This document shows, piece after piece, positions 1-64,000 of a stretch of DNA of 64,000 nucleotides. The stretch comes from Proteiniphilum sp. X52 (GTDB lineage: Bacteria > Bacteroidota > Bacteroidia > Bacteroidales > Dysgonomonadaceae): positions 1-64,000 of the forward strand of contig NZ_RDSD01000005.1 of the NCBI RefSeq assembly GCF_003712195.1, given 5' to 3'. The notes beneath the pieces are model-generated. The model saw only the letters and a program-made list of their open reading frames with translations. It made no database searches and was not told where the DNA came from. Numbering within the stretch: position 1 is the first letter of the stretch; each line of letters starts with the position of its first letter. The translations under genes and the position numbers were made by a program.

Positions 1-30
1 AGTCGAAATTGGGCGGATGAGGTGAGCGTC

Positions 31-318
31 TCATTCTGTCATTCTTGTTTGACTTTGAGTACTTTCACGCAGAACGTTGTCAATGAAAAAAAATCCCACC
101 ATCTTATTATCATCAGGAAAAAGCTTTTTCTCCATTTCACTTTTCCCCATAGTGTTAGGTTTCCCGTAAGCAATCCAAGCTGGTTCGACAGTCAATTTAA
201 ACGACTCTGCCGGTCCTATCGATTTAGGGCCAGGGAATGCCCCTTGTCCCATAGCAATAGATTTCAATAAAAACAGAAAACATGCACATATCCAATATAT
301 TTTGATTCCCCTATTCAT
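31..318 (-). CDS. Short secreted protein or gene fragment of unknown function
   Basis: A 95-residue frame begins with a clear export signal (basic MNRGIK, then a hydrophobic stretch ending near the AMG-Q site). The mature part is only about 70 residues and I do not recognise it. The stop codon overlaps a possible ATG for a following frame that leaves the window (ATGA at 31-34), so this may be the 5' part of a frameshifted gene or a small gene coupled to the next one. It lies downstream of a conserved upstream element at 398-480 that it shares with the two Sus units, which argues that it is really transcribed. Confidence 0.45.
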   Translation of the reverse strand: MNRGIKIYWICACFLFLLKSIAMGQGAFPGPKSIGPAESFKLTVEPAWIAYGKPNTMGKSEMEKKLFPDDNKMVGFFFIDNVLRESTQSQTRMTE

Positions 319-397
319 ATATATTAATATATAAAATTATTCTATTAAGTTTAATAAATATAAGAGGCACACCAGAACTTCATTCTTGAGAAAATAT

Positions 398-480
398 CAG
401 TTAAAAACACAAAAAAAATTATATTCCGCCACTGATAATCTTTATTTGCGTTTTCTCATACTCAAAAAACGCAAAAATAT
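398..480 (-). promoter_or_regulatory. Shared upstream element, copy (i), with a perfect inverted repeat
   Basis: TTTGCGTTTT (445-454) and AAAACGCAAA (466-475) form a perfect 10-bp inverted repeat with an 11-nt spacer. A CAAAAAAA block at 410-417 lies 38 nt before the GCG. The same parts with the same spacing occur at 12405-12474 and 30386-30455. Read on the minus strand, the GCG repeat is upstream of a T-rich block ending in TTTG that could serve as the -7 region. Distance to the ATG at 318 is about 90 nt. It also sits just beyond the 3' end of the gene at 563, so a terminator role is possible, although there is no clear U tract. Confidence 0.5.
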
Positions 481-562
481 TTTAAATGAATTATCCACCC
501 TTGTTGCTATGACTTCCATTCAGCATTGGATAAAAATGATGAATGACTTTTTCATAATTCAA

Positions 563-1972
563 CTATAACTCCGAAATATACACTTCCAGTGGAGATAGCA
601 TCTCTTTCCGGATACCGGAGATATTAAGCGGCAAATTATCCGTTTTACTTGTGTTGGCAGCGATGATATACTTTTTCTTCCCATCTTTTTTGATCATGAC
701 ATGCAAATTATTATCTACATTCTTTTCCATCGTTTTCATTTTAACAATAGGCAAATTGTTATTCAATTCGCCTAACATCGGTAATAAGGCATCGAATACT
801 TCCGCTGTTTTGCTCCAGTCGTTCCAAAACAGGATCCCCGTTGCCCCGTGGATGATGGAAGTATAGATTTGACATTTTACTATCTCGATATACTTTTCGG
901 GTGGCACATTGGAAGGTTTTGCATACCCATTCCCATCAAAATAGATCCAGATGGGGGTATTGGGACCTAATCCTTCCCTCAACGCATCTACCGTTATGCC
1001 TGATAATACCGGATAGGCGAAATAATCACGGAAAGCATTTATACCGAACACATCCCCGCTTCCTTTATATCCTGACGCGATCAACCTTGTATTCTCATAC
1101 CAAACAGACTTCAAGGTATCAAGCTCATATTCTGTATAGGAATATTTTCCTTTATCGAATTGATAAACAGGAAGGCCGTTATGGGCATGGTAAAATCCCA
1201 ATAGAGGGATTTCAGACCCCAGGGCTCCCGGATCTATCGATTCGTAAGGAGGATCTTTGGGGAGGCTGTCATGGGTTTGCAGATACTTCTCCTCGAATAA
1301 ATAGGTGCTCCCTTTACAGTGGCCTAATAAATCGACGAAGACAAGCGCATTCGGGTCGTAATGCTTCACCCTTTCATTGATTTTCGCTCCCACGGAAGGT
1401 GGGACAGCCCATTTACTCACCCCTCCCAACGCGATCTCATCGATATGTGAGTAGATATATTGGTCATTGGGAAGTGTTTCCAGGATCTTTTGAATCTCCA
1501 CATCTAAATATTCCTCAAATTCAGGGCTGTCTACTAATTTTTTCATATACTGACTTCGGTGATAATCTTTGTCCTTTCCGTCCGGCAAACCGGGAATCTG
1601 ATCCAGGTATTTATGAAGGATAGGAGAAAAGGGGTTGAGTATATGGTTTTTTTCCGACATATAATCTTTTTGGAGTCCGGGCGTCATGAAAACCATATTA
1701 ATCGGAGCGGTTCGTTCCCGGAAAAGCGATGCGTTCTTTTGATATTGCAGTTCATCCGATTCCACGGAATCGGTAAAGGTATACCCTGGCACATGCCAGG
1801 TTCCGATAGCGAAAAACTTTTCAAACCTATCGCCGGAAAGCCCTTTTTGTAAAACCCAACCGTCGTCATATTTCCATTCCAAACCGGCAGACGATTGTTT
1901 CGTAGGAACGGAACAGGCGCCCAACACAAAAAACAAGGCGGCGATTATCCGATAGTTCATTGTCTTCATCAT
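563..1972 (-). CDS. TIM-barrel lipoprotein, probable glycoside hydrolase-like
   Basis: This 469-residue protein has a lipoprotein signal with the lipobox cysteine at about residue 20 (FFVLGAC). The body has the rhythm of a TIM barrel, including HIDEIALGG and, late in the chain, GATGILFWNDWSK followed by a C-terminal beta domain that starts near NNLPIVKMK. That arrangement is common in secreted hydrolases of polysaccharide utilization loci, but I cannot assign a numbered GH family or name the catalytic acids. It follows the GHL10 gene in the same direction with a 95-bp gap, so it may be the last member of the PUL operon. Function is uncertain; surface or periplasmic glycan processing is inferred. 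Confidence 0.6.
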   Translation of the reverse strand: MMKTMNYRIIAALFFVLGACSVPTKQSSAGLEWKYDDGWVLQKGLSGDRFEKFFAIGTWHVPGYTFTDSVESDELQYQKNASLFRERTAPINMVFMTPGLQKDYMSEKNHILNPFSPILHKYLDQIPGLPDGKDKDYHRSQYMKKLVDSPEFEEYLDVEIQKILETLPNDQYIYSHIDEIALGGVSKWAVPPSVGAKINERVKHYDPNALVFVDLLGHCKGSTYLFEEKYLQTHDSLPKDPPYESIDPGALGSEIPLLGFYHAHNGLPVYQFDKGKYSYTEYELDTLKSVWYENTRLIASGYKGSGDVFGINAFRDYFAYPVLSGITVDALREGLGPNTPIWIYFDGNGYAKPSNVPPEKYIEIVKCQIYTSIIHGATGILFWNDWSKTAEVFDALLPMLGELNNNLPIVKMKTMEKNVDNNLHVMIKKDGKKKYIIAANTSKTDNLPLNISGIRKEMLSPLEVYISEL

Positions 1973-2067
1973 ATTTATTTTTTACTGATTGCTGATTATT
2001 GTCAAGTCCATTAGTTAAATTTACCGGCAAATCAAAAAAAGTATTCTGCAGGATATCATAGCCGTGA

Positions 2068-3798
2068 TTACTTGCTATATCGTTGGAGCACTTCTACCAT
2101 TTCATCGGAGAAATAGGAATAGGCGAATAAGCAAAATCCCTGATAACCGTATTGTTTTACCATTTCAAGTTGTTTGTCAACAATATCTGCATCCATAGGG
2201 ACAGTGGTGTCATCTTTCTTGGTGTAAAGTCTTAGTCCGGGGTATATTCTTTCCGACACACCTTCGGGCGTATAAAGTGCCTGTTCATCAAGGATATCCT
2301 GAAGGATATCCAGTCTATCGGTATAATTCATGGGAAAAATGTAGTCGACTATATTTTCAGCCAGGAGTTCCCTGCTGTCGCGATAGATGCCGTGGTATTG
2401 CTGGGGTCCTACTCCGGAGGCGGCTGTGACCAGCAAATTGGGATCTTTCTTCTTCGCTATCTTATTTACTTCACGAAAAAGTTCTTTAAGATGGCTTGCC
2501 CTCCAATCGATCCATTGTTTGCGTTTTTCTCCCATCGGGTCGGGGCCTGTTACGCCGGCCTGTGTCCGGAGCCCGGTAATCGTATCCTTAAAGTATTCCA
2601 TTACCTGCGGTGAATCGCTGTGCATTAGCTGGAAACCAATTACAACCACCTTTCCTTTCTCTTTCCGGTTAATTGTAACCACAGGCTCATCCGTATCCAG
2701 GCGGACAATGATGTCCGCTTTTTCCGTGACCAGGGAACTGCCACCTATTTTAACCTGCAGGGTATCGATCGATTTTCCGAACAGGTTGTCCGAAACCTGA
2801 AGTTTGATCCGTTCAGTTTTGAAATTCTGGCTTCTCGTAACTCCGGTCAACGAACTCAACAGCTCTTTTCCAAATACACTGTTATCCGGGGAAATCCATA
2901 TGATATCGCCACCCCGTTTCACATACCTGTCCAATGCTTTGGCCATTTGAGGCGGTATATGATTGTAATAGGACATAATAAGCAATCCGGGGGCTTTCAA
3001 TGCGTCAATATTGGCCGGTTTTTCCGAAATATAGGCATAGCCTACTCCCGTACGGTTAAGGTTTCGTTCAATTGTGCCTAATGTTGCTACATGAGGTGTA
3101 CTTGCATCAGGACATAACATCCTGACCGGGTAATGATCTTGGGCAGGCGGGACAATCCGCTCGGGATGATCGAAAAAATCCTGGGGATCAAAGCCGTAGG
3201 ATGCTTTAAAACGGTTTCGTGCCGCTTCCGAATAATCAAAGGCGGCATTCCAGTAACGGGCATAATCGAGATGGATACCGTCAATATCATATTCCAGCAA
3301 TTCTTCCAATACGGACAACAGATACGGATTTACCTCAGGGTGTGCCGCCGATAAGAATACGTGGTCGTAGTTGTTGTCAACAAACGGTTTACTTATCCAG
3401 TCCGGATGCTTGGGTTTCGAATAATAGGTACAGCTCCATGGCTGAACCTTTATTCCGGCCGCATGCGCTTTCTCTATCAGATAGGCGAGCGGATCATACT
3501 GTTCATCTGCATGTACCTTACCAATAAAGTTTTTCGATTTGAACCAGACTTCATCACGTAACATAATGTCGGGCAAAAGGGTATTGATACCCGCCGTTTG
3601 GCATTTTTCAATCAAGTGGTCCACGGTTTCCCGGTCTTTGAATCCCGGAGGATCCACCCAGAGGGCGCGGACTTGAAATTGAGGTTCTTGGGATGCCTTA
3701 TTCAAGATTCCGGTACATCCCGGAAAAAGGATGGCAAGCAGTACAATTTGAATGATCAAGGATATAATTACCCTTTGGTGATATGGCCTTTTCTTCAT
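2068..3798 (-). CDS. GHL10-type lipoprotein with an inserted amidotransferase-like domain
   Basis: Lipoprotein (lipobox LFPGC, Cys 28) of 576 residues. Residues 43 to about 215 match the start of the glycosyl-hydrolase-like GHL10 (YngK/DUF187) barrel: RALWVDPPGF, an AGINTLLPDI strand, and DGIHLDYARYW. The barrel resumes at about residue 415 with WIDWRASHLKELF and FPMNYTDR. Between them are about 190 residues (roughly 228 to 410) that are not usual for the family. They contain LLIMSYYNHIPPQMAKALD, a YVKRGGDIIWISPD segment and KGKVVVIGF, which resemble the class-I glutamine-amidotransferase-like fold of ThuA and beta-galactosidase trimerisation domains. Likely a cell-envelope glycan hydrolase; substrate unknown. 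Confidence 0.75.
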   Translation of the reverse strand: MKKRPYHQRVIISLIIQIVLLAILFPGCTGILNKASQEPQFQVRALWVDPPGFKDRETVDHLIEKCQTAGINTLLPDIMLRDEVWFKSKNFIGKVHADEQYDPLAYLIEKAHAAGIKVQPWSCTYYSKPKHPDWISKPFVDNNYDHVFLSAAHPEVNPYLLSVLEELLEYDIDGIHLDYARYWNAAFDYSEAARNRFKASYGFDPQDFFDHPERIVPPAQDHYPVRMLCPDASTPHVATLGTIERNLNRTGVGYAYISEKPANIDALKAPGLLIMSYYNHIPPQMAKALDRYVKRGGDIIWISPDNSVFGKELLSSLTGVTRSQNFKTERIKLQVSDNLFGKSIDTLQVKIGGSSLVTEKADIIVRLDTDEPVVTINRKEKGKVVVIGFQLMHSDSPQVMEYFKDTITGLRTQAGVTGPDPMGEKRKQWIDWRASHLKELFREVNKIAKKKDPNLLVTAASGVGPQQYHGIYRDSRELLAENIVDYIFPMNYTDRLDILQDILDEQALYTPEGVSERIYPGLRLYTKKDDTTVPMDADIVDKQLEMVKQYGYQGFCLFAYSYFSDEMVEVLQRYSK

Positions 3799-3913
3799 AG
3801 TTCGAATATTAGTTGCAAGTATATTTCTCCACTTTTCCCGGTTTTAGCTGGAATGTCTGGTTTAAAACATCGGCCGTTAGGGAACGCGCGTAATTGCATA
3901 AGTTGAATCAATT

Positions 3914-3945
3914 GCCTGATAATAAGTTTTTGCTTATTATCAGGC
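3914..3945 (-). terminator. Strong intergenic hairpin, probable terminator
   Basis: GCCTGATAATAAG (3914-3926) and CTTATTATCAGGC (3933-3945) form a perfect 13-bp stem around a 6-nt loop. It lies 35 bp past the stop of the DUF4998 lipoprotein gene and 115 bp before the GHL10 gene. There is no run of U on either strand, so it may be an mRNA 3' stabiliser rather than a true intrinsic terminator. It is the likely boundary of the SusC-SusD-DUF operon. Confidence 0.55.
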
Positions 3946-3979
3946 GGTTGTAATAATTAAAGAAAAAATTACCCGTGAT

Positions 3980-5383
3980 CTATTCTATCACCCAGTAATT
4001 GTCGGTCGCGTTGAAATCGAACTCATAAAAATCTCCTGCGCCATCCACCGCAATCAATTTCTGGCCGACCGTAATCAGTTTTACAAACTTATTCCAGCCG
4101 CTTCCGATTTTATTCAGCCCCCGATGAGTGCCTACCGTGGAAATGGGAATACTCCACAGGTAACCTTCCTCATCCACCGCCACGATGTATTTGCTATCGA
4201 ACAACGTGACCGGGCTGTACAGGAAATTGGTAGCTACCGCGGTATTGGTCGGTTTTCCCAGGACGGCTTTGTTGTTCACATACCACGCGTTCATGGCGCC
4301 GGCAGCCGAGATGACATAGAAGAACCCCCTGGCCGGTATAAATACCGGAAAGGAAAATCCTGAGCCAAAATAGTTATTGGCGCCCGATTTGACAAAGGTA
4401 AGCTGGGAATTCTCTATTTGGAACATAAATATCTGGTTGTTGGTATTCACCCCTATAAACTTGTCGTCGTCGTAAAAGAAGAACTCGCGGTAAGTGGCTC
4501 TTGGAACCAATCCCGGATAGGATTCGCTTTGGGTGAACGCTCCGTTCTCATTCAGTTGATACAGGATCAGGTCGCCTTGGAGATTCCATTCATAGAGGCT
4601 CGTGGGGGTATGCGCGGAATAGCGGCTGCCCGGGTCTCCGGGGAAGGCTATTTTCTTGCCGTTTTCAAATACCGCTTTCGGGGCTTTATATTCTTGATAA
4701 CGGCCATACACCGTATCCATCCCCTGCGGCAGGAAAAAGACATTCCGGAAACGGAATTCCGCTCCGTCGGCGAAATCGGCCAGTTCCACCTCGTTGGTCT
4801 CCCTCCCGATCTTTATTGTTTTTTCTGTGCCCTGGTTGTCGGTGTATATAATTTGGGAATAGACCACGCTGTCGCCCGCCATGGCCGGTGACAAAACCAG
4901 TCCATAATTCGACTGCTCGTAATTGAATATCATCTTGGTCAGCCTCCTTACCCGCAAGCCGTCGGCGAAAGTTTCTCCCCATACCGTTGCCGTGGCAGAA
5001 GAGAACAGCGAAGTTTGGCCATTGCTGTTCACGTTCCGGAACTCGAAAAGGGTAGATCCTTCGGGCAGGTTTTCGATAATGATCGAATCTCTCAGCAGGT
5101 TGGAAGAGGTTCGGGTGACATTTTTCACGATAGAATCCTCCCGCTGGTTCCAGTAGATAATGGTCTGTTCAATTTTCGGGTCGGAGCCCAGATACCATGT
5201 GAGTTTGGCTTTGCCAAAACCGGGTATCGACTTGATGGAGTCCACTTTGCCCAAATAGACCTGTTCCTCCCGGTCTGCAAATTCCCGTTGAATTTCATTC
5301 ATATCGTCACAGGATATGATGCACGCGAGGAGCGCGGGCAGGCTCAATAATGCCGTAATCAGTTTATTTGTCATCTGTTTCAT
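3980..5383 (-). CDS. DUF4998-type surface lipoprotein of a PUL
   Basis: A 467-residue lipoprotein (lipobox CIISC, Cys 25). Residues 40 to 230 look like two fibronectin-III-like DUF4998 modules: KAKLTWYLGSDPKIEQTIIY, LPEGSTLFEFRNVNSNG, and a second ADFADGAEFRFRNVFF repeat. The C-terminal half (about 260 to 467) is rich in repeated WNLQGDLILYQL, FYDDDKFIGVN and YFVI-like strands, suggesting a small beta-propeller or lectin-like domain. It is the fourth gene of the SusC-SusD set, 14 bp after the DUF4959 gene. Proteins here are usually exposed at the outer membrane and bind the target glycan. Binding specificity is unknown. Confidence 0.75.
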   Translation of the reverse strand: MKQMTNKLITALLSLPALLACIISCDDMNEIQREFADREEQVYLGKVDSIKSIPGFGKAKLTWYLGSDPKIEQTIIYWNQREDSIVKNVTRTSSNLLRDSIIIENLPEGSTLFEFRNVNSNGQTSLFSSATATVWGETFADGLRVRRLTKMIFNYEQSNYGLVLSPAMAGDSVVYSQIIYTDNQGTEKTIKIGRETNEVELADFADGAEFRFRNVFFLPQGMDTVYGRYQEYKAPKAVFENGKKIAFPGDPGSRYSAHTPTSLYEWNLQGDLILYQLNENGAFTQSESYPGLVPRATYREFFFYDDDKFIGVNTNNQIFMFQIENSQLTFVKSGANNYFGSGFSFPVFIPARGFFYVISAAGAMNAWYVNNKAVLGKPTNTAVATNFLYSPVTLFDSKYIVAVDEEGYLWSIPISTVGTHRGLNKIGSGWNKFVKLITVGQKLIAVDGAGDFYEFDFNATDNYWVIE

Positions 5384-5397
5384 TTGTTCATCATTTG

Positions 5398-6678
5398 TTA
5401 TTCTTGTGGAACCGTATTATCGCCAAAGAAAGATATCTCGCCCATGGAGAAATAATTATCTGATCGCATGCTTCTGGCAATTTCACGGACAAAAATACGG
5501 ATATACCGTACGGGAGCTGCGTTAAATGGTATCTCGTATTCCGCACCGTTAGCACACAGCGCTTGTATGTCAGAAGCGACAGTGTAATAGGGGACTTCAT
5601 GATAGCCTAAATATTGCCAATCGTCTTTGAAGGTCCTGTCGGGAAGTGGTTGGGTGGGATCCTCATTCAGGATATGTCCGGTGACGAGGCTCAACGAATC
5701 TAACCAGTAGGCACGGTTCTGCAGTAGGTTGAAATCGATCTTGTTGGTCCCCCATATTTCCATTGCCGTGATATTTACCTGTCCGTAAGGAGAATTCAGA
5801 TGGTAAAAATGGTGAATAATGCGGCTGAGTTTAACCACCTGTTTCATATCGATGGTAATCGACAAGCCGCTGCCTCCGGGATTTGTCAACCAGCCATGAG
5901 AGGAGGTGTTCACGATATTATCCCAGAGGGTGGAGGTGGAACGGCCTGATAAATTCGTAGTGTTATCAAACGGAATGCTCCCGCGGAAATCGGCATAGGG
6001 TTTCGGCACCATTGTTTCGAAAAACGGCGTGGTGGTAAGCTGTACCGTATCCGAAATATTGCCCCATTTATCTTCGAACGACAAGGCGAAGGTAGTCTCT
6101 TTGGCTTCATGCCCCCTGAAAGAATGTGTCTCTCGCACCATCGTCGAGTAATAGACCTCCCGGGTTACCAACTCATGAAATAAAGAATCATCCAATGTCA
6201 TCAGTCGCACCCCTAATTCGGTGCCTACCGGATTGTCCCATATTGCGACAATTCCCCCGAATCCCGGCATCATTTCCAATGATTCCATGCTGATATCGAT
6301 AATCGACTCTAACGGTTCGAACTCCACCTCCAACGGTTCCGATCTCTGCTCGAACTTGTTCACTTTATAGAGGGTCGCTTTTACCCTGTCCACCCTGTGA
6401 AATCCCTCGATGGTAATGGAATTCTTATGCACTGAGGATTTCTCGGTAAATATCTTTCCGTTTCTCTCGTACTCGGCCATCACATACATGATATCCGGAT
6501 CGTTGGGGATGGTATAGGTGATTGTGGCCCCGCCATTGATAGGCGTCACTGAATATGCCGTGAGCGGGCCGGGATTCCACGGTCCCTCCGGTTCTCCCGG
6601 CGCTGTGGAAATATAGTCGGTGCAAGCTAAGAAAGAACCCACCAGCAAAACTGCTATTATATAACTCAATTTTTTCAT
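5398..6678 (-). CDS. DUF4959/DUF5126/DUF5000 surface glycan-binding lipoprotein
   Basis: A 426-residue lipoprotein (SFLAC, Cys 19). An N-terminal FN3-like DUF4959 region (GGATITYTIPNDPDIMYVMA), a middle DUF5126 region (MPGFGGIVAIWDNPVGTELG) and a C-terminal DUF5000 discoidin-like region (about 230 to 420, with ITIDMKQVVKLSRIIHHFY and RYIRIFVREIARS) appear in order. The DUF5000 part has the F5/8-type jelly-roll pattern used for carbohydrate binding. The gene follows SusD by 41 bp. It is the usual SusE-position partner, probably helping SusD to capture the glycan at the cell surface. Confidence 0.85.
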   Translation of the reverse strand: MKKLSYIIAVLLVGSFLACTDYISTAPGEPEGPWNPGPLTAYSVTPINGGATITYTIPNDPDIMYVMAEYERNGKIFTEKSSVHKNSITIEGFHRVDRVKATLYKVNKFEQRSEPLEVEFEPLESIIDISMESLEMMPGFGGIVAIWDNPVGTELGVRLMTLDDSLFHELVTREVYYSTMVRETHSFRGHEAKETTFALSFEDKWGNISDTVQLTTTPFFETMVPKPYADFRGSIPFDNTTNLSGRSTSTLWDNIVNTSSHGWLTNPGGSGLSITIDMKQVVKLSRIIHHFYHLNSPYGQVNITAMEIWGTNKIDFNLLQNRAYWLDSLSLVTGHILNEDPTQPLPDRTFKDDWQYLGYHEVPYYTVASDIQALCANGAEYEIPFNAAPVRYIRIFVREIARSMRSDNYFSMGEISFFGDNTVPQE

Positions 6679-6719
6679 CCTAATTATATTGTTTTATCAA
6701 AAAAGAAATATCGTGGTTA

Positions 6720-8687
6720 TTACCACCCGTAGGTCTGCACTAAGTTGGGATTAATCCTCAGGTCGTAAATCCTCAATGGGCTCAAATAATCCCTGAAAGT
6801 TACCTGACGGTCATATGCGGGAAGATGTTCCACCACATAAAAATCTTCCGGATCTTTTGCCGTATTTGTCCACCTCATGTATGGAAGCGACCAGTACTGG
6901 TCGGCTGTTTTCCAGCGGCGGACATCCCACCAGCGCTGCGCCTCGAAAGCCAGTTCAATCACCCGTTCTTGCCGGATAATATCTCTCATTCCCACTTTAT
7001 TTGACGGTTTGTCGGGATTTATGGACGCGTTTGCCCACGATTCTTCCACTCCCTTTAAGCCGGCATGTTCCCTTACCTGGTCAATCCAGTAATAGACCTC
7101 CGCGTCGGGTTGCTCCTTCACCTCATTGAGCGCCTCGCTGTAGAGCAGGTAGAGGTCGGCCAGACGAATCAGCGGGAAGTGGTAAGGATGCGCGGTATAG
7201 CGATATGCCGAATTACCCTGGCTGGCGGAAGATTCGAACGGGATGATCTTTTTGGGGAGGTAACTGCCGCTAGAGAACACTTCCCCGCTCCGCCATCTCA
7301 AGAAAGGATTGAACGAAGCGCCGCCGTCGGTCGTCGTGGTGGCAAGCTCGTAATATCCCCGGTCAAAAGCCAAGTCGGCATAGAATCGCGGCTCGCGGTT
7401 GAAATGGATTTCCGCCGTGGTCTCTCCGGTGGCTATATAGGATTCGTGCTTGTCTCCGGGCGTGGCGCGGCGCACGCCGAACCGTCCGGAATAATTATAG
7501 TCCTTGTCTTCGTTGATCGGCACTCCGTTGTTGCTGTAAAATACTTCCACCATCTGCCATGAGGCATCGTGATACTGCACATAGCTCTGCTGGTCTTCGG
7601 CATATATATAGGGGAAGAGACGCGCCAGCAAATCACCGAGACTAGCAAATCCCAACCCGGTGGCGTTTCCTTTTCCATTGGCAGGCATCTCCATGGTCGC
7701 CCAGATTATCCCCGTATTCAGCCTGATATCCTCGGTAATGGCTTTCCGGATAGTCATGAGTTGCACCACTGTGTCGTTCATGTTATACGTTTGCGGCCCC
7801 CCGGCGTATTTATTGAATTTGTAGAGCTGCAATCCTCCTTCGTGGCAGGCGTCGATCGCGCTTTTAATGGCTGTTGCCGCCCTCTCCCATTTCGAGGGAT
7901 CGTACGTGTCGGGTATCAATTGTATTCCGCGGTTGTCAACCCAGTTTTTATAGTCGGGATTTCCGTTGAACAGGGGGCTTGCCCCCCATACCAATACCTT
8001 TGCTTTCACAGACAAGGCGATGGTTTGCGAAATACGTCCCAGTTCGGATGACGGGTCGGGGAGCACCAATGGCAGGCCTTCGATCGCTTCGTCCAGCAAG
8101 TTCACGATATAATCCACGCAGACGTCTATTGGTTCGCGATACGACTGCAACTCCTCGGGACTCGACGAGAGAGGCATCTCCTTGTCAGCGATCACAATGG
8201 GGCCGTATAACTGCATCAGAAAGAAATGGTAATAGGCTTTCAGGAATTTTACCTCCGCAATCCACCGGGCACGTTCTTCCTCCTCTATATCCCGGGGGAT
8301 ATGGATGTTGTTCAGAAAAATATTGCAATCCCGTATGGCGACGTACAGGTTCTTTCCGCCCTGGTTTCCCGACCAGAAATCGAGATAGGGGCTGTTTGTG
8401 TTTTGCTGCCCGAGGGCAGTCAACGCTGCGACTGATCTCAGCGACCGGGAATCCCGTGGAAAAAGCTCGTCAAAACTGGTGTACCAGCCGGGATAAAAGA
8501 ACGGATCGGTGATATCGGGGAGGTGGGAATAACAAGTTCTCAAAAACTTTTCCGCTACCGATCGGTTCGAAAAAGCATGGTCAAGCCTTGGCGCATCATC
8601 CGGCACCACGTCTAAATAGTCGCAACTCAGCATTCCCATCAGGAATAAAAAAGCTGTTATTCTTATGATATTTTTCATTTTAAGCAT
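6720..8687 (-). CDS. SusD/RagB-family outer-membrane glycan-binding lipoprotein
   Basis: Lipoprotein (GMLSC, Cys 22) of 655 residues. It has the SusD pattern: LDVVPDD after the lipid anchor, an N-terminal RWIAEVKFLKAYYHFFLMQL TPR helix, RLADLYLLYSEALNEV, and the C-terminal VIELAFEAQRWWDVRRW signature. The start lies 2 bp from the SusC stop, so the two are translated together. SusD closes the SusC barrel as a lid and delivers oligosaccharide. The length is at the upper end for the family, with extra loops in the middle. The ligand cannot be read from the sequence. Confidence 0.93.
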   Translation of the reverse strand: MLKMKNIIRITAFLFLMGMLSCDYLDVVPDDAPRLDHAFSNRSVAEKFLRTCYSHLPDITDPFFYPGWYTSFDELFPRDSRSLRSVAALTALGQQNTNSPYLDFWSGNQGGKNLYVAIRDCNIFLNNIHIPRDIEEEERARWIAEVKFLKAYYHFFLMQLYGPIVIADKEMPLSSSPEELQSYREPIDVCVDYIVNLLDEAIEGLPLVLPDPSSELGRISQTIALSVKAKVLVWGASPLFNGNPDYKNWVDNRGIQLIPDTYDPSKWERAATAIKSAIDACHEGGLQLYKFNKYAGGPQTYNMNDTVVQLMTIRKAITEDIRLNTGIIWATMEMPANGKGNATGLGFASLGDLLARLFPYIYAEDQQSYVQYHDASWQMVEVFYSNNGVPINEDKDYNYSGRFGVRRATPGDKHESYIATGETTAEIHFNREPRFYADLAFDRGYYELATTTTDGGASFNPFLRWRSGEVFSSGSYLPKKIIPFESSASQGNSAYRYTAHPYHFPLIRLADLYLLYSEALNEVKEQPDAEVYYWIDQVREHAGLKGVEESWANASINPDKPSNKVGMRDIIRQERVIELAFEAQRWWDVRRWKTADQYWSLPYMRWTNTAKDPEDFYVVEHLPAYDRQVTFRDYLSPLRIYDLRINPNLVQTYGW

Positions 8688-8689
8688 GA

Positions 8690-11600
8690 TTAGAGATTGA
8701 TATTTATACCCAAATTAAAAACTCTTTGAACAGGGTAACCCAAACCGTTACCCGCCATTTCAGGATCCCACATTTTAAAGGCAGACCAATGTAAAAGATT
8801 GGTTCCGCTGACATAGACACGGAACATGCTTACATGGAACTTTTTGGTCATTTTCTCGGGCAGGGTATATCCGACTTCCGCAGTTTTCAACCGGATAAAA
8901 GCGCCGTTGCGCAGCCAGTGTGTGCTATTCACGTTGTTGTTCGCCACCTGGTGGGCCGATAAACGCGGCCAGAACGCGTAGATATTCCGGTTGGTTTCAG
9001 ACCAGTGGTCGTCGGCAATATACTGCAGCAATCCTCTTTGTCCATTGTTTATGAACGGCGTGATACTCGCGGAATTAATCATGAACGACGAGCGGGCGGA
9101 ACCTTGGAAGAAACAGGATAAGTCGAATCCCTTATATCCCATGGAGAGCCCGGTGCCGTAAATGATTTCGGGCACGGTGGGATATCCGATGGGAACGATG
9201 TCGTCCGCGTTAATCACTCCGTCGTTATTGATGTCTTTGTACTTGATGTCACCGGCGCCATAGGTGCCTCCCAGGTTTTGCTTGGGAGAGTTGTTCACAT
9301 CTTCTTCATCGATAAAGAGGCGCTCGGCGATATATCCCCTCAACTGGTTGATTTTATATCCGACGCGTAATTTCCAGGGAGCATCGCTGTAATCGGGTTC
9401 TTCCAGTTTCTTGTACCGGCTGGTCGCATAAGTGAAATTGCCGTTGACAACGGTCCAAAAGTTTTTATTGAAGTTCTTCTGATATTTCAATTCCACTTCG
9501 AACCCTTTGCCTTCCCCGATACCCACGTTTGCCTGCGGTATCGCGCGCAATCCCATCGTGGTGGGGATATCTGTCCTGCTCTGCAAAATATTTTCGCGGG
9601 TTTCCGTAAAATAGTCGACCAGCATCGTCAAGTCGCCAAACAGGCCGAGTTCTACCCCCAGGTTCATTTTCTTGGCTATTTCCCAAGTGATCTGGTCGTT
9701 GGCGTACCTTCCGATCGTGATCCCAGATCTATAATCTCTATTATAACCAAACCAATATCCGCTCCCGTTCATACTTATCTGAGACAGGTAGAAGAAACGG
9801 TCGTATCTTGACCCGATCTGGTCGTTACCTACCAAACCGTAAGTGGCTTTCAGTTTGAGGTTGGAAATAACATCCTTCATGCCCTCCATGAACTCTTCAT
9901 TGCTTATCACCCAGCCGACTCCTGCCGACGGGAAAAAACCGAACCTGTTTTTTTTGGCAAACCGCTCGGTGCCGTTGTAGCCGAAGTTGAATTCAGCGAA
10001 ATAGCGGGAATTGTACCCGTACGCCAACCGGCCGGCAGACGAAAGGTTCCTGCGGGGCAGGGTGGCATAAAGCAGCGTCTCTGCCTCGTTGGTCAGCCCG
10101 GTCTCGTTCCGTATCGTACCCACCAGCAAGGCGTTCACGTCGTGCATGTCGTTAAAAACTTTATTATACCCCAACCGGAGTTCGCCATAGATGGTAGAGA
10201 GCACATTGCTGCCTCCACCTGTAAAATCCAGGTACTCTGTCCCTGAATCAGGATTCAACGCGACCAGTTGATAGGAACCGTCCAAGGTCGTTGCCGGATG
10301 ATAATAGAACGGCACATATCCCCGCTCCAGGGAATAAGAGGCGTTTCGCTGCACGTTAAAAACTCCTTTGGCAAACAATCCGTCTAACCCTCCGGAGAAT
10401 TTGTGATTGGCTTCCATTTGTATCAACATCATGGATGAGCTTTCTTCCCGAAACCTGCTTGTGATCACTGCCAACGGGTTGACATATGAGCCTAACTCGC
10501 TTCCCATCCCGAAGAGGATATGTTTGGTGAACTCGTTCGCTTCATCTTTGGGATAATAGGGCAGGAACCGTACCGGCGTTGCGTTGCGTGCAAGGTGGAA
10601 AGCATATACCCCGCCCGATACCGTTTTACCGTCTACAATACCCTGTCTGGGACCTGTCCGGTCGTCGAACGATCCGTAGGCGCGTACAATCGCGGTGGTA
10701 GTGGGGGTAAGTTTAATAGTTACATTGGAACGCACCTGTATCCGATTGATATTGATGTTGTTATGAAGGAGATTTTCCTTGCTCTCTTTCAGGATCCCGG
10801 TGTCGTGCTGATAGTTGGCGGCAAGGTAATATTGCACCGCTTTTCCTCCCCCGGTTATATTCATATTCACCCGTTGGTTGAAAGTACGGTCTTTGAGCAT
10901 GTAATTATACCAATCCACGGAAGGATACATGAGGGGGTTGGTGCCCAATTCGGTTTCCCTTATTTTGGACGAGGTATAGGGCAGTTCTACCATCGCGTCG
11001 CGTGTTCTTACCGCTTCGTTATGGAGTCTCATATAGGTAATAGGGTCTGCCAGTTTCACCAGGTCGGTATTGGCCGAAGAGGATAATTCAGCTCTTATAT
11101 TTACCGAAATCTGGTCGGCTTTTCCCTCTTTGGTTGAAACCAGAATAACGCCATTTGCTCCACGCGCCCCGTATAGGGCGGCGGCGTTGGCATCTTTCAT
11201 CACCGAGAACGAAGCGATATCGTCCACATTCAACCGTGCCAAGTCGGTAGAGGTCATTTCTATCCCGTCAATCAATATCAGCGGGTCCTTTTTCCCGCTC
11301 GCGCTGAAAGAAGTGATACCGCGGATGAAAAATTCCGCATTGTCCAATCCCGGTTCACCGGAGCGCTGGTAAGCGATTACCCCAGACATTCTACCCGCGA
11401 ATGCAGTGGTGATATTACTGGAAGGCACCCTTAACTCCTCCGGTCTGACGGCGGAAATAGAACTGATCACGCTTTCTTTCTTTTGTACTCCGAAAGCAAC
11501 CACCTGCACCTCATCCAGCGCAATCGTATCTTCCTCCAACACAATGGTCACATTGTTGGCTCCCGCGGCTTTTTCTTCTTTGGGAGCAAAACCCACAAAA

Positions 11601-11923
11601 GAATAGACCAGTGTCTCATTGGCAGCACATTCGATTGAATACTTTCCATCCACATCAGTTATGGTACCGACGCCCGGCCGTTCCTTTATCGCAACAGCGA
11701 CTCCTGGCAAAGGGAATCCATCTTGGTCGACTACACGCCCGGAAATTTTCACTCTTTGCTGTGCGACATCCCGTACAATTTCCGTTTCATTGATGGTTGC
11801 ATTCTCTCTGAGAACATTCGACTCTTTGCTTTCAGAAACAACACTTCCCAGAGCAAAAAGCGGACTGAAAATCATCATAATAATTATGACGAGACATACA
11901 TTCAATGTTTTTTTTCCTTTCAT
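8690..11923 (-). CDS. SusC/RagA-family TonB-dependent outer-membrane transporter
   Basis: A 1077-residue protein with a long signal region, a CarboxypepD_reg-like domain at about 55 to 135 (KISGRVVDQDGFPLPGVAV), a TonB box zone, a plug with DPLILIDGIEMTSTDLARLN and AALYGARGANGVILVSTKEG, and a large beta-barrel ending in VQRVFNLGININL. There is no N-terminal STN domain, so it is unlikely to signal through an anti-sigma factor. It imports oligosaccharide with the SusD encoded next to it. The gene is preceded by a leader of more than 480 nt containing a 12-G tract and the shared upstream element at 12405-12474. Confidence 0.95.
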   Translation of the reverse strand: MKGKKTLNVCLVIIIMMIFSPLFALGSVVSESKESNVLRENATINETEIVRDVAQQRVKISGRVVDQDGFPLPGVAVAIKERPGVGTITDVDGKYSIECAANETLVYSFVGFAPKEEKAAGANNVTIVLEEDTIALDEVQVVAFGVQKKESVISSISAVRPEELRVPSSNITTAFAGRMSGVIAYQRSGEPGLDNAEFFIRGITSFSASGKKDPLILIDGIEMTSTDLARLNVDDIASFSVMKDANAAALYGARGANGVILVSTKEGKADQISVNIRAELSSSANTDLVKLADPITYMRLHNEAVRTRDAMVELPYTSSKIRETELGTNPLMYPSVDWYNYMLKDRTFNQRVNMNITGGGKAVQYYLAANYQHDTGILKESKENLLHNNININRIQVRSNVTIKLTPTTTAIVRAYGSFDDRTGPRQGIVDGKTVSGGVYAFHLARNATPVRFLPYYPKDEANEFTKHILFGMGSELGSYVNPLAVITSRFREESSSMMLIQMEANHKFSGGLDGLFAKGVFNVQRNASYSLERGYVPFYYHPATTLDGSYQLVALNPDSGTEYLDFTGGGSNVLSTIYGELRLGYNKVFNDMHDVNALLVGTIRNETGLTNEAETLLYATLPRRNLSSAGRLAYGYNSRYFAEFNFGYNGTERFAKKNRFGFFPSAGVGWVISNEEFMEGMKDVISNLKLKATYGLVGNDQIGSRYDRFFYLSQISMNGSGYWFGYNRDYRSGITIGRYANDQITWEIAKKMNLGVELGLFGDLTMLVDYFTETRENILQSRTDIPTTMGLRAIPQANVGIGEGKGFEVELKYQKNFNKNFWTVVNGNFTYATSRYKKLEEPDYSDAPWKLRVGYKINQLRGYIAERLFIDEEDVNNSPKQNLGGTYGAGDIKYKDINNDGVINADDIVPIGYPTVPEIIYGTGLSMGYKGFDLSCFFQGSARSSFMINSASITPFINNGQRGLLQYIADDHWSETNRNIYAFWPRLSAHQVANNNVNSTHWLRNGAFIRLKTAEVGYTLPEKMTKKFHVSMFRVYVSGTNLLHWSAFKMWDPEMAGNGLGYPVQRVFNLGININL

Positions 11924-12303
11924 TTGTTTTAGATTTACATTTTTAAGATAATTTGAGTGGTTGACCGAGTACCCTCTCTATTAATAGTTAGTATAATATA
12001 TTATTCTGTATGCGTATATAAGTATCTGCCCAACGCGTGGAGAATTTCGCAAATTCAAGAAAAAATCCGTTGAATCTGTTACGGAACCATGCATGAGTGA
12101 AATGTGTCCGCATAGGATAGAATGGATGTTTGATACCCGCGGACAGTATTCTTCGTAAAATAAAATTAGATTGAAGAGTATTGTAATAATTTTTCTCGCC
12201 GACAGTAGTAGATTGATAATATATATAGGAATTAATATGCTTGATAAGGTCAAGATCCGAACGACAGCATGCTTTATTAACACTATTGTTAAATAATGTT
12301 ATC

Positions 12304-12315
12304 GGGGGGGGGGGG
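12304..12315. repeat. Homopolymer tract of 12 G
   Basis: Twelve consecutive G residues (poly-C in the SusC direction) in a region that is otherwise strongly AT-rich, about 380 bp upstream of the SusC start. Such tracts change length by replication slippage. A sequencing artefact is possible. Confidence 0.85.
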
Positions 12316-12404
12316 TATTTATTAAAAAAACAAAACGAATTAAAGAGGCTCTCATCTTTTAAAAATATGTTATATGATTACACAAACACCACTTTAATTT
12401 TATA

Positions 12405-12474
12405 ATACAAAGAAAATTAAAGTAAAATATGGGAAAGTTTGTTTTTGCGAAAATAAATCCTCAAAAAGCGTTAA
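12405..12474 (-). promoter_or_regulatory. Shared upstream element, copy (ii), before SusC
   Basis: CAAAGAAA (12408-12415), then GCGA at 12447 and TCAAAAAGCG starting at 12461. Read on the minus strand this is CGCTTTTTGA, 11 nt, TCGCAAA, about 30 nt, TTTCTTTG. The last block differs by one base from the Bacteroidetes -7 consensus TAnnTTTG. Spacing of the parts matches copies (i) and (iii) within 1 nt. Proposed as an activator site plus promoter. Confidence 0.55.
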
Positions 12475-12546
12475 TCTTTCTCTCTGTTTATTTACTTTTT
12501 TTAAATGGCATTTTTATGAAAAATAGAATTGTAGCGTTATTATTCT

Positions 12547-13662
12547 CTATTCGGGCAGTTTGTTTCTCATTATCTTCAATACTTTTTCATTTACTTCGAT
12601 CAGATGGCTTATAGTGCCCGCTTCTTTCCAGTTTAAGATACGATCCTGGTGGTAAAAAGGTTCTATAAATGTCTGGTTCTCGAGTAATGCGGCAAAATTC
12701 GCAAAATAACCGTCTGTTTCGGATAGTAAGACAAATTTTGCTTTTAGCAGATTGTATTCTTTAATTTGCTTATTGATTGTTTTAATATAGGTAGGGGGCA
12801 TATACCCTGTAATATCCGTTCCTTTCAATATCTCTTTAACGAAGACACCTGATTGCTTATCGGATATTTGCCATTCTTTTTCCAATAAACCCGCTATTGT
12901 GGGAGCCAAATCAGTATGTTCAAAATAACTCAATTCCCTTCCTTCGGCAATACTGTTTCCAACAAATACCAAAGGGGTTTTCCAACTATCCTCATCAGAC
13001 AGTGGATGCCATCCGATACGGCTCTGTCCGTGATCTGAAGTTACAATAAGGACTGTTTCATTCCACATTCCGGACTCTTTAAGAAAAGCAACGAACCTAC
13101 CCAACTGTTCATCGGCGGCTTCTATTGCCTCCACATAAGGAGAATTAGGTGCGAAAATATTCCTGTAATAAGGCTTGTCCGGCATACTTTGAGAAATATC
13201 GTAGCCTCTTTGACCTGCTCTTTGAAGATGTATGCGCATAAATACCGGCGCTTGGGTCTTTAAAATATTGACGGCACAATCAACAACTTCCGCATCAGTG
13301 AATGTATCATCCATTATGAGTATGGAAAAGCCTCTTCCCACCGACTTATAGGCTGTTGTATTTACAACAAAGGCCGTTTGTTGTTGCGGAGAGAAAAGTT
13401 CCTGGATCATTTTATTTTCGGGAGACAAAAAGAGCGTACCTTCATGTAAAACCGGATTAGGGAAAGAGCAACTGTTAAACTTGCTGTAATCGCCGACAGT
13501 GGGGTGATGCGGGATAATTACATTTGCCCAACCCCATATTTTCACCTCCTTGTCACGCTGAATGACCATATTATCCCCAAAAACAGGTGACAAACGGAAT
13601 TCCGCATATAGCTGTAACTGTATTATTAACAAGAAGAGCAAGAGAAATGAAATTCTTTTCAT
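12547..13662 (-). pseudogene. Chimeric gene: sialate O-acetylesterase 5' end joined to alkaline phosphatase-like 3' part
   Basis: The first 46 residues from the chosen start (MKRISFLL at 13662) are a signal peptide and the first strand of a SASA-type sialate O-acetylesterase (SPVFGDNMVIQRDKEVKIWG). At about residue 47 (near 13520) the sequence changes abruptly to the later part of an alkaline-phosphatase/sulfatase superfamily enzyme: TSDHGQS metal ligands, YVEAIEAADEQLGRF, and HTDLAPTIAGLL near the end. The domain lacks its own N-terminal third, which normally carries the nucleophile and first metal ligands. The frame is intact and the signal peptide is usable, so a secreted protein may still be made, but phosphatase or sulfatase activity is doubtful. 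Confidence 0.7.
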
Positions 13663-13742
13663 AAAGTCGCGATCTGATATTTTATTTTTTCTTGTTGATT
13701 TCATGTTGGTTGCATCATTATTGATAGTCTATAATTATAGTC

Positions 13743-15995
13743 TTATACCACTTCACTCTTTGATAACAAATTGACCACTTCCTCTTCCGATAAGTCAAAA
13801 ACTACATAACGGCAATTTCCCACAGAGATGGTTGAATAGTTATTGGACCCTTCATGCAATTTACTTTTTATTACATTCATGTCATATAATGCAATATTCT
13901 TTTTTGATACCGGTATGCGAAGTAATTCTTCCCCACGAGTATGCCATAATACAACCCATGTTTTACCTGCCCGACTAAAAATAAAAGCACGAATTGAATC
14001 AGAGTTTTTCGTCACTGATTGCACTCTTTTATATGGAATAATTTCATATTTTCCATCCACATTTTTGAATAAGAAATGCTCCTGATTGCTGTTTCTTAAC
14101 TCATGTTTCTGTTCATCGGTCATTAATCCTCCAATGCGCACCTCTTCCCACATCCTCATCACTCGAAAATTGTCTTCCGTACGGGGATGTTTCTTAAACT
14201 GGTCCAATCTTCCAAATAAGCCGATTGGGCAGTCCCATGCGGCTGCCCGACTGCAAATATATTCGTACATATCCGGTTGCATCCCGATTGTATTGTTGGA
14301 AGGAGCTAAATAATCATTCCATCCGAAATTCATTGATGAAAAGCTTTCGTTCATATATCTCGCTGCCTGTACCTGATACATGTCGGTTGCCTCTTTCACA
14401 TCCTGAGGCGGGAAAACGTCAAAGGCATTCCCCCTTGTAATGATATGCCAGCTAAAATGCGATTTTGTAGCTCCCTCGGAAAAAATGGGAATAGGATTTA
14501 AATTTTTATATACTTCCAATTGAGCTTTCGGGACGTTATACCAATAGGGAAAATGAACATCTTCTGCTCCGTCGAAATAAACAAATTTAAATCCTGCCTC
14601 ACTGTAAATTTCACTTACCCGTTTAGCTACTTCCTGCTGAATACTTGTTTTTTGGTCGAATCGGATAAACTTCGGCCAGGTGTCCACATCCAATAAACCA
14701 AATTTAAGTCCCTCAGCCGCTGCAGCGATTTCGGTTCCGAGCTCTCCTCTCTTGCAACCTGTAAATTGATAGGGGTAGGAAGTTGTGTAATTCTCGTATG
14801 AAATAATTTCATTGCCAATTTTTAACAACCTTCTTCCTCCCTCCAATGCACACTCACGGGGTGATTCCTCTACAATTATTATTGAGTCATCCTTATTTAC
14901 GGGACAAGCTAATGTGAATATTTTTGTAAGATTTAATCTTGGATCGGGAATTGGAGTTACGTAAGGATCGTTCTTACTGGCTTTATTATAATGTATATGA
15001 AATCCGGGAATGATTCCGGCCTCTTCTATCTTTTGTACAATCTGTCTTAAATCATGTATTTTATTGATGTATTGATCGTTCCAAATAAAATGCCCCATGC
15101 TGACAAATATATCTTCATAATATAATAACATCTGTCGAAAACCGCCTTTCTTAGCATAGGCTATATGTTCATCCACATTTTTAGGAGTTATTCCTTTAGG
15201 TTCATAATATGAATATTTGTATTCATTGCTAAGACGACTTTTAACCCCTAAAGGAAGGTTGTAGTCTTCTTCTAAACGGGAAATGCAAGAAAGGAGTTTA
15301 CTCGTGTTGGTTGTGATTAATGCGGCTCCCACACCTACTAATTTAATACTATTTTCCATTCCTGCAACCATCAGGCAAGTATTGCCATTTATAAAGGCAT
15401 CGATTTTTGCATACGGGTCGGTCGCTAATACATTTACGGAAATATCATCATCCCATGCCACATTCAACCACTCCCCGAAATGAGAACGCTTCTTAATGGG
15501 TAATTGTAAGAGGGTAAATTCATCTACCTCGGTTTTTCTTTTTTCAACACCTATTTTTCCGATTGTATATTCTAATTTTTCCAAAGTAAAACCAATATAG
15601 TAATCGGTTATATTTAAATCCACAGTTGCCGTATATAAGATTTCTTCGAATTGGACAATTAATTTATTTCCATCTTTTTTTACTCTGTCCGCATAGTATT
15701 TACGTGGTTTAGCCGAATAGGTAAGCATTAATTCCGTAGCATATGGCCTATATTCTATAAGAGCAAATATAGATTTTTCCGTATTATCCAAATCGAGACA
15801 TTCTTGTTCCGTATCTTTATGAATTAAACTTTTAGGCCTTCCATTATCATAAAGTATAAACCGCATGTCTTTATTCTCAATGACAATCTCAGACTGTTCG
15901 CTATGTAAAGCGAACAGCTTACTGCTACAGATTATATGAAAACCTACCAGTAGGGAAATAATGATTTTGTATTTATTTACACCTCTTGCAACCAT
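13743..15995 (-). CDS. Large secreted TIM-barrel-like protein of unknown family
   Basis: I chose the start at 15995 because it gives a signal peptide (KYKIIISLLVGFHIICS, ending near LFA-LHS). The longer frame to 16130 begins inside an aminotransferase remnant. The mature protein of about 725 residues has an N-terminal beta-rich part (about 35 to 270), a central barrel with PGFHIHYNK, FKFVYFDGAEDVHFPYWYN and MNFGWNDYLAP, and a C-terminal beta domain. The FDGAED and WNDYL segments look like active-site loops of a glycoside hydrolase, but I cannot match a CAZy family. It probably belongs to the same export-and-digest set as its neighbours. Confidence 0.65.
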   Translation of the reverse strand: MVARGVNKYKIIISLLVGFHIICSSKLFALHSEQSEIVIENKDMRFILYDNGRPKSLIHKDTEQECLDLDNTEKSIFALIEYRPYATELMLTYSAKPRKYYADRVKKDGNKLIVQFEEILYTATVDLNITDYYIGFTLEKLEYTIGKIGVEKRKTEVDEFTLLQLPIKKRSHFGEWLNVAWDDDISVNVLATDPYAKIDAFINGNTCLMVAGMENSIKLVGVGAALITTNTSKLLSCISRLEEDYNLPLGVKSRLSNEYKYSYYEPKGITPKNVDEHIAYAKKGGFRQMLLYYEDIFVSMGHFIWNDQYINKIHDLRQIVQKIEEAGIIPGFHIHYNKASKNDPYVTPIPDPRLNLTKIFTLACPVNKDDSIIIVEESPRECALEGGRRLLKIGNEIISYENYTTSYPYQFTGCKRGELGTEIAAAAEGLKFGLLDVDTWPKFIRFDQKTSIQQEVAKRVSEIYSEAGFKFVYFDGAEDVHFPYWYNVPKAQLEVYKNLNPIPIFSEGATKSHFSWHIITRGNAFDVFPPQDVKEATDMYQVQAARYMNESFSSMNFGWNDYLAPSNNTIGMQPDMYEYICSRAAAWDCPIGLFGRLDQFKKHPRTEDNFRVMRMWEEVRIGGLMTDEQKHELRNSNQEHFLFKNVDGKYEIIPYKRVQSVTKNSDSIRAFIFSRAGKTWVVLWHTRGEELLRIPVSKKNIALYDMNVIKSKLHEGSNNYSTISVGNCRYVVFDLSEEEVVNLLSKSEVV

Positions 15996-16015
15996 TGCTT
16001 TAATTGTTTTTTGTC

Positions 16016-16294
16016 CTATTTTGTATCCAATGGAAGCATAAAATAGGATATATAAATAGGCAGGAATAAACAGCCAGTAACTCGTTTGAAAATTGTCCGG
16101 CGTAATTTCTCCTCCGGGTGAACAGGCCATCCGGAGAAATTATAGGTCGGTTTACTTCCCCCTAACAACACAGGTTTGTTGTTGCTCTGGTTTACTTGCG
16201 CGAATGTAAGGTTAGGTGCTAAAGTTAATCCCGCTCCGGCTATCGCCGAAGTTTTCAGGAAATTCCGTCTGTTTATTGTTTGCATATGTAACAC
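16016..16294 (-). pseudogene. Remnant of a Tat-exported DegT/DnrJ/StrS-type aminotransferase
   Basis: The peptide starts with a twin-arginine signal (NRRNFLKTSAIAGAGLTLAP) followed by NKPVLLGGSKPTYNFSGWP, the opening of a DegT/DnrJ/EryC1/StrS family enzyme. The family match ends after about 70 residues at HPEEK, and the remaining 20 or so residues are unrelated. The rest of the enzyme, including the PLP lysine, is absent. The next gene begins within 25 bp, so a deletion appears to have removed the body and placed the 750-residue gene directly behind the remnant. Confidence 0.6.
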
Positions 16295-16296
16295 AA

Positions 16297-17373
16297 TTAT
16301 TTGTTTTTTAGACGTATAGCATTTTCTGCTTGTTCTATAGCCTCACAGTGTTTTTTAAAACAAGGAGCTAATGTAGGTCTCCATGTTGTTTGCATAAAAC
16401 CCTTAAGTCTATCGGAATTAATTACTTTCGAACAATATTCAACTGTTTTTTCAAAATTAATATTATTCGAATGGTTACTTCCCGTGGGAACCTGATCGTA
16501 ACCATGAGTTTCCAGTTGGTCGTATAACCTTACGTATTTTTCATTTACAGGATTATCAATTTTTTCAAATTGAGATGCATAATACCAATTACTTTGCAAA
16601 ACAGATTTCGGCATTTTTTTAAAAAAGAGATCAGGATGATCCCATGCATAATCAGACCAGATCCAAGACCTTACATTCTTTTTTTCTACTAAATCCACTA
16701 AATAATAAAAATCATGCCACCACAATTCGCCCTGACGGACAACCACATTCACATGATTTCTTTGATGACTTGCCGTCTCTTCATCCATGCCTAAATGAAA
16801 AAACCGGGGAGTATCAAATAGGCTACACACTTCTTCAATCAGATTTTTACATACAGTATAATATTTTTCCGAAGAAATCATACGTTGATAAGGGCCTAAC
16901 CAAGCTTTATGTCCAGCCGAAAAATTCAATTTGGGAATAGGTTCCAATCCCATCTCCCTGATTCTTTTCAACTCTTCTTTCAATTGAGAGGGAGTCCAGG
17001 CCCCTCTAACGGCTATCTCCGGATGGCTATCATATCTTACACCATCTCCCAAATCAATGATCACCATATTCATTCCTGCTTCAACCATTTTCTTCAGAAG
17101 CCGATCCCAAACATCTTTTTCGAAAGTCAATTCCGGTTGATAGTGATGGGCCCACATTCTGACCTCTTGACACTCGTTACTCTGGTATGTTTTTGTCTGA
17201 AACTTAACAGGGGTATTATCTTCCCACATATTATAACTTAAATGGAGTAAATTAGCCCATATAAATTCATTGTTAGTGTTTTTTGTTTCTATTTGAGCAA
17301 AAATCTGTTCGGGTATAGCCACGAACATGCTAACCGCTGCAACTTGTTTAATAAATTCTCTTCGATTTGTCAT
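16297..17373 (-). CDS. GH20-like secreted protein with a twin-arginine signal
   Basis: The start is set at MTNRREF (17373), which gives a Tat signal (NRREFIKQVAAVSMFVA) and leaves 10 bp after the upstream stop. The 358-residue protein contains FFHLGMDEE at about 192-199, matching the H-x-G-x-D-E active-site pattern of GH20 hexosaminidases, plus SWIWSDYAWDHPDL and FMQTTWRP, barrel strands ending in Trp as in that clan. It lacks the extra N-terminal domain of typical GH20 enzymes. A beta-hexosaminidase role would fit the amino-sugar theme of the locus, but a distant barrel of other specificity is possible. Confidence 0.55.
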   Translation of the reverse strand: MTNRREFIKQVAAVSMFVAIPEQIFAQIETKNTNNEFIWANLLHLSYNMWEDNTPVKFQTKTYQSNECQEVRMWAHHYQPELTFEKDVWDRLLKKMVEAGMNMVIIDLGDGVRYDSHPEIAVRGAWTPSQLKEELKRIREMGLEPIPKLNFSAGHKAWLGPYQRMISSEKYYTVCKNLIEEVCSLFDTPRFFHLGMDEETASHQRNHVNVVVRQGELWWHDFYYLVDLVEKKNVRSWIWSDYAWDHPDLFFKKMPKSVLQSNWYYASQFEKIDNPVNEKYVRLYDQLETHGYDQVPTGSNHSNNINFEKTVEYCSKVINSDRLKGFMQTTWRPTLAPCFKKHCEAIEQAENAIRLKNK

Positions 17374-17383
17374 TTGATTAACA

Positions 17384-18403
17384 TTATTCCAAAAATAGAT
17401 GATCGAATTCTTTATCAATCAGTTGATAAATTTCATTTCTTATGTCCAAAGGAAAATCATGGCCTGAATCGGGATAAAACACCTTTAAATTTTCTTTTAC
17501 GCCAAGGGATTCATACACTACGGAGGCCTTCCGGATACCCTCTCTTACACCTCTGACCTCGAAATTCTTATCATTTAACGGAGAATTGGAAATGAAAACA
17601 CGCGGGGCGATCAATGCGATTATTTCATGGAAATTGAAGGGAATTTTATTTTGATCCAACTGATACTTCGTTCTGATCAACGGCATATATCTGTCTTGTG
17701 CCCAAGGGCCCAATCTTCCTCCGTATAATTTTTCGGCGGAGGGTCCAATGTCATAATACTCAAACTGAGTCCAACCACAACTGGACACAACCACTTTCAA
17801 GCGGGGATCAAAAGCAGCAACGAATAGGGCATTATGCCCCCCTAAAGAATGGCCGATGACACCTATTCGGTCGGGATCGACCTGGTCGAGCTTTTGCAAT
17901 AAATCCACACAACGGATATGATTCACTACTCCTTTCATTGTTCCTGATTCATACCGGTCGTTCTCAAAGTCGTAATCTTTCAGATCGCCAAAACCCGGAT
18001 AGTCGGGGGCGATGACTACATATCCTCTTTCGGCCAACTCTTTAGCAATCGCCCTGTTTGGCAAATTTCCCTGTCCGTCGACTATTCCTTTACCCAGATC
18101 TCCCGTTGAATGCAATACAAGCATCGCCGGGTGTTTGTCCGCGCTGTTGCATGCGGGCAAGTATAGATAAGCGGGAAGATCTTCATTCTCAGCGACCGTA
18201 AAACGGATGGTATAACGGGTATAATCCGTTGTTTTCATGCTGTCTTTATATTGTATATTCATTGGAGGCAGATCAAGGAGGCATGGTAACGGCCCCATCA
18301 CTGCTTCCAGGCTATCCCGCAGGGGATTATTATTTTTCGCGGAAAGGGTATATAATCCTGCCGACAATAGTATAAGCCCTGATATGAGTAACTTTTTACA
18401 CAT
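17384..18403 (-). CDS. Secreted alpha/beta-hydrolase (acetyl-xylan-esterase/dienelactone-hydrolase type)
   Basis: A 339-residue protein with a signal peptide (LLISGLILLSAGLYTLSA). It has the serine-hydrolase nucleophile elbow GHSLGG, preceded by DPDRIGVI, and the acid/base pair near the end in YPDSGHDF. The PAYLYLPACNSADKHPAMLV and APDYPGFGD segments fit the acyl-peptidase/AXE family. In PULs such enzymes remove acetyl or other esters from the glycan before hydrolysis. It is 49 bp downstream of the GH36-like gene in the same direction. Confidence 0.75.
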   Translation of the reverse strand: MCKKLLISGLILLSAGLYTLSAKNNNPLRDSLEAVMGPLPCLLDLPPMNIQYKDSMKTTDYTRYTIRFTVAENEDLPAYLYLPACNSADKHPAMLVLHSTGDLGKGIVDGQGNLPNRAIAKELAERGYVVIAPDYPGFGDLKDYDFENDRYESGTMKGVVNHIRCVDLLQKLDQVDPDRIGVIGHSLGGHNALFVAAFDPRLKVVVSSCGWTQFEYYDIGPSAEKLYGGRLGPWAQDRYMPLIRTKYQLDQNKIPFNFHEIIALIAPRVFISNSPLNDKNFEVRGVREGIRKASVVYESLGVKENLKVFYPDSGHDFPLDIRNEIYQLIDKEFDHLFLE

Positions 18404-18452
18404 AAATACCTCTCAACTTACCTTGTTCTTCACAATGAAACCAACCGGTTTT

Positions 18453-20507
18453 TCACATTCCCCCACTGATTATTTTGTATTTATATAAAACAAAACTATT
18501 TTCCTTTGGTAACTGAACGGATATATTCCCATGGTTCTTTACCGTTTGTCTGTTCTTCTTGCCATAACCCAAGACCGGGGTGAGTTCCACTTCGCTATCT
18601 TTTTCAAGCCATGTCTCAATTTCCGCTGTTTCTTGTTTATTGAATTCCCTGAATATCAAGAAAAAACCCTGATGATCACCTGTCGATTGAAAGCCCGTCC
18701 ATGACTTTCCCGAGGGTTCAGCTCCTATGGGAAGGATCATCCCTTTATGGAACTCATGTTGGATTTTTTTGTACTGTCTGATGATATCGGGCGATTCAAA
18801 AGCATTTTCCGGTAAATCGGCGACATCCATAAAAACCAAGGGTTGCCCTGCCATGGTTGTCGCAAAGAGATAATCCATGGAGTAACTGGCCGGGGCAAAC
18901 AGATCATTGGCATATTTCTCCTCATTTCTCCATTTATTCAGAAACTCAACCTGTATTTTCTCTGCCGGGACATACTTCGATAACATCCAGATATTGCGAA
19001 GTGTTTTATAAGGATAATAACTCATAAAATCGGTATACCGATTTTCTATGAACATATTACCGTAATTATTTAAATAAAAATAACCTCCTCTTTGTCCGGC
19101 CGTTATGTCGTAATTGAAAATAACATTGTAGTCTGTCTCTTCCATCACCTTTTCATACATTCTCCGGGTCCTGACCTCCGCCGCTTTACTTTGCATTTGC
19201 TGACCGTCAATTTTGAATATACGGACGCCATATTTTTTATATAAATAGATGATCGCATCGGCGTCTTTTTCCCATTCCTCATTGTCATATTTGGAATTGG
19301 GAACAAAATATAGACAGACTTCCACGCCGGCATCTTTTCCTTTGGCCACGACTTTCTCAAAACCATTTGGAAATAAGTCTCGTTTTGGGGTCCATTTTTT
19401 CACGGGAACACCTTTTTCGTCCATATAGTCCGAGGTTTCCTGCCAGCCCCAATCCAGTTGGAAATGGCTTATGCCTAGGGCGGCGCAGGCATCAATTTGC
19501 CTGAAACAGAAATCTTCCGTCAATCGTTCCAAGGGTCCCCTGTCGCCCCAGGTGTTCATGGTGATCATTTCCTCCCTTGAGGCTTCCTGATTTCTTTTAT
19601 GCTTATGATAGCTGTGCAGCGCTTTTAATTGACTTGACTCATCAATCGCCGACACTCCGAAAACGATGCTGTATGTTTTGGTCCATTCCCTGTCTTGCAA
19701 GTCAGAGGCCACTATCCCTATCCCGATCGATTTCACCTCTCCGTATTTGATGATAAAATCGGCACCTGGATATGCCAATTGAGAGGGAGCTAATGGGGAT
19801 TCCTTCAAATAGAACAATCCCAGGTCATCTTCCATATTTCCCCAAAAAAGGATGTTCCCTTTATAGACGTTGTCGGCATAAGCTGTCTGCGAATGATGTT
19901 TTACAAATGTGTTGTGAGAGTCGGAATTATCGGAAAACTCAATCAGGTTTAATTTCCAGTGTTTTCCGGGAAGGCTTACCTGATCCAATACAGGTATTTC
20001 ATCCTGTTGTGATAAAATATTGCGTTGTGGCAGATATTTCCAAACACCCAAATCTTTGTTCTGCACAATCCACGGATTATTGGCTCTTCCCCGTAAATAA
20101 GTGTCTATTGCTATGGCAGGGCAATCATCATAAATCCTGAAAACCCTCCGTACAGACAATTTTTCCATGGCATATTCTATGATGACTTCCGAATAGGGAT
20201 CGGTGAGGGGTGTCTCGACGCGTTGAATGTCCCATGTGCCGGGTTTCATATTCTTGTCACTTTGTCCGGGAACAAAAAAATCCGCATGCTTCGCGAGGTT
20301 TTCCCACTCTTTTCCGTTCTCCTTGTCTGTAATCTTCAAAGTGATTAAATTACCGTTGTTCCACTGGAAACTGCGTTCAATTTTGTTGTTACCGATATAG
20401 AGAACGCCTCCCTCTTTACGGGCGTATCCGGCCTTATTGTCGGCAAATAGGCAATTTGACAGTGAAAGGGCAAGAATTAAACCGATATTTACTTTTCTGA
20501 GAAACAT
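18453..20507 (-). CDS. GH36-like alpha-galactosidase (clan GH-D)
   Basis: A 684-residue secreted protein (signal peptide ending FADNK). It has an N-terminal beta-supersandwich (about 25 to 290), a TIM barrel (about 310 to 610) and a C-terminal beta domain. The clan GH-D signature is visible: ISHFQLDWGWQ, then VRIFKIDG with Asp 434 as likely nucleophile, and NRYTDFMSYYPYKT with Asp 493 as candidate acid/base. The clan covers alpha-galactosidase and alpha-N-acetylgalactosaminidase activities, and either would suit the neighbouring GH27, GH109 and GH123 genes. Confidence 0.75.
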   Translation of the reverse strand: MFLRKVNIGLILALSLSNCLFADNKAGYARKEGGVLYIGNNKIERSFQWNNGNLITLKITDKENGKEWENLAKHADFFVPGQSDKNMKPGTWDIQRVETPLTDPYSEVIIEYAMEKLSVRRVFRIYDDCPAIAIDTYLRGRANNPWIVQNKDLGVWKYLPQRNILSQQDEIPVLDQVSLPGKHWKLNLIEFSDNSDSHNTFVKHHSQTAYADNVYKGNILFWGNMEDDLGLFYLKESPLAPSQLAYPGADFIIKYGEVKSIGIGIVASDLQDREWTKTYSIVFGVSAIDESSQLKALHSYHKHKRNQEASREEMITMNTWGDRGPLERLTEDFCFRQIDACAALGISHFQLDWGWQETSDYMDEKGVPVKKWTPKRDLFPNGFEKVVAKGKDAGVEVCLYFVPNSKYDNEEWEKDADAIIYLYKKYGVRIFKIDGQQMQSKAAEVRTRRMYEKVMEETDYNVIFNYDITAGQRGGYFYLNNYGNMFIENRYTDFMSYYPYKTLRNIWMLSKYVPAEKIQVEFLNKWRNEEKYANDLFAPASYSMDYLFATTMAGQPLVFMDVADLPENAFESPDIIRQYKKIQHEFHKGMILPIGAEPSGKSWTGFQSTGDHQGFFLIFREFNKQETAEIETWLEKDSEVELTPVLGYGKKNRQTVKNHGNISVQLPKENSFVLYKYKIISGGM

Positions 20508-20650
20508 GGCTATTTATTATCAACACAAATCAACTTGAAAAATCTTTTTTGAGAATTACCCCTTTTGGAGTAGACCCTATATTTTATTCCGCTAAATCGA
20601 TGTCCAGGACATGGTCTGCTTTTTTTCCTTCTCCCTATTTGCAACTTCCA

Positions 20651-22003
20651 CTAGAAAAATTTCAGTCCCGCCAACTTATTCCAGTCTCCCCGGGTGAAAT
20701 CGGGAATTTTCACCGGTCTCCCGCCGTTTGTGGCAGATAATCGCGTGAGTTCCACAAGGCATGACCATTCTGCCGCATCGTATACGTCCATATCAAGGGG
20801 TAGGCCGTTTCTTAAACAATAGATCAACCGATAATCCATCATATAATCCATTCCTCCATGGCCTCCTACTTGCTTGGCTTTCTCTCCTATCTCCTTTATG
20901 AAAGGGTGTTCATATTCTTTCACCAGCTCTTTGAACTTATCTTCCGGTAAGAATTGGTGGGCATCCGGCTCTAAAGCGATATAGGGGGCAGGGTACTTTT
21001 GCGCAAAACCTTTTGTCCCGCTTAATGCATGCAGGCGGCTGTAAGGGCGGGGACTGGTCACATCGTGTTGTACCATGATTGTTTTCCCTTTCTCTGTTCG
21101 GATAATCGTCGTATTCATGTCTCCCAGTCTGTGCCTTATTTGTGATTCAGGGGATCCCTCTCCGTATAGTCCTTTTAAATAGGCCGACATGCCAAACTGA
21201 TCGGAAGAAACCGATACCAGGAAGTTCATTTTGTCTCCCCTATGTATATTCATCGCTTGGCAGATAGGGCCAAAACCGTGTGTGGGATAGGGATTTCCGT
21301 TGTAAGTCTCGTAAAATTTCACGCGCCACCCTCGCACATTTTTCAATTGGGACCTCAAGTCGTGAATATAAGCACCTTCACCATGGACAAGCTCCCCGAA
21401 TACTCCTTGCTGGGCCATATGCAAGGTAGTAAGTTCAAAGAAGTCATAGCAACAATTTTCCAGCATCATGCAGTGCTTTCTTGTCTTCTCCGCGGTATCG
21501 ACCAATTGCCAACATTCTTCGATGGTAACCGCTGCCGGAACTTCTATGGCAACATGCTTTCCCTGTTTCATCGCATATACAGCCATGGGCGTGTGGGTCA
21601 GCCAATCGGTACAGATATAGACCAGATCAATGTCATCCCGCTCACAGACTTCTTTCCAGGTGTCTTCTCCAACATATTCCGTCGCGGGGGGAAAGTTGTT
21701 ATTCTGGAGATAGGATTGCCCTCTTTTTACCAGTTCTTCTTTCAAGTCGCAGATAGCCTTGATTTCAACCCCTTCCATGTGGATATATCTCCTAAGGGCC
21801 GCCGCTCCACGGTTACCCACTCCTATGAAGCCGATTCTGACTGTTGGAATGGGGTCAGCGGCGAGTCGCAATACATTTTCCTGTCCGGCGGGACGTTTCG
21901 GTTCTTTCAATTCGATCATTTTTACTTCGTCCTGCTTCATGCTTGCGCATGAGACGGAGAAGATAATGATAGGCAACAAACAAAATTTAAAAAGTGTTCG
22001 CAT
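20651..22003 (-). CDS. GH109-type lipoprotein (NAD-dependent alpha-N-acetylgalactosaminidase family)
   Basis: A 450-residue lipoprotein (IFSVSC, Cys 19) with a Rossmann domain (GFIGVGNRG at 58-66) of the Gfo/Idh/MocA superfamily. Features specific to GH109 are present: VAIEVPAAVTIEECW, ENCCYDFFELTTLHMAQQG with Tyr 186, GEGAYIHDLR, and NPYPTHGFGPICQAMNIHRG with His 242. A Tyr and a His in these positions are reported to be important in this family, which uses bound NAD+ in a redox-assisted hydrolysis. Known members cleave terminal alpha-GalNAc, for example from blood-group A structures. The specificity here is inferred from family. Confidence 0.85.
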   Translation of the reverse strand: MRTLFKFCLLPIIIFSVSCASMKQDEVKMIELKEPKRPAGQENVLRLAADPIPTVRIGFIGVGNRGAAALRRYIHMEGVEIKAICDLKEELVKRGQSYLQNNNFPPATEYVGEDTWKEVCERDDIDLVYICTDWLTHTPMAVYAMKQGKHVAIEVPAAVTIEECWQLVDTAEKTRKHCMMLENCCYDFFELTTLHMAQQGVFGELVHGEGAYIHDLRSQLKNVRGWRVKFYETYNGNPYPTHGFGPICQAMNIHRGDKMNFLVSVSSDQFGMSAYLKGLYGEGSPESQIRHRLGDMNTTIIRTEKGKTIMVQHDVTSPRPYSRLHALSGTKGFAQKYPAPYIALEPDAHQFLPEDKFKELVKEYEHPFIKEIGEKAKQVGGHGGMDYMMDYRLIYCLRNGLPLDMDVYDAAEWSCLVELTRLSATNGGRPVKIPDFTRGDWNKLAGLKFF

Positions 22004-22028
22004 ACGATTATTTTATTTATCATAGGGA

Positions 22029-23225
22029 TTAACCTACCGGTTTAATTCTCAGCAGGACAACGTCCTCCCCCTGAACATTCACCGTTAATTTATTTTTTGT
22101 GGTTCCAATGTTATTCTTTTCCCAGATATTTCTTACAGAATAAGTTCCTTTCTTCATTCCAATTTTCGCATTGAACATCTCATCCCAGTCTATTTCATGC
22201 TTTTGGGAAGTCAATCCCCTGTTCAAGAAGCAGATCGCCCATTCTCCTTTGGCAAGAGGCCTTACCCAAGTTTCCAGGTCTTTTACCTTCATATACCTGA
22301 AACCGGGAATTCCCGCCGGATCTTGATCAATAGAAATCACTTCCTTTTCCGTCAATATTTTCAGTGTCGGTTCATCCATCTCCCTTAAATCATTTCCTGC
22401 CATCAGAGGGGCAGCTAAAATTGCCCAAATAGAAAAATGGGCCCTGTTTTGGCTTTCTGTCAGACCATTTCCCACCTGAAGCATTTCCACATCCATCCAA
22501 AACCCCGGTTTGACATAACGTCTGTACTTGGGCGTTTCATCCAGAATTTGAAGAACGCCGAGTTTAAACCAACTGCCATATCCTTTCTGGCAATCGAAAC
22601 AGTTCATAATGTCTGAAGACATTCTCCACATATGTACTGTTTTCTCTGCCCAAGTCCAAGGCTCTCCAAAAGGACTCACACTCAATACCACGGGGCGACC
22701 TGCCTCCTTCAAAGCATTACTGATTGTCCTTATGGCTCCTTCCGGATGGCAATTGGCCGGAGAGCATCCGTCATATTTCAGGTAATCAACGCCCCATTTC
22801 GCATACTGAATGGCATCTTGGTACTCTCGTCCTCCGGATCCCGACCTCCCCTGACAGGTTTTCTCTCCTATGCTTGAATATATACCAAATTTTAATCCTT
22901 TTGAATGGACATAATCAGCCAAAGCCTTCATTCCGGAAGGGAATGTTTTCGGATTGGGCTGAATAAACCCCAGGCTATCCCTCTCTCCATGCCAACAGTC
23001 ATCAATAACAACATATTCATAACCGGCTTCTTTCATTCCATTGGAAGCCATAGCGTCTGCTATTTCCCTTATTATATTCTCGTTGATATCACAATTGAAC
23101 TTATTCCAACTGTTCCATCCCATCGGAGGGGTACGGGCTATCTGGTCAAATTTCTGGGCACTAAGTTCCACACAAGCCCCCAAGCTTGCAAAACTTAAAA
23201 CAAATGATAAAATACGCTTATTCAT
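22029..23225 (-). CDS. GH27 alpha-galactosidase family enzyme
   Basis: A 398-residue protein with a signal peptide (about 23 residues, ending LSA). It matches GH27 along its length: TPPMGWNSWNKFNCDI, YVVIDDCWHGERD, FGIYSSIGEKTCQGR, WGVDYLKYDGC with Asp 152 as nucleophile, and WRMSSDI with Asp 205 as acid/base. The C-terminal antiparallel domain ends near VQGEDVVLLRIK. GH27 includes alpha-galactosidases, alpha-N-acetylgalactosaminidases and beta-L-arabinopyranosidases; the amino-sugar context favours the first two. It lies 26 bp after the GH109 gene start region and 17 bp after the GH123-like gene. Confidence 0.9.
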   Translation of the reverse strand: MNKRILSFVLSFASLGACVELSAQKFDQIARTPPMGWNSWNKFNCDINENIIREIADAMASNGMKEAGYEYVVIDDCWHGERDSLGFIQPNPKTFPSGMKALADYVHSKGLKFGIYSSIGEKTCQGRSGSGGREYQDAIQYAKWGVDYLKYDGCSPANCHPEGAIRTISNALKEAGRPVVLSVSPFGEPWTWAEKTVHMWRMSSDIMNCFDCQKGYGSWFKLGVLQILDETPKYRRYVKPGFWMDVEMLQVGNGLTESQNRAHFSIWAILAAPLMAGNDLREMDEPTLKILTEKEVISIDQDPAGIPGFRYMKVKDLETWVRPLAKGEWAICFLNRGLTSQKHEIDWDEMFNAKIGMKKGTYSVRNIWEKNNIGTTKNKLTVNVQGEDVVLLRIKPVG

Positions 23226-23241
23226 GCATTTTATGGGTTGG

Positions 23242-24975
23242 TTAGTTTTTACTTAAAAATTCAAGTATTTGTTTCCTAATGGTTCTGAAATAAGTTACAC
23301 TATTGTCATAATCGTCAAAGTTGAGTATGACCGCATTCACATATTCTTTTGCTTTGCCGGGATTTTTTTGCTCCACCATCTTCAATAACTGGTAATCGTC
23401 GATGCCGTCTCTCATCGCTTCAAACCGGATGGAAGAGTACAGTTTACGGTATCCGGGATATATGATGCAATTGTCTCCCGCCGGTAACCGGCCCCTGTCT
23501 CTCGAGGCATCTGCATTTAATTGGTCTTTTACCCAGTAATTAAGCCCCCAGTGCAGGTATCCGGTGACATCGTATTTATAATTTATCCAATGTAAATATC
23601 GTGTCTGATTGAGAGGCAACTCAATAAACCTGTTCGCATAATTGCCTCTGGGACCGACGCAGGTATAGAACCAAATTTCCTTTCCCTCCCCTTTCAACTC
23701 TTTGTAAAAGTTGAAATCCTTGTGAAGGATATCCAGTTGGGGAACCCAGACATCAATTGCTCCGGCTAGCTCTTTTGACGTCAATACCGCATCGAGCACC
23801 TTGACCCCAGGCAGGAACTCATGGATATAATTGCTTATGGTAACATAAGAGGCTGCATTTTTTGCCGTGGGCTCGTCCGCAATGTGCTGCATATACCTAT
23901 CCAGCCACCCTTTCTGTGCAAGGTGTTGTTTCAGGGCAGGCATGAATTGTGTGATGAAATTTTTTGCTCTTTCATCATCGACAGGTAACAAGGTAAACCT
24001 GATCCCGTTTTCGACTTTTTGGGGATTGGGCGAGGAGCGTAACTTGCGGGTTTCTTCATTGTCGGGAAGAGGCACCTCCACGAAAAAAGGATCGTCCCAT
24101 GCCCCGGAACGCCAGGCCAGATGACCTCCTTCTATCCGCTCCAAAGCGCCCACAGCATCGAAAATCTCCGCTTCCTTATCAAATCTGCTGAAATCAAAAG
24201 TATACTTTCCATCATCATATGTATATAGGGTATGCCAGATAGGATATATCCTATGCACATTCTGCCTGTGCGCCGCCATCATTTCGGCATGCATCCCGAT
24301 CAATTCCCAGTATAACGGCGAATATGCCTCTACCGGCTCATTATTATTCAGGTAAGACAACGTCACAGTGCTAAAATGGGCAGACCAGTTCGTAATATAC
24401 AAGGGAGATTTACCCAAGGTGACGGGATATACTCTGATATAGAAGTGTTTAAGCCACGTCTCTGTCTTCTTGCCGACTACCCCTGTAATTTTTACGGTCC
24501 CCTTATACAAACCGGGAATTGTTGCCGCATCTGTAGGTACGGTGATCCACAAAGGCTGCACTTCTCCGGGTTTTATGGAAAAGGCGGAATCAGGTAAAAT
24601 AGGATCGGGGAAATAACCAGATGCTGACCGGATAATGTCTTTTGATGGGGGATTATAAGAGCGTCCGACGTGCACATAGCCCACCCAGCCGGCTGATGCT
24701 CCTTCCAGCGTGGAGAGATCAGATGATATACCTGTTACGCTTGCCCGCATGTTCTTTATTTCTGTTAATCCTGCCACAACAATCTGAATAGTGGCCACTT
24801 CTCCCTTTGCCACCCTGATGGTGTCTATTTCATCCCTGAAATAATTCCTTTCTTTAAGAACCTTAATCAATGGATCTACCTGATAAAGGTACACATGTTT
24901 ATCTTTGCACGATATATAAAATAGAGAAGAGATAAACAAAAAAACAAACAGACTCAATTTTTTAATCATAATCAT
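23242..24975 (-). CDS. GH123-like lipoprotein (probable beta-N-acetylgalactosaminidase, DUF4091)
   Basis: A 577-residue lipoprotein (FYISC, Cys 23). The N-terminal 170 residues form a beta-sandwich (GEVATIQIVV, WITVPTDAATIPGLYKGTV). A barrel follows with the adjacent acid pair MQHIADEPT, Asp 367 and Glu 368. An Asp-Glu pair near this position is characteristic of GH123, where the Asp supports the substrate's acetamido group and the Glu is the acid/base. The C-terminal YRKLYSSIRFEAMRDGIDDY is the DUF4091 signature. Likely removes non-reducing beta-GalNAc, as on glycosphingolipids. Confidence 0.75.
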   Translation of the reverse strand: MIMIKKLSLFVFLFISSLFYISCKDKHVYLYQVDPLIKVLKERNYFRDEIDTIRVAKGEVATIQIVVAGLTEIKNMRASVTGISSDLSTLEGASAGWVGYVHVGRSYNPPSKDIIRSASGYFPDPILPDSAFSIKPGEVQPLWITVPTDAATIPGLYKGTVKITGVVGKKTETWLKHFYIRVYPVTLGKSPLYITNWSAHFSTVTLSYLNNNEPVEAYSPLYWELIGMHAEMMAAHRQNVHRIYPIWHTLYTYDDGKYTFDFSRFDKEAEIFDAVGALERIEGGHLAWRSGAWDDPFFVEVPLPDNEETRKLRSSPNPQKVENGIRFTLLPVDDERAKNFITQFMPALKQHLAQKGWLDRYMQHIADEPTAKNAASYVTISNYIHEFLPGVKVLDAVLTSKELAGAIDVWVPQLDILHKDFNFYKELKGEGKEIWFYTCVGPRGNYANRFIELPLNQTRYLHWINYKYDVTGYLHWGLNYWVKDQLNADASRDRGRLPAGDNCIIYPGYRKLYSSIRFEAMRDGIDDYQLLKMVEQKNPGKAKEYVNAVILNFDDYDNSVTYFRTIRKQILEFLSKN

Positions 24976-24993
24976 TTATATGCTGGTGAATTG

Positions 24994-27900
24994 TTAAAAT
25001 AATCTGGCATCTTCGGTTCCTGAAATAAGCCCAATGATCCGGATTATCCGTTCATAATCGAAAAGATTCTCTTTTCCTCTGCTTCCCTTATAAAAGGAAT
25101 CTCCCCACTGTCGCATATTTTCCGCTTTTTGACTCTTCTTCCATTGAAGGAATAACTCCTCTGATTTTTGCCATTCTCCCAATTGATAAAGAGCGATGCA
25201 TTGCAAAAGGGTATTCGGGGAATTTTGACTTAGTGTGGAAGATGCGACCTTCTCAAGATATTTTTTCTTCATTTCCGGATTGCCTGATTGGGAATGGAGT
25301 ATCGCGCTCATCCAATCTTCTATTCTCGTGTCGATTACATCCTCATAAGGTTTGCCCACGCCTAAATTTCGGGGCCATAGGCGGGCTTCTTCTATTCTTT
25401 TGGAAGCTGCTGTCAGATTTCCGGCGTTCAAAGCCTCGGCAGCTAGCATTAACTTGGTTTCCTGATAAAGCAACCTGCCATCCCTGGCTCCTTCAAAAGG
25501 TAGAATGCGAATATCCGCCAACACTTTTTCAGCATCCTTGTACTGTTTATTCCGGATCAATGTCCTTGCATATAAAGTGGCTGTCGGAAAATGGTATGAA
25601 TTCTTTTTATAGAATGGCGCGATCACATTCAAAGCTTTGCGGGCTTCCGTTTTACTCAAATAAATCCGCGTTAGTTCATGCACATACCGCCATTCTGTGG
25701 GGGTTAACGAGATGGCCTTTTGTATGTCTTTTTCGGCATCTCCATCCAGGGCAAGCCGGGATCTGACAATATAGAATGGAGCGAAGTCCGGCTTGTCTCC
25801 CACGGACACCAATAATTCGAAAGCCTTTTCCTTGTTATTCCTGAAAGCATGAAGTAAAGAGAGGTAATAACCTGCTTTCCACTCACTGCCATTTTGCATT
25901 GCCCACTCAAAAACCCGTTCACTTTCTTCCCGAAAAGGAAAAATAAAATCCGGTTCAAGGGTTTCCGCTTTTTCCAATGCCGCGGCATCGTTTCTAAGAA
26001 AAGCTTCCCAATACTTTATCTCCGGATTGGATGGGGCAAGCCTGAAAAGATCCAAAGCCCTTTGCTTTAATCCCAGAGAGTTATACCAGCAGCCCAATTC
26101 CAGATATGCCTGCTCAGGCATTTCACTTTTTATACTGTTCTGGAAAGCTTCCTGAAGCAAAGGCATTTTATTTTGAAGGTACGCTTCGAACCGGACAAAA
26201 TGATTTAACGGATCTGTTAATGCAATTTGACCGGCATAATAGGTTGACTGATTTTCGTTTCCCAATAACCGGTTCAATACACAGAGCAACTGCAGGCTTT
26301 CGATGTTGTAACGGTTATTGACCAGACTTTTCTCCGCATATTCGATAGCTTTGGAATATTCTTTCCTGAGTGTATAAATTTTAGAGAGTTCGGTGAATGC
26401 GGCGCTCCTATATGGAAGGGAAAGAGCGGCGACTTCAAAACCATCCAAAGCATCGTAATACTTTTCTTGTTTCAATGCCGCTCTTGCGTATTCAAAATTG
26501 GCGGCAGGGTCGTATGTATCTACCGATAACGCTTTATATGCATAAAGAAATGCCGAATCGTAATCCATTTTATGGTAAAAAAGACGGGACATTTCCGTCA
26601 GTGCGGGAACAAAACAGGGATCATATTCCAATGCCTTACGAATAAATGTTTCGGCTTCATCATATAGCCTTAATCCGGCAAGGTCTCTTCCCCTGAGATA
26701 CTGGCCGTGCGCCGTATCCCAATTGAATTGAGTATCCTTGTCAACAGGCCTTTCCAGATCAATGGGCTCACGACTCCATAATAGTTTATTACATAACCTT
26801 ATTGAATGGACAGAATCAGATCTCAACAGGGACGATTGAAACCCATACGTCTTTGCAGTTTCCAGCGATACCGGTTGTACAAGAAGTAATTCTCCTCTCT
26901 CATTATAAAATTGAAGCGTATCTTCCGTCCTTTGCAAAGGATATAATCTGAAAGAAAACCATCCATTGTCCTGACTTACATGTATAACTCCCTCCAGGTT
27001 CACATTGCTCACTCCTTTCGTCCCTTTATACGGAAACCAGTATTCCTTCCATGTATCGGTCGCATAGGGCATAAACCCGATTTGTTTGAACGGAGTTAGG
27101 CTGCTGATTACCATGTTCTGATTAAAAAGTCTTCCACTTTGAAGTTCCACGTATTGCCCCTTGCTGTCGGTAAGCAATTCTTTCCAGATATCACCCTGGT
27201 CAGACAAAGCCCAACTGAAAATTTTGCGTCCCAATTTTTCATCCCTATCGGCATATTGCATCATTCCGACATCCTCCGAAGCCCAATAAGCTCCAAAATA
27301 AGGACTGTGGGTTCCCATAATATGGTATGACTTGGAGCCTATAAAGTCATTTTCAATCCATCGGGTCAGGTTTTTGTTCCTCAAAGAATCCATGGGCCAG
27401 GGTAAGGCAATGCCATCATGCCGGATATTGTGTTTTCCCGGATAAATGAATTCGAGATCTTCTTTGGCAAGAACGCCTGTATTCACCCAATTATAATAAG
27501 GTTGGGTTCCCGATGTGGAGTTATGCCAAAAAGAACGGGTAGTGAACCAGCCTTTATCGTTAGGGAGGTTTATTTCAACGGTCCAACGGCTTCTTGTCAA
27601 CAAATCCAGTACCCCTATGAAACAACTTGCGCTTCCATCTTCATTCACCTTTGTCATATAGTCCACAGGGAAAGAACAGGACGGGGCATGCCCTACCACT
27701 CCGTAGTTAAATTCAATGCCGCCGCTTGTCCATGGACCGCGTAAGGAGATATCCCTGAATTTTACGACATCGTTGTCATAAAATAACTCTTTTCCGTTCG
27801 TTTTGTCCATGACAGACCATATTTTGCCTCCTATTTCGGGAAAAATCTTTATCTTAAGAAAGTTGTTTTCGAGTTCAACAATTTTCCATGATCTCTTTTC

Positions 27901-28089
27901 TGCTCTTTCGGTAAATCCGTCATATCTATAGTATGGATATATCTTTCCGAATACAGGTACAGGGTTAGGGTCAGAAAAAGAATAGGTGACATATTCCTGC
28001 CCATACTCTTTTATACTTGAAACATTTTGCCCGTATAAAGAAGATGCAAACAATGCAAGCGCAATAAAAGCTGTATATTTCACCATCAA
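24994..28089 (-). CDS. DUF5107 protein with C-terminal TPR array
   Basis: A 1031-residue secreted protein (signal peptide ending LYG-QNV). Residues about 35 to 350 are DUF5107, a galactose-mutarotase-like beta-sandwich (WKIVELENNFLKIKIFPEIG, GGIEFNYGVVGHAPS). From about 490 to 990 there are repeated 34-residue TPR units (YDEAETFIRKALEYDP, YSKAIEYAEKSL, QYKDAEKVLADI). DUF5107 proteins with long TPR tails recur in Bacteroidetes sugar loci, but no reaction is established that I know of. It is 18 bp upstream of the GH123-like gene and probably cotranscribed. Confidence 0.75.
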   Translation of the reverse strand: MMVKYTAFIALALFASSLYGQNVSSIKEYGQEYVTYSFSDPNPVPVFGKIYPYYRYDGFTERAEKRSWKIVELENNFLKIKIFPEIGGKIWSVMDKTNGKELFYDNDVVKFRDISLRGPWTSGGIEFNYGVVGHAPSCSFPVDYMTKVNEDGSASCFIGVLDLLTRSRWTVEINLPNDKGWFTTRSFWHNSTSGTQPYYNWVNTGVLAKEDLEFIYPGKHNIRHDGIALPWPMDSLRNKNLTRWIENDFIGSKSYHIMGTHSPYFGAYWASEDVGMMQYADRDEKLGRKIFSWALSDQGDIWKELLTDSKGQYVELQSGRLFNQNMVISSLTPFKQIGFMPYATDTWKEYWFPYKGTKGVSNVNLEGVIHVSQDNGWFSFRLYPLQRTEDTLQFYNERGELLLVQPVSLETAKTYGFQSSLLRSDSVHSIRLCNKLLWSREPIDLERPVDKDTQFNWDTAHGQYLRGRDLAGLRLYDEAETFIRKALEYDPCFVPALTEMSRLFYHKMDYDSAFLYAYKALSVDTYDPAANFEYARAALKQEKYYDALDGFEVAALSLPYRSAAFTELSKIYTLRKEYSKAIEYAEKSLVNNRYNIESLQLLCVLNRLLGNENQSTYYAGQIALTDPLNHFVRFEAYLQNKMPLLQEAFQNSIKSEMPEQAYLELGCWYNSLGLKQRALDLFRLAPSNPEIKYWEAFLRNDAAALEKAETLEPDFIFPFREESERVFEWAMQNGSEWKAGYYLSLLHAFRNNKEKAFELLVSVGDKPDFAPFYIVRSRLALDGDAEKDIQKAISLTPTEWRYVHELTRIYLSKTEARKALNVIAPFYKKNSYHFPTATLYARTLIRNKQYKDAEKVLADIRILPFEGARDGRLLYQETKLMLAAEALNAGNLTAASKRIEEARLWPRNLGVGKPYEDVIDTRIEDWMSAILHSQSGNPEMKKKYLEKVASSTLSQNSPNTLLQCIALYQLGEWQKSEELFLQWKKSQKAENMRQWGDSFYKGSRGKENLFDYERIIRIIGLISGTEDARLF

Positions 28090-28160
28090 TAAAGTTTAAA
28101 GATAATTCCCACCTCCCCGAAACATGGGAGGTGAGAAATTAAAACCAGTCACATTCTGTT

Positions 28161-29894
28161 TTACCAGTTCGGATTTTGAGTGAGATTGGGATTTCGATCC
28201 CTTTCAGCGGTTGGAATCGGCCATAAATAGTTTTTTTCCTCAAATTTATTCACGTATATGGTATTTCCTAAAAAGTCTACTTCATTACCATTGAGCATTT
28301 CCACTCCTAATTTCCATCTTTTTATATCATAATATCTATGACCCTCAGCCGGAAACTCAACAGCACGCTCCTGCATGATCCGTTTAAAAACCTCTTGTTT
28401 CGTGCGGGCTTCCAACCACGTCGGGCCACTATTGAGAGCTGGAAGGTTGGTCGACGGCCTTTGACGCACCTGATTGATACAGGCAACCGCCTTGTCTATT
28501 TGGTCCAATTCATTGTAGCATTCGGCTAACATGAGCAGGACATCCGCATAACGGATAATCGGGAAATTAATGGGGATATGCGACCTTGAGGTAACTAATC
28601 CATCCATATTTCCCTCAGGGACGAATTTCCGATACAGGTATGTTCTGTATCCTCTGTTTACCACAATAAATCCATTGGTTGTGGTAACGCCGGTAGCAAT
28701 TACATATTCACAATCCTTGTTTTTATTTCCAACCCATCCGGTATAATGGGTATAAGGCAGGATTATGGTCTGTTTCATTCTTGGGTCGCGTTGTTCATAC
28801 ATATCCAATAACTCTTTATAGTATTCAGGATATTTCACGACTGTTTTCTTATCTTCAGAAAGAACCGCCATAAACGTTTTTTCCCTTACCTCCTTGCTAT
28901 CATTGAATCCTGGAATGAAATCATCCCAATTGAACGGACGTCCATCCTTTAATTCATAGCTGTCTACCAGTTCCACCGAAGGCATGGCATTATTCCAACT
29001 AACCCCGATGGTGGCATTTGATCCCATATAATGGGCAAAAGGCATTCCCATGTTAAAGGTGCCGCTGCCCGACATATTTTGAATGGCAAAAACCATCTCT
29101 TTGCTCTCATCCCCTCCTGGCAAAAACAATCCCGCATAATCTGAATATAATTCATACCCGTATCCCTTTTTATCGGGATCAAGCACAATCTCTTCAAAAT
29201 CTTTTAGCGCCAAATCATATTGCTGTCCGTACAGGTATACCTTTCCCCTTAACGCGTACGCCGCACCTTTGGTCGCCCGTCCATAGTCTATCTGTGCCCA
29301 GGATACAGGGAGGTTATTGATCGCTGTTTCCAGGTCTTCTAATATAAAATCCCTTACCTTTTCTATCGGATCGCGAGGATTAATCATATCCATATAATTG
29401 GCGTTATAATCCCACGTTTCATCGTAAATAGGAACATCCCCAAAATGATTGATCAGGAAAAAGTAATAAAGGGCTCGCATAAACTTGGCTTCCGCTATCG
29501 TAACGGCCTTTATGTCATCACTGATTGTTCCCGATTGGGAAATATTAAAAATTGCCATATTGGTTCTTGCCACACCTTCGTATGTTTGGACCCATCTGTT
29601 TAGCGCATAGCGATGACTGGGAGTCCATACTCCTCTGGAGATGTCCCAGTATCCCTGTGAATCATACCCCGTTCCTATATCCGTTAAACAATCCATTGCA
29701 AAAAACTGATTATATACTTCAGCCAATTTCATTGACTGGTAACAGGGCATAACGGCTTGTTTGGCATGTTCGTCCGTTTGCCAGAAAGTTCCTGAACTTA
29801 ATTTATCCTGCGGAAATCTATCCAGATCATAACAGGAAGGAAGCAAGGCGAAAAATGCAACCAACCCTATTAATTGTATTGTGTTATTTTTCAT
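28161..29894 (-). CDS. SusD/RagB-family lipoprotein without a SusC partner
   Basis: A 577-residue lipoprotein (LLPSC, Cys 21) with the SusD pattern: CYDLDRFPQDKLS, AEAKFMRALYYFFLINHFGD, IRYADVLLMLAECYNEL and the C-terminal AVEFPAEGHRYYDIKRWKLG. It is a complete member by length and motifs. SusD genes are almost always immediately downstream of a susC; here the 996 bp upstream hold no gene. It may serve the SusC at 8690-11923 or another elsewhere, or its partner has been lost. It appears to start the transcript carrying the DUF5107, GH123, GH27, GH109 and GH36-like genes. Confidence 0.92.
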   Translation of the reverse strand: MKNNTIQLIGLVAFFALLPSCYDLDRFPQDKLSSGTFWQTDEHAKQAVMPCYQSMKLAEVYNQFFAMDCLTDIGTGYDSQGYWDISRGVWTPSHRYALNRWVQTYEGVARTNMAIFNISQSGTISDDIKAVTIAEAKFMRALYYFFLINHFGDVPIYDETWDYNANYMDMINPRDPIEKVRDFILEDLETAINNLPVSWAQIDYGRATKGAAYALRGKVYLYGQQYDLALKDFEEIVLDPDKKGYGYELYSDYAGLFLPGGDESKEMVFAIQNMSGSGTFNMGMPFAHYMGSNATIGVSWNNAMPSVELVDSYELKDGRPFNWDDFIPGFNDSKEVREKTFMAVLSEDKKTVVKYPEYYKELLDMYEQRDPRMKQTIILPYTHYTGWVGNKNKDCEYVIATGVTTTNGFIVVNRGYRTYLYRKFVPEGNMDGLVTSRSHIPINFPIIRYADVLLMLAECYNELDQIDKAVACINQVRQRPSTNLPALNSGPTWLEARTKQEVFKRIMQERAVEFPAEGHRYYDIKRWKLGVEMLNGNEVDFLGNTIYVNKFEEKNYLWPIPTAERDRNPNLTQNPNW

Positions 29895-30053
29895 ATGACT
29901 AAAATATTTATTTTCAATGGTGTCATATGGAACTCGCTTTAGTCATGATCTTGTGTGATAATGATTATCAAGCTCGTTTCATATGATTATTTTATTTTTT
30001 TATTTCGGTATATGGAACCTTTGATGTTCAAAATAATCACTAAAGTTAGATAT

Positions 30054-30106
30054 TTGAGTCGCCTTCGCTCCTCGATTGCTAATTGAGTCGCCTTCGCTCC
30101 TCGATT
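30054..30106. repeat. 24-bp perfect direct repeat, 29-bp period
   Basis: Two identical 24-nt units at 30054-30077 and 30083-30106, each containing GTCGCCTTCGCTCCTCG, separated by 5 nt. The units are GC-richer than their surroundings. Confidence 0.85.
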
Positions 30107-30330
30107 TTCAATTCCTCGCTATGGCATAGTCCAAACAAGTTTGTCCTTTGCTCATTTAGCTTAACGGAAATATTCATTCCCTTCGGGTGTTTAATGATTA
30201 TTTTAAACATGTCGGTTTCATTTGCCTATAATTAAATAAATCAAATATTCTCTTGATCATTTATAATCGTCATCTCTCTAATTTTATGGTAAACAGAATA
30301 TTATGTCATCAAATGGCCATATACTTAAAA

Positions 30331-30348
30331 ATTCCCGATAGCGGGAAT
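30331..30348 (-). terminator. Hairpin with U tract, possible attenuator
   Basis: ATTCCCG and CGGGAAT pair around ATAG and are followed on the minus strand by TTTTT. It lies about 40 nt downstream of the proposed -7 block of the orphan SusD unit and 540 nt past the 30891 stop. It could therefore be either an attenuator of the SusD leader or a late terminator of the right-hand operon. The stem is only 7 bp. Confidence 0.35.
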
Positions 30349-30385
30349 GAAAGCAAGTTTATGTCTTTAAAGTTTATTTTATTTT

Positions 30386-30455
30386 ACACAAAGAAAGTCA
30401 GAGTAAAATTTATAAAAGTTTATTTTGCGAAATTATATCTTCAAAAAACGCTAAT
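30386..30455 (-). promoter_or_regulatory. Shared upstream element, copy (iii), before the orphan SusD
   Basis: CAAAGAAA (30389-30396), GCGA at 30427 and TCAAAAAACG from 30441. Minus-strand reading: CGTTTTTTGA, 11 nt, TCGCAAA, about 30 nt, TTTCTTTG. It is about 490 bp upstream of the SusD ATG, nearly the same distance as copy (ii) to SusC. Confidence 0.55.
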
Positions 30456-30493
30456 ATGAATAAAAGTGTTAGAATTAACGCATAAGATTACTT

Positions 30494-30552
30494 ATGATTC
30501 GAGCATGTCGAATCATATATAACAGGCTAGAATTTAGAATTGATTCAATTCT
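30494..30552. repeat. Two adjacent perfect short hairpins
   Basis: ATGATTCGA/TCGAATCAT at 30494-30516 (5-nt loop) and AGAATTGA/TCAATTCT at 30536-30552 (1-nt centre). They lie directly before GTGTCCGGTCAAAATT (about 30558), which resembles an insertion-sequence end, though I cannot name a family. Confidence 0.5.
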
Positions 30553-30684
30553 GGTAAGTGTCCGGTCAAAATTAATTTGAACTATCTGTCTGGATACTCC
30601 ATTGAAAATCCGCGTATAAAAAAAGGATAATGAAAATAATTTATGTCTCGTACTTACTATTTATAGACGAACAAAAGGCATATA

Positions 30685-30877
30685 AGAAACTGTTTTGAAT
30701 TTTACGAGTAATTATTTTACGCTTATTTTTCCACTCTTTCATTTTGTTTTTTGCCCTTTTTCGCGCCTTTGAACTTTCATTTCTTTTAAGTGGCCCGCCA
30801 CATTTCAATCAATGAAAATCCAAATCCATCAAAAAATGGCTAAAAAACAATGGATGAAAAAATTCAAAACAGCTTCT
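30685..30877. mobile_element. MITE-like element, copy 1 (complete)
   Basis: A 193-bp non-coding element. Its ends AGAAACTGTTTTGAATTTT (30685-30703) and AAAATTCAAAACAGCTTCT (30859-30877) are inverted repeats with one mismatch in 19. The interior includes TTTTTTGCCCTTTT, a GGCCCGCCACATTTCAA segment and AATCCAAATCCATC, all shared with copies 2 and 3. No transposase is encoded and no clear target-site duplication is seen. It ends 13 bp from the stop of the 30891 gene. Confidence 0.8.
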
Positions 30878-30890
30878 AAGAATTCTTCCG

Positions 30891-31127
30891 TTACGATTTC
30901 TTTACCAATCTAATTATCTTGGCGGAAATAAACCGGAAAACCGCCACGATCAAATAAAGGAAGATCGTGATGACAATGACATACCCTATTTGCGTGACGA
31001 CTTCTATCCAAGAAGTTTTATATACCGCAATGGCTACCACGTTAATAATAAATGCCGTGATAAAACAAACCAAAAGTATAGTTATCTCCTTTCTTATCCT
31101 CTTTGATGTAATAATGATATCTTGCAT
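30891..31127 (-). CDS. Small two-helix membrane protein
   Basis: A 78-residue protein with two strong hydrophobic segments (ITILLVCFITAFIINVVAIA and IGYVIVITIFLYLIVAVFRF) and basic ends (KRIRKE, KIIRLVKKS). It follows the Gfo/Idh/MocA gene by 12 bp and is the last member of that operon. I do not recognise a family. By position it could be a membrane anchor or electron-transfer partner for the exported oxidoreductases, but nothing in its sequence binds a cofactor. Confidence 0.65.
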   Translation of the reverse strand: MQDIIITSKRIRKEITILLVCFITAFIINVVAIAVYKTSWIEVVTQIGYVIVITIFLYLIVAVFRFISAKIIRLVKKS

Positions 31128-31139
31128 TCTAGGTATAAA

Positions 31140-32471
31140 TTAAAATTTCATATACGGGATTTTATATTCTTCCGGGAAAGTGACTTGTTTTTGCTCCGCC
31201 ATCGCCTGATTCCCCAAATGACAAAGCATGGTGGCCAGATACGCCTCTTCCACGATATTTTTTCCTTTTTCACCGGTAATACAGGCCTGGCAAAAAGCAG
31301 ACAGAATTTCATCGGAGCCGTCTTTTAGCGCGCCAATCATGGAGAGGCCGTCATTCACATGAAACTCGCCTTCAAGGATATGGTGAGGAAAATACTTCTC
31401 TTTCGTTTCCGGGCGCCAGCTCGGGCCGGCTGCCGGTACCGAGGCGTATATTTTATTTCCTATCTGGCCGATCAATTGTTCAATTCCGGATTTTTTCCCG
31501 CCGGCCTCATCTTCCAGGTAATAAATACCGGTGGCAAGGTTCATCGTTCCTTTGTTCCCCAGTATCTGGTCTTCCATCCCATTGAATTTATTGGAAATAA
31601 GGGATTCGTAATTGATTTTGACCCCATTGGAGTAGTGGTATACCAGGTTTACACTATCATACACTTCTCTTCCGTCTTTCCAATATACAATGTCTCCTGT
31701 TCCTACTACTGATTCAGGGACCTTCCGCATAGCCCAGCAGCAGACTTCCAATTGATGGGATGCCAATTCAGTCATCAACCCCCCTGAATAATCCCGATAT
31801 AAACGCCAGTTGATCTGGCGTTCCAGTTCAGGTGAAGGCACGGGGCGTCTCCAGTCGTGATTCCTGAACCAGTGACAACGTTCTCCCACGATGTCACCGA
31901 TCACTCCGGAATGGATCATCTGCATCCCCCGTATATATTTTTTGTCGAACATACGCTGCATACAGAAATAAAGCACTTTATCCGTTTTTTGGTATGCCTC
32001 GTAAATTGCTTTGCACTCCTCCATGGTTAACGCCATTGCCTTTTCGCAGTATACATGTTTACCCGCATCCAGAGCATCCAATGTCATGGGGGCATGCAGG
32101 TAGAGCGGGGTAGATATGATAACTCCGTCGATGTCCGGGGATTCCAGCATCTTTCGGTAATCGGTATATGTTTTCGCGTTGGGACAAAGGCCGGAGGCTT
32201 CCTTCAGGTTCGGCGGATATATATCGCATAGGGCCACAATCTCGGCATGCTGCAAAGCCATTACGGCTTGCATATTGTAAACTCCCCTGGATCCCGTTCC
32301 AATAAATCCTATCCTGGCTTTTTCTTTGTTTATTTCTTTGGCTTTGTCAGGAGTGAACGATTGCAGCCACGGTGTGGTTGCCAGGAGCGCGGCTCCTCCT
32401 GAAATAAAACCTAAGTCTTTGATAAATTGTCGCAGGCTTGTGTCTACCTGTTTAGATCCTTTTTCCGGCAT
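31140..32471 (-). CDS. Exported Gfo/Idh/MocA-family oxidoreductase
   Basis: A 443-residue protein. The N-terminus resembles a Tat leader (LRQFIKDLGFISGGAALLAT) but has LRQ instead of the twin arginine. The Rossmann fold begins at ARIGFIGTGSRG, and the EKA/EKP-type motif appears in GKHVYCEKAMALTMEECKA. The C-terminal half has ELASHQLEVCCWAM, typical of the family's GFO_IDH_MocA_C domain. NAD(P)-linked sugar oxidation or epimerisation is the usual role. It is the third such protein in this operon, 5 bp after apbE. Confidence 0.8.
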   Translation of the reverse strand: MPEKGSKQVDTSLRQFIKDLGFISGGAALLATTPWLQSFTPDKAKEINKEKARIGFIGTGSRGVYNMQAVMALQHAEIVALCDIYPPNLKEASGLCPNAKTYTDYRKMLESPDIDGVIISTPLYLHAPMTLDALDAGKHVYCEKAMALTMEECKAIYEAYQKTDKVLYFCMQRMFDKKYIRGMQMIHSGVIGDIVGERCHWFRNHDWRRPVPSPELERQINWRLYRDYSGGLMTELASHQLEVCCWAMRKVPESVVGTGDIVYWKDGREVYDSVNLVYHYSNGVKINYESLISNKFNGMEDQILGNKGTMNLATGIYYLEDEAGGKKSGIEQLIGQIGNKIYASVPAAGPSWRPETKEKYFPHHILEGEFHVNDGLSMIGALKDGSDEILSAFCQACITGEKGKNIVEEAYLATMLCHLGNQAMAEQKQVTFPEEYKIPYMKF

Positions 32472-32476
32472 AATCC

Positions 32477-33304
32477 CTATAATCTATATTCTGAAATATT
32501 TTGCACTTTAAAATTTTTTGAGATTCGTTTCTTTTCTGTATCGGTGGCTATCATGAAGACCGTACTCAGCACTTCGGCATCCAATGGGTTTTCCGAGGTT
32601 ACCGAGACCGCCTTGTGTCCTTTTACCGGTTCTCCTGAATCGGGCCGCACAATATGTCCCGCATAGGAGGGGGTATTTCCGGAGACCGAGAGCGCCAGAT
32701 CTTTTAAAGAAATCTCGTCCATGGCTTCATCACAGTTGTACGGGTTTCCCACACTCACTTTCCACGCATCTCCATAAGGATGGTGTCCGATTCCCAGTAT
32801 GGAACTATTCCCGAAATCTATAAAACAGTGTTGCACGCCTGCCCGATAAATTAAATCCCGCACTTTCACTATCGCATATCCTTTGGCATAGCCTCCGAAA
32901 TCGAGCGAAATATCTTTTTTAGAAAAAAAGACGGAGTGGTCATTTTCGTTCATCAAGACTTTTGAAAAATCATTTAACGTGATATCAAACAGTGTCAATG
33001 TGCGAGTATAGTACATTTGGCTACTTTGCAGGATAGACCACATTTCCGGGCTTACCCGGACAGGTGCAAGAATCGCTTCGCGATTGATCTTAGAAGTTTC
33101 GCTTGTATTGTCGAATCGATTAAAAATTCGGTGGAGCCGCCGAAGCTCGAAGACGATATCGTTCCAGATTTCTTGAGATTTCAATTTGTTTTGGCCCATT
33201 ATAAGTATGTCGAACCGTGTTCCCATGATGTTTTTCAATGAACCATGGAACATCTTTGATTCCTCATAATAGGTACTGTCAGTGGCAATCCCTCTCTTGT
33301 GCAA
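32477..33304 (-). CDS. apbE: FAD:protein FMN transferase (ApbE), apparently without a signal peptide
   Basis: A 275-residue ApbE-family protein; family motifs in order are the NIMGTRFDI start, FNRFDNTSETSKIN, LFDITLNDF, LDFGGYAKGYA (FAD site), WKVSVGNPYN, LSVSGNTPSY and NPLDAEVLSTVFM (the metal-binding Asp/Thr region). It would attach FMN through phosphodiester bonds to Ser/Thr of a target flavoprotein. Most bacterial ApbEs are exported lipoproteins; neither this start nor the alternative at 33253 (MFHGSLKN) gives a signal. The frame overlaps the upstream gene by 26 bp. No obvious flavinylation motif (DxxS/T-x-AT type) is seen in neighbours. Confidence 0.85.
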   Translation of the reverse strand: MHKRGIATDSTYYEESKMFHGSLKNIMGTRFDILIMGQNKLKSQEIWNDIVFELRRLHRIFNRFDNTSETSKINREAILAPVRVSPEMWSILQSSQMYYTRTLTLFDITLNDFSKVLMNENDHSVFFSKKDISLDFGGYAKGYAIVKVRDLIYRAGVQHCFIDFGNSSILGIGHHPYGDAWKVSVGNPYNCDEAMDEISLKDLALSVSGNTPSYAGHIVRPDSGEPVKGHKAVSVTSENPLDAEVLSTVFMIATDTEKKRISKNFKVQNISEYRL

Positions 33305-34694
33305 TTTCTACCGCTTTAGTAGTAATGTAATATTTTGCTAAAGTATTGGTTTTTTCCCATTCCGGCATCTCACCATTGATTAAAAAACCAAAAAAACTTT
33401 CGGCGACATATTTAAAGTGCGACTCGTGTCCTTCCCTATCTTCCGTAGGAATATTGACGAGGTATTCCCCTTTGTTGGATGTAAGCGAGACAGACACAAA
33501 GGGATAGGTTGTTTGGATTTTCCCGATTGTTTTTTGGAGATTGTCGGAAAATTCATTTTCATCCAACCCTTCGGGTTTTTGCACGTAGAGTTGTTTCACA
33601 AAATCTTGTTCTTTGTCCTGCACTGTTTTCAGAATGGCTTTTGTCCCTTTCACGACCGACATGAAAGTGTCGCCACTGCCTTCGGGAGCTTGGTAATTCC
33701 AAATGACTTTTAAACCCACATTCCGGTTTTTCACATCGAAAGAGACGGTGCCGTTTGCATATACCTTCAACAGGGAATTGTCGAGGTATTTCTGCAGATA
33801 ATCGGGAAGGGCGGTTTCGCCGGTCGATTTTGTAAATTGTGCCAATGTAATTTCAGTGGGCCAATGTGTGGATGAAATATTTCCGATATCCCGGGTATGA
33901 TCGATAGACTGACCGGAGAAACATTTCCAGAATAGTAAATCGATCAGGTGCGTGGTCACATCGGCGATCCCCTCTCCCTGTTGTTCCACATCGTAGTACC
34001 ATGCCGGACGAATCAACGGTCTGCCGGATACTTCCTTATAGAAGTGGTGTATGCTCTCCATATAAACCGCGGGATCTTCCGGTGTCCCCGATTGCAGTTC
34101 CCCGAAGAGATCAGGGTCATTGATCAGTTCTTTCTCGATGATATTCAGCATATCGTAACGCTCGGTCATCATATCATATAACAACACGTTTTGTGTCTCG
34201 GCGTTAGCATATGCTTCTTCCAATAGAAAAAAATCTCCTTGATTAATCGCCATTGGCTTATCCGACAGGACGTTTAATCCGGCATCTACCGCACTGAGAA
34301 TATATCCGGTCTTCTCTTTATTGTTACCGGCCAGTACAACCACGTTTCCCCTTTTGTCAGTGGCCATCTTATTCAGAAAATCGTCACCGGTATAGACCGC
34401 TGTCTGCCAGTTTGTAGGGTTTTCATCTCTTTGATTGAACGACTCAATGGCCGAAAGATATTGCTTTAATCCGGCATCTTCAGTGGCTGCATATACAAAT
34501 ACTGAATCGTTCACTTGCCACATGCTGCTTTTTTGAAGCAGATTGGCATGGAAATGCCCCGGAGCCAGCACAATCAGTTTTATCTCCCCCGTTTCGCCCG
34601 TGAATGCCGCATGGTCTCCGGCAGTGTTATTATTTGTTCGCATGCAGGAAAGCAATATCAGTCCGACTGCAATGATCAACCAACCCGTCTTCAT
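33279..34694 (-). CDS. Gfo/Idh/MocA-like lipoprotein with putative oxidoreductase C-terminal domain
   Basis: A 471-residue lipoprotein (ILLSC, Cys 17). The N-terminal region (KLIVLAPGHFHANLLQ, VVVLAGNNKEKTGYILSAV, GLNVLSDKPMAINQGDF) is a Rossmann-type fold without the usual GxGxxG loop, and carries the DKP version of the EKP motif. The C-terminal part (GEGIADVTTHLIDLLFW, then a long beta domain) matches the 'putative oxidoreductase C-terminal domain' group of Bacteroidetes. Unusual nucleotide binding or loss of it is possible. It lies 6 bp after the next Gfo/Idh gene. Confidence 0.75.
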   Translation of the reverse strand: MKTGWLIIAVGLILLSCMRTNNNTAGDHAAFTGETGEIKLIVLAPGHFHANLLQKSSMWQVNDSVFVYAATEDAGLKQYLSAIESFNQRDENPTNWQTAVYTGDDFLNKMATDKRGNVVVLAGNNKEKTGYILSAVDAGLNVLSDKPMAINQGDFFLLEEAYANAETQNVLLYDMMTERYDMLNIIEKELINDPDLFGELQSGTPEDPAVYMESIHHFYKEVSGRPLIRPAWYYDVEQQGEGIADVTTHLIDLLFWKCFSGQSIDHTRDIGNISSTHWPTEITLAQFTKSTGETALPDYLQKYLDNSLLKVYANGTVSFDVKNRNVGLKVIWNYQAPEGSGDTFMSVVKGTKAILKTVQDKEQDFVKQLYVQKPEGLDENEFSDNLQKTIGKIQTTYPFVSVSLTSNKGEYLVNIPTEDREGHESHFKYVAESFFGFLINGEMPEWEKTNTLAKYYITTKAVEIAQERDCH

Positions 34695-34700
34695 TTTCGG

Positions 34701-35699
34701 TTACTTTAATTTACGGATCAGTTTTTTTGCTTCTTTCTCGCCTTTCTTATAGGCATCATCCATGGAGATGATCTTTCCCCCTTTGCTTTTGCTGATATCC
34801 GCGGCCTCAATAAAGGTGAATATTTCCAGCGTTTCTTTTTCCATTACAGGGGGGATACGGGTTTTGAAAAAAGTGAGTATCTCTTTTAACAACGGTTCGT
34901 AACCCCCATATGCTCCTGTGGAGACAACCCCCTGGTCCGTAACGGCATTTCCCCCATACGGAGCTTTTCCGGTACGTGCTCCTCTCACAGTGCCAATTCT
35001 GCCATCGTTCCAGAGTCCAACCACCAGGTCTGTTCCTTCGGAAGACATACGGTTTACTGAAACACAGCCTGTTCCCATAACGGTAAACAAAGTCTCAACG
35101 CCATGTATTCCGTACCATGCCAGACCGGCATGCGAGGGTTCGAGATGTGCGGGAGAATAACAGTCGGCTCCCAGCACTTTCCCTAATTCTCCATTACGTA
35201 GTTTTTGACTCTGATCCACATACCGTAAAGCCGATGATGAGAAGACAGGCACATTATATTGTTTAGCCAACTGAAAAATAGCAATGGCTTGTGCTAGGTT
35301 GGCGCCTATCGGCTTATCGATAAAGACGATCTTCCCCGATTTGAATACCTCATGAGCCTGTTCCAAGTGCAGATTCCCGTCATTCGTTTCCAGCATTACA
35401 CAATCTACTTTCTCTAAAAGCTCGGCAATGGAAGGAACAATTTCAACACCCATTTCCTTTACTTGCTCCATATAACCGGGTATGCGATCGTAGCTTGTTT
35501 TGATGGTTTTCGATCCGTAAGGATAGGCGGCTACGATCCTGAAGTCCTTGAATTCTTCTTTTTTATCTTCTCCATTCAGGAACTTGGTGAATGCGATGGA
35601 GTGCGAGGTATCCAACCCGATAATCCCGATCTTTATTTGTGCCTGGGCTATCAATAAAAGCCCTGACAGGATAGCTGATAAAATAATTTTTAGTCTCAT
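34701..35699 (-). CDS. Secreted Gfo/Idh/MocA-family protein
   Basis: A 332-residue protein with a cleavable signal peptide (SGLLLIAQA-QIKIG). The mature protein starts at once with KIGIIGLDTSHSIAFTKFL, a Rossmann start in which the glycine loop is replaced by GLDTSHS. GKIVFIDKPIGANLAQA gives the DKP motif, and PSHAGLAWYGIHGVETLFTV is the catalytic-region helix. This subgroup is common in Bacteroidetes sugar loci. Enzymatic role is not known to me; oxidation of a released sugar is inferred. Confidence 0.75.
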   Translation of the reverse strand: MRLKIILSAILSGLLLIAQAQIKIGIIGLDTSHSIAFTKFLNGEDKKEEFKDFRIVAAYPYGSKTIKTSYDRIPGYMEQVKEMGVEIVPSIAELLEKVDCVMLETNDGNLHLEQAHEVFKSGKIVFIDKPIGANLAQAIAIFQLAKQYNVPVFSSSALRYVDQSQKLRNGELGKVLGADCYSPAHLEPSHAGLAWYGIHGVETLFTVMGTGCVSVNRMSSEGTDLVVGLWNDGRIGTVRGARTGKAPYGGNAVTDQGVVSTGAYGGYEPLLKEILTFFKTRIPPVMEKETLEIFTFIEAADISKSKGGKIISMDDAYKKGEKEAKKLIRKLK

Positions 35700-35718
35700 A
35701 ATGATTGAAATTTAGATA

Positions 35719-35802
35719 CAAGAATCAAGAGCCAGGAACCAAGACGCGAAATTCAAGACTTTTGTAAATGAAAAATGAAAAATGAAAAATGAAAAAAATG
35801 AC
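35719..35802. repeat. Intergenic simple repeats between nagB and the Gfo/Idh gene
   Basis: AAGAATCAAGAGCCAGGA near 35720, then a tandem ATGAAAA 7-mer array at about 35767-35800. Related units occur at 62550-62587 and 54680-54800. Confidence 0.6.
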
Positions 35803-35825
35803 TTCTGTACTTCTGGCTTCTTTTT

Positions 35826-36614
35826 TTAATTGAGTAACGACGCGCTTTCTTCATCCAGGTATAGTATGGTGTCTTCTTTTGTCCTCAAGATGGTAGCAGG
35901 ACATTTCTCGCTGATCTCTTCATTTAGAGTGCGGTAGACCGCCTCAGCCTTGTTTTTGGCCGGTACCATGCAGAACATATATTTAGCTTTCAGCAGGGCA
36001 GGAATGGTGACCGTAATAGCATGGGTAGGCACCCTGTCTATACCGGGAAACAGATTCTCATTTACCTGCTGTTGCCTGCAAGCCAAATCCAGTTCTACTG
36101 CTTTGACTTGTTTCGGATCATTGAAGTCTGCCACAGGTGGGTCGTTGAATGCAATGTGCCCGTTTTCTCCAATCCCGAGGCAAACAATATCTACCGGGTA
36201 CTGATTCAGCAACCCCGCATATCTTTCGCATTCGGCGTGAGGATCTTCGGCCCCGCCGTTTATATAATGGATGCTTTTGAACGGGACTTTGGCGAAAATA
36301 CGCTCTTTCAGGAAGTTACCGAATCCTTGCGGCGCGTCTTTTTCCAATCCTATATACTCGTCCATGTGAAAGGCGTTGATCTTTTCCCACTGGATCCGTT
36401 TGTCGGCAATCAGTTCTTTCATGAAATCGCTTTGCGATGGCGCGGCCGCAAAGATCATGTTGATTTCCTCTTTTTCTCCGAGTAATTGCCGGATGGTCTC
36501 CGATACCTTTTCCGCCGCTTCCTTACCCATTTCCTCTCGCGTGTGGAAGATCTTCACTTCCAACATTCCTTTGGTGAATGTGATTACATTCGCGTTAATT
36601 TCGGTGTATGACAT
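35826..36614 (-). CDS. nagB: Glucosamine-6-phosphate deaminase family protein
   Basis: I set the start at 36614 (MSYTEINANV), giving 262 residues, the normal family length; the frame extends further but the extra 20 residues lie in nagA. Signature parts are HTREEMGKEAAEKV, NAFHMDEYIGL with the catalytic Asp, DIVCLGIGENGHIAFNDPP with the catalytic His, and THAITVTIPALLKAKY. It converts glucosamine-6-phosphate (or, in some relatives, galactosamine-6-phosphate) to a ketose phosphate and ammonia in the cytoplasm. The overlap with nagA suggests coupled translation. Confidence 0.88.
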   Translation of the reverse strand: MSYTEINANVITFTKGMLEVKIFHTREEMGKEAAEKVSETIRQLLGEKEEINMIFAAAPSQSDFMKELIADKRIQWEKINAFHMDEYIGLEKDAPQGFGNFLKERIFAKVPFKSIHYINGGAEDPHAECERYAGLLNQYPVDIVCLGIGENGHIAFNDPPVADFNDPKQVKAVELDLACRQQQVNENLFPGIDRVPTHAITVTIPALLKAKYMFCMVPAKNKAEAVYRTLNEEISEKCPATILRTKEDTILYLDEESASLLN

Positions 36615-37782
36615 TTCCTTCCAAGATTGTGTATGAAACATTAATATTATCATCAAAAATAACAAAATCAGCATCCTTGTTTTTTTGGATAGATCCTTTC
36701 TGCCGATCTATCTTCATCATGCGGGCCGGGGTTAAGGTCATCATCTTTACCGCTTCCACCAAAGGGACTTCGGCTATGTTTACCATGGTTCTGACTAATC
36801 GGTCGGTGGTGGCAACACTTCCGGCAAAAGCGGTGCGATCGGGTAGTTTTGCCACACCATCCTCGATGATCACCTTTTGCCCCTTGTCGAGGCTACCCAG
36901 GATAGACTCACCGTCAGGCATCCCCGCTCCCCGCATTGAGTCGGTACATAGCGCGGTTTTGTCAGACCCTTTGAATTTATATACGAACTGAAGCAACGAC
37001 TTGGGCAGATGTACCCCATCGGCAATGATCTCCACATTCATGTCATCGATCAGGTAGGCCGCTTCCACAATACCGGCATACCGGAAGGCATTTCTGCGGG
37101 TGACGGTCGACATGGCCGAATAGAGATGGGTAATATGGTTGAATCCGGCGTTGTAGGCATCCACAACCTCTTCATAAATAGCATCGCTATGGGCGATAGA
37201 GGTGAGGATATTTTTGTCCCTGAGAACTTTCCCAAACTCCAATGCGCCGGGCAGTTCCGGCGCCAGGCTCCAACGGACGATGTCGTCCGACGCAGCCAAT
37301 ATCTTATTGTATTCTTCCGGTTCGGGATTTCTGAGGTATTGGGGATCCTGAGCACCCCGCTGGTTATAGGCGAAATAGGGGCCTTCAAGGTGGAGTCCAA
37401 GCAATTTGGCTCCTTTGGTGTTCTGTTTTACCGCTTCTTTATAGGTGGAGAATGTTTTCATCAACTCTTCGAATGTGCTGGTAAGGGTTGTAGGTAAAAG
37501 CGCGGTAGTCCCGTGCTTTGCATGTGTTTCGGCCGCACCGAGGTACGCTTCCACAGTTCCGTCCATAAAGTCATGTCCGCCACCACCATGGGTGTGGATA
37601 TCGATGAATCCGGACGACACATATTTGTTTTGGGCATCGATGACCACATCTCCGTCTTCCGAAATAACTTCGTGAGGGTTTGCAATATCGACTATTTTCC
37701 CGTTCCCACACACAATGGCCAGATTCTCTTCTATCCTATCAGGGAAGATGATCTTTCCGTTTTTTATGATGATTCGACTCAT
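36595..37782 (-). CDS. nagA: N-acetylglucosamine-6-phosphate deacetylase
   Basis: A 395-residue cytoplasmic amidohydrolase. The metal site and family motifs are present: FIDIHTHGGGGHDFMDG, GLHLEGPYF, TSIAHSDA, GFNHITHLYSAMS, CTDSMRGAGMPDG, and a C-terminal KMMTLTPARMMKIDRQKGSI. It removes acetate from GlcNAc-6-phosphate, feeding NagB. In transcription order it follows the permease gene by 140 bp. Its presence with nagB shows that the pathway ends in amino-sugar catabolism. Confidence 0.93.
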   Translation of the reverse strand: MSRIIIKNGKIIFPDRIEENLAIVCGNGKIVDIANPHEVISEDGDVVIDAQNKYVSSGFIDIHTHGGGGHDFMDGTVEAYLGAAETHAKHGTTALLPTTLTSTFEELMKTFSTYKEAVKQNTKGAKLLGLHLEGPYFAYNQRGAQDPQYLRNPEPEEYNKILAASDDIVRWSLAPELPGALEFGKVLRDKNILTSIAHSDAIYEEVVDAYNAGFNHITHLYSAMSTVTRRNAFRYAGIVEAAYLIDDMNVEIIADGVHLPKSLLQFVYKFKGSDKTALCTDSMRGAGMPDGESILGSLDKGQKVIIEDGVAKLPDRTAFAGSVATTDRLVRTMVNIAEVPLVEAVKMMTLTPARMMKIDRQKGSIQKNKDADFVIFDDNINVSYTILEGNVIHRN

Positions 37783-37799
37783 ATAATTAAAAATTACTA

Positions 37800-37926
37800 A
37801 TTACTAATTACTGATTACCAATTATCCACATCGGTCCATTAGCACATTACTCTCATTGGCATATTGGCCTATTATTCTTATTAGCACATTATTCTTATTG
37901 TCACATTATTCTTATTTGCACATTAA
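37800..37926. repeat. Degenerate tandem repeats between nagA and the permease
   Basis: ATTACTA units at 37793-37818, followed by four or five degenerate units of about 17 to 22 bp built on TTAGCACATTATTC (for example near 37840, 37880, 37897 and 37915). Very similar CACATTGGCACATT words occur at 46514-46605. Confidence 0.65.
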
Positions 37927-39275
37927 TCTTGTTTTCTCCATGATTTTATTTTGTGTCCACTGGCAGCGTACCAAACAATATAGGCAAAGCAGGGAATCAG
38001 GATCCAATATCCCCGCTTCATTGCTTCAAAGGGAGATAAGGAAGCATTCAATTCCACAAAAGCATTGTACACAATGGGCATGATGGCGCTTCCGCACAGA
38101 GCCATCACCAGGAATGAGGCTCCCAGATTGGTGTATTTGCCTAACCCGTTAATAGCCAGTGGCCAGATGCCGGCATAGAGCAACGCGTTTGGAAGCCCCA
38201 TCATTACTAAATACCAGAGGGAGATATCGGAAGTGATACCAAGAAACCGCACCGTTCCCGACGTGGTTATTATCATCACGGATAGCAGCAAATTGATGGA
38301 GGCACAAATCAGGAGGGCGTTCCGCTGCTTCAGGTATTTTGGTATAAGCGCGATACCCAAGAAATAACCGATAAACGTCAATAACATGGTATAAGAGGGG
38401 ATATTCTGGGCTGGTCCCGCCAGACTCTCCCCCATAGTCCCCGCGTATTGAATACTGGTGCCCAACGCGATCATTTGGGTTCCTATATGAAAGAACATGG
38501 CGATCATCCCTAAAATAAGTGCCGGATATTGTAAGATGGATTTACGTGAATTTATATCTTCTGCCGACTGTTTATTTTCTATAGAGGGATCTAAATCAGG
38601 CAAAGGTGAGTGACGGACAATTATACCGAAGATAAAAAGCGCCATACCCAAAATGAGGTAAGGTGTCATCACTCCCTTTATCAAGGTGTCTAAAGCTGTT
38701 TCCAGGGCTATCCCGGTGTAATTTCCCGCTTCAATCTCCCGCATAAGTACTTTGTCGGATTCCCTGATAACGACGGCTGCGAATATCAGATTGGCAATCA
38801 CTCCTGCCAGTTTATTGCCGGTACCCACCATACTCATCCTTTTGGCCGCGCTCTCCATGGGGCCCACAATAGTCACATAAGGGTTAGCCGCAGACTGAAG
38901 AATAGTCAACCCCGCTCCCAACAGGAATAATCCCACAAGAAAGATTTGATAGATACGCCAGTAAGCAGCCGGAACAAAAAGCAAAGCTCCTATCGACATA
39001 CACCATAGTCCAAACATCATCCCTTTTTTATAACCCACCTTGTTCAGCAGGAAGGAAGAGGGTATTGCCATGATCAGATAAGCGATATAAAAGGCAAATG
39101 TCACCAGATAGGACTGGAAATTCGATAATTGGAGTGTTAGCTGGAAATAGGGTATTAAAATAGTGTTTACCCACGAGACCAGTCCGAAAATAAAAAACAA
39201 TAACGCCAATATTATCATCGACTTGATTGTTGTGCTCCTGTCTTGTACATAATTAATTTGAGGGCTGTCACTCAT
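37923..39275 (-). CDS. FucP-type sugar permease (FHS family, MFS)
   Basis: A 450-residue membrane protein of about 12 helices. It has the hallmark of the fucose/galactose/glucose:H+ symporter family: LLFFIFGLVSWVNTILIPYF, FYIAYLIMAIPSSFLLNKVG, GLTILQSAANPYVTIVGP and a conserved GTGNKLAG. In Bacteroidetes, members beside nagA/nagB import N-acetylhexosamines; L-fucose or galactose are alternatives. Its promoter region (39276-39387) contains a -7 box and a palindrome. Confidence 0.9.
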   Translation of the reverse strand: MSDSPQINYVQDRSTTIKSMIILALLFFIFGLVSWVNTILIPYFQLTLQLSNFQSYLVTFAFYIAYLIMAIPSSFLLNKVGYKKGMMFGLWCMSIGALLFVPAAYWRIYQIFLVGLFLLGAGLTILQSAANPYVTIVGPMESAAKRMSMVGTGNKLAGVIANLIFAAVVIRESDKVLMREIEAGNYTGIALETALDTLIKGVMTPYLILGMALFIFGIIVRHSPLPDLDPSIENKQSAEDINSRKSILQYPALILGMIAMFFHIGTQMIALGTSIQYAGTMGESLAGPAQNIPSYTMLLTFIGYFLGIALIPKYLKQRNALLICASINLLLSVMIITTSGTVRFLGITSDISLWYLVMMGLPNALLYAGIWPLAINGLGKYTNLGASFLVMALCGSAIMPIVYNAFVELNASLSPFEAMKRGYWILIPCFAYIVWYAASGHKIKSWRKQD

Positions 39276-39300
39276 ATTGTTATAAATTAAAAAAATGATA

Positions 39301-39361
39301 GAAGCGCTTCAATGTATTCAAAACACAAAATTATTTTTTATATGATGAGGAAATGCTTCAA
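39301..39361 (-). promoter_or_regulatory. Promoter and candidate operator of the permease-nag operon
   Basis: A -7 box TAATTTTG lies on the minus strand at 39326-39333. A perfect palindrome GAAGCGCTTC (39301-39310) lies between it and the ATG. GCTTCAA occurs at 39306-39312 and again at 39355-39361, so TTGAAGC is a direct repeat flanking the -7 region, as expected for an AraC-type regulator. The XylR-like regulator gene begins further upstream in the same direction. Confidence 0.5.
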
Positions 39362-39387
39362 AAACGTAATTGTGTTTTCAAATAACG

Positions 39388-40551
39388 TTATTCCTTGTGA
39401 GAATCGCCATATTTTTTACGGTACTCAAGAGGGGTATAGCCTTTCATTTTTTTAAAAATACGGGAAATGTTTTTACAATCATTGAATCCTGACTCGAGTG
39501 CGAGATCAAACAGTGTTCTGTCGGTAGTCAACAGTAAATGTGCAAAATAATTGATCCTGCAACTTAGAATAAACTGATAAATGGAGGTTCCCATTTCGTC
39601 TTTGAATTTCACTTCCAGGTTACGCCGGGATAGAGGCACCTGTTCTATTAGAGACTCAATCACGATATTAGAAGTAAAATTATCTTCGATATAATTTACA
39701 ATTTGTGAAATATATTCATTGGAAATATCGTATCTCTCCGTAGACTTGCGGAGCTCGAATCTGGTCGGCCGGATAACGATATTGAAAGGTTCTGTGATTT
39801 CGCCTTTACTCATCCTGTCAATGAGTCTTCCCGCCTCATATCCTCCTTTTTCCACATCTGTGACAATAGAAGAGATAGGCGGGTCGGACAGATTACAAAT
39901 CAGTTCGTCATTATCTACTCCCATCAAAGCAATCTCTTCGGGAATTCGTATATTATTGATCTTGCAGATTTGGGATACCCTTAATGCGAAATTATCGTCG
40001 CAGGCAAACAGACCCACAGGTTTAGGCAGGGACAAGAGCCATTCATCGAGTTGTATATGACTGCTTCCCCATTCCTCCCCATTCAGATTTTCGCTTTCGA
40101 AATAATGATAATTCCCGCCAATTTTTTCTATTTGCGACCTGAATCCTTCTGCTCTTTCTCGTGACCAAACCACTCCCTTATTTCCATAGAATGCAAAATT
40201 CCGGTAACGCCTTTTGATGAAGAATTGTGCCGCCATCTCTCCTGTACCGAAATAATCTCCGGTGAGATTGGAGAAGTAGGGACTCCGTTCTTTGTAATTC
40301 TGAAGTAGAATTGGGATATTCAACGACTTCAGTAGATTTGTTCCTTCATGATCCCAGCGCGCCACAATAGCGTCGGCCGCCCATTCTTTGGCCCACTCCA
40401 CAATCCCCTCTTTACCGTACAGTGTTTTATAGTAGGCGGGTAGGCGATAAAAGATCCAAGGGCCGTGTTCCTTGGAATATTGGATCAACCCTCTGAGCAG
40501 CCGGCGACTGAATTCGCTGGAATAATCAATAAGAATAAGTATTTTTAGCAT
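39388..40551 (-). CDS. XylR-type AraC-family transcriptional regulator
   Basis: A 387-residue cytoplasmic regulator. Residues 1 to about 275 are a LacI-like periplasmic-binding fold (KILILIDYSSEFSRRLLRGL, ADAIVARWDHEG, VGLFACDDNFALRVSQIC, IALMGVDNDELIC). Residues about 280 to 385 are an AraC helix-turn-helix pair (LIEQVPLSRRNLEVKFKDE, FDLALESGFNDCKNISRIFK). This is the xylose-regulator architecture, but in Bacteroidetes the family serves many sugars. Its place before the permease and nag genes suggests it senses an amino sugar or fucose. Its upstream region has a candidate attenuator or sRNA. Confidence 0.9.
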   Translation of the reverse strand: MLKILILIDYSSEFSRRLLRGLIQYSKEHGPWIFYRLPAYYKTLYGKEGIVEWAKEWAADAIVARWDHEGTNLLKSLNIPILLQNYKERSPYFSNLTGDYFGTGEMAAQFFIKRRYRNFAFYGNKGVVWSRERAEGFRSQIEKIGGNYHYFESENLNGEEWGSSHIQLDEWLLSLPKPVGLFACDDNFALRVSQICKINNIRIPEEIALMGVDNDELICNLSDPPISSIVTDVEKGGYEAGRLIDRMSKGEITEPFNIVIRPTRFELRKSTERYDISNEYISQIVNYIEDNFTSNIVIESLIEQVPLSRRNLEVKFKDEMGTSIYQFILSCRINYFAHLLLTTDRTLFDLALESGFNDCKNISRIFKKMKGYTPLEYRKKYGDSHKE

Positions 40552-40600
40552 AATGGAAGGTCATTAAATGTTCAATTATAGTGGACAATTTCTCACAGCG

Positions 40601-40627
40601 GCAGAAAGCAAATAAATTTGCTTCTGC
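40601..40627 (-). repeat. Hairpin in the regulator leader
   Basis: GCAGAAAGCAAAT pairs with ATTTGCTTCTGC with one bulged A and a 2-nt loop. It lies 50 nt upstream of the regulator's ATG. The dispersed motif GCTTAACGGAAAAGTTCA follows directly at about 40634. Confidence 0.5.
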
Positions 40628-40714
40628 TCGTTTCGCTTAACGGAAAAGTTCAAAAATCGAAAAACACCTCATTTAAGCCTCAAATATAGATATTTTTTTT
40701 AGATAACCAAAAAT

Positions 40715-40805
40715 TAAAAAAAAGAGGCCCCCTCGATCGAGAAGGCCTCTTTTATATCGGTTAACGTGATATCAGCCTTAAGGTAAAAAAGATTGTTTTA
40801 GGTTA
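40715..40805 (-). ncRNA. Candidate small RNA or attenuated leader, about 90 nt
   Basis: Minus-strand transcript predicted from a consensus promoter at 40812-40842 to an intrinsic terminator at 40720-40753. It has no coding frame. The transcript is upstream of the XylR-like gene (ATG at 40551), so it can be a separate sRNA or the terminated leader of that gene. The rpsO transcript is not the source, because rpsO has its own terminator at 41018-41052. Confidence 0.5.
40720..40753 (-). terminator. Intrinsic terminator
   Basis: AAAAGAGGCC (40720-40729) and GGCCTCTTTT (40744-40753) form a 10-bp stem; on the minus strand the stem is followed by a run of nine T. TCGATCGA in the loop can pair further. 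A classic intrinsic terminator in minus-strand reading. Confidence 0.85.
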
Positions 40806-40811
40806 TCGATG

Positions 40812-40842
40812 CAAAGATAGAGCGCTATTTTGAATCTGCAAA
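40812..40842 (-). promoter_or_regulatory. Consensus Bacteroidetes promoter of the candidate sRNA
   Basis: Minus strand: TTTG (40839-40842), 19 nt, TATCTTTG (40812-40819). This matches TTTG-N19-TAnnTTTG exactly and has the same geometry as the rpsO promoter 570 bp away. Start expected near 40805. Confidence 0.75.
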
Positions 40843-41017
40843 AAAAAATCATATGTTATAAGACATATTTTTGTAACATATTTTTAAATGATGCCATTTA
40901 TATTCAATAAAAAACACATATGTAAATGTTTGTTATCTTGTTTGTTATGTGTTCCCATGCTCCTGGGTGTCATTGAGTGAAAGCTTAAATTCATTTAAGG
41001 GAAGCGCAAATAACAAA

Positions 41018-41052
41018 AAAAGAGGATAAAAACAGTTGTTCCATCCTCTTTT
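41018..41052 (-). terminator. rpsO terminator
   Basis: AAAAGAGGAT and ATCCTCTTTT pair across a 15-nt loop, 19 bp after the rpsO stop; minus-strand reading ends in TTTTTTT. Confidence 0.85.
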
Positions 41053-41070
41053 GGTCTCTCTTTGAGAAAA

Positions 41071-41340
41071 TTATTTTCTGATGCCCAGTTCCTTGATAAT
41101 GGAACGATATCTTTCGATGTCGGTATCAATCAGATAATCGAGTAAACGGCGGCGCTTACCCACTAAAATTCTCAATGCTCTTTCTGTGTTATAATCTTTT
41201 TTGTTTGACTTGAGATGCCCAGTCAAATGCGAAATACGGTAGGAGAACAATGCTATCTGTGCTTCTGGTGAGCCAGTATCAGTGTTGGACTTCCCGTATT
41301 TGGCAAAGATTTCCTTCTTTTTAGCAGAATCTAAGTACAT
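41071..41340 (-). CDS. rpsO: 30S ribosomal protein S15
   Basis: An 89-residue protein with all S15 hallmarks: [40 protein letters not shown], and [12 protein letters not shown]. It binds 16S rRNA early in 30S assembly. It is a single-gene transcript with its own promoter and terminator. It marks the right boundary of the glycan region. Confidence 0.98.
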
Positions 41341-41382
41341 ACGATTTGTAAATAATATTTAGTGTATAAAACTTTTGGGTTG

Positions 41383-41413
41383 CAAAGGTACGTCTAAATT
41401 TGCTAATTCCAAA
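41383..41413 (-). promoter_or_regulatory. rpsO promoter
   Basis: Minus strand: TTTG (41410-41413), 19 nt, TACCTTTG (41383-41390). Exact match to the Bacteroidetes primary-sigma consensus, 43 bp upstream of the ATG. Confidence 0.85.
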
Positions 41414-41647
41414 CAGTTTTACCATTTTCTTTTAGGTCATATGATTGCCACTAAGGCATTCCACTCACCATGTTTTGTGCCCCATTACACTCTTATGAGC
41501 TAAATGAGTAAAACTCGCTTCGCTCAGACAGCTCCTCTTTTATACGTTCATTTTGAGGTATGGATCCACAAAAAACATCCAAAGGTTTTTGCTTAGTTGC
41601 AATCACTATATCATCAAATCATCACTGCCTGTGCCGATTTATCGGGG

Positions 41648-42916
41648 TTATTCCGCTCTTCGCCGTAATTTCCCGCTCAATCGTTTCACGGCATCCATTA
41701 TCTCCTGATCGGGTTCAATGACGTTGTATTCACCCCAGAAGCCAGGGTCAAGAAAATGTTCCACCTTTTCAGCGATTACGTCGGTAGACCTGATCCGTTC
41801 ATTGCGGGGGAATTTCACCACATTGTTGCCATACCTGTCGGTAATGGCCATTTCCGAGCCGATAGAGTAGGTAGTGGCAAACAAGCCGAAGAATCGGTTT
41901 GTCCATCGCACGCGGAATGAAACTTCAGTACTGCTGTAATTAAAGAACCACTTTCCGTTACTTTCCGTAAAATCCACCACATATTGCGCCTTGTTTACTT
42001 CCACCCTCATCTTCGAGGGTTTTCGCCTGATAAATATGTTGGCCGCATCTTTGCGGTCTTCCACATTCATGTTAAATTCCATACGGGCAAAGGCGAGGGA
42101 TGCGGCATCCAGATAAATATTTCCCCTGAACAGGATTTCTTTTATTCCCGGAAGGGGTGCAAATGAAAGGATGTAGTGGGGTTTGTCGTTGATATTGATC
42201 AGGCCCTCGATATGGAATTGATACTCTGATGCATCTGTTCCGAAGACAATCTCCGGGTTCTTGGCAATATCAAGCATTAACGCATCGCTGATACCTCCCT
42301 GAAATTTCAGAAGGATGGTGTCGCGGGGAGAGATATCGGTGGCCTTGCGTCCAATATAAATTTTGGCCTGATCATTACTGTAAGAACTGTAGGTGGCTTT
42401 ATAAATATCCAGTACTGTCTCCACCAATGAAATATAATTTGATCCTTTCTTTACCGACTCGCGATAGAAAGCAACCATCATGTGGGGATTGTCGGGGTAG
42501 TTCTGTGGAATACGTTTCAATGCCTCGCGTATCAACTCTTTTCCGTCGCCCGAAACTACGACAACTTCACTCAGTTCGATGGGGGAGGGCTTTAGGGTAA
42601 TATGATTGTTAGGATTATCGATCAGCGTGATTATCGGAATCTCCCGGTTCTCGTATCCCAGATAACGGATAAGCAGTTGTGAGTTTTTTGTAAAAGCGGG
42701 GACGCGAATGGAGAAATATCCATCCTGGTTAGTGACGCTTGACACATTCACCTGTTGTACCGAAACACTTGCGTTGACCAGCGGCTCTTTGGTGTCGCCA
42801 CCAATCACCCTGCCCCTAAGCAGATAGGTGGAATCCGGCTGGGCAGTATTTCCGGAAAACAGGCTCGAAGTGGGCAGGAGACAAAGAAATAGGAGCAGAC
42901 GGAGCAAGTTGTTCAT
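41648..42916 (-). CDS. CarboxypepD_reg-like domain outer-membrane-associated protein
   Basis: A 422-residue secreted protein (signal peptide ending LFSGNTA). Residues 30 to 115 are a carboxypeptidase-regulatory-like beta-sandwich (LLRGRVIGGDTKEPLVNASV, NQDGYFSIRVP), as found in SusC-type and DUF5686-type proteins. The rest has EALKRIPQNYPDNPHMMVAFYRE and a beta-rich segment that would fit periplasmic or outer-membrane association. No barrel-length C-terminus is present. Function unknown. It is divergent from nadB and unrelated to the glycan locus by position. Confidence 0.7.
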   Translation of the reverse strand: MNNLLRLLLFLCLLPTSSLFSGNTAQPDSTYLLRGRVIGGDTKEPLVNASVSVQQVNVSSVTNQDGYFSIRVPAFTKNSQLLIRYLGYENREIPIITLIDNPNNHITLKPSPIELSEVVVVSGDGKELIREALKRIPQNYPDNPHMMVAFYRESVKKGSNYISLVETVLDIYKATYSSYSNDQAKIYIGRKATDISPRDTILLKFQGGISDALMLDIAKNPEIVFGTDASEYQFHIEGLININDKPHYILSFAPLPGIKEILFRGNIYLDAASLAFARMEFNMNVEDRKDAANIFIRRKPSKMRVEVNKAQYVVDFTESNGKWFFNYSSTEVSFRVRWTNRFFGLFATTYSIGSEMAITDRYGNNVVKFPRNERIRSTDVIAEKVEHFLDPGFWGEYNVIEPDQEIMDAVKRLSGKLRRRAE

Positions 42917-43135
42917 ACCAAAATAATTAAGAGTGTGAGACAGGTGGTGTCGTGATGTTTAGCAGCCGGTTCATTTACATATACAAAGAAAACAAATTAG
43001 GAGAGATTTTCGGGGCGCATAACGTTTTTTAACCATGTTGGCGCCTTGATAGGACCCATACAGTGGAAGAAATGAAGGTATGCGGTGAGGGGGAAAGGAT
43101 TTATGGAAATGGCTGATGATTCCGAAAAAATCATC

Positions 43136-43143
43136 TAAATTTG
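43136..43143 (+). promoter_or_regulatory. -7 box of the nadB promoter
   Basis: TAAATTTG matches TAnnTTTG and lies 28 bp before the nadB ATG. No clean TTTG is present at the -33 position, so the promoter is only half consensus. Confidence 0.5.
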
Positions 43144-43171
43144 TATCGGAATAATCCTAAAAAAGAGGGAA

Positions 43172-44752
43172 ATGGTTTATAGATACGATTTTCTTGTGAT
43201 CGGTTCGGGCATTGCCGGAATGAGTTACGCCCTGAAAGTGGCGAGACACGGGAAAGTGGCCATCGCGGCGAAAAATTCACTGGAAGACGCCAATACATAT
43301 TATGCACAAGGAGGGATTGCCTCCGTGACTAATCCGTGGGATAATTTCGAGAAGCATATCACCGACACGTTGGATGCCGGAGCAGGGCTTTGTGACGTGG
43401 AGGTGGTGGAAAAGGTGGTGCGTGAAGCGCCCGATCAAATCGGGGAACTGATAAGATGGGGTGTTGATTTCGATAAAGATGACAAGGGCAATTTCGATCT
43501 CCACCGGGAAGGAGGGCATTCTGAATTTCGTATCTTGCATCATAAGGATAATACCGGGGCAGAAATCCAGGACAGCCTGATCGAGACTGTCCGAAACCAT
43601 CCCAATATTGACGTGTTTGATCACCATTTTGCCATAGAAGTGCTTACGCAGCATCATTTGGGACAGGTGGTTACCAGGCATACTTCGGGCATTGAATGTT
43701 ACGGGGCTTACATCCTCAACCAGGAGACCAATGAAATCGACACGTTTCTTGCCCGGGTCACCATGATGGCCACGGGCGGGATAGGCTGTATTTATCAGAC
43801 CACCACCAACCCGCTGGTCGCTACCGGCGACGGTATTGCCATGGTGGCGCGCGCCAAGGGTGAGATCAAAGGGATGGAATTTGTGCAATTTCATCCCACC
43901 GCATTGTATCATCCCGGCGCGCGTCCTTCGTTTCTTATTACCGAGGCGATGCGCGGTTACGGAGGTGTGTTGAAGACACTCGACGGGGAGGAGTTTATGC
44001 ACAAATATGATGATCGGGGATCGCTTGCTCCCCGTGATATTGTTGCTCGTGCAATCGACACCGAGATGAAAGAGAAAGGTTTTGAGCACCTCTTTCTGGA
44101 TGTGACCCATAAAGACCCGGAAGAGACCCGGAAACATTTCCCCACCATTTATGACAAATGCCTTTCCTACGGGATAGATATCACGAAAGATATGATTCCT
44201 GTGGCTCCTGCGGCCCACTATTTGTGTGGAGGGATTAAAGTGAATATGGATGGAGAGACCAGTATCAGTCGCCTGTATGCTAACGGTGAGTGTGCTTGTA
44301 CCGGACTTCACGGAGCCAACCGGCTGGCATCGAATTCCTTGATCGAGGCAGTAGTTTTCGCGGATGCTGCGGCGAAACATTCTATCCCTCTCTTCAGGCA
44401 GTACCCTTTCCGGGAAGATATTCCATCCTGGAATGCCGAAGGGGTAACCTCTCCCGAAGAAATGGTGTTGATCACGCAGAGTTACAGGGAAGTGGGACAG
44501 ATCATGTCTTCCTATGTGGGTATTGTCCGTTCGGATTTGCGTTTACAAAGAGCCCTTAACCGGCTGAATATCCTGTTCCGGGAAACCGAGGATCTCTTCC
44601 AGCGTTCTGTGGTATCGCGTGACATTTGTGAGTTGAGAAATATCATCAAGGTGGGATATATGGTTATTAAACAGGCTATGGCGCGAAAAGAGAGCAGGGG
44701 ATTGCATTATACTGTGGACTATCCCGGTCAGGATCCCGGTTCGGTGCTTTAA
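43172..44752 (+). CDS. nadB: L-aspartate oxidase
   Basis: A 526-residue FAD enzyme of the succinate dehydrogenase/fumarate reductase flavoprotein family. It shows the dinucleotide fold DFLVIGSGIAGMSYALKVA, ANTYYAQGGIASV, the catalytic region with EGGHSEFRILHHKDNTG, MATGGIGCIYQTTTNP, and GANRLASNSLIEAVVFADAA. It oxidises aspartate to iminoaspartate for NAD synthesis, using fumarate as acceptor in anaerobes. The stop codon TAA shares its last base with the first base of the MITE-like element, so the extreme C-terminus (PGSVL) may have been set by the insertion. Confidence 0.95.
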   Translation: MVYRYDFLVIGSGIAGMSYALKVARHGKVAIAAKNSLEDANTYYAQGGIASVTNPWDNFEKHITDTLDAGAGLCDVEVVEKVVREAPDQIGELIRWGVDFDKDDKGNFDLHREGGHSEFRILHHKDNTGAEIQDSLIETVRNHPNIDVFDHHFAIEVLTQHHLGQVVTRHTSGIECYGAYILNQETNEIDTFLARVTMMATGGIGCIYQTTTNPLVATGDGIAMVARAKGEIKGMEFVQFHPTALYHPGARPSFLITEAMRGYGGVLKTLDGEEFMHKYDDRGSLAPRDIVARAIDTEMKEKGFEHLFLDVTHKDPEETRKHFPTIYDKCLSYGIDITKDMIPVAPAAHYLCGGIKVNMDGETSISRLYANGECACTGLHGANRLASNSLIEAVVFADAAAKHSIPLFRQYPFREDIPSWNAEGVTSPEEMVLITQSYREVGQIMSSYVGIVRSDLRLQRALNRLNILFRETEDLFQRSVVSRDICELRNIIKVGYMVIKQAMARKESRGLHYTVDYPGQDPGSVL

Positions 44753-44884
44753 GAAGCTGTTTTGAATTTTTTCGTCCATTGTTTTTTAGCCATTTTTTGA
44801 TGGATTTGGATTTTCATTGATTGAAATGTGGCGGGCCATTTAAAAGCAATGAAAGTTCAAAGGTGCGAAAAAGGGCAAAAACAA
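44752..44884. mobile_element. MITE-like element, copy 2 (truncated)
   Basis: Inverse orientation to copy 1. It begins AGAAGCTGTTTTGAATTTTT at the last base of the nadB stop codon and matches copy 1 to about 44884 (GGGCAAAAACAA), where the remaining 60 bp and the second terminal repeat are missing. It fills nearly all of the nadB-folP spacer. Confidence 0.8.
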
Positions 44885-44899
44885 GCTCCCAGTTCCACA

Positions 44900-45748
44900 A
44901 TGATTGAAAAAATGAAGACAATTAATATAAACGGTCAGCTAATTGATTTTTCCACACCGCGTGTGATGGGTATTGTGAATATCACCCCGGATTCCTTCTT
45001 TTCAGGCAGCAGGACAGAAGCCGCCCACGAGATCATAGAGAGATGTGCCCGGATAATCGGGGATGGAGGGACAATAATCGATGTGGGCGCGCAATCCACT
45101 TCGCCGGTCTCCCGGTTTCTCGATGCAAAAGAGGAGACCGAACGGCTGATGCCTGCGCTGAAGTTGATTCGTAATGAATTTCCCGATACGATCCTTTCCG
45201 TGGATACATTTTATGCCGATGTGGCGAAGGCGGCTGTGGAAGAGTATGGAGTGAATATCATCAATGATATTTCGGGAGGGCAGATAGATGATCGGATGTT
45301 TCCGGTTGTGGCCCAACTGAATGTCCCTTATATTCTGATGCATATGCGCGGTACCCCGCAGACAATGCAGCAGTTCACCCATTATGACAATTTTATGGAG
45401 GATATCCTCTATTATTTCTCCGAGCGTAAGGCAAAATTGAATCAGCTCGGGGTAAGTGATGTGATCATAGACCCCGGTTTCGGGTTCAGTAAAACAATCT
45501 CTCAAAATTATGAATTGATGGCTTATCTGAAATATTTTCATATCTTTGAGGAACCTATAATGGTAGGGATATCGCGAAAATCGATGATCTACAAGCTGCT
45601 CGGAACTACGCCTGAAGAGAGCCTTAACGGCACATCCGTGCTCAACGCGGTGGCGTTGCTTTCAGGAGCTGACATCCTGCGGGTACATGATGTGAAAGAG
45701 GCGGTGGAGTGTGTGAAAATCATCGAGAATGTAGGATTTGACTCATAA
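44900..45748 (+). CDS. folP: Dihydropteroate synthase
   Basis: The start at 44900 gives 282 residues, the family norm. The frame stays open back to 44828, but that part is the MITE-like element. Motifs: RVMGIVNITPDSFF, GAQSTSP, ILSVDTFYADVAKAA, VNIINDISGG, LMHMRGTPQTMQ, VIIDPGFGFSKT and VGISRKSMIYKLLG. It condenses the pterin pyrophosphate with p-aminobenzoate in folate synthesis and is the target of sulfonamides. cdaA follows after 6 bp. Confidence 0.95.
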   Translation: MIEKMKTININGQLIDFSTPRVMGIVNITPDSFFSGSRTEAAHEIIERCARIIGDGGTIIDVGAQSTSPVSRFLDAKEETERLMPALKLIRNEFPDTILSVDTFYADVAKAAVEEYGVNIINDISGGQIDDRMFPVVAQLNVPYILMHMRGTPQTMQQFTHYDNFMEDILYYFSERKAKLNQLGVSDVIIDPGFGFSKTISQNYELMAYLKYFHIFEEPIMVGISRKSMIYKLLGTTPEESLNGTSVLNAVALLSGADILRVHDVKEAVECVKIIENVGFDS

Positions 45749-45754
45749 GGAAAT

Positions 45755-46516
45755 ATGTTCTCACATTTTGGAATAAAAGATTTCATTGATGTGGTGCTGG
45801 TGGCACTGCTTCTTTACTACCTGTTCCGGTTGGTGAAGATCTCGGGGATGCGTCCCCTTTTTCTGGGAATCCTGGTTTTCATGGTAATCTGGATTCTGGT
45901 CTCACGGGTATTTAATATGGTATTGCTCGGATCCATCCTTGACCAGTTTGTGAGCGTGGGGCTTTTCCTGTTGGTAATCCTTTTTCAGGATGAGATCCGG
46001 CGTTTCCTGATGTCTCTCGGTTCGAAAAAAGGGTGGAATTTTATCACAAAACTTTTCTTTCCCAGTGACAAGCAGAAGAGCGATAAGTCGTACCTGACGC
46101 CTATCGTGCTTGCGTGCATGAACATGTCAAGGACAAATACTGGAGCACTGATTGCTATTCAGGGTGATCTTCATTTAGGCCTTTACGAACAGACCGGTGA
46201 AATTGTCAATGCCGATATATCGTCGCGACTTATTGAGAATATTTTTTTCAAGAACAGCCCGCTGCATGACGGCGCCATGATTGTTGTCGGAAGGAAGATC
46301 AAGGCTGCGGGATGTATTTTACCCATCTCTCAGAATCCCAATATTCCCACTCATCTGGGATTGCGTCACAGGGCCGGATTGGGAATATCTCAGGAGACCG
46401 ATGCGAAAGTGATCATAGTCTCCGAAGAGAGAGGAAAGATATCATTTGCCTCACAGGGACGGCTCAAAATGAATATTTCTCCCGAGGATCTCCAGCGGTT
46501 GTTATTGGGAGAGTGA
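45755..46516 (+). CDS. cdaA: Diadenylate cyclase (CdaA type)
   Basis: A 253-residue membrane protein: three N-terminal helices (KDFIDVVLVALLLYYLFRLV, PLFLGILVFMVIWILVS, FVSVGLFLLVILFQ) then a DisA_N domain. The catalytic motifs are complete: FKNSPLHDGAMIV (DGA) and GLRHRAGLGIS (RHR). It makes cyclic di-AMP, which controls osmolyte and cell-wall homeostasis. The folP-cdaA pairing is a common Bacteroidetes order. Confidence 0.95.
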   Translation: MFSHFGIKDFIDVVLVALLLYYLFRLVKISGMRPLFLGILVFMVIWILVSRVFNMVLLGSILDQFVSVGLFLLVILFQDEIRRFLMSLGSKKGWNFITKLFFPSDKQKSDKSYLTPIVLACMNMSRTNTGALIAIQGDLHLGLYEQTGEIVNADISSRLIENIFFKNSPLHDGAMIVVGRKIKAAGCILPISQNPNIPTHLGLRHRAGLGISQETDAKVIIVSEERGKISFASQGRLKMNISPEDLQRLLLGE

Positions 46517-46605
46517 TGCCAATGTGCCAATGTGAATGATTTGCCAATAAGACTAATGTATTTGATTTAATGGGCACATTGGCACATTGACTAATTATCA
46601 CATTC
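46514..46605. repeat. Intergenic repeat between cdaA and recF
   Basis: GCCAATGTGCCAATGTG on the left and GGGCACATTGGCACATTG on the right are largely inverted repeats, with CACATT words between. It belongs to the same family as 37829-37926. Confidence 0.65.
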
Positions 46606-46612
46606 AATAATT

Positions 46613-47719
46613 ATGATTTTAAAAGAACTTTCCCTTATTAATTATAAAAACCTGACTCAGGCAGATCTCACATTGTCTCCCAAGATGAATTGTTTCATTG
46701 GTGACAACGGGATGGGGAAGACCAATCTGCTCGATGCCGTCTATTACCTCTCCTTTTGCAGGAGTTATATGAATCCCGTCGATTCGCAGATCATAAGGCA
46801 TGGCGAAGAGGTTTGCATGCTACAGGGAAAGTATGCGTTCGAAGATGGTACCCAAGAGGAGATCTATTGTGCTATCCGTCGCCGGCAAAAAAAGCAGTTC
46901 AAACGCAATAAGAAAGAGTATGAACGGCTTTCAGACCATATCGGACTGATCCCGTTGGTGATGATATCCCCGGATGATAATGAACTGATTACCGGTGGGA
47001 GTGAGGTGCGTCGCAGGTTTATGGACATGGCGGTTTCTCAGTTCGACAAGGAATACCTGCGCGCGTTGCTCAGATATAATAAGGCATTGCAACAACGGAA
47101 CGTACTGTTGAAAAATGAGGAATCGCTCATCGATTTCACCCTGTTGGATCTTTGGGAGGAGCAGATGGCCGAGGCCGGTACATTTATTTACAGTAAAAGA
47201 AAAGAGTTTATAGAAGAATTTACCCCTATCTTCAACCAATTCCATGCGAGCATCAGTCAATCGGGTGAGCAGGTCTCTTTCAGCTATACCTCCCAGTTGA
47301 ATGATGCTGATTTCCTGGGAAAGTTGAAAGATAACAGGCAACGTGATGTCTATCTCGGTCATACTTCGGTGGGGATTCACCGCGACGAATTAGAGATGCT
47401 GCTCGAAGACTATCCCATCAAAAAGGTGGGATCGCAGGGACAGAACAAAACCTATTTCGTTTCACTGAAGCTGGCACAGTTTCACTTCCTGCTCAAGAGA
47501 GGAAAAACCACACCTATCATGTTGCTGGATGATATTTTCGACCGGCTGGATGCGAAAAGGGTGGAGGAGATTGTAAAATTGGTCTCCGGCGCGGAATTCG
47601 GACAGATATTCATATCGGATACCAACAGAGGATCGCTGGATAAGATACTGGCGAGGATTCACAACAACTCCCATATCTATTCCGTAGTGGATGGAGAGAT
47701 AACCCTGATGAGAGATTAG
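46613..47719 (+). CDS. recF: DNA replication and repair protein RecF
   Basis: A 368-residue SMC-like ATPase. Walker A is GDNGMGKTNLL, the signature region includes GGSEVRRRFMDMAVSQF, and Walker B is PIMLLDDIFDRLD; the QGQNKTYFVSLKLAQ segment is the ABC signature. It loads RecA at gaps with RecO and RecR. DUF721 follows after 5 bp. Confidence 0.95.
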   Translation: MILKELSLINYKNLTQADLTLSPKMNCFIGDNGMGKTNLLDAVYYLSFCRSYMNPVDSQIIRHGEEVCMLQGKYAFEDGTQEEIYCAIRRRQKKQFKRNKKEYERLSDHIGLIPLVMISPDDNELITGGSEVRRRFMDMAVSQFDKEYLRALLRYNKALQQRNVLLKNEESLIDFTLLDLWEEQMAEAGTFIYSKRKEFIEEFTPIFNQFHASISQSGEQVSFSYTSQLNDADFLGKLKDNRQRDVYLGHTSVGIHRDELEMLLEDYPIKKVGSQGQNKTYFVSLKLAQFHFLLKRGKTTPIMLLDDIFDRLDAKRVEEIVKLVSGAEFGQIFISDTNRGSLDKILARIHNNSHIYSVVDGEITLMRD

Positions 47720-47724
47720 TCTGT

Positions 47725-48018
47725 ATGCGGAGGAAAAATGCCCAATCGTTATCGGAGGCACTCTCGGATTTTTTTAATGAGAATAGCGTGCTGAGAGTAA
47801 AGATGGCACAACAACGTGTCATCAGGGGATGGAGTGAGTTGTTTGGGGAAGGGATCGCCAGATACACCGGTAATCTTTATTTCAACCGTGATACTCTTTA
47901 CGTGCATCTTCATTCAGCGGTATTGCGTGCCGAACTGATGATGATCAAAGGGGAGTTGATTAAAAAACTGAATGACCATGCGCAGATGCCCGTGGTGCAT
48001 GATATTGTGTTTCGTTAG
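47725..48018 (+). CDS. DUF721 (DciA-like) protein
   Basis: A 97-residue protein: RRKNAQSLSEALSDFFNENS, a VIRGWSELFGEGIARYTGNL core and VHLHSAVLRAELMMIKGELI fit DUF721. The family includes DciA, which loads the replicative helicase in bacteria lacking DnaC. In Bacteroidetes it commonly follows recF. The stop codon overlaps that of the convergent beta-barrel gene (TAG 48016-48018 against TAA 48017-48015). Confidence 0.85.
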   Translation: MRRKNAQSLSEALSDFFNENSVLRVKMAQQRVIRGWSELFGEGIARYTGNLYFNRDTLYVHLHSAVLRAELMMIKGELIKKLNDHAQMPVVHDIVFR

Positions 48019-48656
48019 AAAAAAGCGGAGACTCCTAAATAGAAACCTTCAGGGTGAGGAGAATTTGCGTGTTGCACTAGGTCGTAGTTCAACGTTATAT
48101 GCGATCTTCCCAGACGGAAACCGGCCCCAACTACCAGTGAAGGTACAACTCCTTTGTCAGTTAAGGAATCCTTTGTCGTCCTGGAAGTCATTTCCGACCA
48201 GATATAATTGAGTTCGGGTTGTGCGAACAGGGCGATAAAATTTACCGGATAGAAATAACCAAACACGTTTGCCCCCAGTAGATTATTTCTTATTTCGTAT
48301 TGGGAAGCGCGTGCCTTCGTGTAATAGTATTTTATTCCTGCTCCGGCCATAAGGTAATCATTGAATTGGTACCCTATTTGCGGCCCAAAACCCATATTCG
48401 TGTAGTCGCGGCTTATCGACAATCCCAGGTTGGCGCCAAAACGCAGTTTACTTTTGTCGAACGCGGCAGGCTGCCTCCCGGCGGTATGGATGTTCTCCCT
48501 GGGTAAAGACCCACTTGAAACCACCACATCCCTGGAACGATTGAGATGGATATTCCGTTCATCATCGGGTGATACCCTGATGGTATCGTATGTAATGGTC
48601 TGCGCGCCGGCTGACAGGGCGGCCCACAGGGAAAAAAGAAATAACACTCGTTTCAT
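48015..48656 (-). CDS. Small outer-membrane beta-barrel protein
   Basis: I set the start at 48656 (MKRVLFLFSLWAAL), which gives a normal signal peptide ending AGA-QTI. Then comes an unordered segment rich in N, R and S, and from about residue 75 a series of alternating strands: KLRFGANLGLSISRDYTNMG, YLMAGAGIKYYYTKARA, FIALFAQPELNYIWSEM and a terminal FYLGVSAFF with the C-terminal aromatic signature. Likely eight strands. Function unknown; porin-like or structural. Confidence 0.75.
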   Translation of the reverse strand: MKRVLFLFSLWAALSAGAQTITYDTIRVSPDDERNIHLNRSRDVVVSSGSLPRENIHTAGRQPAAFDKSKLRFGANLGLSISRDYTNMGFGPQIGYQFNDYLMAGAGIKYYYTKARASQYEIRNNLLGANVFGYFYPVNFIALFAQPELNYIWSEMTSRTTKDSLTDKGVVPSLVVGAGFRLGRSHITLNYDLVQHANSPHPEGFYLGVSAFF

Positions 48657-48697
48657 ACGGCCATCGTTCTCAAGTCGCATGGCAGGCCAATCATCTT

Positions 48698-49066
48698 TTA
48701 CTCTTCGGGCGTTCCCTCTTCCTGCTGGGGTTGAGCGGGGATCTGCGACGGAACGGGTAATTCCGGAGTTACATTCGGTGCTGTGGAAGGATTCAGCGGA
48801 GCCGGTTGCTCAACTTCTATCTGAGACCGCGGAACCTTTGAGTGTGAGGTGGTGTATTTGGCCGTGAGGATACTCAGGACAATGATCGTACCTGCCAATG
48901 TCCAGGTGAACTTCTCCAGGAAGTCAGTGGTTTTCCTGACACCCATGATCTGGTTCGATGATGCGAAGCCGCTTGCCAGTCCTCCTCCTTTGGATTTTTG
49001 CACCAACACGGCAAAGATCATCAGGATCGCTGCCAGTACAATAAGGATTGTGATGAAAATATACAT
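48698..49066 (-). CDS. secG: Preprotein translocase subunit SecG
   Basis: A 122-residue protein: first helix YIFITILIVLAAILMIFAVL, the conserved QKSKGGGLASGFASSNQIMG loop, a second helix WTLAGTIIVLSILTAKY, and a proline-rich acidic tail typical of Bacteroidetes SecG. It assists SecYE in protein export. It is 3 bp after the TPR gene. Confidence 0.93.
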   Translation of the reverse strand: MYIFITILIVLAAILMIFAVLVQKSKGGGLASGFASSNQIMGVRKTTDFLEKFTWTLAGTIIVLSILTAKYTTSHSKVPRSQIEVEQPAPLNPSTAPNVTPELPVPSQIPAQPQQEEGTPEE

Positions 49067-49069
49067 ATC

Positions 49070-49819
49070 TTATTTATCTTTATTTTTTGCGTTAATAATC
49101 AACAACTCAAGAAAACGAATTTGGTGCGCAAAGTAAACACTTTTTTTTGGAAAATTCAAACTTAACCTTTTAATTATTGTGAGCGCTTGTTCATATTTCT
49201 TTTGTTTGATATATATCCTGGCGAGTGTTTCCGTCAGGAATTCGCCTCCTTCTTCTTTTTGCTCTGTCTCCTGTTTCGTTTCAATGGGGGCTGTATCGTT
49301 GGGAACGAACAGTATGTCTGATTCCGCTTTTTCGATAAATGCATCGATAATATCATGGTGTTGCAATTTCTGGTATCCACTGTGATCAGGAGGGGCGGTC
49401 CCCCCGCCGAGCGATTTCAGATAGGAAAAATAGTCCGTCGTGGCCAGATTCAACGCTGCGTTTTCTACCGTAGGCTCAATCATCTCTCTTTCCCCGAGCG
49501 ACGAAAGGAATGATTCAAGTAACTCTTCTGTCCTGTCGGCTCTTTTTAAGTGAATTCCCTTGTCTGTCTTCAGCAATTTCCCGTATTCCTCCCGGTAGAT
49601 AAGGTAGAACAGTTTCCTTCTGTCATTGCACAAAACGGCTGTTCTGCCCAATTCCTCTTCATACCCCTGGTTGTCAATCAGATTTAAATTCTTTGTGTAT
49701 AGTAGCCTGGCGGTATGAAAATAAGGATACTCTTTCACAACCGTTCGCAATTCTTCCAGCGTGGAAGCGTCCAGCCTTTCCGGATTTTCCATCCATCTGT
49801 ATAGATCTTCCTTTTGCAT
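49070..49819 (-). CDS. Cytoplasmic TPR-like protein of the lptE-secG operon
   Basis: A 249-residue soluble protein: DLYRWMENPERLDASTLEEL and LRTVVKEYPYFHTARLLYTK at the start, a low-complexity acidic middle (EQKEEGGEF) and a C-terminal TPR (TLARIYIKQKKYEQALTIIK). It has no signal peptide. Its position between lptE and secG is common in Bacteroidetes, but I know of no function. It starts 4 bp after lptE. Confidence 0.75.
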   Translation of the reverse strand: MQKEDLYRWMENPERLDASTLEELRTVVKEYPYFHTARLLYTKNLNLIDNQGYEEELGRTAVLCNDRRKLFYLIYREEYGKLLKTDKGIHLKRADRTEELLESFLSSLGEREMIEPTVENAALNLATTDYFSYLKSLGGGTAPPDHSGYQKLQHHDIIDAFIEKAESDILFVPNDTAPIETKQETEQKEEGGEFLTETLARIYIKQKKYEQALTIIKRLSLNFPKKSVYFAHQIRFLELLIINAKNKDK

Positions 49820-49823
49820 ACAA

Positions 49824-50330
49824 TTACCAGTTTGACATGGTGGCGTTGAATATCTGATCTACAATTTCATCGATGAGCTCATTGAGAAGTCGGTCTTGTA
49901 CTGAGTCAAACACCTCATTACTGGAGAAGGTGCGGTTCGCGGATATCCTCTCCTCTATTTCGGGATCATCCGTTTTATTATTCCGGAATCGCATCCTTAC
50001 CGTCATGGTTAGTCGTGTTTCGGAAGCGAACGCGTCCTCCTGTACAGCCAGAGGTGTCAATTCATACCCTACAATCTCTCCTTCGATTTCCATATCTCCG
50101 TTTTGGTTTACCAGTTGCAGACGCGTGTTGCGGGTGAACATGTCCTTCATCGCCTCGTTGAACCGCTGTTCAAGAGGGGGATAAACCAATGGTGCCTGAT
50201 TGACGAAGTGTCCTATCTGGAGTGTTTTGGTGAGATCATAGTTGATGGAGGTCCCCCTGAAGGAGTAGGATATACGGCATGAACTGACAGCGATCAGTAA
50301 TAACAGGAGGATGAAAATATTTTTCTTCAT
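49824..50330 (-). CDS. lptE: LptE-family LPS-assembly lipoprotein
   Basis: A 168-residue lipoprotein (AVSSC, Cys 18). It shows the family pattern: YSFRGTSINYDLTKTLQIGH, APLVYPPLEQRFNEAMKDMF, TRNTRLQLVNQNGDMEIEGE and LTMTVRMRFRN. LptE plugs the LptD barrel to insert LPS in the outer membrane. It is 4 bp after the sigma-54 activator. Confidence 0.87.
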   Translation of the reverse strand: MKKNIFILLLLLIAVSSCRISYSFRGTSINYDLTKTLQIGHFVNQAPLVYPPLEQRFNEAMKDMFTRNTRLQLVNQNGDMEIEGEIVGYELTPLAVQEDAFASETRLTMTVRMRFRNNKTDDPEIEERISANRTFSSNEVFDSVQDRLLNELIDEIVDQIFNATMSNW

Positions 50331-50334
50331 AATC

Positions 50335-51603
50335 TTAACCTAAGAGTGAGTACTCCTTAATTTTGCGGTAAAGTGTACGTTCGGAAATACCCAGATCGTT
50401 AGCGGCCAACTTTCTTTTTCCATTATGCCTTTCCAGCGCTTTGATGATCATCTCCTTCTCCACATCACTGATTGATAACGCACTTTCTTCATATTCGGTA
50501 GCTTCCTGAATATTATTTGTCTCGGGTTGATCCAAAGTGATCTTTTTGGGCATGGCCTCATATTTCACCGGAACGGAAACCCGGGTGTGGTCGTTTGTGA
50601 GGATAGATGAGGAATGGTGCATTTCGTTCGAGGATGCATCATAGGAAGAATGTTGCGCCGAATCCTCCATAATGGTTTTCACCACACGTTTCAGGTCAGT
50701 GATATCCTTCTTCATGTCGAACAGCACCTGATAGAGTATTTCCCGTTCGTTGGCGAATGATTTCTGTTCCGATTCATGTATCTGATGTACCGAAACAGGT
50801 AACATTCCTACTTCATTGTTGGGCAAATACTTTTGCAGTATATCGGCTGTGATGAGGCGTTCCTGCTCGATGACCGAGATCTGTTCCGTGATATTCTTCA
50901 GTTGACGTACATTCCCTGGCCAGCGATAGCTTTTCAGTTTTTCTTTTGCGTCATCGGTCAGCGTGATGGGTGGCATCATGTATTTTTCAGCACAATCGCC
51001 CGCAAATTTCCTGAACAATAGAGGGATATCCTCTGCCCGGTCGCGTAACGGCGGAATGCGGATGGGTACTGAATTGAGACGGTAATAGAGATCTTCCCTG
51101 AATTTCCCTCTCTCTACTGCCTGCACCATATCGAGGTTGGTGGCTGCCACCACGCGTACGTTGGTTTTCTCCACTTTCGAGGAGCCTACTTTGATGAACT
51201 CTCCGCTCTCCAGCACGCGAAGCAGGCGTGCCTGTGTCGGGAGTGGAAGCTCGCCCACTTCATCGAGAAAGAGTGTGCCGCCGTCGGCCACTTCAAAATA
51301 ACCTTTTCTGGTGCCTGTGGCACCGGTAAACGAACCCTTTTCATGCCCGAACAGTTCCGAATCAATGGTGCCTTCGGGTATCGAGCCGCAGTTGATGGCA
51401 AAATAGGGGCCATGCTTCCGGTTACTGTACTGGTGCACAATTTGCGGGAAATTCTCTTTTCCGGTACCGCTTTCCCCGGTGATAAGCACCGAGAGGTCGG
51501 TGGGAGCCACCTGTAAAGCAACGTCGATAGCACGGTCCAGCTTGGGGTCATTGCCAATGATCCCAAAACGTTGCTTCACCTGTTGTAAAGAGTGTTTTGC
51601 CAT
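50335..51603 (-). CDS. Sigma-54-dependent activator (AAA+ and Fis domains)
   Basis: Start set at 51603 (MAKHSLQQVKQRFG), giving 422 residues. The AAA+ domain has Walker A (ITGESGTGKE), the sigma-54 contact loop as GSFTGA instead of the usual GAFTGA, Walker B (GGTLFLDEVGEL) and the arginine finger region (LYYRLNSVPIRIPPLRDR). A linker of about 120 residues is followed by a Fis-type helix-turn-helix (RKLAANDLGISERTLYRKIK). There is no receiver or ligand domain at the N-terminus, so how it is controlled is not evident. It heads the lptE operon. Confidence 0.9.
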   Translation of the reverse strand: MAKHSLQQVKQRFGIIGNDPKLDRAIDVALQVAPTDLSVLITGESGTGKENFPQIVHQYSNRKHGPYFAINCGSIPEGTIDSELFGHEKGSFTGATGTRKGYFEVADGGTLFLDEVGELPLPTQARLLRVLESGEFIKVGSSKVEKTNVRVVAATNLDMVQAVERGKFREDLYYRLNSVPIRIPPLRDRAEDIPLLFRKFAGDCAEKYMMPPITLTDDAKEKLKSYRWPGNVRQLKNITEQISVIEQERLITADILQKYLPNNEVGMLPVSVHQIHESEQKSFANEREILYQVLFDMKKDITDLKRVVKTIMEDSAQHSSYDASSNEMHHSSSILTNDHTRVSVPVKYEAMPKKITLDQPETNNIQEATEYEESALSISDVEKEMIIKALERHNGKRKLAANDLGISERTLYRKIKEYSLLG

Positions 51604-51668
51604 AAGCGTGCTGTTTTTTTGAATATTCAAAGATATGAACTTTTTCGTTAAGCGAGCGCGGAGCGAAT

Positions 51669-52499
51669 TTACTTATCTCCTAAAGCGTAGGTTTCTTCCT
51701 TCAGGTATTTCCCCAAGCGTGGTATATCGTCTTTGAACGATGCTATCCTCTCCGGCATGATGGGATTCCCGAGAGTGACCACCATCTCTTTCCCTTTTTT
51801 GTTATATAATTCGTGACACAGCCTGAGGGTGCGGAATTTGTAACCGAATATCCTCGACAGGTAGAAAGAGGCGCTATTATGTCCGGAGATATGCATAGGA
51901 ATGACCGGCACCTTCGATTTCTGGATGATTTTGATGGCCGCCGATTGCCACTCCCGGTCTTCAATCATCACTCTCCCTTTCTTGAAAAGGAGATTGGAAA
52001 CTGCTCCCGCGGGGAAAAAGCCCAGTGGAAACCCTGACCGCACATGGGCGATACTCTCCTTGATGCCGGCATAGGTGATGCTGTCTTTTTCGGCATACCT
52101 CATCGGATTTACAGTGATAAAGTTTTCAGCCATGGTATCTATCAACCCCAGAATAACGTTCACCATCATTTTATACCGCCGAACCCGGCTGCCTACTGTC
52201 TCAATGGCTGCAATTCCGTCGACATGTCCGTAGGGATGGTTGGATACGGTAATAAAAGGACGATCCTGGAACTCATTGAGGAGCTCTCCATTTATCACAG
52301 TACGGATGATCCCGAGTTTATCCAGCACATCTTTACAGAAATCGGGCCCGGTAAGATGTTTAGACCGGTTGTAAATTTCATTCGGAACATGCAATGCGGA
52401 TATTTTTATACCCAAGTCTATCAATTTGTCTCCGTATTTGCCCCTGAGCACGGGGTGCAGACTGCGCAACTCTTCGCGGCTGATCAGTGTTTCTTTCAT
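51669..52499 (-). CDS. Lysophospholipid acyltransferase-family protein
   Basis: A 276-residue PlsC-superfamily protein: ITVSNHPYGHVDG is the NHx4D catalytic motif, with GFPLGFFPAGAVSNL the equivalent of motif III and VPVIPMHISG the motif IV. No strong membrane helix. It could transfer an acyl group to a lysophospholipid, or to an ornithine- or glycine-type lipid, as related Bacteroidetes enzymes do. It is a separate unit 65 bp upstream of the sigma-54 activator gene. Confidence 0.85.
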   Translation of the reverse strand: MKETLISREELRSLHPVLRGKYGDKLIDLGIKISALHVPNEIYNRSKHLTGPDFCKDVLDKLGIIRTVINGELLNEFQDRPFITVSNHPYGHVDGIAAIETVGSRVRRYKMMVNVILGLIDTMAENFITVNPMRYAEKDSITYAGIKESIAHVRSGFPLGFFPAGAVSNLLFKKGRVMIEDREWQSAAIKIIQKSKVPVIPMHISGHNSASFYLSRIFGYKFRTLRLCHELYNKKGKEMVVTLGNPIMPERIASFKDDIPRLGKYLKEETYALGDK

Positions 52500-52592
52500 T
52501 AATTCCGCACCTGTTTGGTTTATTTAATTCAAAAGCCACTTCATCCCGGATGATGTGGCAATTGAGTGAAAAATGTCGACAGTTTCAGTTTG

Positions 52593-54005
52593 TTATGAGA
52601 ACTCTTGAATGAGTTTTATAATTTGTTTGCCGATTTCTTGCGCCTCCTCCATGGAATGTGCTTCCGAATAAACACGGATGATGGGCTCAGTGTTCGATCT
52701 TCTCAGATGCACCCATTTGTCGGGAAAGTCGATTTTCACTCCGTCGATGTCGGTTATCCGCTGGTCACTGAATATCTCTTTCACCTTATTCAGGATCCTT
52801 TCCGTGTCGATGCCGGGTGTGAGTTCTACCTTTTGTTTTGCCATAAAATAGGCCGGATATGACTTTCTTAATTCCGAAGGTGTTTTCCCCGATTTGGCGA
52901 GATAGGTGAGGAACAGGGCGATACCGGCAAGCGCGTCGCGGCCGTAATGCAAAGCAGGATAAATGACGCCGCCGTTACCTTCTCCGCCGATCACCGCCTT
53001 TGTCTCTTTCATTTTGGTTACCACATTTACCTCTCCAACAGCCGCGGCATTATATTCTCCGTTCCTGGCATGCGTGACATCTCTCAGCGCACGGCTGGAA
53101 CTAAGGTTGGAAACTGTATTGCCGGGCGTGTGTTGCAAAACATAATCTGACACGGCCACGAGGGTGTACTCTTCCCCAAAGGGCTCACCGTCTTCACAAT
53201 AGATTGCCAACCGGTCGACATCCGGATCCACGGCAAAGCCCACGGATGCTTTGGAGCTGCGTGTGAGTGATGCCAGTTCAGTGAGATGCTGTGGTAATGG
53301 TTCGGGATTGTGTGAGAAATTGCCATGCGGTGCACAGTGGAGCTTGAATATCTCCTTCACTCCCAAGGCATATAATAATTCAGGGACAGCCATTCCGCCG
53401 ACAGAGTTCACGCAATCTATTGCCACCCGCAAGTTGGCAGCCTCTATGGCTTTTTTATCCACTAAATCGAGTGACAGGATTTGTTGGATATGTTCGTGAA
53501 GGTATTGCTTCTGGGTGACTTTCCCCAGCTCATCGACAGGAGAGAATAGAAAATCTTCCGATTCGGCGATCGAGAGAATTTCTTCTCCCTCGGCCGCGCT
53601 GAGGAATTCCCCGCTGCTGTTTAACAGTTTCAGGGCATTCCACTGTTTGGGGTTGTGGCTGGCTGTAATAATGATACCTCCCGCGGCATTTTCCTTTTCA
53701 ACGGCGATCTCTGTGGTGGGGGTTGTGGCCATTCCAATATCGGTAACATCACATCCCATTCCTATCAACGTGCCGGTGATGATACGATGTACCATCTCCC
53801 CCGAAACACGCGCGTCTCTCCCTACTACGATACAGGGATTTTTCTTTGCTGATAAACCACCTTCAACGGAACGGAGCGTGATCGATTTTTTGATAAATGC
53901 CGCATAGGCAGCTGTGAATTTTACGATATCGAGCGGGGTCAGATTTTGGGTGACTCTCCCGCCGATGGTTCCTCTTATCCCGGATATGGATTTGATTAAT
54001 GTCAT
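52593..54005 (-). CDS. glmM: Phosphohexomutase, probable phosphoglucosamine mutase
   Basis: A 470-residue enzyme with all four domains: ISGIRGTIGG at the start, the catalytic serine loop IIITASHNPKQWNALK, the metal loop VGFAVDPDVDRLAIY, the sugar-specificity loop IGGEGNGGVIYPALHYGRDA and the phosphate-binding RRSNTEPIIRVYSEA. It interconverts glucosamine-6-phosphate and -1-phosphate for cell-wall and LPS precursors. A phosphoglucomutase/phosphomannomutase role cannot be excluded. Confidence 0.85.
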   Translation of the reverse strand: MTLIKSISGIRGTIGGRVTQNLTPLDIVKFTAAYAAFIKKSITLRSVEGGLSAKKNPCIVVGRDARVSGEMVHRIITGTLIGMGCDVTDIGMATTPTTEIAVEKENAAGGIIITASHNPKQWNALKLLNSSGEFLSAAEGEEILSIAESEDFLFSPVDELGKVTQKQYLHEHIQQILSLDLVDKKAIEAANLRVAIDCVNSVGGMAVPELLYALGVKEIFKLHCAPHGNFSHNPEPLPQHLTELASLTRSSKASVGFAVDPDVDRLAIYCEDGEPFGEEYTLVAVSDYVLQHTPGNTVSNLSSSRALRDVTHARNGEYNAAAVGEVNVVTKMKETKAVIGGEGNGGVIYPALHYGRDALAGIALFLTYLAKSGKTPSELRKSYPAYFMAKQKVELTPGIDTERILNKVKEIFSDQRITDIDGVKIDFPDKWVHLRRSNTEPIIRVYSEAHSMEEAQEIGKQIIKLIQEFS

Positions 54006-54108
54006 AAAAGATTCCCTTTATCAATGATATATTTTGATGCTGATTTAAAGATGCCAGCCGCGGATAATACCTGTTTCTTTTGTTTATGGGATGATTGCCG
54101 GAATATGA

Positions 54109-54675
54109 TCACCACTGGGTTTCGAATCTGTATTCCACCTGTTCGTAATAGGTAGGTTGATAATTGGATTGGTCGTACGACGAACCCATCTCGAAAGGAA
54201 TGATCAGTTTTACTTTTCCCCGATGGCCCACATAGGACAGGGGGACAGCCCATCCTGCGGTTGCACTTGAATAGGCGCTCAATGTTGTCGAATTAACCCG
54301 ACCAAAATATTCCAACACTTCGGGAGAGGTGCTCTGGTAATTGGAGTAGCGGGTCGTGTCGGTGGTTGCAAAATAATGCAACCCTTTAAAACGGATATAT
54401 ATTTTCTCCCTCCATTGAGGCCTGTGAGTAGTGTCGCCAAGCTCAATGATATTAAAATAGACGCCTGTGTTCGGATCTTTATAAAATTCATTCTCATCGA
54501 ATACACTATTTGCCGGAAATTCCCTGAGGATCTCGAATTTATTTTTCGATATTAAGAGATCAATCGCCTTTTTCTCGTCTTTGAGGTAGTCAGCGTATGT
54601 TTTCCTGTTATTGCAGGAGGTGGTCAGGATCACTAAACTGACAAAGGTGAGAACTATGGAATGGAATAGTTTCAT
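54109..54675 (-). CDS. DUF4827 lipoprotein
   Basis: A 188-residue lipoprotein (LTTSC, Cys 21): RKTYADYLKDEKKAIDLLIS, PANSVFDENEFYKDPNTGVY and WAVPLSYVGHRGKVKLIIPF fit DUF4827, a family related to FKBP-type folds but without a known reaction. It is found in most Bacteroidales near glmM. Exported to the periplasm or outer membrane. Confidence 0.8.
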   Translation of the reverse strand: MKLFHSIVLTFVSLVILTTSCNNRKTYADYLKDEKKAIDLLISKNKFEILREFPANSVFDENEFYKDPNTGVYFNIIELGDTTHRPQWREKIYIRFKGLHYFATTDTTRYSNYQSTSPEVLEYFGRVNSTTLSAYSSATAGWAVPLSYVGHRGKVKLIIPFEMGSSYDQSNYQPTYYEQVEYRFETQW

Positions 54676-54805
54676 ATGATTTTCAAATAAAAAATTAAAA
54701 GTGAAAAATTAAAAGTGAAAAGAGGAATGTTTGCGATGTCCGGTGTTTCTTCATTAGCCACCTGATTTTTCATTATTCACCATTCATTTTTCATTTTACC
54801 AATAG
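54676..54805. repeat. AT-rich simple repeats downstream of nrnA
   Basis: TTAAAAGTGAAAAA twice at 54696-54720 and TTTTTCATT/CATTATTCACC words at about 54770-54797. Related to the ATGAAAA array at 35767. Confidence 0.5.
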
Positions 54806-54881
54806 CCTACAAAAATACACAATCTGCTCCAAATAAACAGAGGTTGCGCTGAAATAAACATTATCGATTCTTAAAAATGGG

Positions 54882-55955
54882 TTAAAGCTTGTCTGCCATA
54901 CATTTTAATTTCTCTTCGTAGGACTTTAATCCTTCCTTGAAAACCCGGATTGCTTCTTCAAAAGTGCCGTAGAATTCTCCTCCCGAGGCATTGAGGTGAC
55001 CTCCTCCATGAAAGAAATCGGCTGCGAATTCATTACAGGGGAAAGATTTCTGGGAGCGGAATGAGAGTTTGATAAGATCATCATCTTCCCGAATAAAGGT
55101 GGAGAAGAAAATACCCTTGATACTGAGAGGATAATTCACGAAACCCTCAGTATCTCCCTTGCTGAAACGAAACTGAGCCTGGTCTTCCTTGGAGAGATAA
55201 AGAAGTGCCGAATGCAGTTCTGGATACACTTCCATTCGTTGCGATAAGGTGAATCCAAGCAGGCGAAAGCGTTCTTCGGAGTAATTGTCGAATACCAGTG
55301 AATAGATGGCATCCTTATTGATGTTTTTTCGAAGTAACAGGCTGATGATCTCAAAAATCTCGGGATCGTTTGAATTGTATGTGAAACTGCCGGTGTCGGT
55401 CATCATACCGCAATAGATACATTCCGCCTCTGCCTGTGTCACCTCCTCATATTTTCCCGCCTGCAAAAATAATCTGAACAGGAGTTCGCTTGTGGATGAT
55501 ATTTCGGGATGTGATATTGTAATGTCGAAATTTTCTCCGGGAAGAAGATGATGGTCAATCAGGATTTTTTTTGCGGGAGATTTATCCAGGAAAGGGGCCA
55601 TATCTCCCACTCTTTTGGATATGTTGTAGTCCAGCGAAAAGATGAGATCGGCATGCATGAGTAGATGTTGGCCGGCAGCGGGGTTATATTCATATACTTC
55701 AATTTCCCTGGCTCCCGCCATCCATTTCAGGAAATAGGGAAACGAGTTGGGTACAACGATCTTTACGTTTTTGTTTCTTCTCTTCAGGAAATGGTAGAGT
55801 GCGAGTGAAGAACCCAATGCGTCGCCGTCGGGAGAGCGGTGGGTGGTGATGACGATCTTTTCCGCCTTGGCGATGGAATCCATCACCTGCTCTACTTTTT
55901 GGGGCTGAATCACATTTGAGATCGATACTGTGGAATTCATTTTTGTCTCTGTCAT
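54882..55955 (-). CDS. nrnA: DHH/DHHA1 phosphoesterase, oligoribonuclease NrnA type
   Basis: Start set at 55955 (MTETKMNSTV), giving 357 residues and leaving comEC intact. The DHH family motifs are VITTHRSPDGDALGSSLAL, ADLIFSLDYN, the IDHHLLPG site and GMMTDTGSFTYNSND. The C-terminal DHHA1 part ends in the glycine-rich FHGGGHLNASGGEF. It degrades short oligonucleotides and 3'-phosphoadenosine-5'-phosphate; in related bacteria it may cleave pApA from c-di-AMP. It is 20 bp downstream of comEC. Confidence 0.9.
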   Translation of the reverse strand: MTETKMNSTVSISNVIQPQKVEQVMDSIAKAEKIVITTHRSPDGDALGSSLALYHFLKRRNKNVKIVVPNSFPYFLKWMAGAREIEVYEYNPAAGQHLLMHADLIFSLDYNISKRVGDMAPFLDKSPAKKILIDHHLLPGENFDITISHPEISSTSELLFRLFLQAGKYEEVTQAEAECIYCGMMTDTGSFTYNSNDPEIFEIISLLLRKNINKDAIYSLVFDNYSEERFRLLGFTLSQRMEVYPELHSALLYLSKEDQAQFRFSKGDTEGFVNYPLSIKGIFFSTFIREDDDLIKLSFRSQKSFPCNEFAADFFHGGGHLNASGGEFYGTFEEAIRVFKEGLKSYEEKLKCMADKL

Positions 55956-55975
55956 TTGATAGGGCGACAAAATTA

Positions 55976-57940
55976 CTAAAAATTTAGCGAAAAGGCGCCT
56001 TTTTCCGTTACATCGTGTACCTCTATGCCCAGGGCTCCACACTCTTGTGCTATTCTGAGGGCCGCATAACGGGGTAGTGAGCTGTCCAAGACAATCTTCG
56101 TGGGACGAAACAGGAGGAGCAACTGTCCGGTATCAAAGGATGCCTGCTTTGAGAGGATCAGAATATCTAAAGGATACTGCTTATCCGCATGATAAATAGT
56201 GAAATCCGCATCCGATAGCAGGAAAATCCGCTTTTCAGGATGAGAGATGAAACTGTTTTCCGGGATCTCTGTAAAATGTCGTTTGTTATTATGAAAGATA
56301 GCGATCTCACTTTGGCCGGGACTATTGAAGACGGTGAGTTGCCGCGGCGGGAGGGTCAGGTTTTTGTAAGTGAGTGTGAGTTGAAAGAGCAGTAAAGCTG
56401 CCAGGGAGGTAATAAGCGTTCGGCCATGGCGTGAAAAAAGAAACCGGGTAAAAGAGTAAATGAACAGCAGTAGCAGTATAAGTTGGAGAAAGGATATTTT
56501 TTTGCCGGCAATCTGGGCAAAAGGGATTGACTCGGAGATGTAGACGATTCTCAATAATAGTTCTATCAGGTTTTTTTCCACCCATTGAAAGAAAGTATAC
56601 AACACCGTGATGAGATCCCATTCTAAGGAACGGAGTAATCCAAAAACAATAAGAGGAAAAGTTACATACATAATGATGCCGACCAGAGGCGCGACCAGCA
56701 TATTGGTGATGAAAAACCAGGTGGGGAATGTGCCGAAATGGTAAAGTACCAGGGGAAAAACGCCTAACTGCGCCGCTGTGGTGATACAGAACAGATTCCA
56801 TATATATTTCACAACTTTGTTCGGGGGGCGGTAGAGCCGGTTTAGTGACGGATTAAAAAAGAGGATCGCGAACACGGCGGCAAAACTCATCTGAAATCCC
56901 GCGTCGAACAGATAAGATGGCTGGAAAATGAGAATAAGAAACGCTGCCGCGGCCAGTGAATTATAGGTAAATCCGCCACGATGATACAGTTTTCCCAAGC
57001 CAAACAGGGTAAGCATGACGGCCGCGCGGACGATTGATGCCGACATCCCCACTGTGAACACAAATGCCCACAGGGTTAAAATAACCAGCCATTGACGGAC
57101 AATGAATCCGTAGCCGCTTTTTCCAAAGAACGAGAACAATAGGTTGAGAAGTGCATACATGATTCCCACGTGTAGGCCGCTTAATGCCAGTACATGGGCT
57201 GTCCCCGATGCCCTGAAAGCCTCTTGCAGATCGTTGGAGAGGTGTTCCTTGTAGCCGAGGGTAAGTGCGCAGATAAATGCGTATGCGTCGTTTTCCAGGT
57301 CGAATGAACGATAGAAGTCGAGTGCCCTGGCCCTGAACCGTTGAGTCATAATCGGGATGCTTTTCGTCTCCCTGCCGGTCCTCCGCCAGTCAACCGCGGG
57401 AATATAGCCTGCCCCTGCAAACCCTTTGTTCCTCATATATCCGGCATAATCAAAATCATCCGGATTGCCAAAATTCCTGAATGGTTCTACTTTGGACAGA
57501 AAGACTATTTCATCGCCGGGATTCAAACCTCTGGCTTCATCGGTTTGCTCTAAATAAAGAATCACCTTCTTTGCTCCGGGAGAGGCTGTTCTTACGTTGA
57601 CCGCGATACTCCGCGGTTTCACCTCCGGGATGTCGAGCACCACACCGAGGTCATATTGGTTGTAACCCGCAGGAGAGAGTTCCGCGGACTCAACATGCTG
57701 CCGGAACTGGTATAGAGACAGGGAAAGGATGAAGAGGCAGACACCGGCTCCGAACAGCCATCTGAGCCTGAATTGGTCGTCCGGGCGGATAAAGAATGAT
57801 AACAGCATAAGTGACAACCCGGCCAGCGCTACCGGTAACGATACGGATAGAATTCCGGGAAAAATAGCTCCCGCAATGATACCCACAATCAAGGGAAGCA
57901 AAAGGCGGAAAAAAGGTGTTTTTCCGATCAATGCATTCAT
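55976..57940 (-). CDS. comEC: ComEC/Rec2-family DNA-uptake membrane protein
   Basis: A 654-residue integral membrane protein. It has an N-terminal helical hairpin and DUF4131 region (NPGDEIVFLSKVEP, NKGFAGAGYIPAVDWR), then the competence domain with LSGLHVGIMYALLNLLFSFF and about ten membrane helices (SASIVRAAVMLTLFGLGKLY). The C-terminal metallo-beta-lactamase-like part is shortened and without the HxHxDH motif, as in other Bacteroidetes. It forms the inner-membrane DNA channel in transformable bacteria. Confidence 0.88.
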   Translation of the reverse strand: MNALIGKTPFFRLLLPLIVGIIAGAIFPGILSVSLPVALAGLSLMLLSFFIRPDDQFRLRWLFGAGVCLFILSLSLYQFRQHVESAELSPAGYNQYDLGVVLDIPEVKPRSIAVNVRTASPGAKKVILYLEQTDEARGLNPGDEIVFLSKVEPFRNFGNPDDFDYAGYMRNKGFAGAGYIPAVDWRRTGRETKSIPIMTQRFRARALDFYRSFDLENDAYAFICALTLGYKEHLSNDLQEAFRASGTAHVLALSGLHVGIMYALLNLLFSFFGKSGYGFIVRQWLVILTLWAFVFTVGMSASIVRAAVMLTLFGLGKLYHRGGFTYNSLAAAAFLILIFQPSYLFDAGFQMSFAAVFAILFFNPSLNRLYRPPNKVVKYIWNLFCITTAAQLGVFPLVLYHFGTFPTWFFITNMLVAPLVGIIMYVTFPLIVFGLLRSLEWDLITVLYTFFQWVEKNLIELLLRIVYISESIPFAQIAGKKISFLQLILLLLFIYSFTRFLFSRHGRTLITSLAALLLFQLTLTYKNLTLPPRQLTVFNSPGQSEIAIFHNNKRHFTEIPENSFISHPEKRIFLLSDADFTIYHADKQYPLDILILSKQASFDTGQLLLLFRPTKIVLDSSLPRYAALRIAQECGALGIEVHDVTEKGAFSLNF

Positions 57941-58072
57941 AAAGATCAGGCTGGTTCGTTAAGCAATAGATAGGGCAATAGATAGGCGGAAACATTTCTG
58001 CTGCATTATGCCATGGTGAATGCTCCGTGAAAGAAAAGCCGGACACCTCCTTTTTCTCGGTAAAAGGCTATT

Positions 58073-58723
58073 TCACAGCATTTTTAATTGGTGGATGGTT
58101 TCCTCGGGATGCTCAGAAGAGAATACGAAACTACCGGCAACCAACACATCGGCACCCGCATCCACCAACTTTTTGCCTGTTTCCAGATTGATTCCACCAT
58201 CCACTTCAACCAGGGTAGAAGTTTGCCGCCGCAGGATCATCTCTTTGAGCATGGCTGTCTTCCTGATGGAATGCTCAATAAATTGTTGCCCGCCAAACCC
58301 GGGGTTTACTGACATCAAAAGTACCATGTCCAGGTCGGGAAGGATATCCTCGAGTACCGAGACGGGGGTATGCGGATTCAGTGTGACAGCCGGCTTCATC
58401 CCTTTTTTCCTTATCTCCTGTACCACCCGGTGCAGGTGTATACAAGCCTCGTAATGCACATTCATGTAGGTCGCGCCCGTGGCCGCGATTTCATTGATGA
58501 ACTTTTCAGGTTGCACGATCATCAGATGGACATCCAGCGGTTTTTGGGTCGCCTTTTTCAAGAGATCGATCACTGGAAATCCGAAGGATATGTTGGGCAC
58601 GAAAACTCCATCCATGATATCCAGGTGGATCCAATCGGCCTGGCTGCGATTCAGCATTTCGAGGTCTCTCTCAAGGTTCATAAAATTAGCCGCCAACAGC
58701 GACGGCGCTACCATTGTGCCCAT
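58073..58723 (-). CDS. rpe: Ribulose-phosphate 3-epimerase
   Basis: Start set at 58723 (MGTMVAPSLLAANF), giving 216 residues as usual. Motifs: DWIHLDIMDGVFVPNISFG with catalytic Asp and metal His, DVHLMIVQPEKFI, LMSVNPGFGGQQFIEHSIRK, and VEVDGGINLETGKKLVDAGA. It interconverts ribulose- and xylulose-5-phosphate in the pentose phosphate pathway. Confidence 0.95.
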   Translation of the reverse strand: MGTMVAPSLLAANFMNLERDLEMLNRSQADWIHLDIMDGVFVPNISFGFPVIDLLKKATQKPLDVHLMIVQPEKFINEIAATGATYMNVHYEACIHLHRVVQEIRKKGMKPAVTLNPHTPVSVLEDILPDLDMVLLMSVNPGFGGQQFIEHSIRKTAMLKEMILRRQTSTLVEVDGGINLETGKKLVDAGADVLVAGSFVFSSEHPEETIHQLKML

Positions 58724-58832
58724 ATGTTTCAAAGTTTGTAGATTCAAAGTTAGTAAAAAATGATCACAGGGCAAAATCGTCTTTTTCTTCTCTTGAAGGA
58801 AAAAATCAAAATCAATTTCAAAGGCCTTACTT

Positions 58833-59219
58833 TCACCGGGTTGTAAAGAAGGAGTAATCGCCTAGGACATCCCTGTTCATATTGGCTACCGCTTTTGCCG
58901 TACTGCCTGAAACCGGAGTTCCGGCCACTTCTGTGACATCGGCGCCATCAAGACTGACAGGTATTCCCCATCCGTCTGTCGTTTTAGGCCCATAGAGGTT
59001 GGATTCGGATGTGTTAAGATAGAAATCCCCGATATTGCCGAGGCTGGCAGGTGGAGCGACCATACCTCTGTAAATAGTGTTTCGGTGGTCACCTTTGACC
59101 GTTTGGATTCCTTGCAGATCCTGTTCGTTTTGCGAACTGTCACTTTCTCCTAAAATTACACCGGTAGTAAATAATGCGCCCACACCTGCCGCACTCAAAA
59201 AAAGAATTACTTTTTTCAC
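58833..59219 (-). CDS. Small secreted protein with a GDFYLNT module
   Basis: A 128-residue protein with a signal region (KKVILFLSAAGVGALFTTG). Residues about 60 to 85 contain GNIGDFYLNTSESNLYGPKT, a module seen in collagen-like and tail-fibre-like proteins as a C-terminal cap. A short variable tail follows. No partner is known. It is immediately downstream of the hybrid histidine kinase in the same direction (214-bp gap), so it may be a target of it. Confidence 0.55.
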   Translation of the reverse strand: MKKVILFLSAAGVGALFTTGVILGESDSSQNEQDLQGIQTVKGDHRNTIYRGMVAPPASLGNIGDFYLNTSESNLYGPKTTDGWGIPVSLDGADVTEVAGTPVSGSTAKAVANMNRDVLGDYSFFTTR

Positions 59220-59433
59220 TTCGCTTGATTTTTAATAAAATGTCATTCACCAAAGAAAAGGCATTCGCAAACATAATAGGGATGGGGGTTGAAATGGTAG
59301 GATTTTTCATTCGAAAATTTGTACAAATCACGCATTAACAAAAAATCTATTTGCATTATTTGTGCAGGAAATAAGTTTAAATGATTGATATTGAGAAAAC
59401 AAAAAGTGCAATTTCACCGGGAGTTGTCCGCGG

Positions 59434-62352
59434 TCATACCGGTGCTGCACGGCCGGTGGCTAAACGCCGGTATTGAGATGGAGTTACTTTGGTGTGTTTT
59501 TTAAAGAAACGTGAGAAATAAGCGGCATCGTAGAATCCGCATTCCGCCGCTATGTCTGCAATAGATTTATCCTCTGACCTCAATTTCTTCTTGGCGTAGT
59601 CGACACGTATATTAGTAATATATAGAGATGATGTGTGTCCAGATATGGCATTCAGTTTCCGGTTAAGTTGCGAAGGGCTTATACACAGTTTTTCCGCAAG
59701 TGCTATCGAGGAAAAGTCGGGATTATGCATTTCACGGTAAATAATATCTGTTGCCTTCTGGAGAAATTCCATATTGACATCCTTTACCGGGGGAGCATCT
59801 TCCTTGAAGATTGTGCGCATGTATTTTTTCTTGAGTAGCCGCCGGTTTTCGAGCAACGTTTCAATCTGTACCAGCAATTCCTCGGGATGGAACGGTTTTC
59901 GTATATATGCATCCGCGCCATGCTTCAACCCTTTCAGTTGGTCGTCCATGCCACTTCTTGCCGTCAGCAGAATTATGGGGATGTGGTTTAGCAGTTCCGA
60001 GTTGCGAATGTCGTTGCAGAATGTCAACCCGTCTTTGTTCGGCATCATGATATCCGAAATAATTATATCCGGAACCAGTTCGTTGGACAATTTCAAACCT
60101 TCCTCCCCGTCCCGTGCCATTATGGTGTTGTATTTGGGCGAGAGGAGCGCTTTTATGTAAAGTACCACATCTTCACTATCTTCAATCAGCAGGATCGTCG
60201 CCTTCACACTTGTTTTAGGTGATTTTCCCTTTTCGTGTGACCTTACAAGCCGGCTGTTTCGTTGTGCTATCCGGGTGGCTTCGGTTGGGAGGGGTTGTGG
60301 CCTCTCCTGCGGCTTCCATACCGGCAAAATCCATTCTTCCGATTGTCGCAACGGTAATGTTACGGTAAATACGGACCCTTTTTTTTCCTCGCTCTCTGCC
60401 GTTATTTTTCCGCGCATGATTTCCACCAGTTGACGGGTATAATTTAAACCGATGCCACTTCCTCTTTTTTTATCGGATTGACCGCTCTGATAAAAAAGTT
60501 CAAAAATCCGCTCTATCTCTTCTTTCGCAATGCCTTTACCGGTATCGGTGACTTTCAGTACGACCTCCTTGTTTTTGACCGTTGAAAGCGATACCGAGAC
60601 CTCATCACCCGGGAGGCTGAATTTCAAAGCATTCGACAATAGATTTTGCAGGATATCATCGATGTAGTGTGGCACAAAATCCATTTCAATAACCGGTTCG
60701 CTACAGGAAAAATAGAACCTGATATTGTTGCTTTGCGCGTACAGGCGGAACGAATCAACCATCATCTGCACATAAACGCATATATTTCCTCTTTGCCATT
60801 CAGGGTTGTCCATGCCCGCGTTTATTTTTGCCATGTTCAGCAATTGATTTACCAATGTAAGCAAGTGTGTGCCCTGTCGGTCTATGGCTTTAAGGTAATA
60901 GCTGGACTCGGCCTGAGTGGAATTTTTCTCTTCCTGTAAATGTCTGCTTAAACCCAGGATTACGGTGAGTGGCGTGCGGAATTCGTGGGTGATGTTTGTG
61001 AAAAAATTGGTTCTTAACTGGGTGAGCCTCTGGAGTATCTTGTTGCTTCTGGTGCGATGCCTGTAAGCATAAAAAAGAGTCGCCGACAAGAGTATGAGGA
61101 GGGAGACAATGATAAAAGAAGCCGTGAGGATAATTTTTTTCTGCCGGGTTTCCATCTCGTTGCGTATGTTCAGTTGGGTTATGTATTGTCTGTTTTTATC
61201 CCGCTCGTAGTTTACGCGTGTGTCGATGATATGATTCATTTTCTGTGCATTACGGACACTGTCTTGATAAGCCTCGCTGAGTTTGTAATTCTTTAGTGCG
61301 TCGGAGAAATTGCCCTGCTTTAGGTTATATTGATGCAACAGGTCATATGTTTGCGAAAGATGTTGCGGCGATTCAATGTGGTTCGCTGCTTCTTTTGCCA
61401 GATCAATCTGTTTTTTGGCTGCCGCAAAGTCATTTTTCGCCAACCGGATGCGTGCTATCGCCAGGCAGGCCTCCAGCCAGTGCCATGTGTCAGAAATATT
61501 ACCCATGATTTCGTAAGCCTGTTGGTATTCAGATTCCGCTTCATGGTAGTGCTCCTGCAATTCGTGGATATGGCCGAAATGGATATGGCACAAGCCGATT
61601 CCCAACTGTGATTGGGCAATCTGGTTTTGCTCCATGGAATACTGATAATAGGTAAAGGCTGAATCATACATCTGTTTTTCCTGGAAAATTACTCCGATAT
61701 TGGCGTAATTCATCGCTTGTCCTACCGGGCTGTTCAACGCTTTTTCTTCCGCGAGCGCTTCACGGAGCAACTTTTCGGCTTCATCGTAATTGTCGAATGA
61801 AAGATAAATGTTACCAATGCCGTTCAACGCCATCACACGGTTTTTCCTGCCTTTGTATTCATTTCTTCCGGAATAGGATTCGGCCATTTGCAGTGCCTGG
61901 TAATGATACCCGGAGGCTTCCGCGAAGTCTCCTATCCGCCGGAAATCGGTCCCCAAATTATTCAGGGCTTCCGTAATACCGAGGGTGTCTTTTATATTGT
62001 AGGCGGCAATCAATCCCTGTTGATGATACGAGATGGCATTCGAGAAATCGGACATCTGCCGCATCCGTTTCCCTAACTCCCTGCAGAGTATGGAAATGGC
62101 CACTTCGTCCTGAGAAGCAATACGCTCTTCCAGCAATATACGCATAGAGTCGGTAGGGAAATCCTCTGATATCTTATCTTCCCATTCCTTCTTGTATTCT
62201 TCTGAAAATTGTTGTCTTTTATCGTCTTGCGCACATGAAAAAGTTAAGAATAGGACAAGCAAGATTACACCTGTTTTTAAAAGAGCAGATATCCCGCTGA
62301 AAACGCAGACAGCGTATTGAGTTGAAAATCCTAATGGTAAGCGCATTCCCAT
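59434..62352 (-). CDS. Hybrid histidine kinase with TPR sensor and AraC output
   Basis: A 972-residue one-protein two-component system. In order: an N-terminal hydrophobic segment ending in LFLTFSC (residues 27-40, possibly lipidated), TPR repeats (about 90 to 370), a membrane helix (407-428), HisKA with His 456 in ITHEFRTPLTV, HATPase with NLLSNALKF, receiver with Asp 767 in IIISDIMMPN and Lys 819, and an AraC helix-turn-helix at the end (ECGFYDAAYFSRFFKKHT). The layout is that of a Bacteroidetes HTCS, but a TPR array replaces the usual beta-propeller sensor. Whether it controls the glycan region is unknown. Confidence 0.93.
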   Translation of the reverse strand: MGMRLPLGFSTQYAVCVFSGISALLKTGVILLVLFLTFSCAQDDKRQQFSEEYKKEWEDKISEDFPTDSMRILLEERIASQDEVAISILCRELGKRMRQMSDFSNAISYHQQGLIAAYNIKDTLGITEALNNLGTDFRRIGDFAEASGYHYQALQMAESYSGRNEYKGRKNRVMALNGIGNIYLSFDNYDEAEKLLREALAEEKALNSPVGQAMNYANIGVIFQEKQMYDSAFTYYQYSMEQNQIAQSQLGIGLCHIHFGHIHELQEHYHEAESEYQQAYEIMGNISDTWHWLEACLAIARIRLAKNDFAAAKKQIDLAKEAANHIESPQHLSQTYDLLHQYNLKQGNFSDALKNYKLSEAYQDSVRNAQKMNHIIDTRVNYERDKNRQYITQLNIRNEMETRQKKIILTASFIIVSLLILLSATLFYAYRHRTRSNKILQRLTQLRTNFFTNITHEFRTPLTVILGLSRHLQEEKNSTQAESSYYLKAIDRQGTHLLTLVNQLLNMAKINAGMDNPEWQRGNICVYVQMMVDSFRLYAQSNNIRFYFSCSEPVIEMDFVPHYIDDILQNLLSNALKFSLPGDEVSVSLSTVKNKEVVLKVTDTGKGIAKEEIERIFELFYQSGQSDKKRGSGIGLNYTRQLVEIMRGKITAESEEKKGSVFTVTLPLRQSEEWILPVWKPQERPQPLPTEATRIAQRNSRLVRSHEKGKSPKTSVKATILLIEDSEDVVLYIKALLSPKYNTIMARDGEEGLKLSNELVPDIIISDIMMPNKDGLTFCNDIRNSELLNHIPIILLTARSGMDDQLKGLKHGADAYIRKPFHPEELLVQIETLLENRRLLKKKYMRTIFKEDAPPVKDVNMEFLQKATDIIYREMHNPDFSSIALAEKLCISPSQLNRKLNAISGHTSSLYITNIRVDYAKKKLRSEDKSIADIAAECGFYDAAYFSRFFKKHTKVTPSQYRRLATGRAAPV

Positions 62353-62363
62353 GATTTATTGTG

Positions 62364-62393
62364 CAAATGTAATCAAAATATCAAATCCGCAAA
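62364..62393 (-). promoter_or_regulatory. Promoter of the hybrid histidine kinase
   Basis: Minus strand: TTTG (62390-62393), 18 nt, TACATTTG (62364-62371). The start expected at about 62358 leaves only some 5 nt before the ATG at 62352, so the mRNA may be nearly leaderless. Confidence 0.65.
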
Positions 62394-62750
62394 CAAGACC
62401 TGAAATTTTAACTAATAAAAAGAAAGAAACCGGCAGGGATATAAATGAAACCTATTTTTTATTTCAAATACCTATAAGTAGGGATAAAACCGCGCTACTT
62501 GTGGTTATTGTTATTCTTTTACTAATTTTGCGTCGGAAAAGGAAGAGCTAACTGTTAGAACCAAGAATCAAGAACCAAGAATCAGTTTAAAAACAATGTG
62601 TTATCCGGAATCCGAAGTCGTTTTTCAACATGAGAGCATTGGGCAAATTGGCGAATAAGAGCCAGAGATAAGGCCGATGGTTTTATTTCAGCGGTCATAC
62701 CTGCTGGTTTGTTCGGATTCTTTTTTTTGTTTCGCATAACTTGCCTTCCG

Positions 62751-62942
62751 AGAAACTGTTTTGAATTTCACGAGAAATCATATCACACTTGTTTTCCACT
62801 CTTTCATCTTGTTTTTTGCCCTTTTCCCCGCCTTCGAATTTTCACTTCTTTCAAGTAGCCCGCCACATTGCAATAAATGAAATTCCAAATCCATCGAAAA
62901 ATGGTTAAAAGACAATGGATGAAAAAATTCAAAACAGTTTCT
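62751..62942. mobile_element. MITE-like element, copy 3 (complete)
   Basis: A 192-bp element in the orientation of copy 1. Ends AGAAACTGTTTTGAATTT (from 62751) and AAAATTCAAAACAGTTTCT (to 62942) are near-perfect inverted repeats. Interior words TTTTTTGCCCTTTT, GCCCGCCACATT and CCAAATCCATC match copy 1 with scattered base changes. No clear target-site duplication. It lies 127 bp upstream of the TlpA-like gene. Confidence 0.8.
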
Positions 62943-63037
62943 AACTTATTTGGTAAGATTAGAACGCTCGCAAAGACCTTTTTATTGCAACAGGTTGAAA
63001 AAAAAGCAAAAAACACTTTTCATCAAACCTTTTTACA

Positions 63038-63045
63038 TATCTTTG
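63038..63045 (+). promoter_or_regulatory. -7 box of the TlpA-like gene
   Basis: TATCTTTG, exact match to TAnnTTTG, 23 bp before the ATG at 63069. The upstream TTTT near 63017 is a weak -33. Confidence 0.6.
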
Positions 63046-63068
63046 TCGTGATTTAATTATAAAAAAGA

Positions 63069-64000
63069 ATGAAAATGAGAAAACTAGTTTATCTTTTTAT
63101 TGCTGTTAGCGCGCTTTTTTCGTGTCAAAATAACAATAAATATACAATCCAGGGTACCGTAACCGGTGATGCTTATGAAGGAACCAGCGTTTATTTGCAG
63201 CAAATGACCGAGAATGCGATGGTGGCAACCGATTCGGCTATTGTCCAAAATGGGACTTTCTCTTTCTCGGGAATGGCTGATACCGCGGTGCTTCGTTTTA
63301 TCGCACTGGATGAGACTGTGGATCCGCAACAAGAACGCAGAATACCGGTATTGGTGGAACCGGGCAAACTGGAAGTGACTTTCGATACCGTAGTTACGGT
63401 AAAAGGCACAAAAATAAATGATGCTTATACCAATTTCAGGTTGCAACAAAGAGAGCTGGTGCAAAATATCAGAAGTATTATAGGACAATACAACAGCCAA
63501 AATGCGGCAGGCACAATGACTGAAGAGCAGGATGCCCAATTGCAACAATCTTACGAAGAAATCAATAAGCAATTGACCGATCTCAATTTCAATTTTATCA
63601 AGGATAACATTGATAATAAACTGGGCGAATTTGTTTTTCAAAACTCTTCTTCCATGTTTGAGGCAGAACAGCAAAAAGAGATCCTTGATCTTGCCGGCGA
63701 AGAATTCAAATCCACAGAGAGGATTCAACGTGTGAGAAAGAGACTTGAAAATCTTGAGAATGTGGCCGTGGGTAAGAAATTTGTTGATTTTACTTTGAAG
63801 GATACTGAAGGGAATGAGGTTTCTCTCTCCGATTATGCCGGTAAAGGGAATTATGTGTTGGTCGATTTTTGGGCTGCCTGGTGCGGACCTTGTCGTCAGG
63901 AGATGCCTAATGTTGTTGCGGCATATGACAAATATAAAGCAAAAGGATTTGAGGTGGTAGGCGTGTCGCTTGATCAGGAACATACACGTTGGGTACAGGG
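63069..64000 (+). CDS. TlpA/ResA-like thiol-disulfide lipoprotein with DUF4369 domain (partial)
   Basis: Runs off the right edge; 310 residues are visible. Lipoprotein signal MKMRKLVYLFIAVSALFSC (Cys 19). Residues about 25 to 120 are DUF4369 (YTIQGTVTGDAYEGTSVYLQ, IPVLVEPGKLEV), followed by a helical linker and then a thioredoxin fold beginning at GKKFVDFTLKDTEG, with the redox site FWAAWCGPCRQEM. It is probably a periplasmic or outer-membrane disulfide reductase; such proteins in Bacteroidetes are linked to nutrient stress and cytochrome maturation. Confidence 0.9.
   Translation, partial: MKMRKLVYLFIAVSALFSCQNNNKYTIQGTVTGDAYEGTSVYLQQMTENAMVATDSAIVQNGTFSFSGMADTAVLRFIALDETVDPQQERRIPVLVEPGKLEVTFDTVVTVKGTKINDAYTNFRLQQRELVQNIRSIIGQYNSQNAAGTMTEEQDAQLQQSYEEINKQLTDLNFNFIKDNIDNKLGEFVFQNSSSMFEAEQQKEILDLAGEEFKSTERIQRVRKRLENLENVAVGKKFVDFTLKDTEGNEVSLSDYAGKGNYVLVDFWAAWCGPCRQEMPNVVAAYDKYKAKGFEVVGVSLDQEHTRWVQ

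Follow-up and report, generated by a model that had tools for sequence, protein, structure and literature searches.

Predicted operators of a XylR-type regulator heading Sus and amino-sugar gene runs in Proteiniphilum sp. X52

The window analyzed here is a 64,000-nucleotide stretch of Proteiniphilum sp. X52 (contig NZ_RDSD01000005.1, positions 1 to 64,000). Between positions 39275 and 31, it carries four minus-strand gene runs, with one copy of a shared upstream site heading each of them. One consists of a secreted-protein ORF at the contig end; the other three runs and the proposed regulator are as follows.

563 to 11923, minus strand: gene run headed by operator 2, with SusC, SusD, DUF4959/DUF5000, DUF4998, GHL10 and unknown proteins.
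12547 to 29894, minus strand: gene run headed by operator 3, with SusD, DUF5107, GH123, GH27-like, GH109, GH97-like, esterase and other proteins.
31140 to 39275, minus strand: operon headed by operator 4, with a NagP-like MFS transporter, nagA, nagB/agaI-like, Gfo/Idh oxidoreductase and ApbE-like genes separated by short gaps.
39388 to 40551, minus strand: proposed regulator of 387 aa, with a Peripla_BP_3 (LacI-like) sensor and an HTH_18 (AraC-type) DNA-binding domain (Pfam).

The genes from 31140 to 39275 are probably cotranscribed, and internal promoters could lie in the 143- and 166-bp gaps of the run headed by operator 3. The gene after the regulator (37923 to 39275) scored 329 bits as a NagP-like transporter, below the curated cutoff of 625, and nagA scored above its NCBIfam cutoff. 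The predicted GH109, GH123, GH27-like, nagA and nagB/agaI-like functions would point to GalNAc-containing glycans. The SusD at 28161 to 29894 has no adjoining SusC partner, and this orphan is a unit in decay.

The initial annotation had described three copies of a two-part element, and these were found as placed: CAAA(G/A)AAA starts at 410, 12408 and 30389, GCG starts 38, 39 and 38 nt after it, respectively, and TCAAAAA(A/G)CG begins exactly 14 nt past each GCG. The search pattern offered with them, which had an N11 spacer, recovered none of the three copies, even allowing three mismatches. The correct spacer is N10, and CGYTTTTTGA-N10-WCGCAAA on the minus strand matched all three exactly, each in an intergenic position. 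A fourth site, absent from that annotation, was found between the regulator and the transporter gene. The sites are listed below; among the related genomes compared, G007 is an uncultured Proteiniphilum MAG, G021 is P. acetatigenes DSM 18083 and G059 is a Petrimonas.

445 to 471, minus strand: operator 1, CGTTTTTTGA-N10-ACGCAAA, exact match, with TTTG at 410 to 413 (spacing 62), upstream of the 95-aa secreted-protein ORF at 31 to 318; orthologous site in G007.
12444 to 12470, minus strand: operator 2, CGCTTTTTGA-N10-TCGCAAA, exact match, with TTTG at 12408 to 12411 (spacing 63), upstream of SusC at 8690 to 11923; kept before SusC orthologs in G007 and G012.
30424 to 30450, minus strand: operator 3, CGTTTTTTGA-N10-TCGCAAA, exact match, with TTTG at 30389 to 30392 (spacing 62), upstream of the orphan SusD; site kept in G007.
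39361 to 39387, minus strand: operator 4, CGTTATTTGA-N11-CGTTTT, directly adjoining the stop codon of the regulator gene, with the transporter start 112 bp downstream; conserved in regulator-transporter gaps.
39326 to 39333, minus strand: core -7 element of operator 4, TAATTTTG, a full match to TAnnTTTG, ending 62 bp from the operator 4 start.

The two CG dinucleotides of the element (CGYTTTTTGA, ten bases, W, CGCAAA) lie 21 bp apart. The element is a direct repeat in a 21-bp register, in which CGTTWTTTGA is followed one register on by CGCAAA or CGTTTTT. At transporter-class sites the repetition of the first half-site by the second is plain to see, with self-similarity highest at a 21-bp offset; in its longer form operator 4 reads CGTTATTTGA-N11-CGTTTTTGAAG. 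The consensus of the Bacteroidetes -7 element is TAnnTTTG (PMC7366714). The TTTG of operators 1 to 3 sits where this element would be, with distances of 62, 63 and 62 bp between the start of the operator and the end of the TTTG, and the upstream half of TAnnTTTG is degenerate there. No clear -33 element was seen. The stretch from operator to -7 element is conserved between the window and G007, while both flanks have diverged. No site was recognized in front of the regulator gene itself, where a look-alike at 40632 to 40659 was discounted for its three mismatches and wrong spacing.

Next, the pattern was searched genome-wide in its N10 form, giving exactly three exact matches in the 4.43-Mb genome, all within the window. 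In 101 related genomes, the exact pattern gave ten matches in 4 genomes and none for the reversed control. Because the window copies themselves served to define the pattern, the independent evidence lies in the fourth site and in the seven exact matches found outside the X52 genome. Sixty second-order Markov simulations of the window contained no exact match. They likewise contained no match to the operator plus TTTG, against 4 observed in the window, and this combined pattern gave 69 matches across the 101 genomes against 2 for the reversed control. Of the 26 genomes with a regulator ortholog (full-length, at least 72% identity), 25 carried it, compared with 5 of the 75 without one, an association (Fisher P = 1e-17; P = 4e-11 within the family alone) whose P values overstate independence because the genomes are related.

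The genes downstream of the operator plus TTTG in the 101 genomes encode NagP-like transporters (25), SusC (10), an unlinked Gfo/Idh oxidoreductase (about 13) and a few other proteins. Two exact sites in Petrimonas stand before SusC genes whose products share only about 26% identity with that of the window. Elsewhere in the X52 genome, sites lie before further likely members: another SusC (C14:530565), the transporter of a paralogous regulator (C8:103480), the Gfo/Idh gene (C3:121142) and, with one mismatch, a GH97-like gene (C3:132771). Of three regulator-negative genomes that have the Gfo/Idh gene, one retains a near-perfect site (G058, 86% complete) and another a site with 2 mismatches, which in this small sample speaks against the proposed regulator. 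We also observed similar sites, CGTTATTTGAARTGAGATTTACGTAAA, before a short-chain dehydrogenase-like gene (MYELFNIKDKVIVITGG...) in G035, G023 and G046; since G035 is without a regulator ortholog, another regulator may use the CGTTATTTGAARTGAGATTTACGTAAA sites.

The best solved match to the proposed regulator is E. coli XylR (4fe4, E = 4.4e-39), which settles its predicted architecture. As in XylR-type regulators, a LacI/Peripla_BP sensor is fused to an AraC-type HTH, and a direct-repeat operator lies close to the target promoters (21-bp peak, fixed 62 to 63 bp to the -7 TTTG). The arrangement of the fourth site recurred in all 21 regulator-transporter gaps examined (20 genomes). A paralog 79% identical to the regulator, on contig C8, has an almost identical DNA-binding domain, and paralogs at 56 to 57% share the first recognition helix and differ in the second HTH; a scan of the surroundings of the ~57% paralogs revealed no clear sites. 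Contig C8 harbors, at 98.9 to 104.7 kb, a second regulator-transporter-nagA-nagB-Gfo/Idh cluster, 79 to 84% identical and with its own site. A direct repeat of ~21-bp register upstream of susC is also what would be expected for a hybrid two-component (HTCS) regulon; no HTCS with a periplasmic sensor was found in or beside the Sus locus. The sole hybrid kinase found is of the TPR type (59434 to 62352), about 19 kb beyond the regulator gene, and no operator lies near it.

Considering the sequence evidence, we regard it as very probable that these elements are operators of the XylR-type regulator at 39388 to 40551, which would co-induce four operons for the use of GalNAc-type amino-sugar glycans. 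The initial annotation had read the copies as a site for one regulator together with a degenerate -7 box, which would place both Sus units in a single regulon; the comparative data support that reading. The fourth site adjoins the regulator with the same -7 spacing and is kept across genomes of a bacterial family. The regulator, the fourth site and the 21-bp direct-repeat structure go beyond it. In the proposed mechanism, the regulator would bind as a dimer to the two half-sites, roughly from -67 to -41, and its LacI-like domain would sense an amino sugar, the probable ligand being GalNAc or one of its derivatives. The sugar-bound form may then help RNA polymerase at promoters with no clear -33 element. 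Joint induction would thus combine outer-membrane uptake by SusC/SusD, cleavage by GH109, GH123 and GH27, and cytoplasmic catabolism through the NagP-like transporter, nagA and nagB.

The second half-site differs between classes, being CGYT at transporter sites and CGYA at most Sus or Gfo/Idh sites. This systematic difference is what would be expected if the Sus and Gfo/Idh sites (CGYAAA) were bound by a different AraC-type protein, such as the hybrid two-component regulator of the TPR type or a paralog that has diverged, with the adjacent regulator serving only the transporter site. The 56 to 57% paralogs, alike in the first recognition helix and unlike in the second HTH, would suit that role, and hybrid two-component regulators also use direct repeats in a ~21-bp register (PMC3878776). 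However, six genomes (G003, G012, G025, G028, G040 and G047) carry both site classes with one listed full-length XylR-type regulator each, the ortholog, which favors one regulator for both classes. Moreover, G036, which has a 57% paralog and no ortholog, has no site, the first half-site and the -7 spacing are identical in both classes, and the hybrid regulator has no site nearby, so that we consider a second protein unlikely. Even less probable is that the C8 paralog is the main or an equal regulator, making the regulon common to two proteins. Its near-identical DNA-binding domain and the like site before its own transporter gene agree with such a role, but it is unlinked to the Sus genes, and G007 has the three orthologous Sus sites with no separate ~79% paralog beside the 94% ortholog among the matches listed. 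A chance or composition-driven likeness in AT-rich intergenic DNA, for which one may say that the pattern was chosen once the copies had been seen, is already contradicted by the cross-genome searches, by controls and simulations that yield essentially none and by conservation of the element while its flanks turn over, and we give it practically no credence.

With the XylR-type regulator acting at all four operators, the half-site difference might tentatively be read as a two-level code, a reading we hold to be possible and rather doubtful, with strong CGYTTT half-sites at the transporter/catabolic operon and weaker CGYAAA half-sites at the Sus operons. If so, a low sugar level would suffice to switch on catabolism, and outer-membrane uptake would require a higher one.

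In Vibrio, XylR-type proteins use direct repeats that are AT-rich, and they act as activators in the presence of xylose (PMC12125979). Like E. coli XylR and XylRA of Vibrio strain EA2, the regulator described here combines a LacI-like sensor with an AraC-type DNA-binding domain and AT-rich direct-repeat operators, and its predicted control of transporter, catabolic and glycan-degrading operons is also comparable (PMC12125979). In contrast to the xylose-responsive XylR/XylRA (PMC12125979), its target genes suggest an amino sugar, its predicted promoters resemble the Bacteroidetes -7 type, and SusC/SusD uptake forms part of the system. Hybrid two-component and SusR regulators of Bacteroides act through long-spacer direct repeats located upstream of susC/susD operons (PMC3878776). 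The 21-bp register upstream of SusC/SusD is shared with those regulons (there 16+5 or 12+9 bp), whereas the regulator linked to the present sites is predicted to be a soluble fusion of LacI and AraC parts, unlike HTCS regulators, which carry periplasmic sensors, and unlike SusR-like ones (PMC3878776). NanR of Bacteroides, which governs a sialate/N-acetylglucosamine regulon, is likewise a cytoplasmic regulator of amino-sugar catabolism; however, it belongs to the unrelated ROK family (PMC3878776). By analogy, the predicted system works like the Vibrio XylR-type systems and is placed like the Bacteroides HTCS/SusR regulons. In an incomplete literature search of titles and abstracts, we found no description of a Sus locus being linked to amino-sugar catabolism by a regulator of the XylR type. 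The prediction would provide a concrete regulator-operator pair for a SusC/SusD locus that seems to be under neither hybrid two-component nor SusR control, the usual systems, would connect the uptake of glycans at the outer membrane with amino-sugar breakdown in the cytoplasm of Proteiniphilum and related bacteria, and would make regulon members predictable in about 25 genomes of the family.

The distances from TTTG to the start codons are about 92, 485 and 495 nt for operators 1, 2 and 3, in agreement with the ~90 and ~490 bp noted initially. The ~490-bp distances had been treated as meaningful, and they derive from unrelated, nonconserved DNA; the operator lies 191 (G007) and 180 bp (G012) from the SusC start in the relatives. 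Two features account for the leaders.

29900 to 30247, minus strand: dispersed repeat that fills the greater part of the SusD leader and has 61 blastn matches genome-wide.
12040 to 12370 (approximate limits), minus strand: insert within the SusC leader that is specific to this lineage, being missing from G007 and G012, and that occurs nowhere else in the genome.

Should transcription start at the predicted promoters, the window transcripts would carry leaders of nearly 490 nt, long for the phylum; the median in B. thetaiotaomicron is 32 nt (PMC7366714). Long leaders acting as RNA elements were rejected, there being no Rfam match in positions 1 to 42000 and the leaders consisting of the dispersed repeat and the lineage-specific insert. 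The intergenic repeat contains repeated GAGTCGCCTTCGCTCCTCGATT units, and the SusC leader insert has a run of 12 G at 12304 to 12315, a possible slippage site.

Some minor observations were also made. The matches in G076, a genome of the same order, comprise 17 copies of CGCTTTTTAACCGCAAAG... and look like a separate dispersed repeat (CGCTTTTTAACCGCAAAGTTWCGCAAA), apparently unrelated to the operators. In G007, only the last 31 residues of the orphan SusD are left after the counterpart of operator 3 (C235:52504-52596). Finally, the short secreted protein at 31 to 318 resembles an internally deleted form of a secreted protein of ~290 aa on contig C3 (136974 to 137198), and may possibly be an assembly artifact of the contig end. 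Its first 83 residues match one end of the C3 protein, and its C-terminal RESTQSQTRMTE matches the other.

Follow-up and report, generated by a model that had tools for sequence, protein, structure and literature searches.

A conserved Bacteroidales small RNA related to BTnc060, with typA as its probable target

Introduction

In the sources consulted, few Bacteroides small RNAs (sRNAs) have published targets, namely GibS, MasB and FopS (PMC7366714, PMC10994844, PMC11697453). GibS is 145 nt long, has a non-canonical promoter, PM2, and pairs with start regions through a conserved single-stranded 5' seed, according to the part of its description used here (PMC7366714). FopS, as presented in the corresponding part of its own report, stands for paralogous B. 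thetaiotaomicron sRNAs, found in 12–15 copies per Bacteroides genome, which repress susC and other PUL mRNAs, perhaps with RbpB (PMC11697453). For a further RNA, BTnc060 (Rfam family RF04184), no described function was found in the literature. TypA/BipA, which will be met below, is a translational GTPase linked in enterobacteria to 50S assembly and to LPS synthesis at low temperature, in the excerpted source (PMC12013901).

The DNA analysed here, called hereafter the window, is a stretch of 64,000 nt, positions 1–64,000 of contig NZ_RDSD01000005.1 of Proteiniphilum sp. X52 (order Bacteroidales, family Dysgonomonadaceae). An earlier note on it had proposed, upstream of a XylR-like regulator gene, either a free sRNA beside an amino-sugar operon or a leader whose terminator controls the regulator. 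The element is of an ordinary kind, an intergenic sRNA; the new part is that a conserved Bacteroidales sRNA, occurring in several gut and environmental families, probably represses typA, as judged from sequence comparison.

Results

A promoter-to-terminator unit between rpsO and a regulator gene

The features of the locus are the following.

40812..40842, minus strand: sRNA promoter of the Bacteroidota type, TTTG-N19-TATCTTTG, an exact match
40716..40808, minus strand: predicted sRNA of about 93 nt, 5' end placed from the -7 box; promoter-to-terminator unit kept in relatives
40778..40806, minus strand: 5' motif AUAACCUAAAACAAUCUUUUUUACCUUAA, whose core recurs across Bacteroidales
40784..40800, minus strand: segment predicted to pair with the typA leader (at G000:C8), 17 contiguous pairs with one G-U
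40716..40753, minus strand: intrinsic terminator of the sRNA, 15-bp hairpin at 40753–40720, with covariation
40681..40711, minus strand: promoter-like TTTG-N19-TATATTTG for the downstream regulator, directly after the sRNA terminator and 5' of the regulator
39388..40551, minus strand: XylR-like regulator (Peripla_BP_3 and AraC-type HTH, from domain matches), a neighbour and not part of the unit
41071..41340, minus strand: rpsO (S15, TIGR00952), a neighbour, the conserved upstream gene in the window's family

The unit thus sits, on the minus strand, between rpsO and the regulator gene. The perfect TTTG-N19 promoter described in the earlier note is present, exact, at 40842–40812. Sequences of the form TTTG-N17..22-TANNTTTG occur seven times in the window, versus 2.1 expected, and none of 100 shuffles reached seven. 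The claim that the rpsO promoter has the same geometry agrees with TTTG-N19-TACCTTTG at 41413–41383, which is identical in layout to the sRNA promoter; a terminator-like hairpin of rpsO is found at 41052–41018. A third TTTG-N19 promoter, at 40711–40681, had been overlooked.

Measured from the -7 box, the terminator stem starts at about 59 nt and the RNA ends at about 96 nt. Reading by eye, no ATG, GTG or TTG was seen between the sRNA promoter and the stem, in keeping with the statement that no gene lies there, and no coding is predicted for the RNA of about 93–95 nt. Concerning the terminator, the hairpin and its U tail were correctly recognised, but not their dimensions: instead of a 10-bp stem and nine U, there are 15 pairs (seven G-C), a 4-nt loop and a run of eight T. 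Over the 10 kb that were scanned, no terminator is stronger. Folding of the 94-nt strand yields -27.2 kcal/mol (z = -3.92, equalled by 0 of 200 shuffles), and the terminator accounts for nearly all of this energy; part of the 5' half is predicted to be weakly paired.

Comparison with BTnc060, FopS and GibS

At gathering thresholds, no Rfam family matched the window. Below them, RF04184 (BTnc060) matched the locus with 42.2 bits (601 nt, E 3.5e-5), where the gathering score is 228.9, and this was its sole match in the genome. Given that 0 of 149 genomes of the order reach that cut-off, the best one scoring 191.8 bits, the cut-off is very strict. The two RNAs align end to end, with a common core around AAACAAUCUUUUUUACCUUAA and the terminator; the core, ACAAUCUUUUU(U)ACCUUAA, comes shortly after the promoter in both, and the terminator comes at the end. 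They differ by the second motif of BTnc060, CUAAUACCUAUUGA, which is replaced by CUGAUAUCACGUUAACC in the window's RNA. The locus is regarded as homologous to RF04184, yet it is not filed as a member. The RF04184 model is 213 nt long and takes in some 100 nt ahead of the conserved unit; its first 100 positions or so look like upstream DNA that contains the promoter, and two genomes match the model at positions 133–208 only. Of the 23 sub-threshold matches in total, those to BSnc120, BTnc231 and the leader families arose mostly via the terminator hairpin and were judged to be due to chance. No FopS or GibS model was among these 23.

By its predicted build and pairing, the window's RNA nevertheless recalls both. 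It has in common with FopS, as far as the consulted part of that report goes, a canonical promoter, a single-stranded 5' seed, a terminator and pairing to translation initiation regions (PMC11697453), and with GibS, in the portion consulted, a conserved single-stranded 5' seed pairing with start regions (PMC7366714). It could on these grounds be a repressor of susC and other PUL mRNAs, acting perhaps with RbpB, all the more as the genome encodes one RRM protein. Nonetheless, it differs from GibS as there described in length (about 93 nt versus 145) and in having a canonical promoter rather than PM2, and from the multi-copy, susC-directed FopS in being single copy, both in its own genome and in 11 of 13 genomes of genus g73, versus the 12–15 copies given for FopS in the text consulted. 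Pairing with susC was not found: the mean for 30 SusC starts was -9.66, versus -10.02 for a background of 557 other starts. At those 30 starts, 198 of 200 shuffled seeds did at least as well as the real one; the start codons had been crudely chosen, and often wrongly, so that this result carries little weight. A FopS- or GibS-like role is quite unlikely. The sole RRM_1 protein of the genome, at G000:C14:522639-522848, is a possible RbpB counterpart.

Conservation, and independence from the regulator

Of the 101 genomes of the window's family, 71 have a homologue detected by DNA search at E<=0.001. The promoter, as TTTG-N18-22-TnnnTTTG, was found in 56 of 62 rows from this family. In a 49-row family alignment (A1, from which L067, lacking a terminator, L061 and L062, with unparsed core, and near-identical rows were left out), AUAACCUAAAACAAUCUUUU is invariant and the remainder of the 5' motif is less strict. 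The stem is conserved in relatives, 12 of the 15 terminator pairs showing double changes that keep the pair.

A covariance model, R1, used with strict filters, matched 31 of 247 genomes of the order, with one copy each; in the distant genus g73, 11 of 13 genomes had exactly one match. When the search was taken outside the order, to a phylum sample of 296 genomes, five matches were obtained: one in the window's genome, two in g73 genomes that had been found before, and two that were weak. The motif is absent from the stretch inspected in these last two, which were discarded. A motif scan of named genomes gave at least 120 loci; the matches listed belong mostly to Bacteroidaceae, Prevotella, Muribaculaceae and other Bacteroidales, and a -7-like box, sought with a regular expression, lies at most 30 nt upstream in 95 of 120 motif loci among the matches listed. 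Matches labelled Roseburia and Clostridium contain a Bacteroides-type RNA and probably come from contaminating contigs. One labelled Berkelbacteria is without sRNA context, as are three exact matches in viral contigs, judged to be due to chance.

The window's genome has one full match. The motif matches two or three times in each of G099 (L054), G038 (L046, L065) and G090 (L063, L064, L067); one of the G038 copies is of the type found in G291 and may sit on a contaminating contig, and L067 of G090 has no terminator.

Is the unit a leader of the regulator? In such a case, the promoter would drive the XylR-like gene, expressed by read-through of the terminator, and the order of the elements, on the same strand and with the terminator upstream of the regulator, fits this idea. 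However, the terminator is followed by a separate promoter (40711–40681), from which the regulator could be expressed without read-through, and a leader is not needed to explain its expression. Moreover, a cis-acting leader or attenuator should stay with its downstream gene, without a promoter in between. Among 61 of the family loci, whose neighbours were read by blastn, rpsO adjoins the sRNA in 42 and the regulator follows it in just seven, the others having different downstream genes or no sequence. In other families the neighbours differ again, and the 5' motif is conserved beside unrelated genes. The leader half of the earlier proposal thus finds no support, and we hold it to be very improbable. 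Its other half, a free sRNA, is well supported by a promoter, a terminator and a 5' motif conserved across many genomes regardless of the downstream gene.

The suggested link of this free sRNA with the amino-sugar operon looks positional, as the starts of xylR, the transporter gene, nagA and nagB pair with it no better than with shuffles; no pairing was detected with these four, with rpsO or with the gene at 41648 (p 0.43–0.93). The genes adjoining the regulator (35826–39275), nagB-like, nagA and a NagP-like MFS transporter, form a probable GlcNAc catabolic cluster; the nagB-like and NagP-like genes score under the curated cut-offs.

Predicted pairing with the typA leader

A search of the window's own genome for anti-seed sites returned 18 sites besides the sRNA itself, versus eight for the reversed pattern. 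One of them immediately precedes the typA/bipA start and offers 17 contiguous pairs (-19.1 kcal/mol). After typA had been picked in this way, the sRNA of each genome was compared with the typA leader (-30 to +6) of the same genome, using dinucleotide shuffles. Pairing was significant (p<0.05) in 20 of 40 genomes of a first set and in 20 of 28 of a second set, which is out of sample but has lineages in common with the first. When all sRNA-bearing genomes were rerun together, 40 of 69 were significant, 23 of 34 in the window's family and 17 of 35 outside it. Judged by median p, pairing is significant for 13 of 30 genera (binomial 7e-10) and for 6 of 14 families (binomial 3e-5).

As a control, other gene starts of the same loci, excluding typA and any windows holding the sRNA motif, paired at p<0.05 in 6 of 147 cases. 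Likewise, when three sRNAs each were applied to the typA leaders of 15 genomes without detected sRNA, 0 of 45 tests were significant. Complementarity to a target start beyond chance and across lineages, expected of a trans-acting sRNA, is thus found for typA. It is absent at this threshold in 29 of the 69 sRNA-bearing genomes, including the whole genera f1g3 and f60g74 and all three f25 genera. No typA leader could be parsed in G118, and in G336 typA was not matched at the cut-off.

Our preferred reading, to which we give a probability of about 0.7 on these comparisons, is that the locus encodes an intergenic sRNA acting in trans, with typA as its most conserved target and repression of typA translation as the probable effect. 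The RNA would be made from its own gene, with a housekeeping-type promoter and terminator, and its 5' half would be largely single-stranded. Its segment UAAAACAAUCUUUUUUA is predicted to form 17 contiguous base pairs with the short typA/bipA leader, the duplex stopping a few bases short of the AUG. In that position it should block ribosome loading and lower TypA/BipA. We infer that the RNA is transcribed, that the pairing takes place in the cell, that it represses rather than activates, and that some signal controls the sRNA. If this is true, a conserved single-copy Bacteroidales sRNA gains a specific and testable target outside sugar metabolism. No link between an sRNA and BipA/typA, or between BTnc060 and typA, was found in the literature at the level of titles and abstract openings.

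A predicted contact site that moves along the RNA

In the genus of the window and near relatives of it, the segment predicted to pair with typA is motif 1. Within g73 most genomes use CUAAUACCUAUU and G349 uses ACCUUAAAA; in G167 the segment is UACCUUAAAAAAUU. In G291, UAAUGCC in the sRNA faces GGCAUUA in the typA leader. By these predictions, lineages use different segments of the sRNA for typA, sometimes with matching changes. Swapping the partners gave, on the G291 leader, -9.6 for the sRNA of G158 versus -17.4 for that of G291; the reverse swap, G291 sRNA on the G158 leader, gave -13.3, still a good pairing. The outcome of the swaps is therefore one-sided only in part. With the partner kept and the contact moving, composition or descent of the leader alone is hard put to explain the pairing.

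We consider it slightly better than an even bet that the sRNA is ancient and common to several Bacteroidales families, and that it serves, as a conserved function, to tune the amount of the ribosome-associated GTPase TypA/BipA, the pairing being kept while the contact moved. It would then be an example of a target retained while the pairing site turns over.

The same observations also bear on whether typA is the main target or one of several in a broad regulon. The 5' motif is near-invariant although the typA-pairing segments vary by lineage, which suggests other partners, as does the excess of anti-seed sites in the genome (18 versus 8), some of them at gene starts, for instance that of a coaBC-looking gene (named by eye). 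With a crude energy, three of 557 sampled starts pair with the sRNA at least as strongly as typA does, which means that typA does not stand alone and that the sRNA may have further targets. On the other hand, these 557 start regions are not enriched for the seed over shuffled seeds. A broad regulon in which typA is not the main target is a serious possibility, at a little under even odds.

Around rpsO, the typA gene is itself sometimes close by: it lies within the 1.5-kb flank in 17 of 59 typA loci, many of them from g73 (L358–L387, L414–L442). In the window's family, rpsO is adjoined by the sRNA gene and not by typA. At locus L109 of G291, the sRNA is by its coordinates directly upstream of a typA-like match, which is probably lepA, another translational GTPase.
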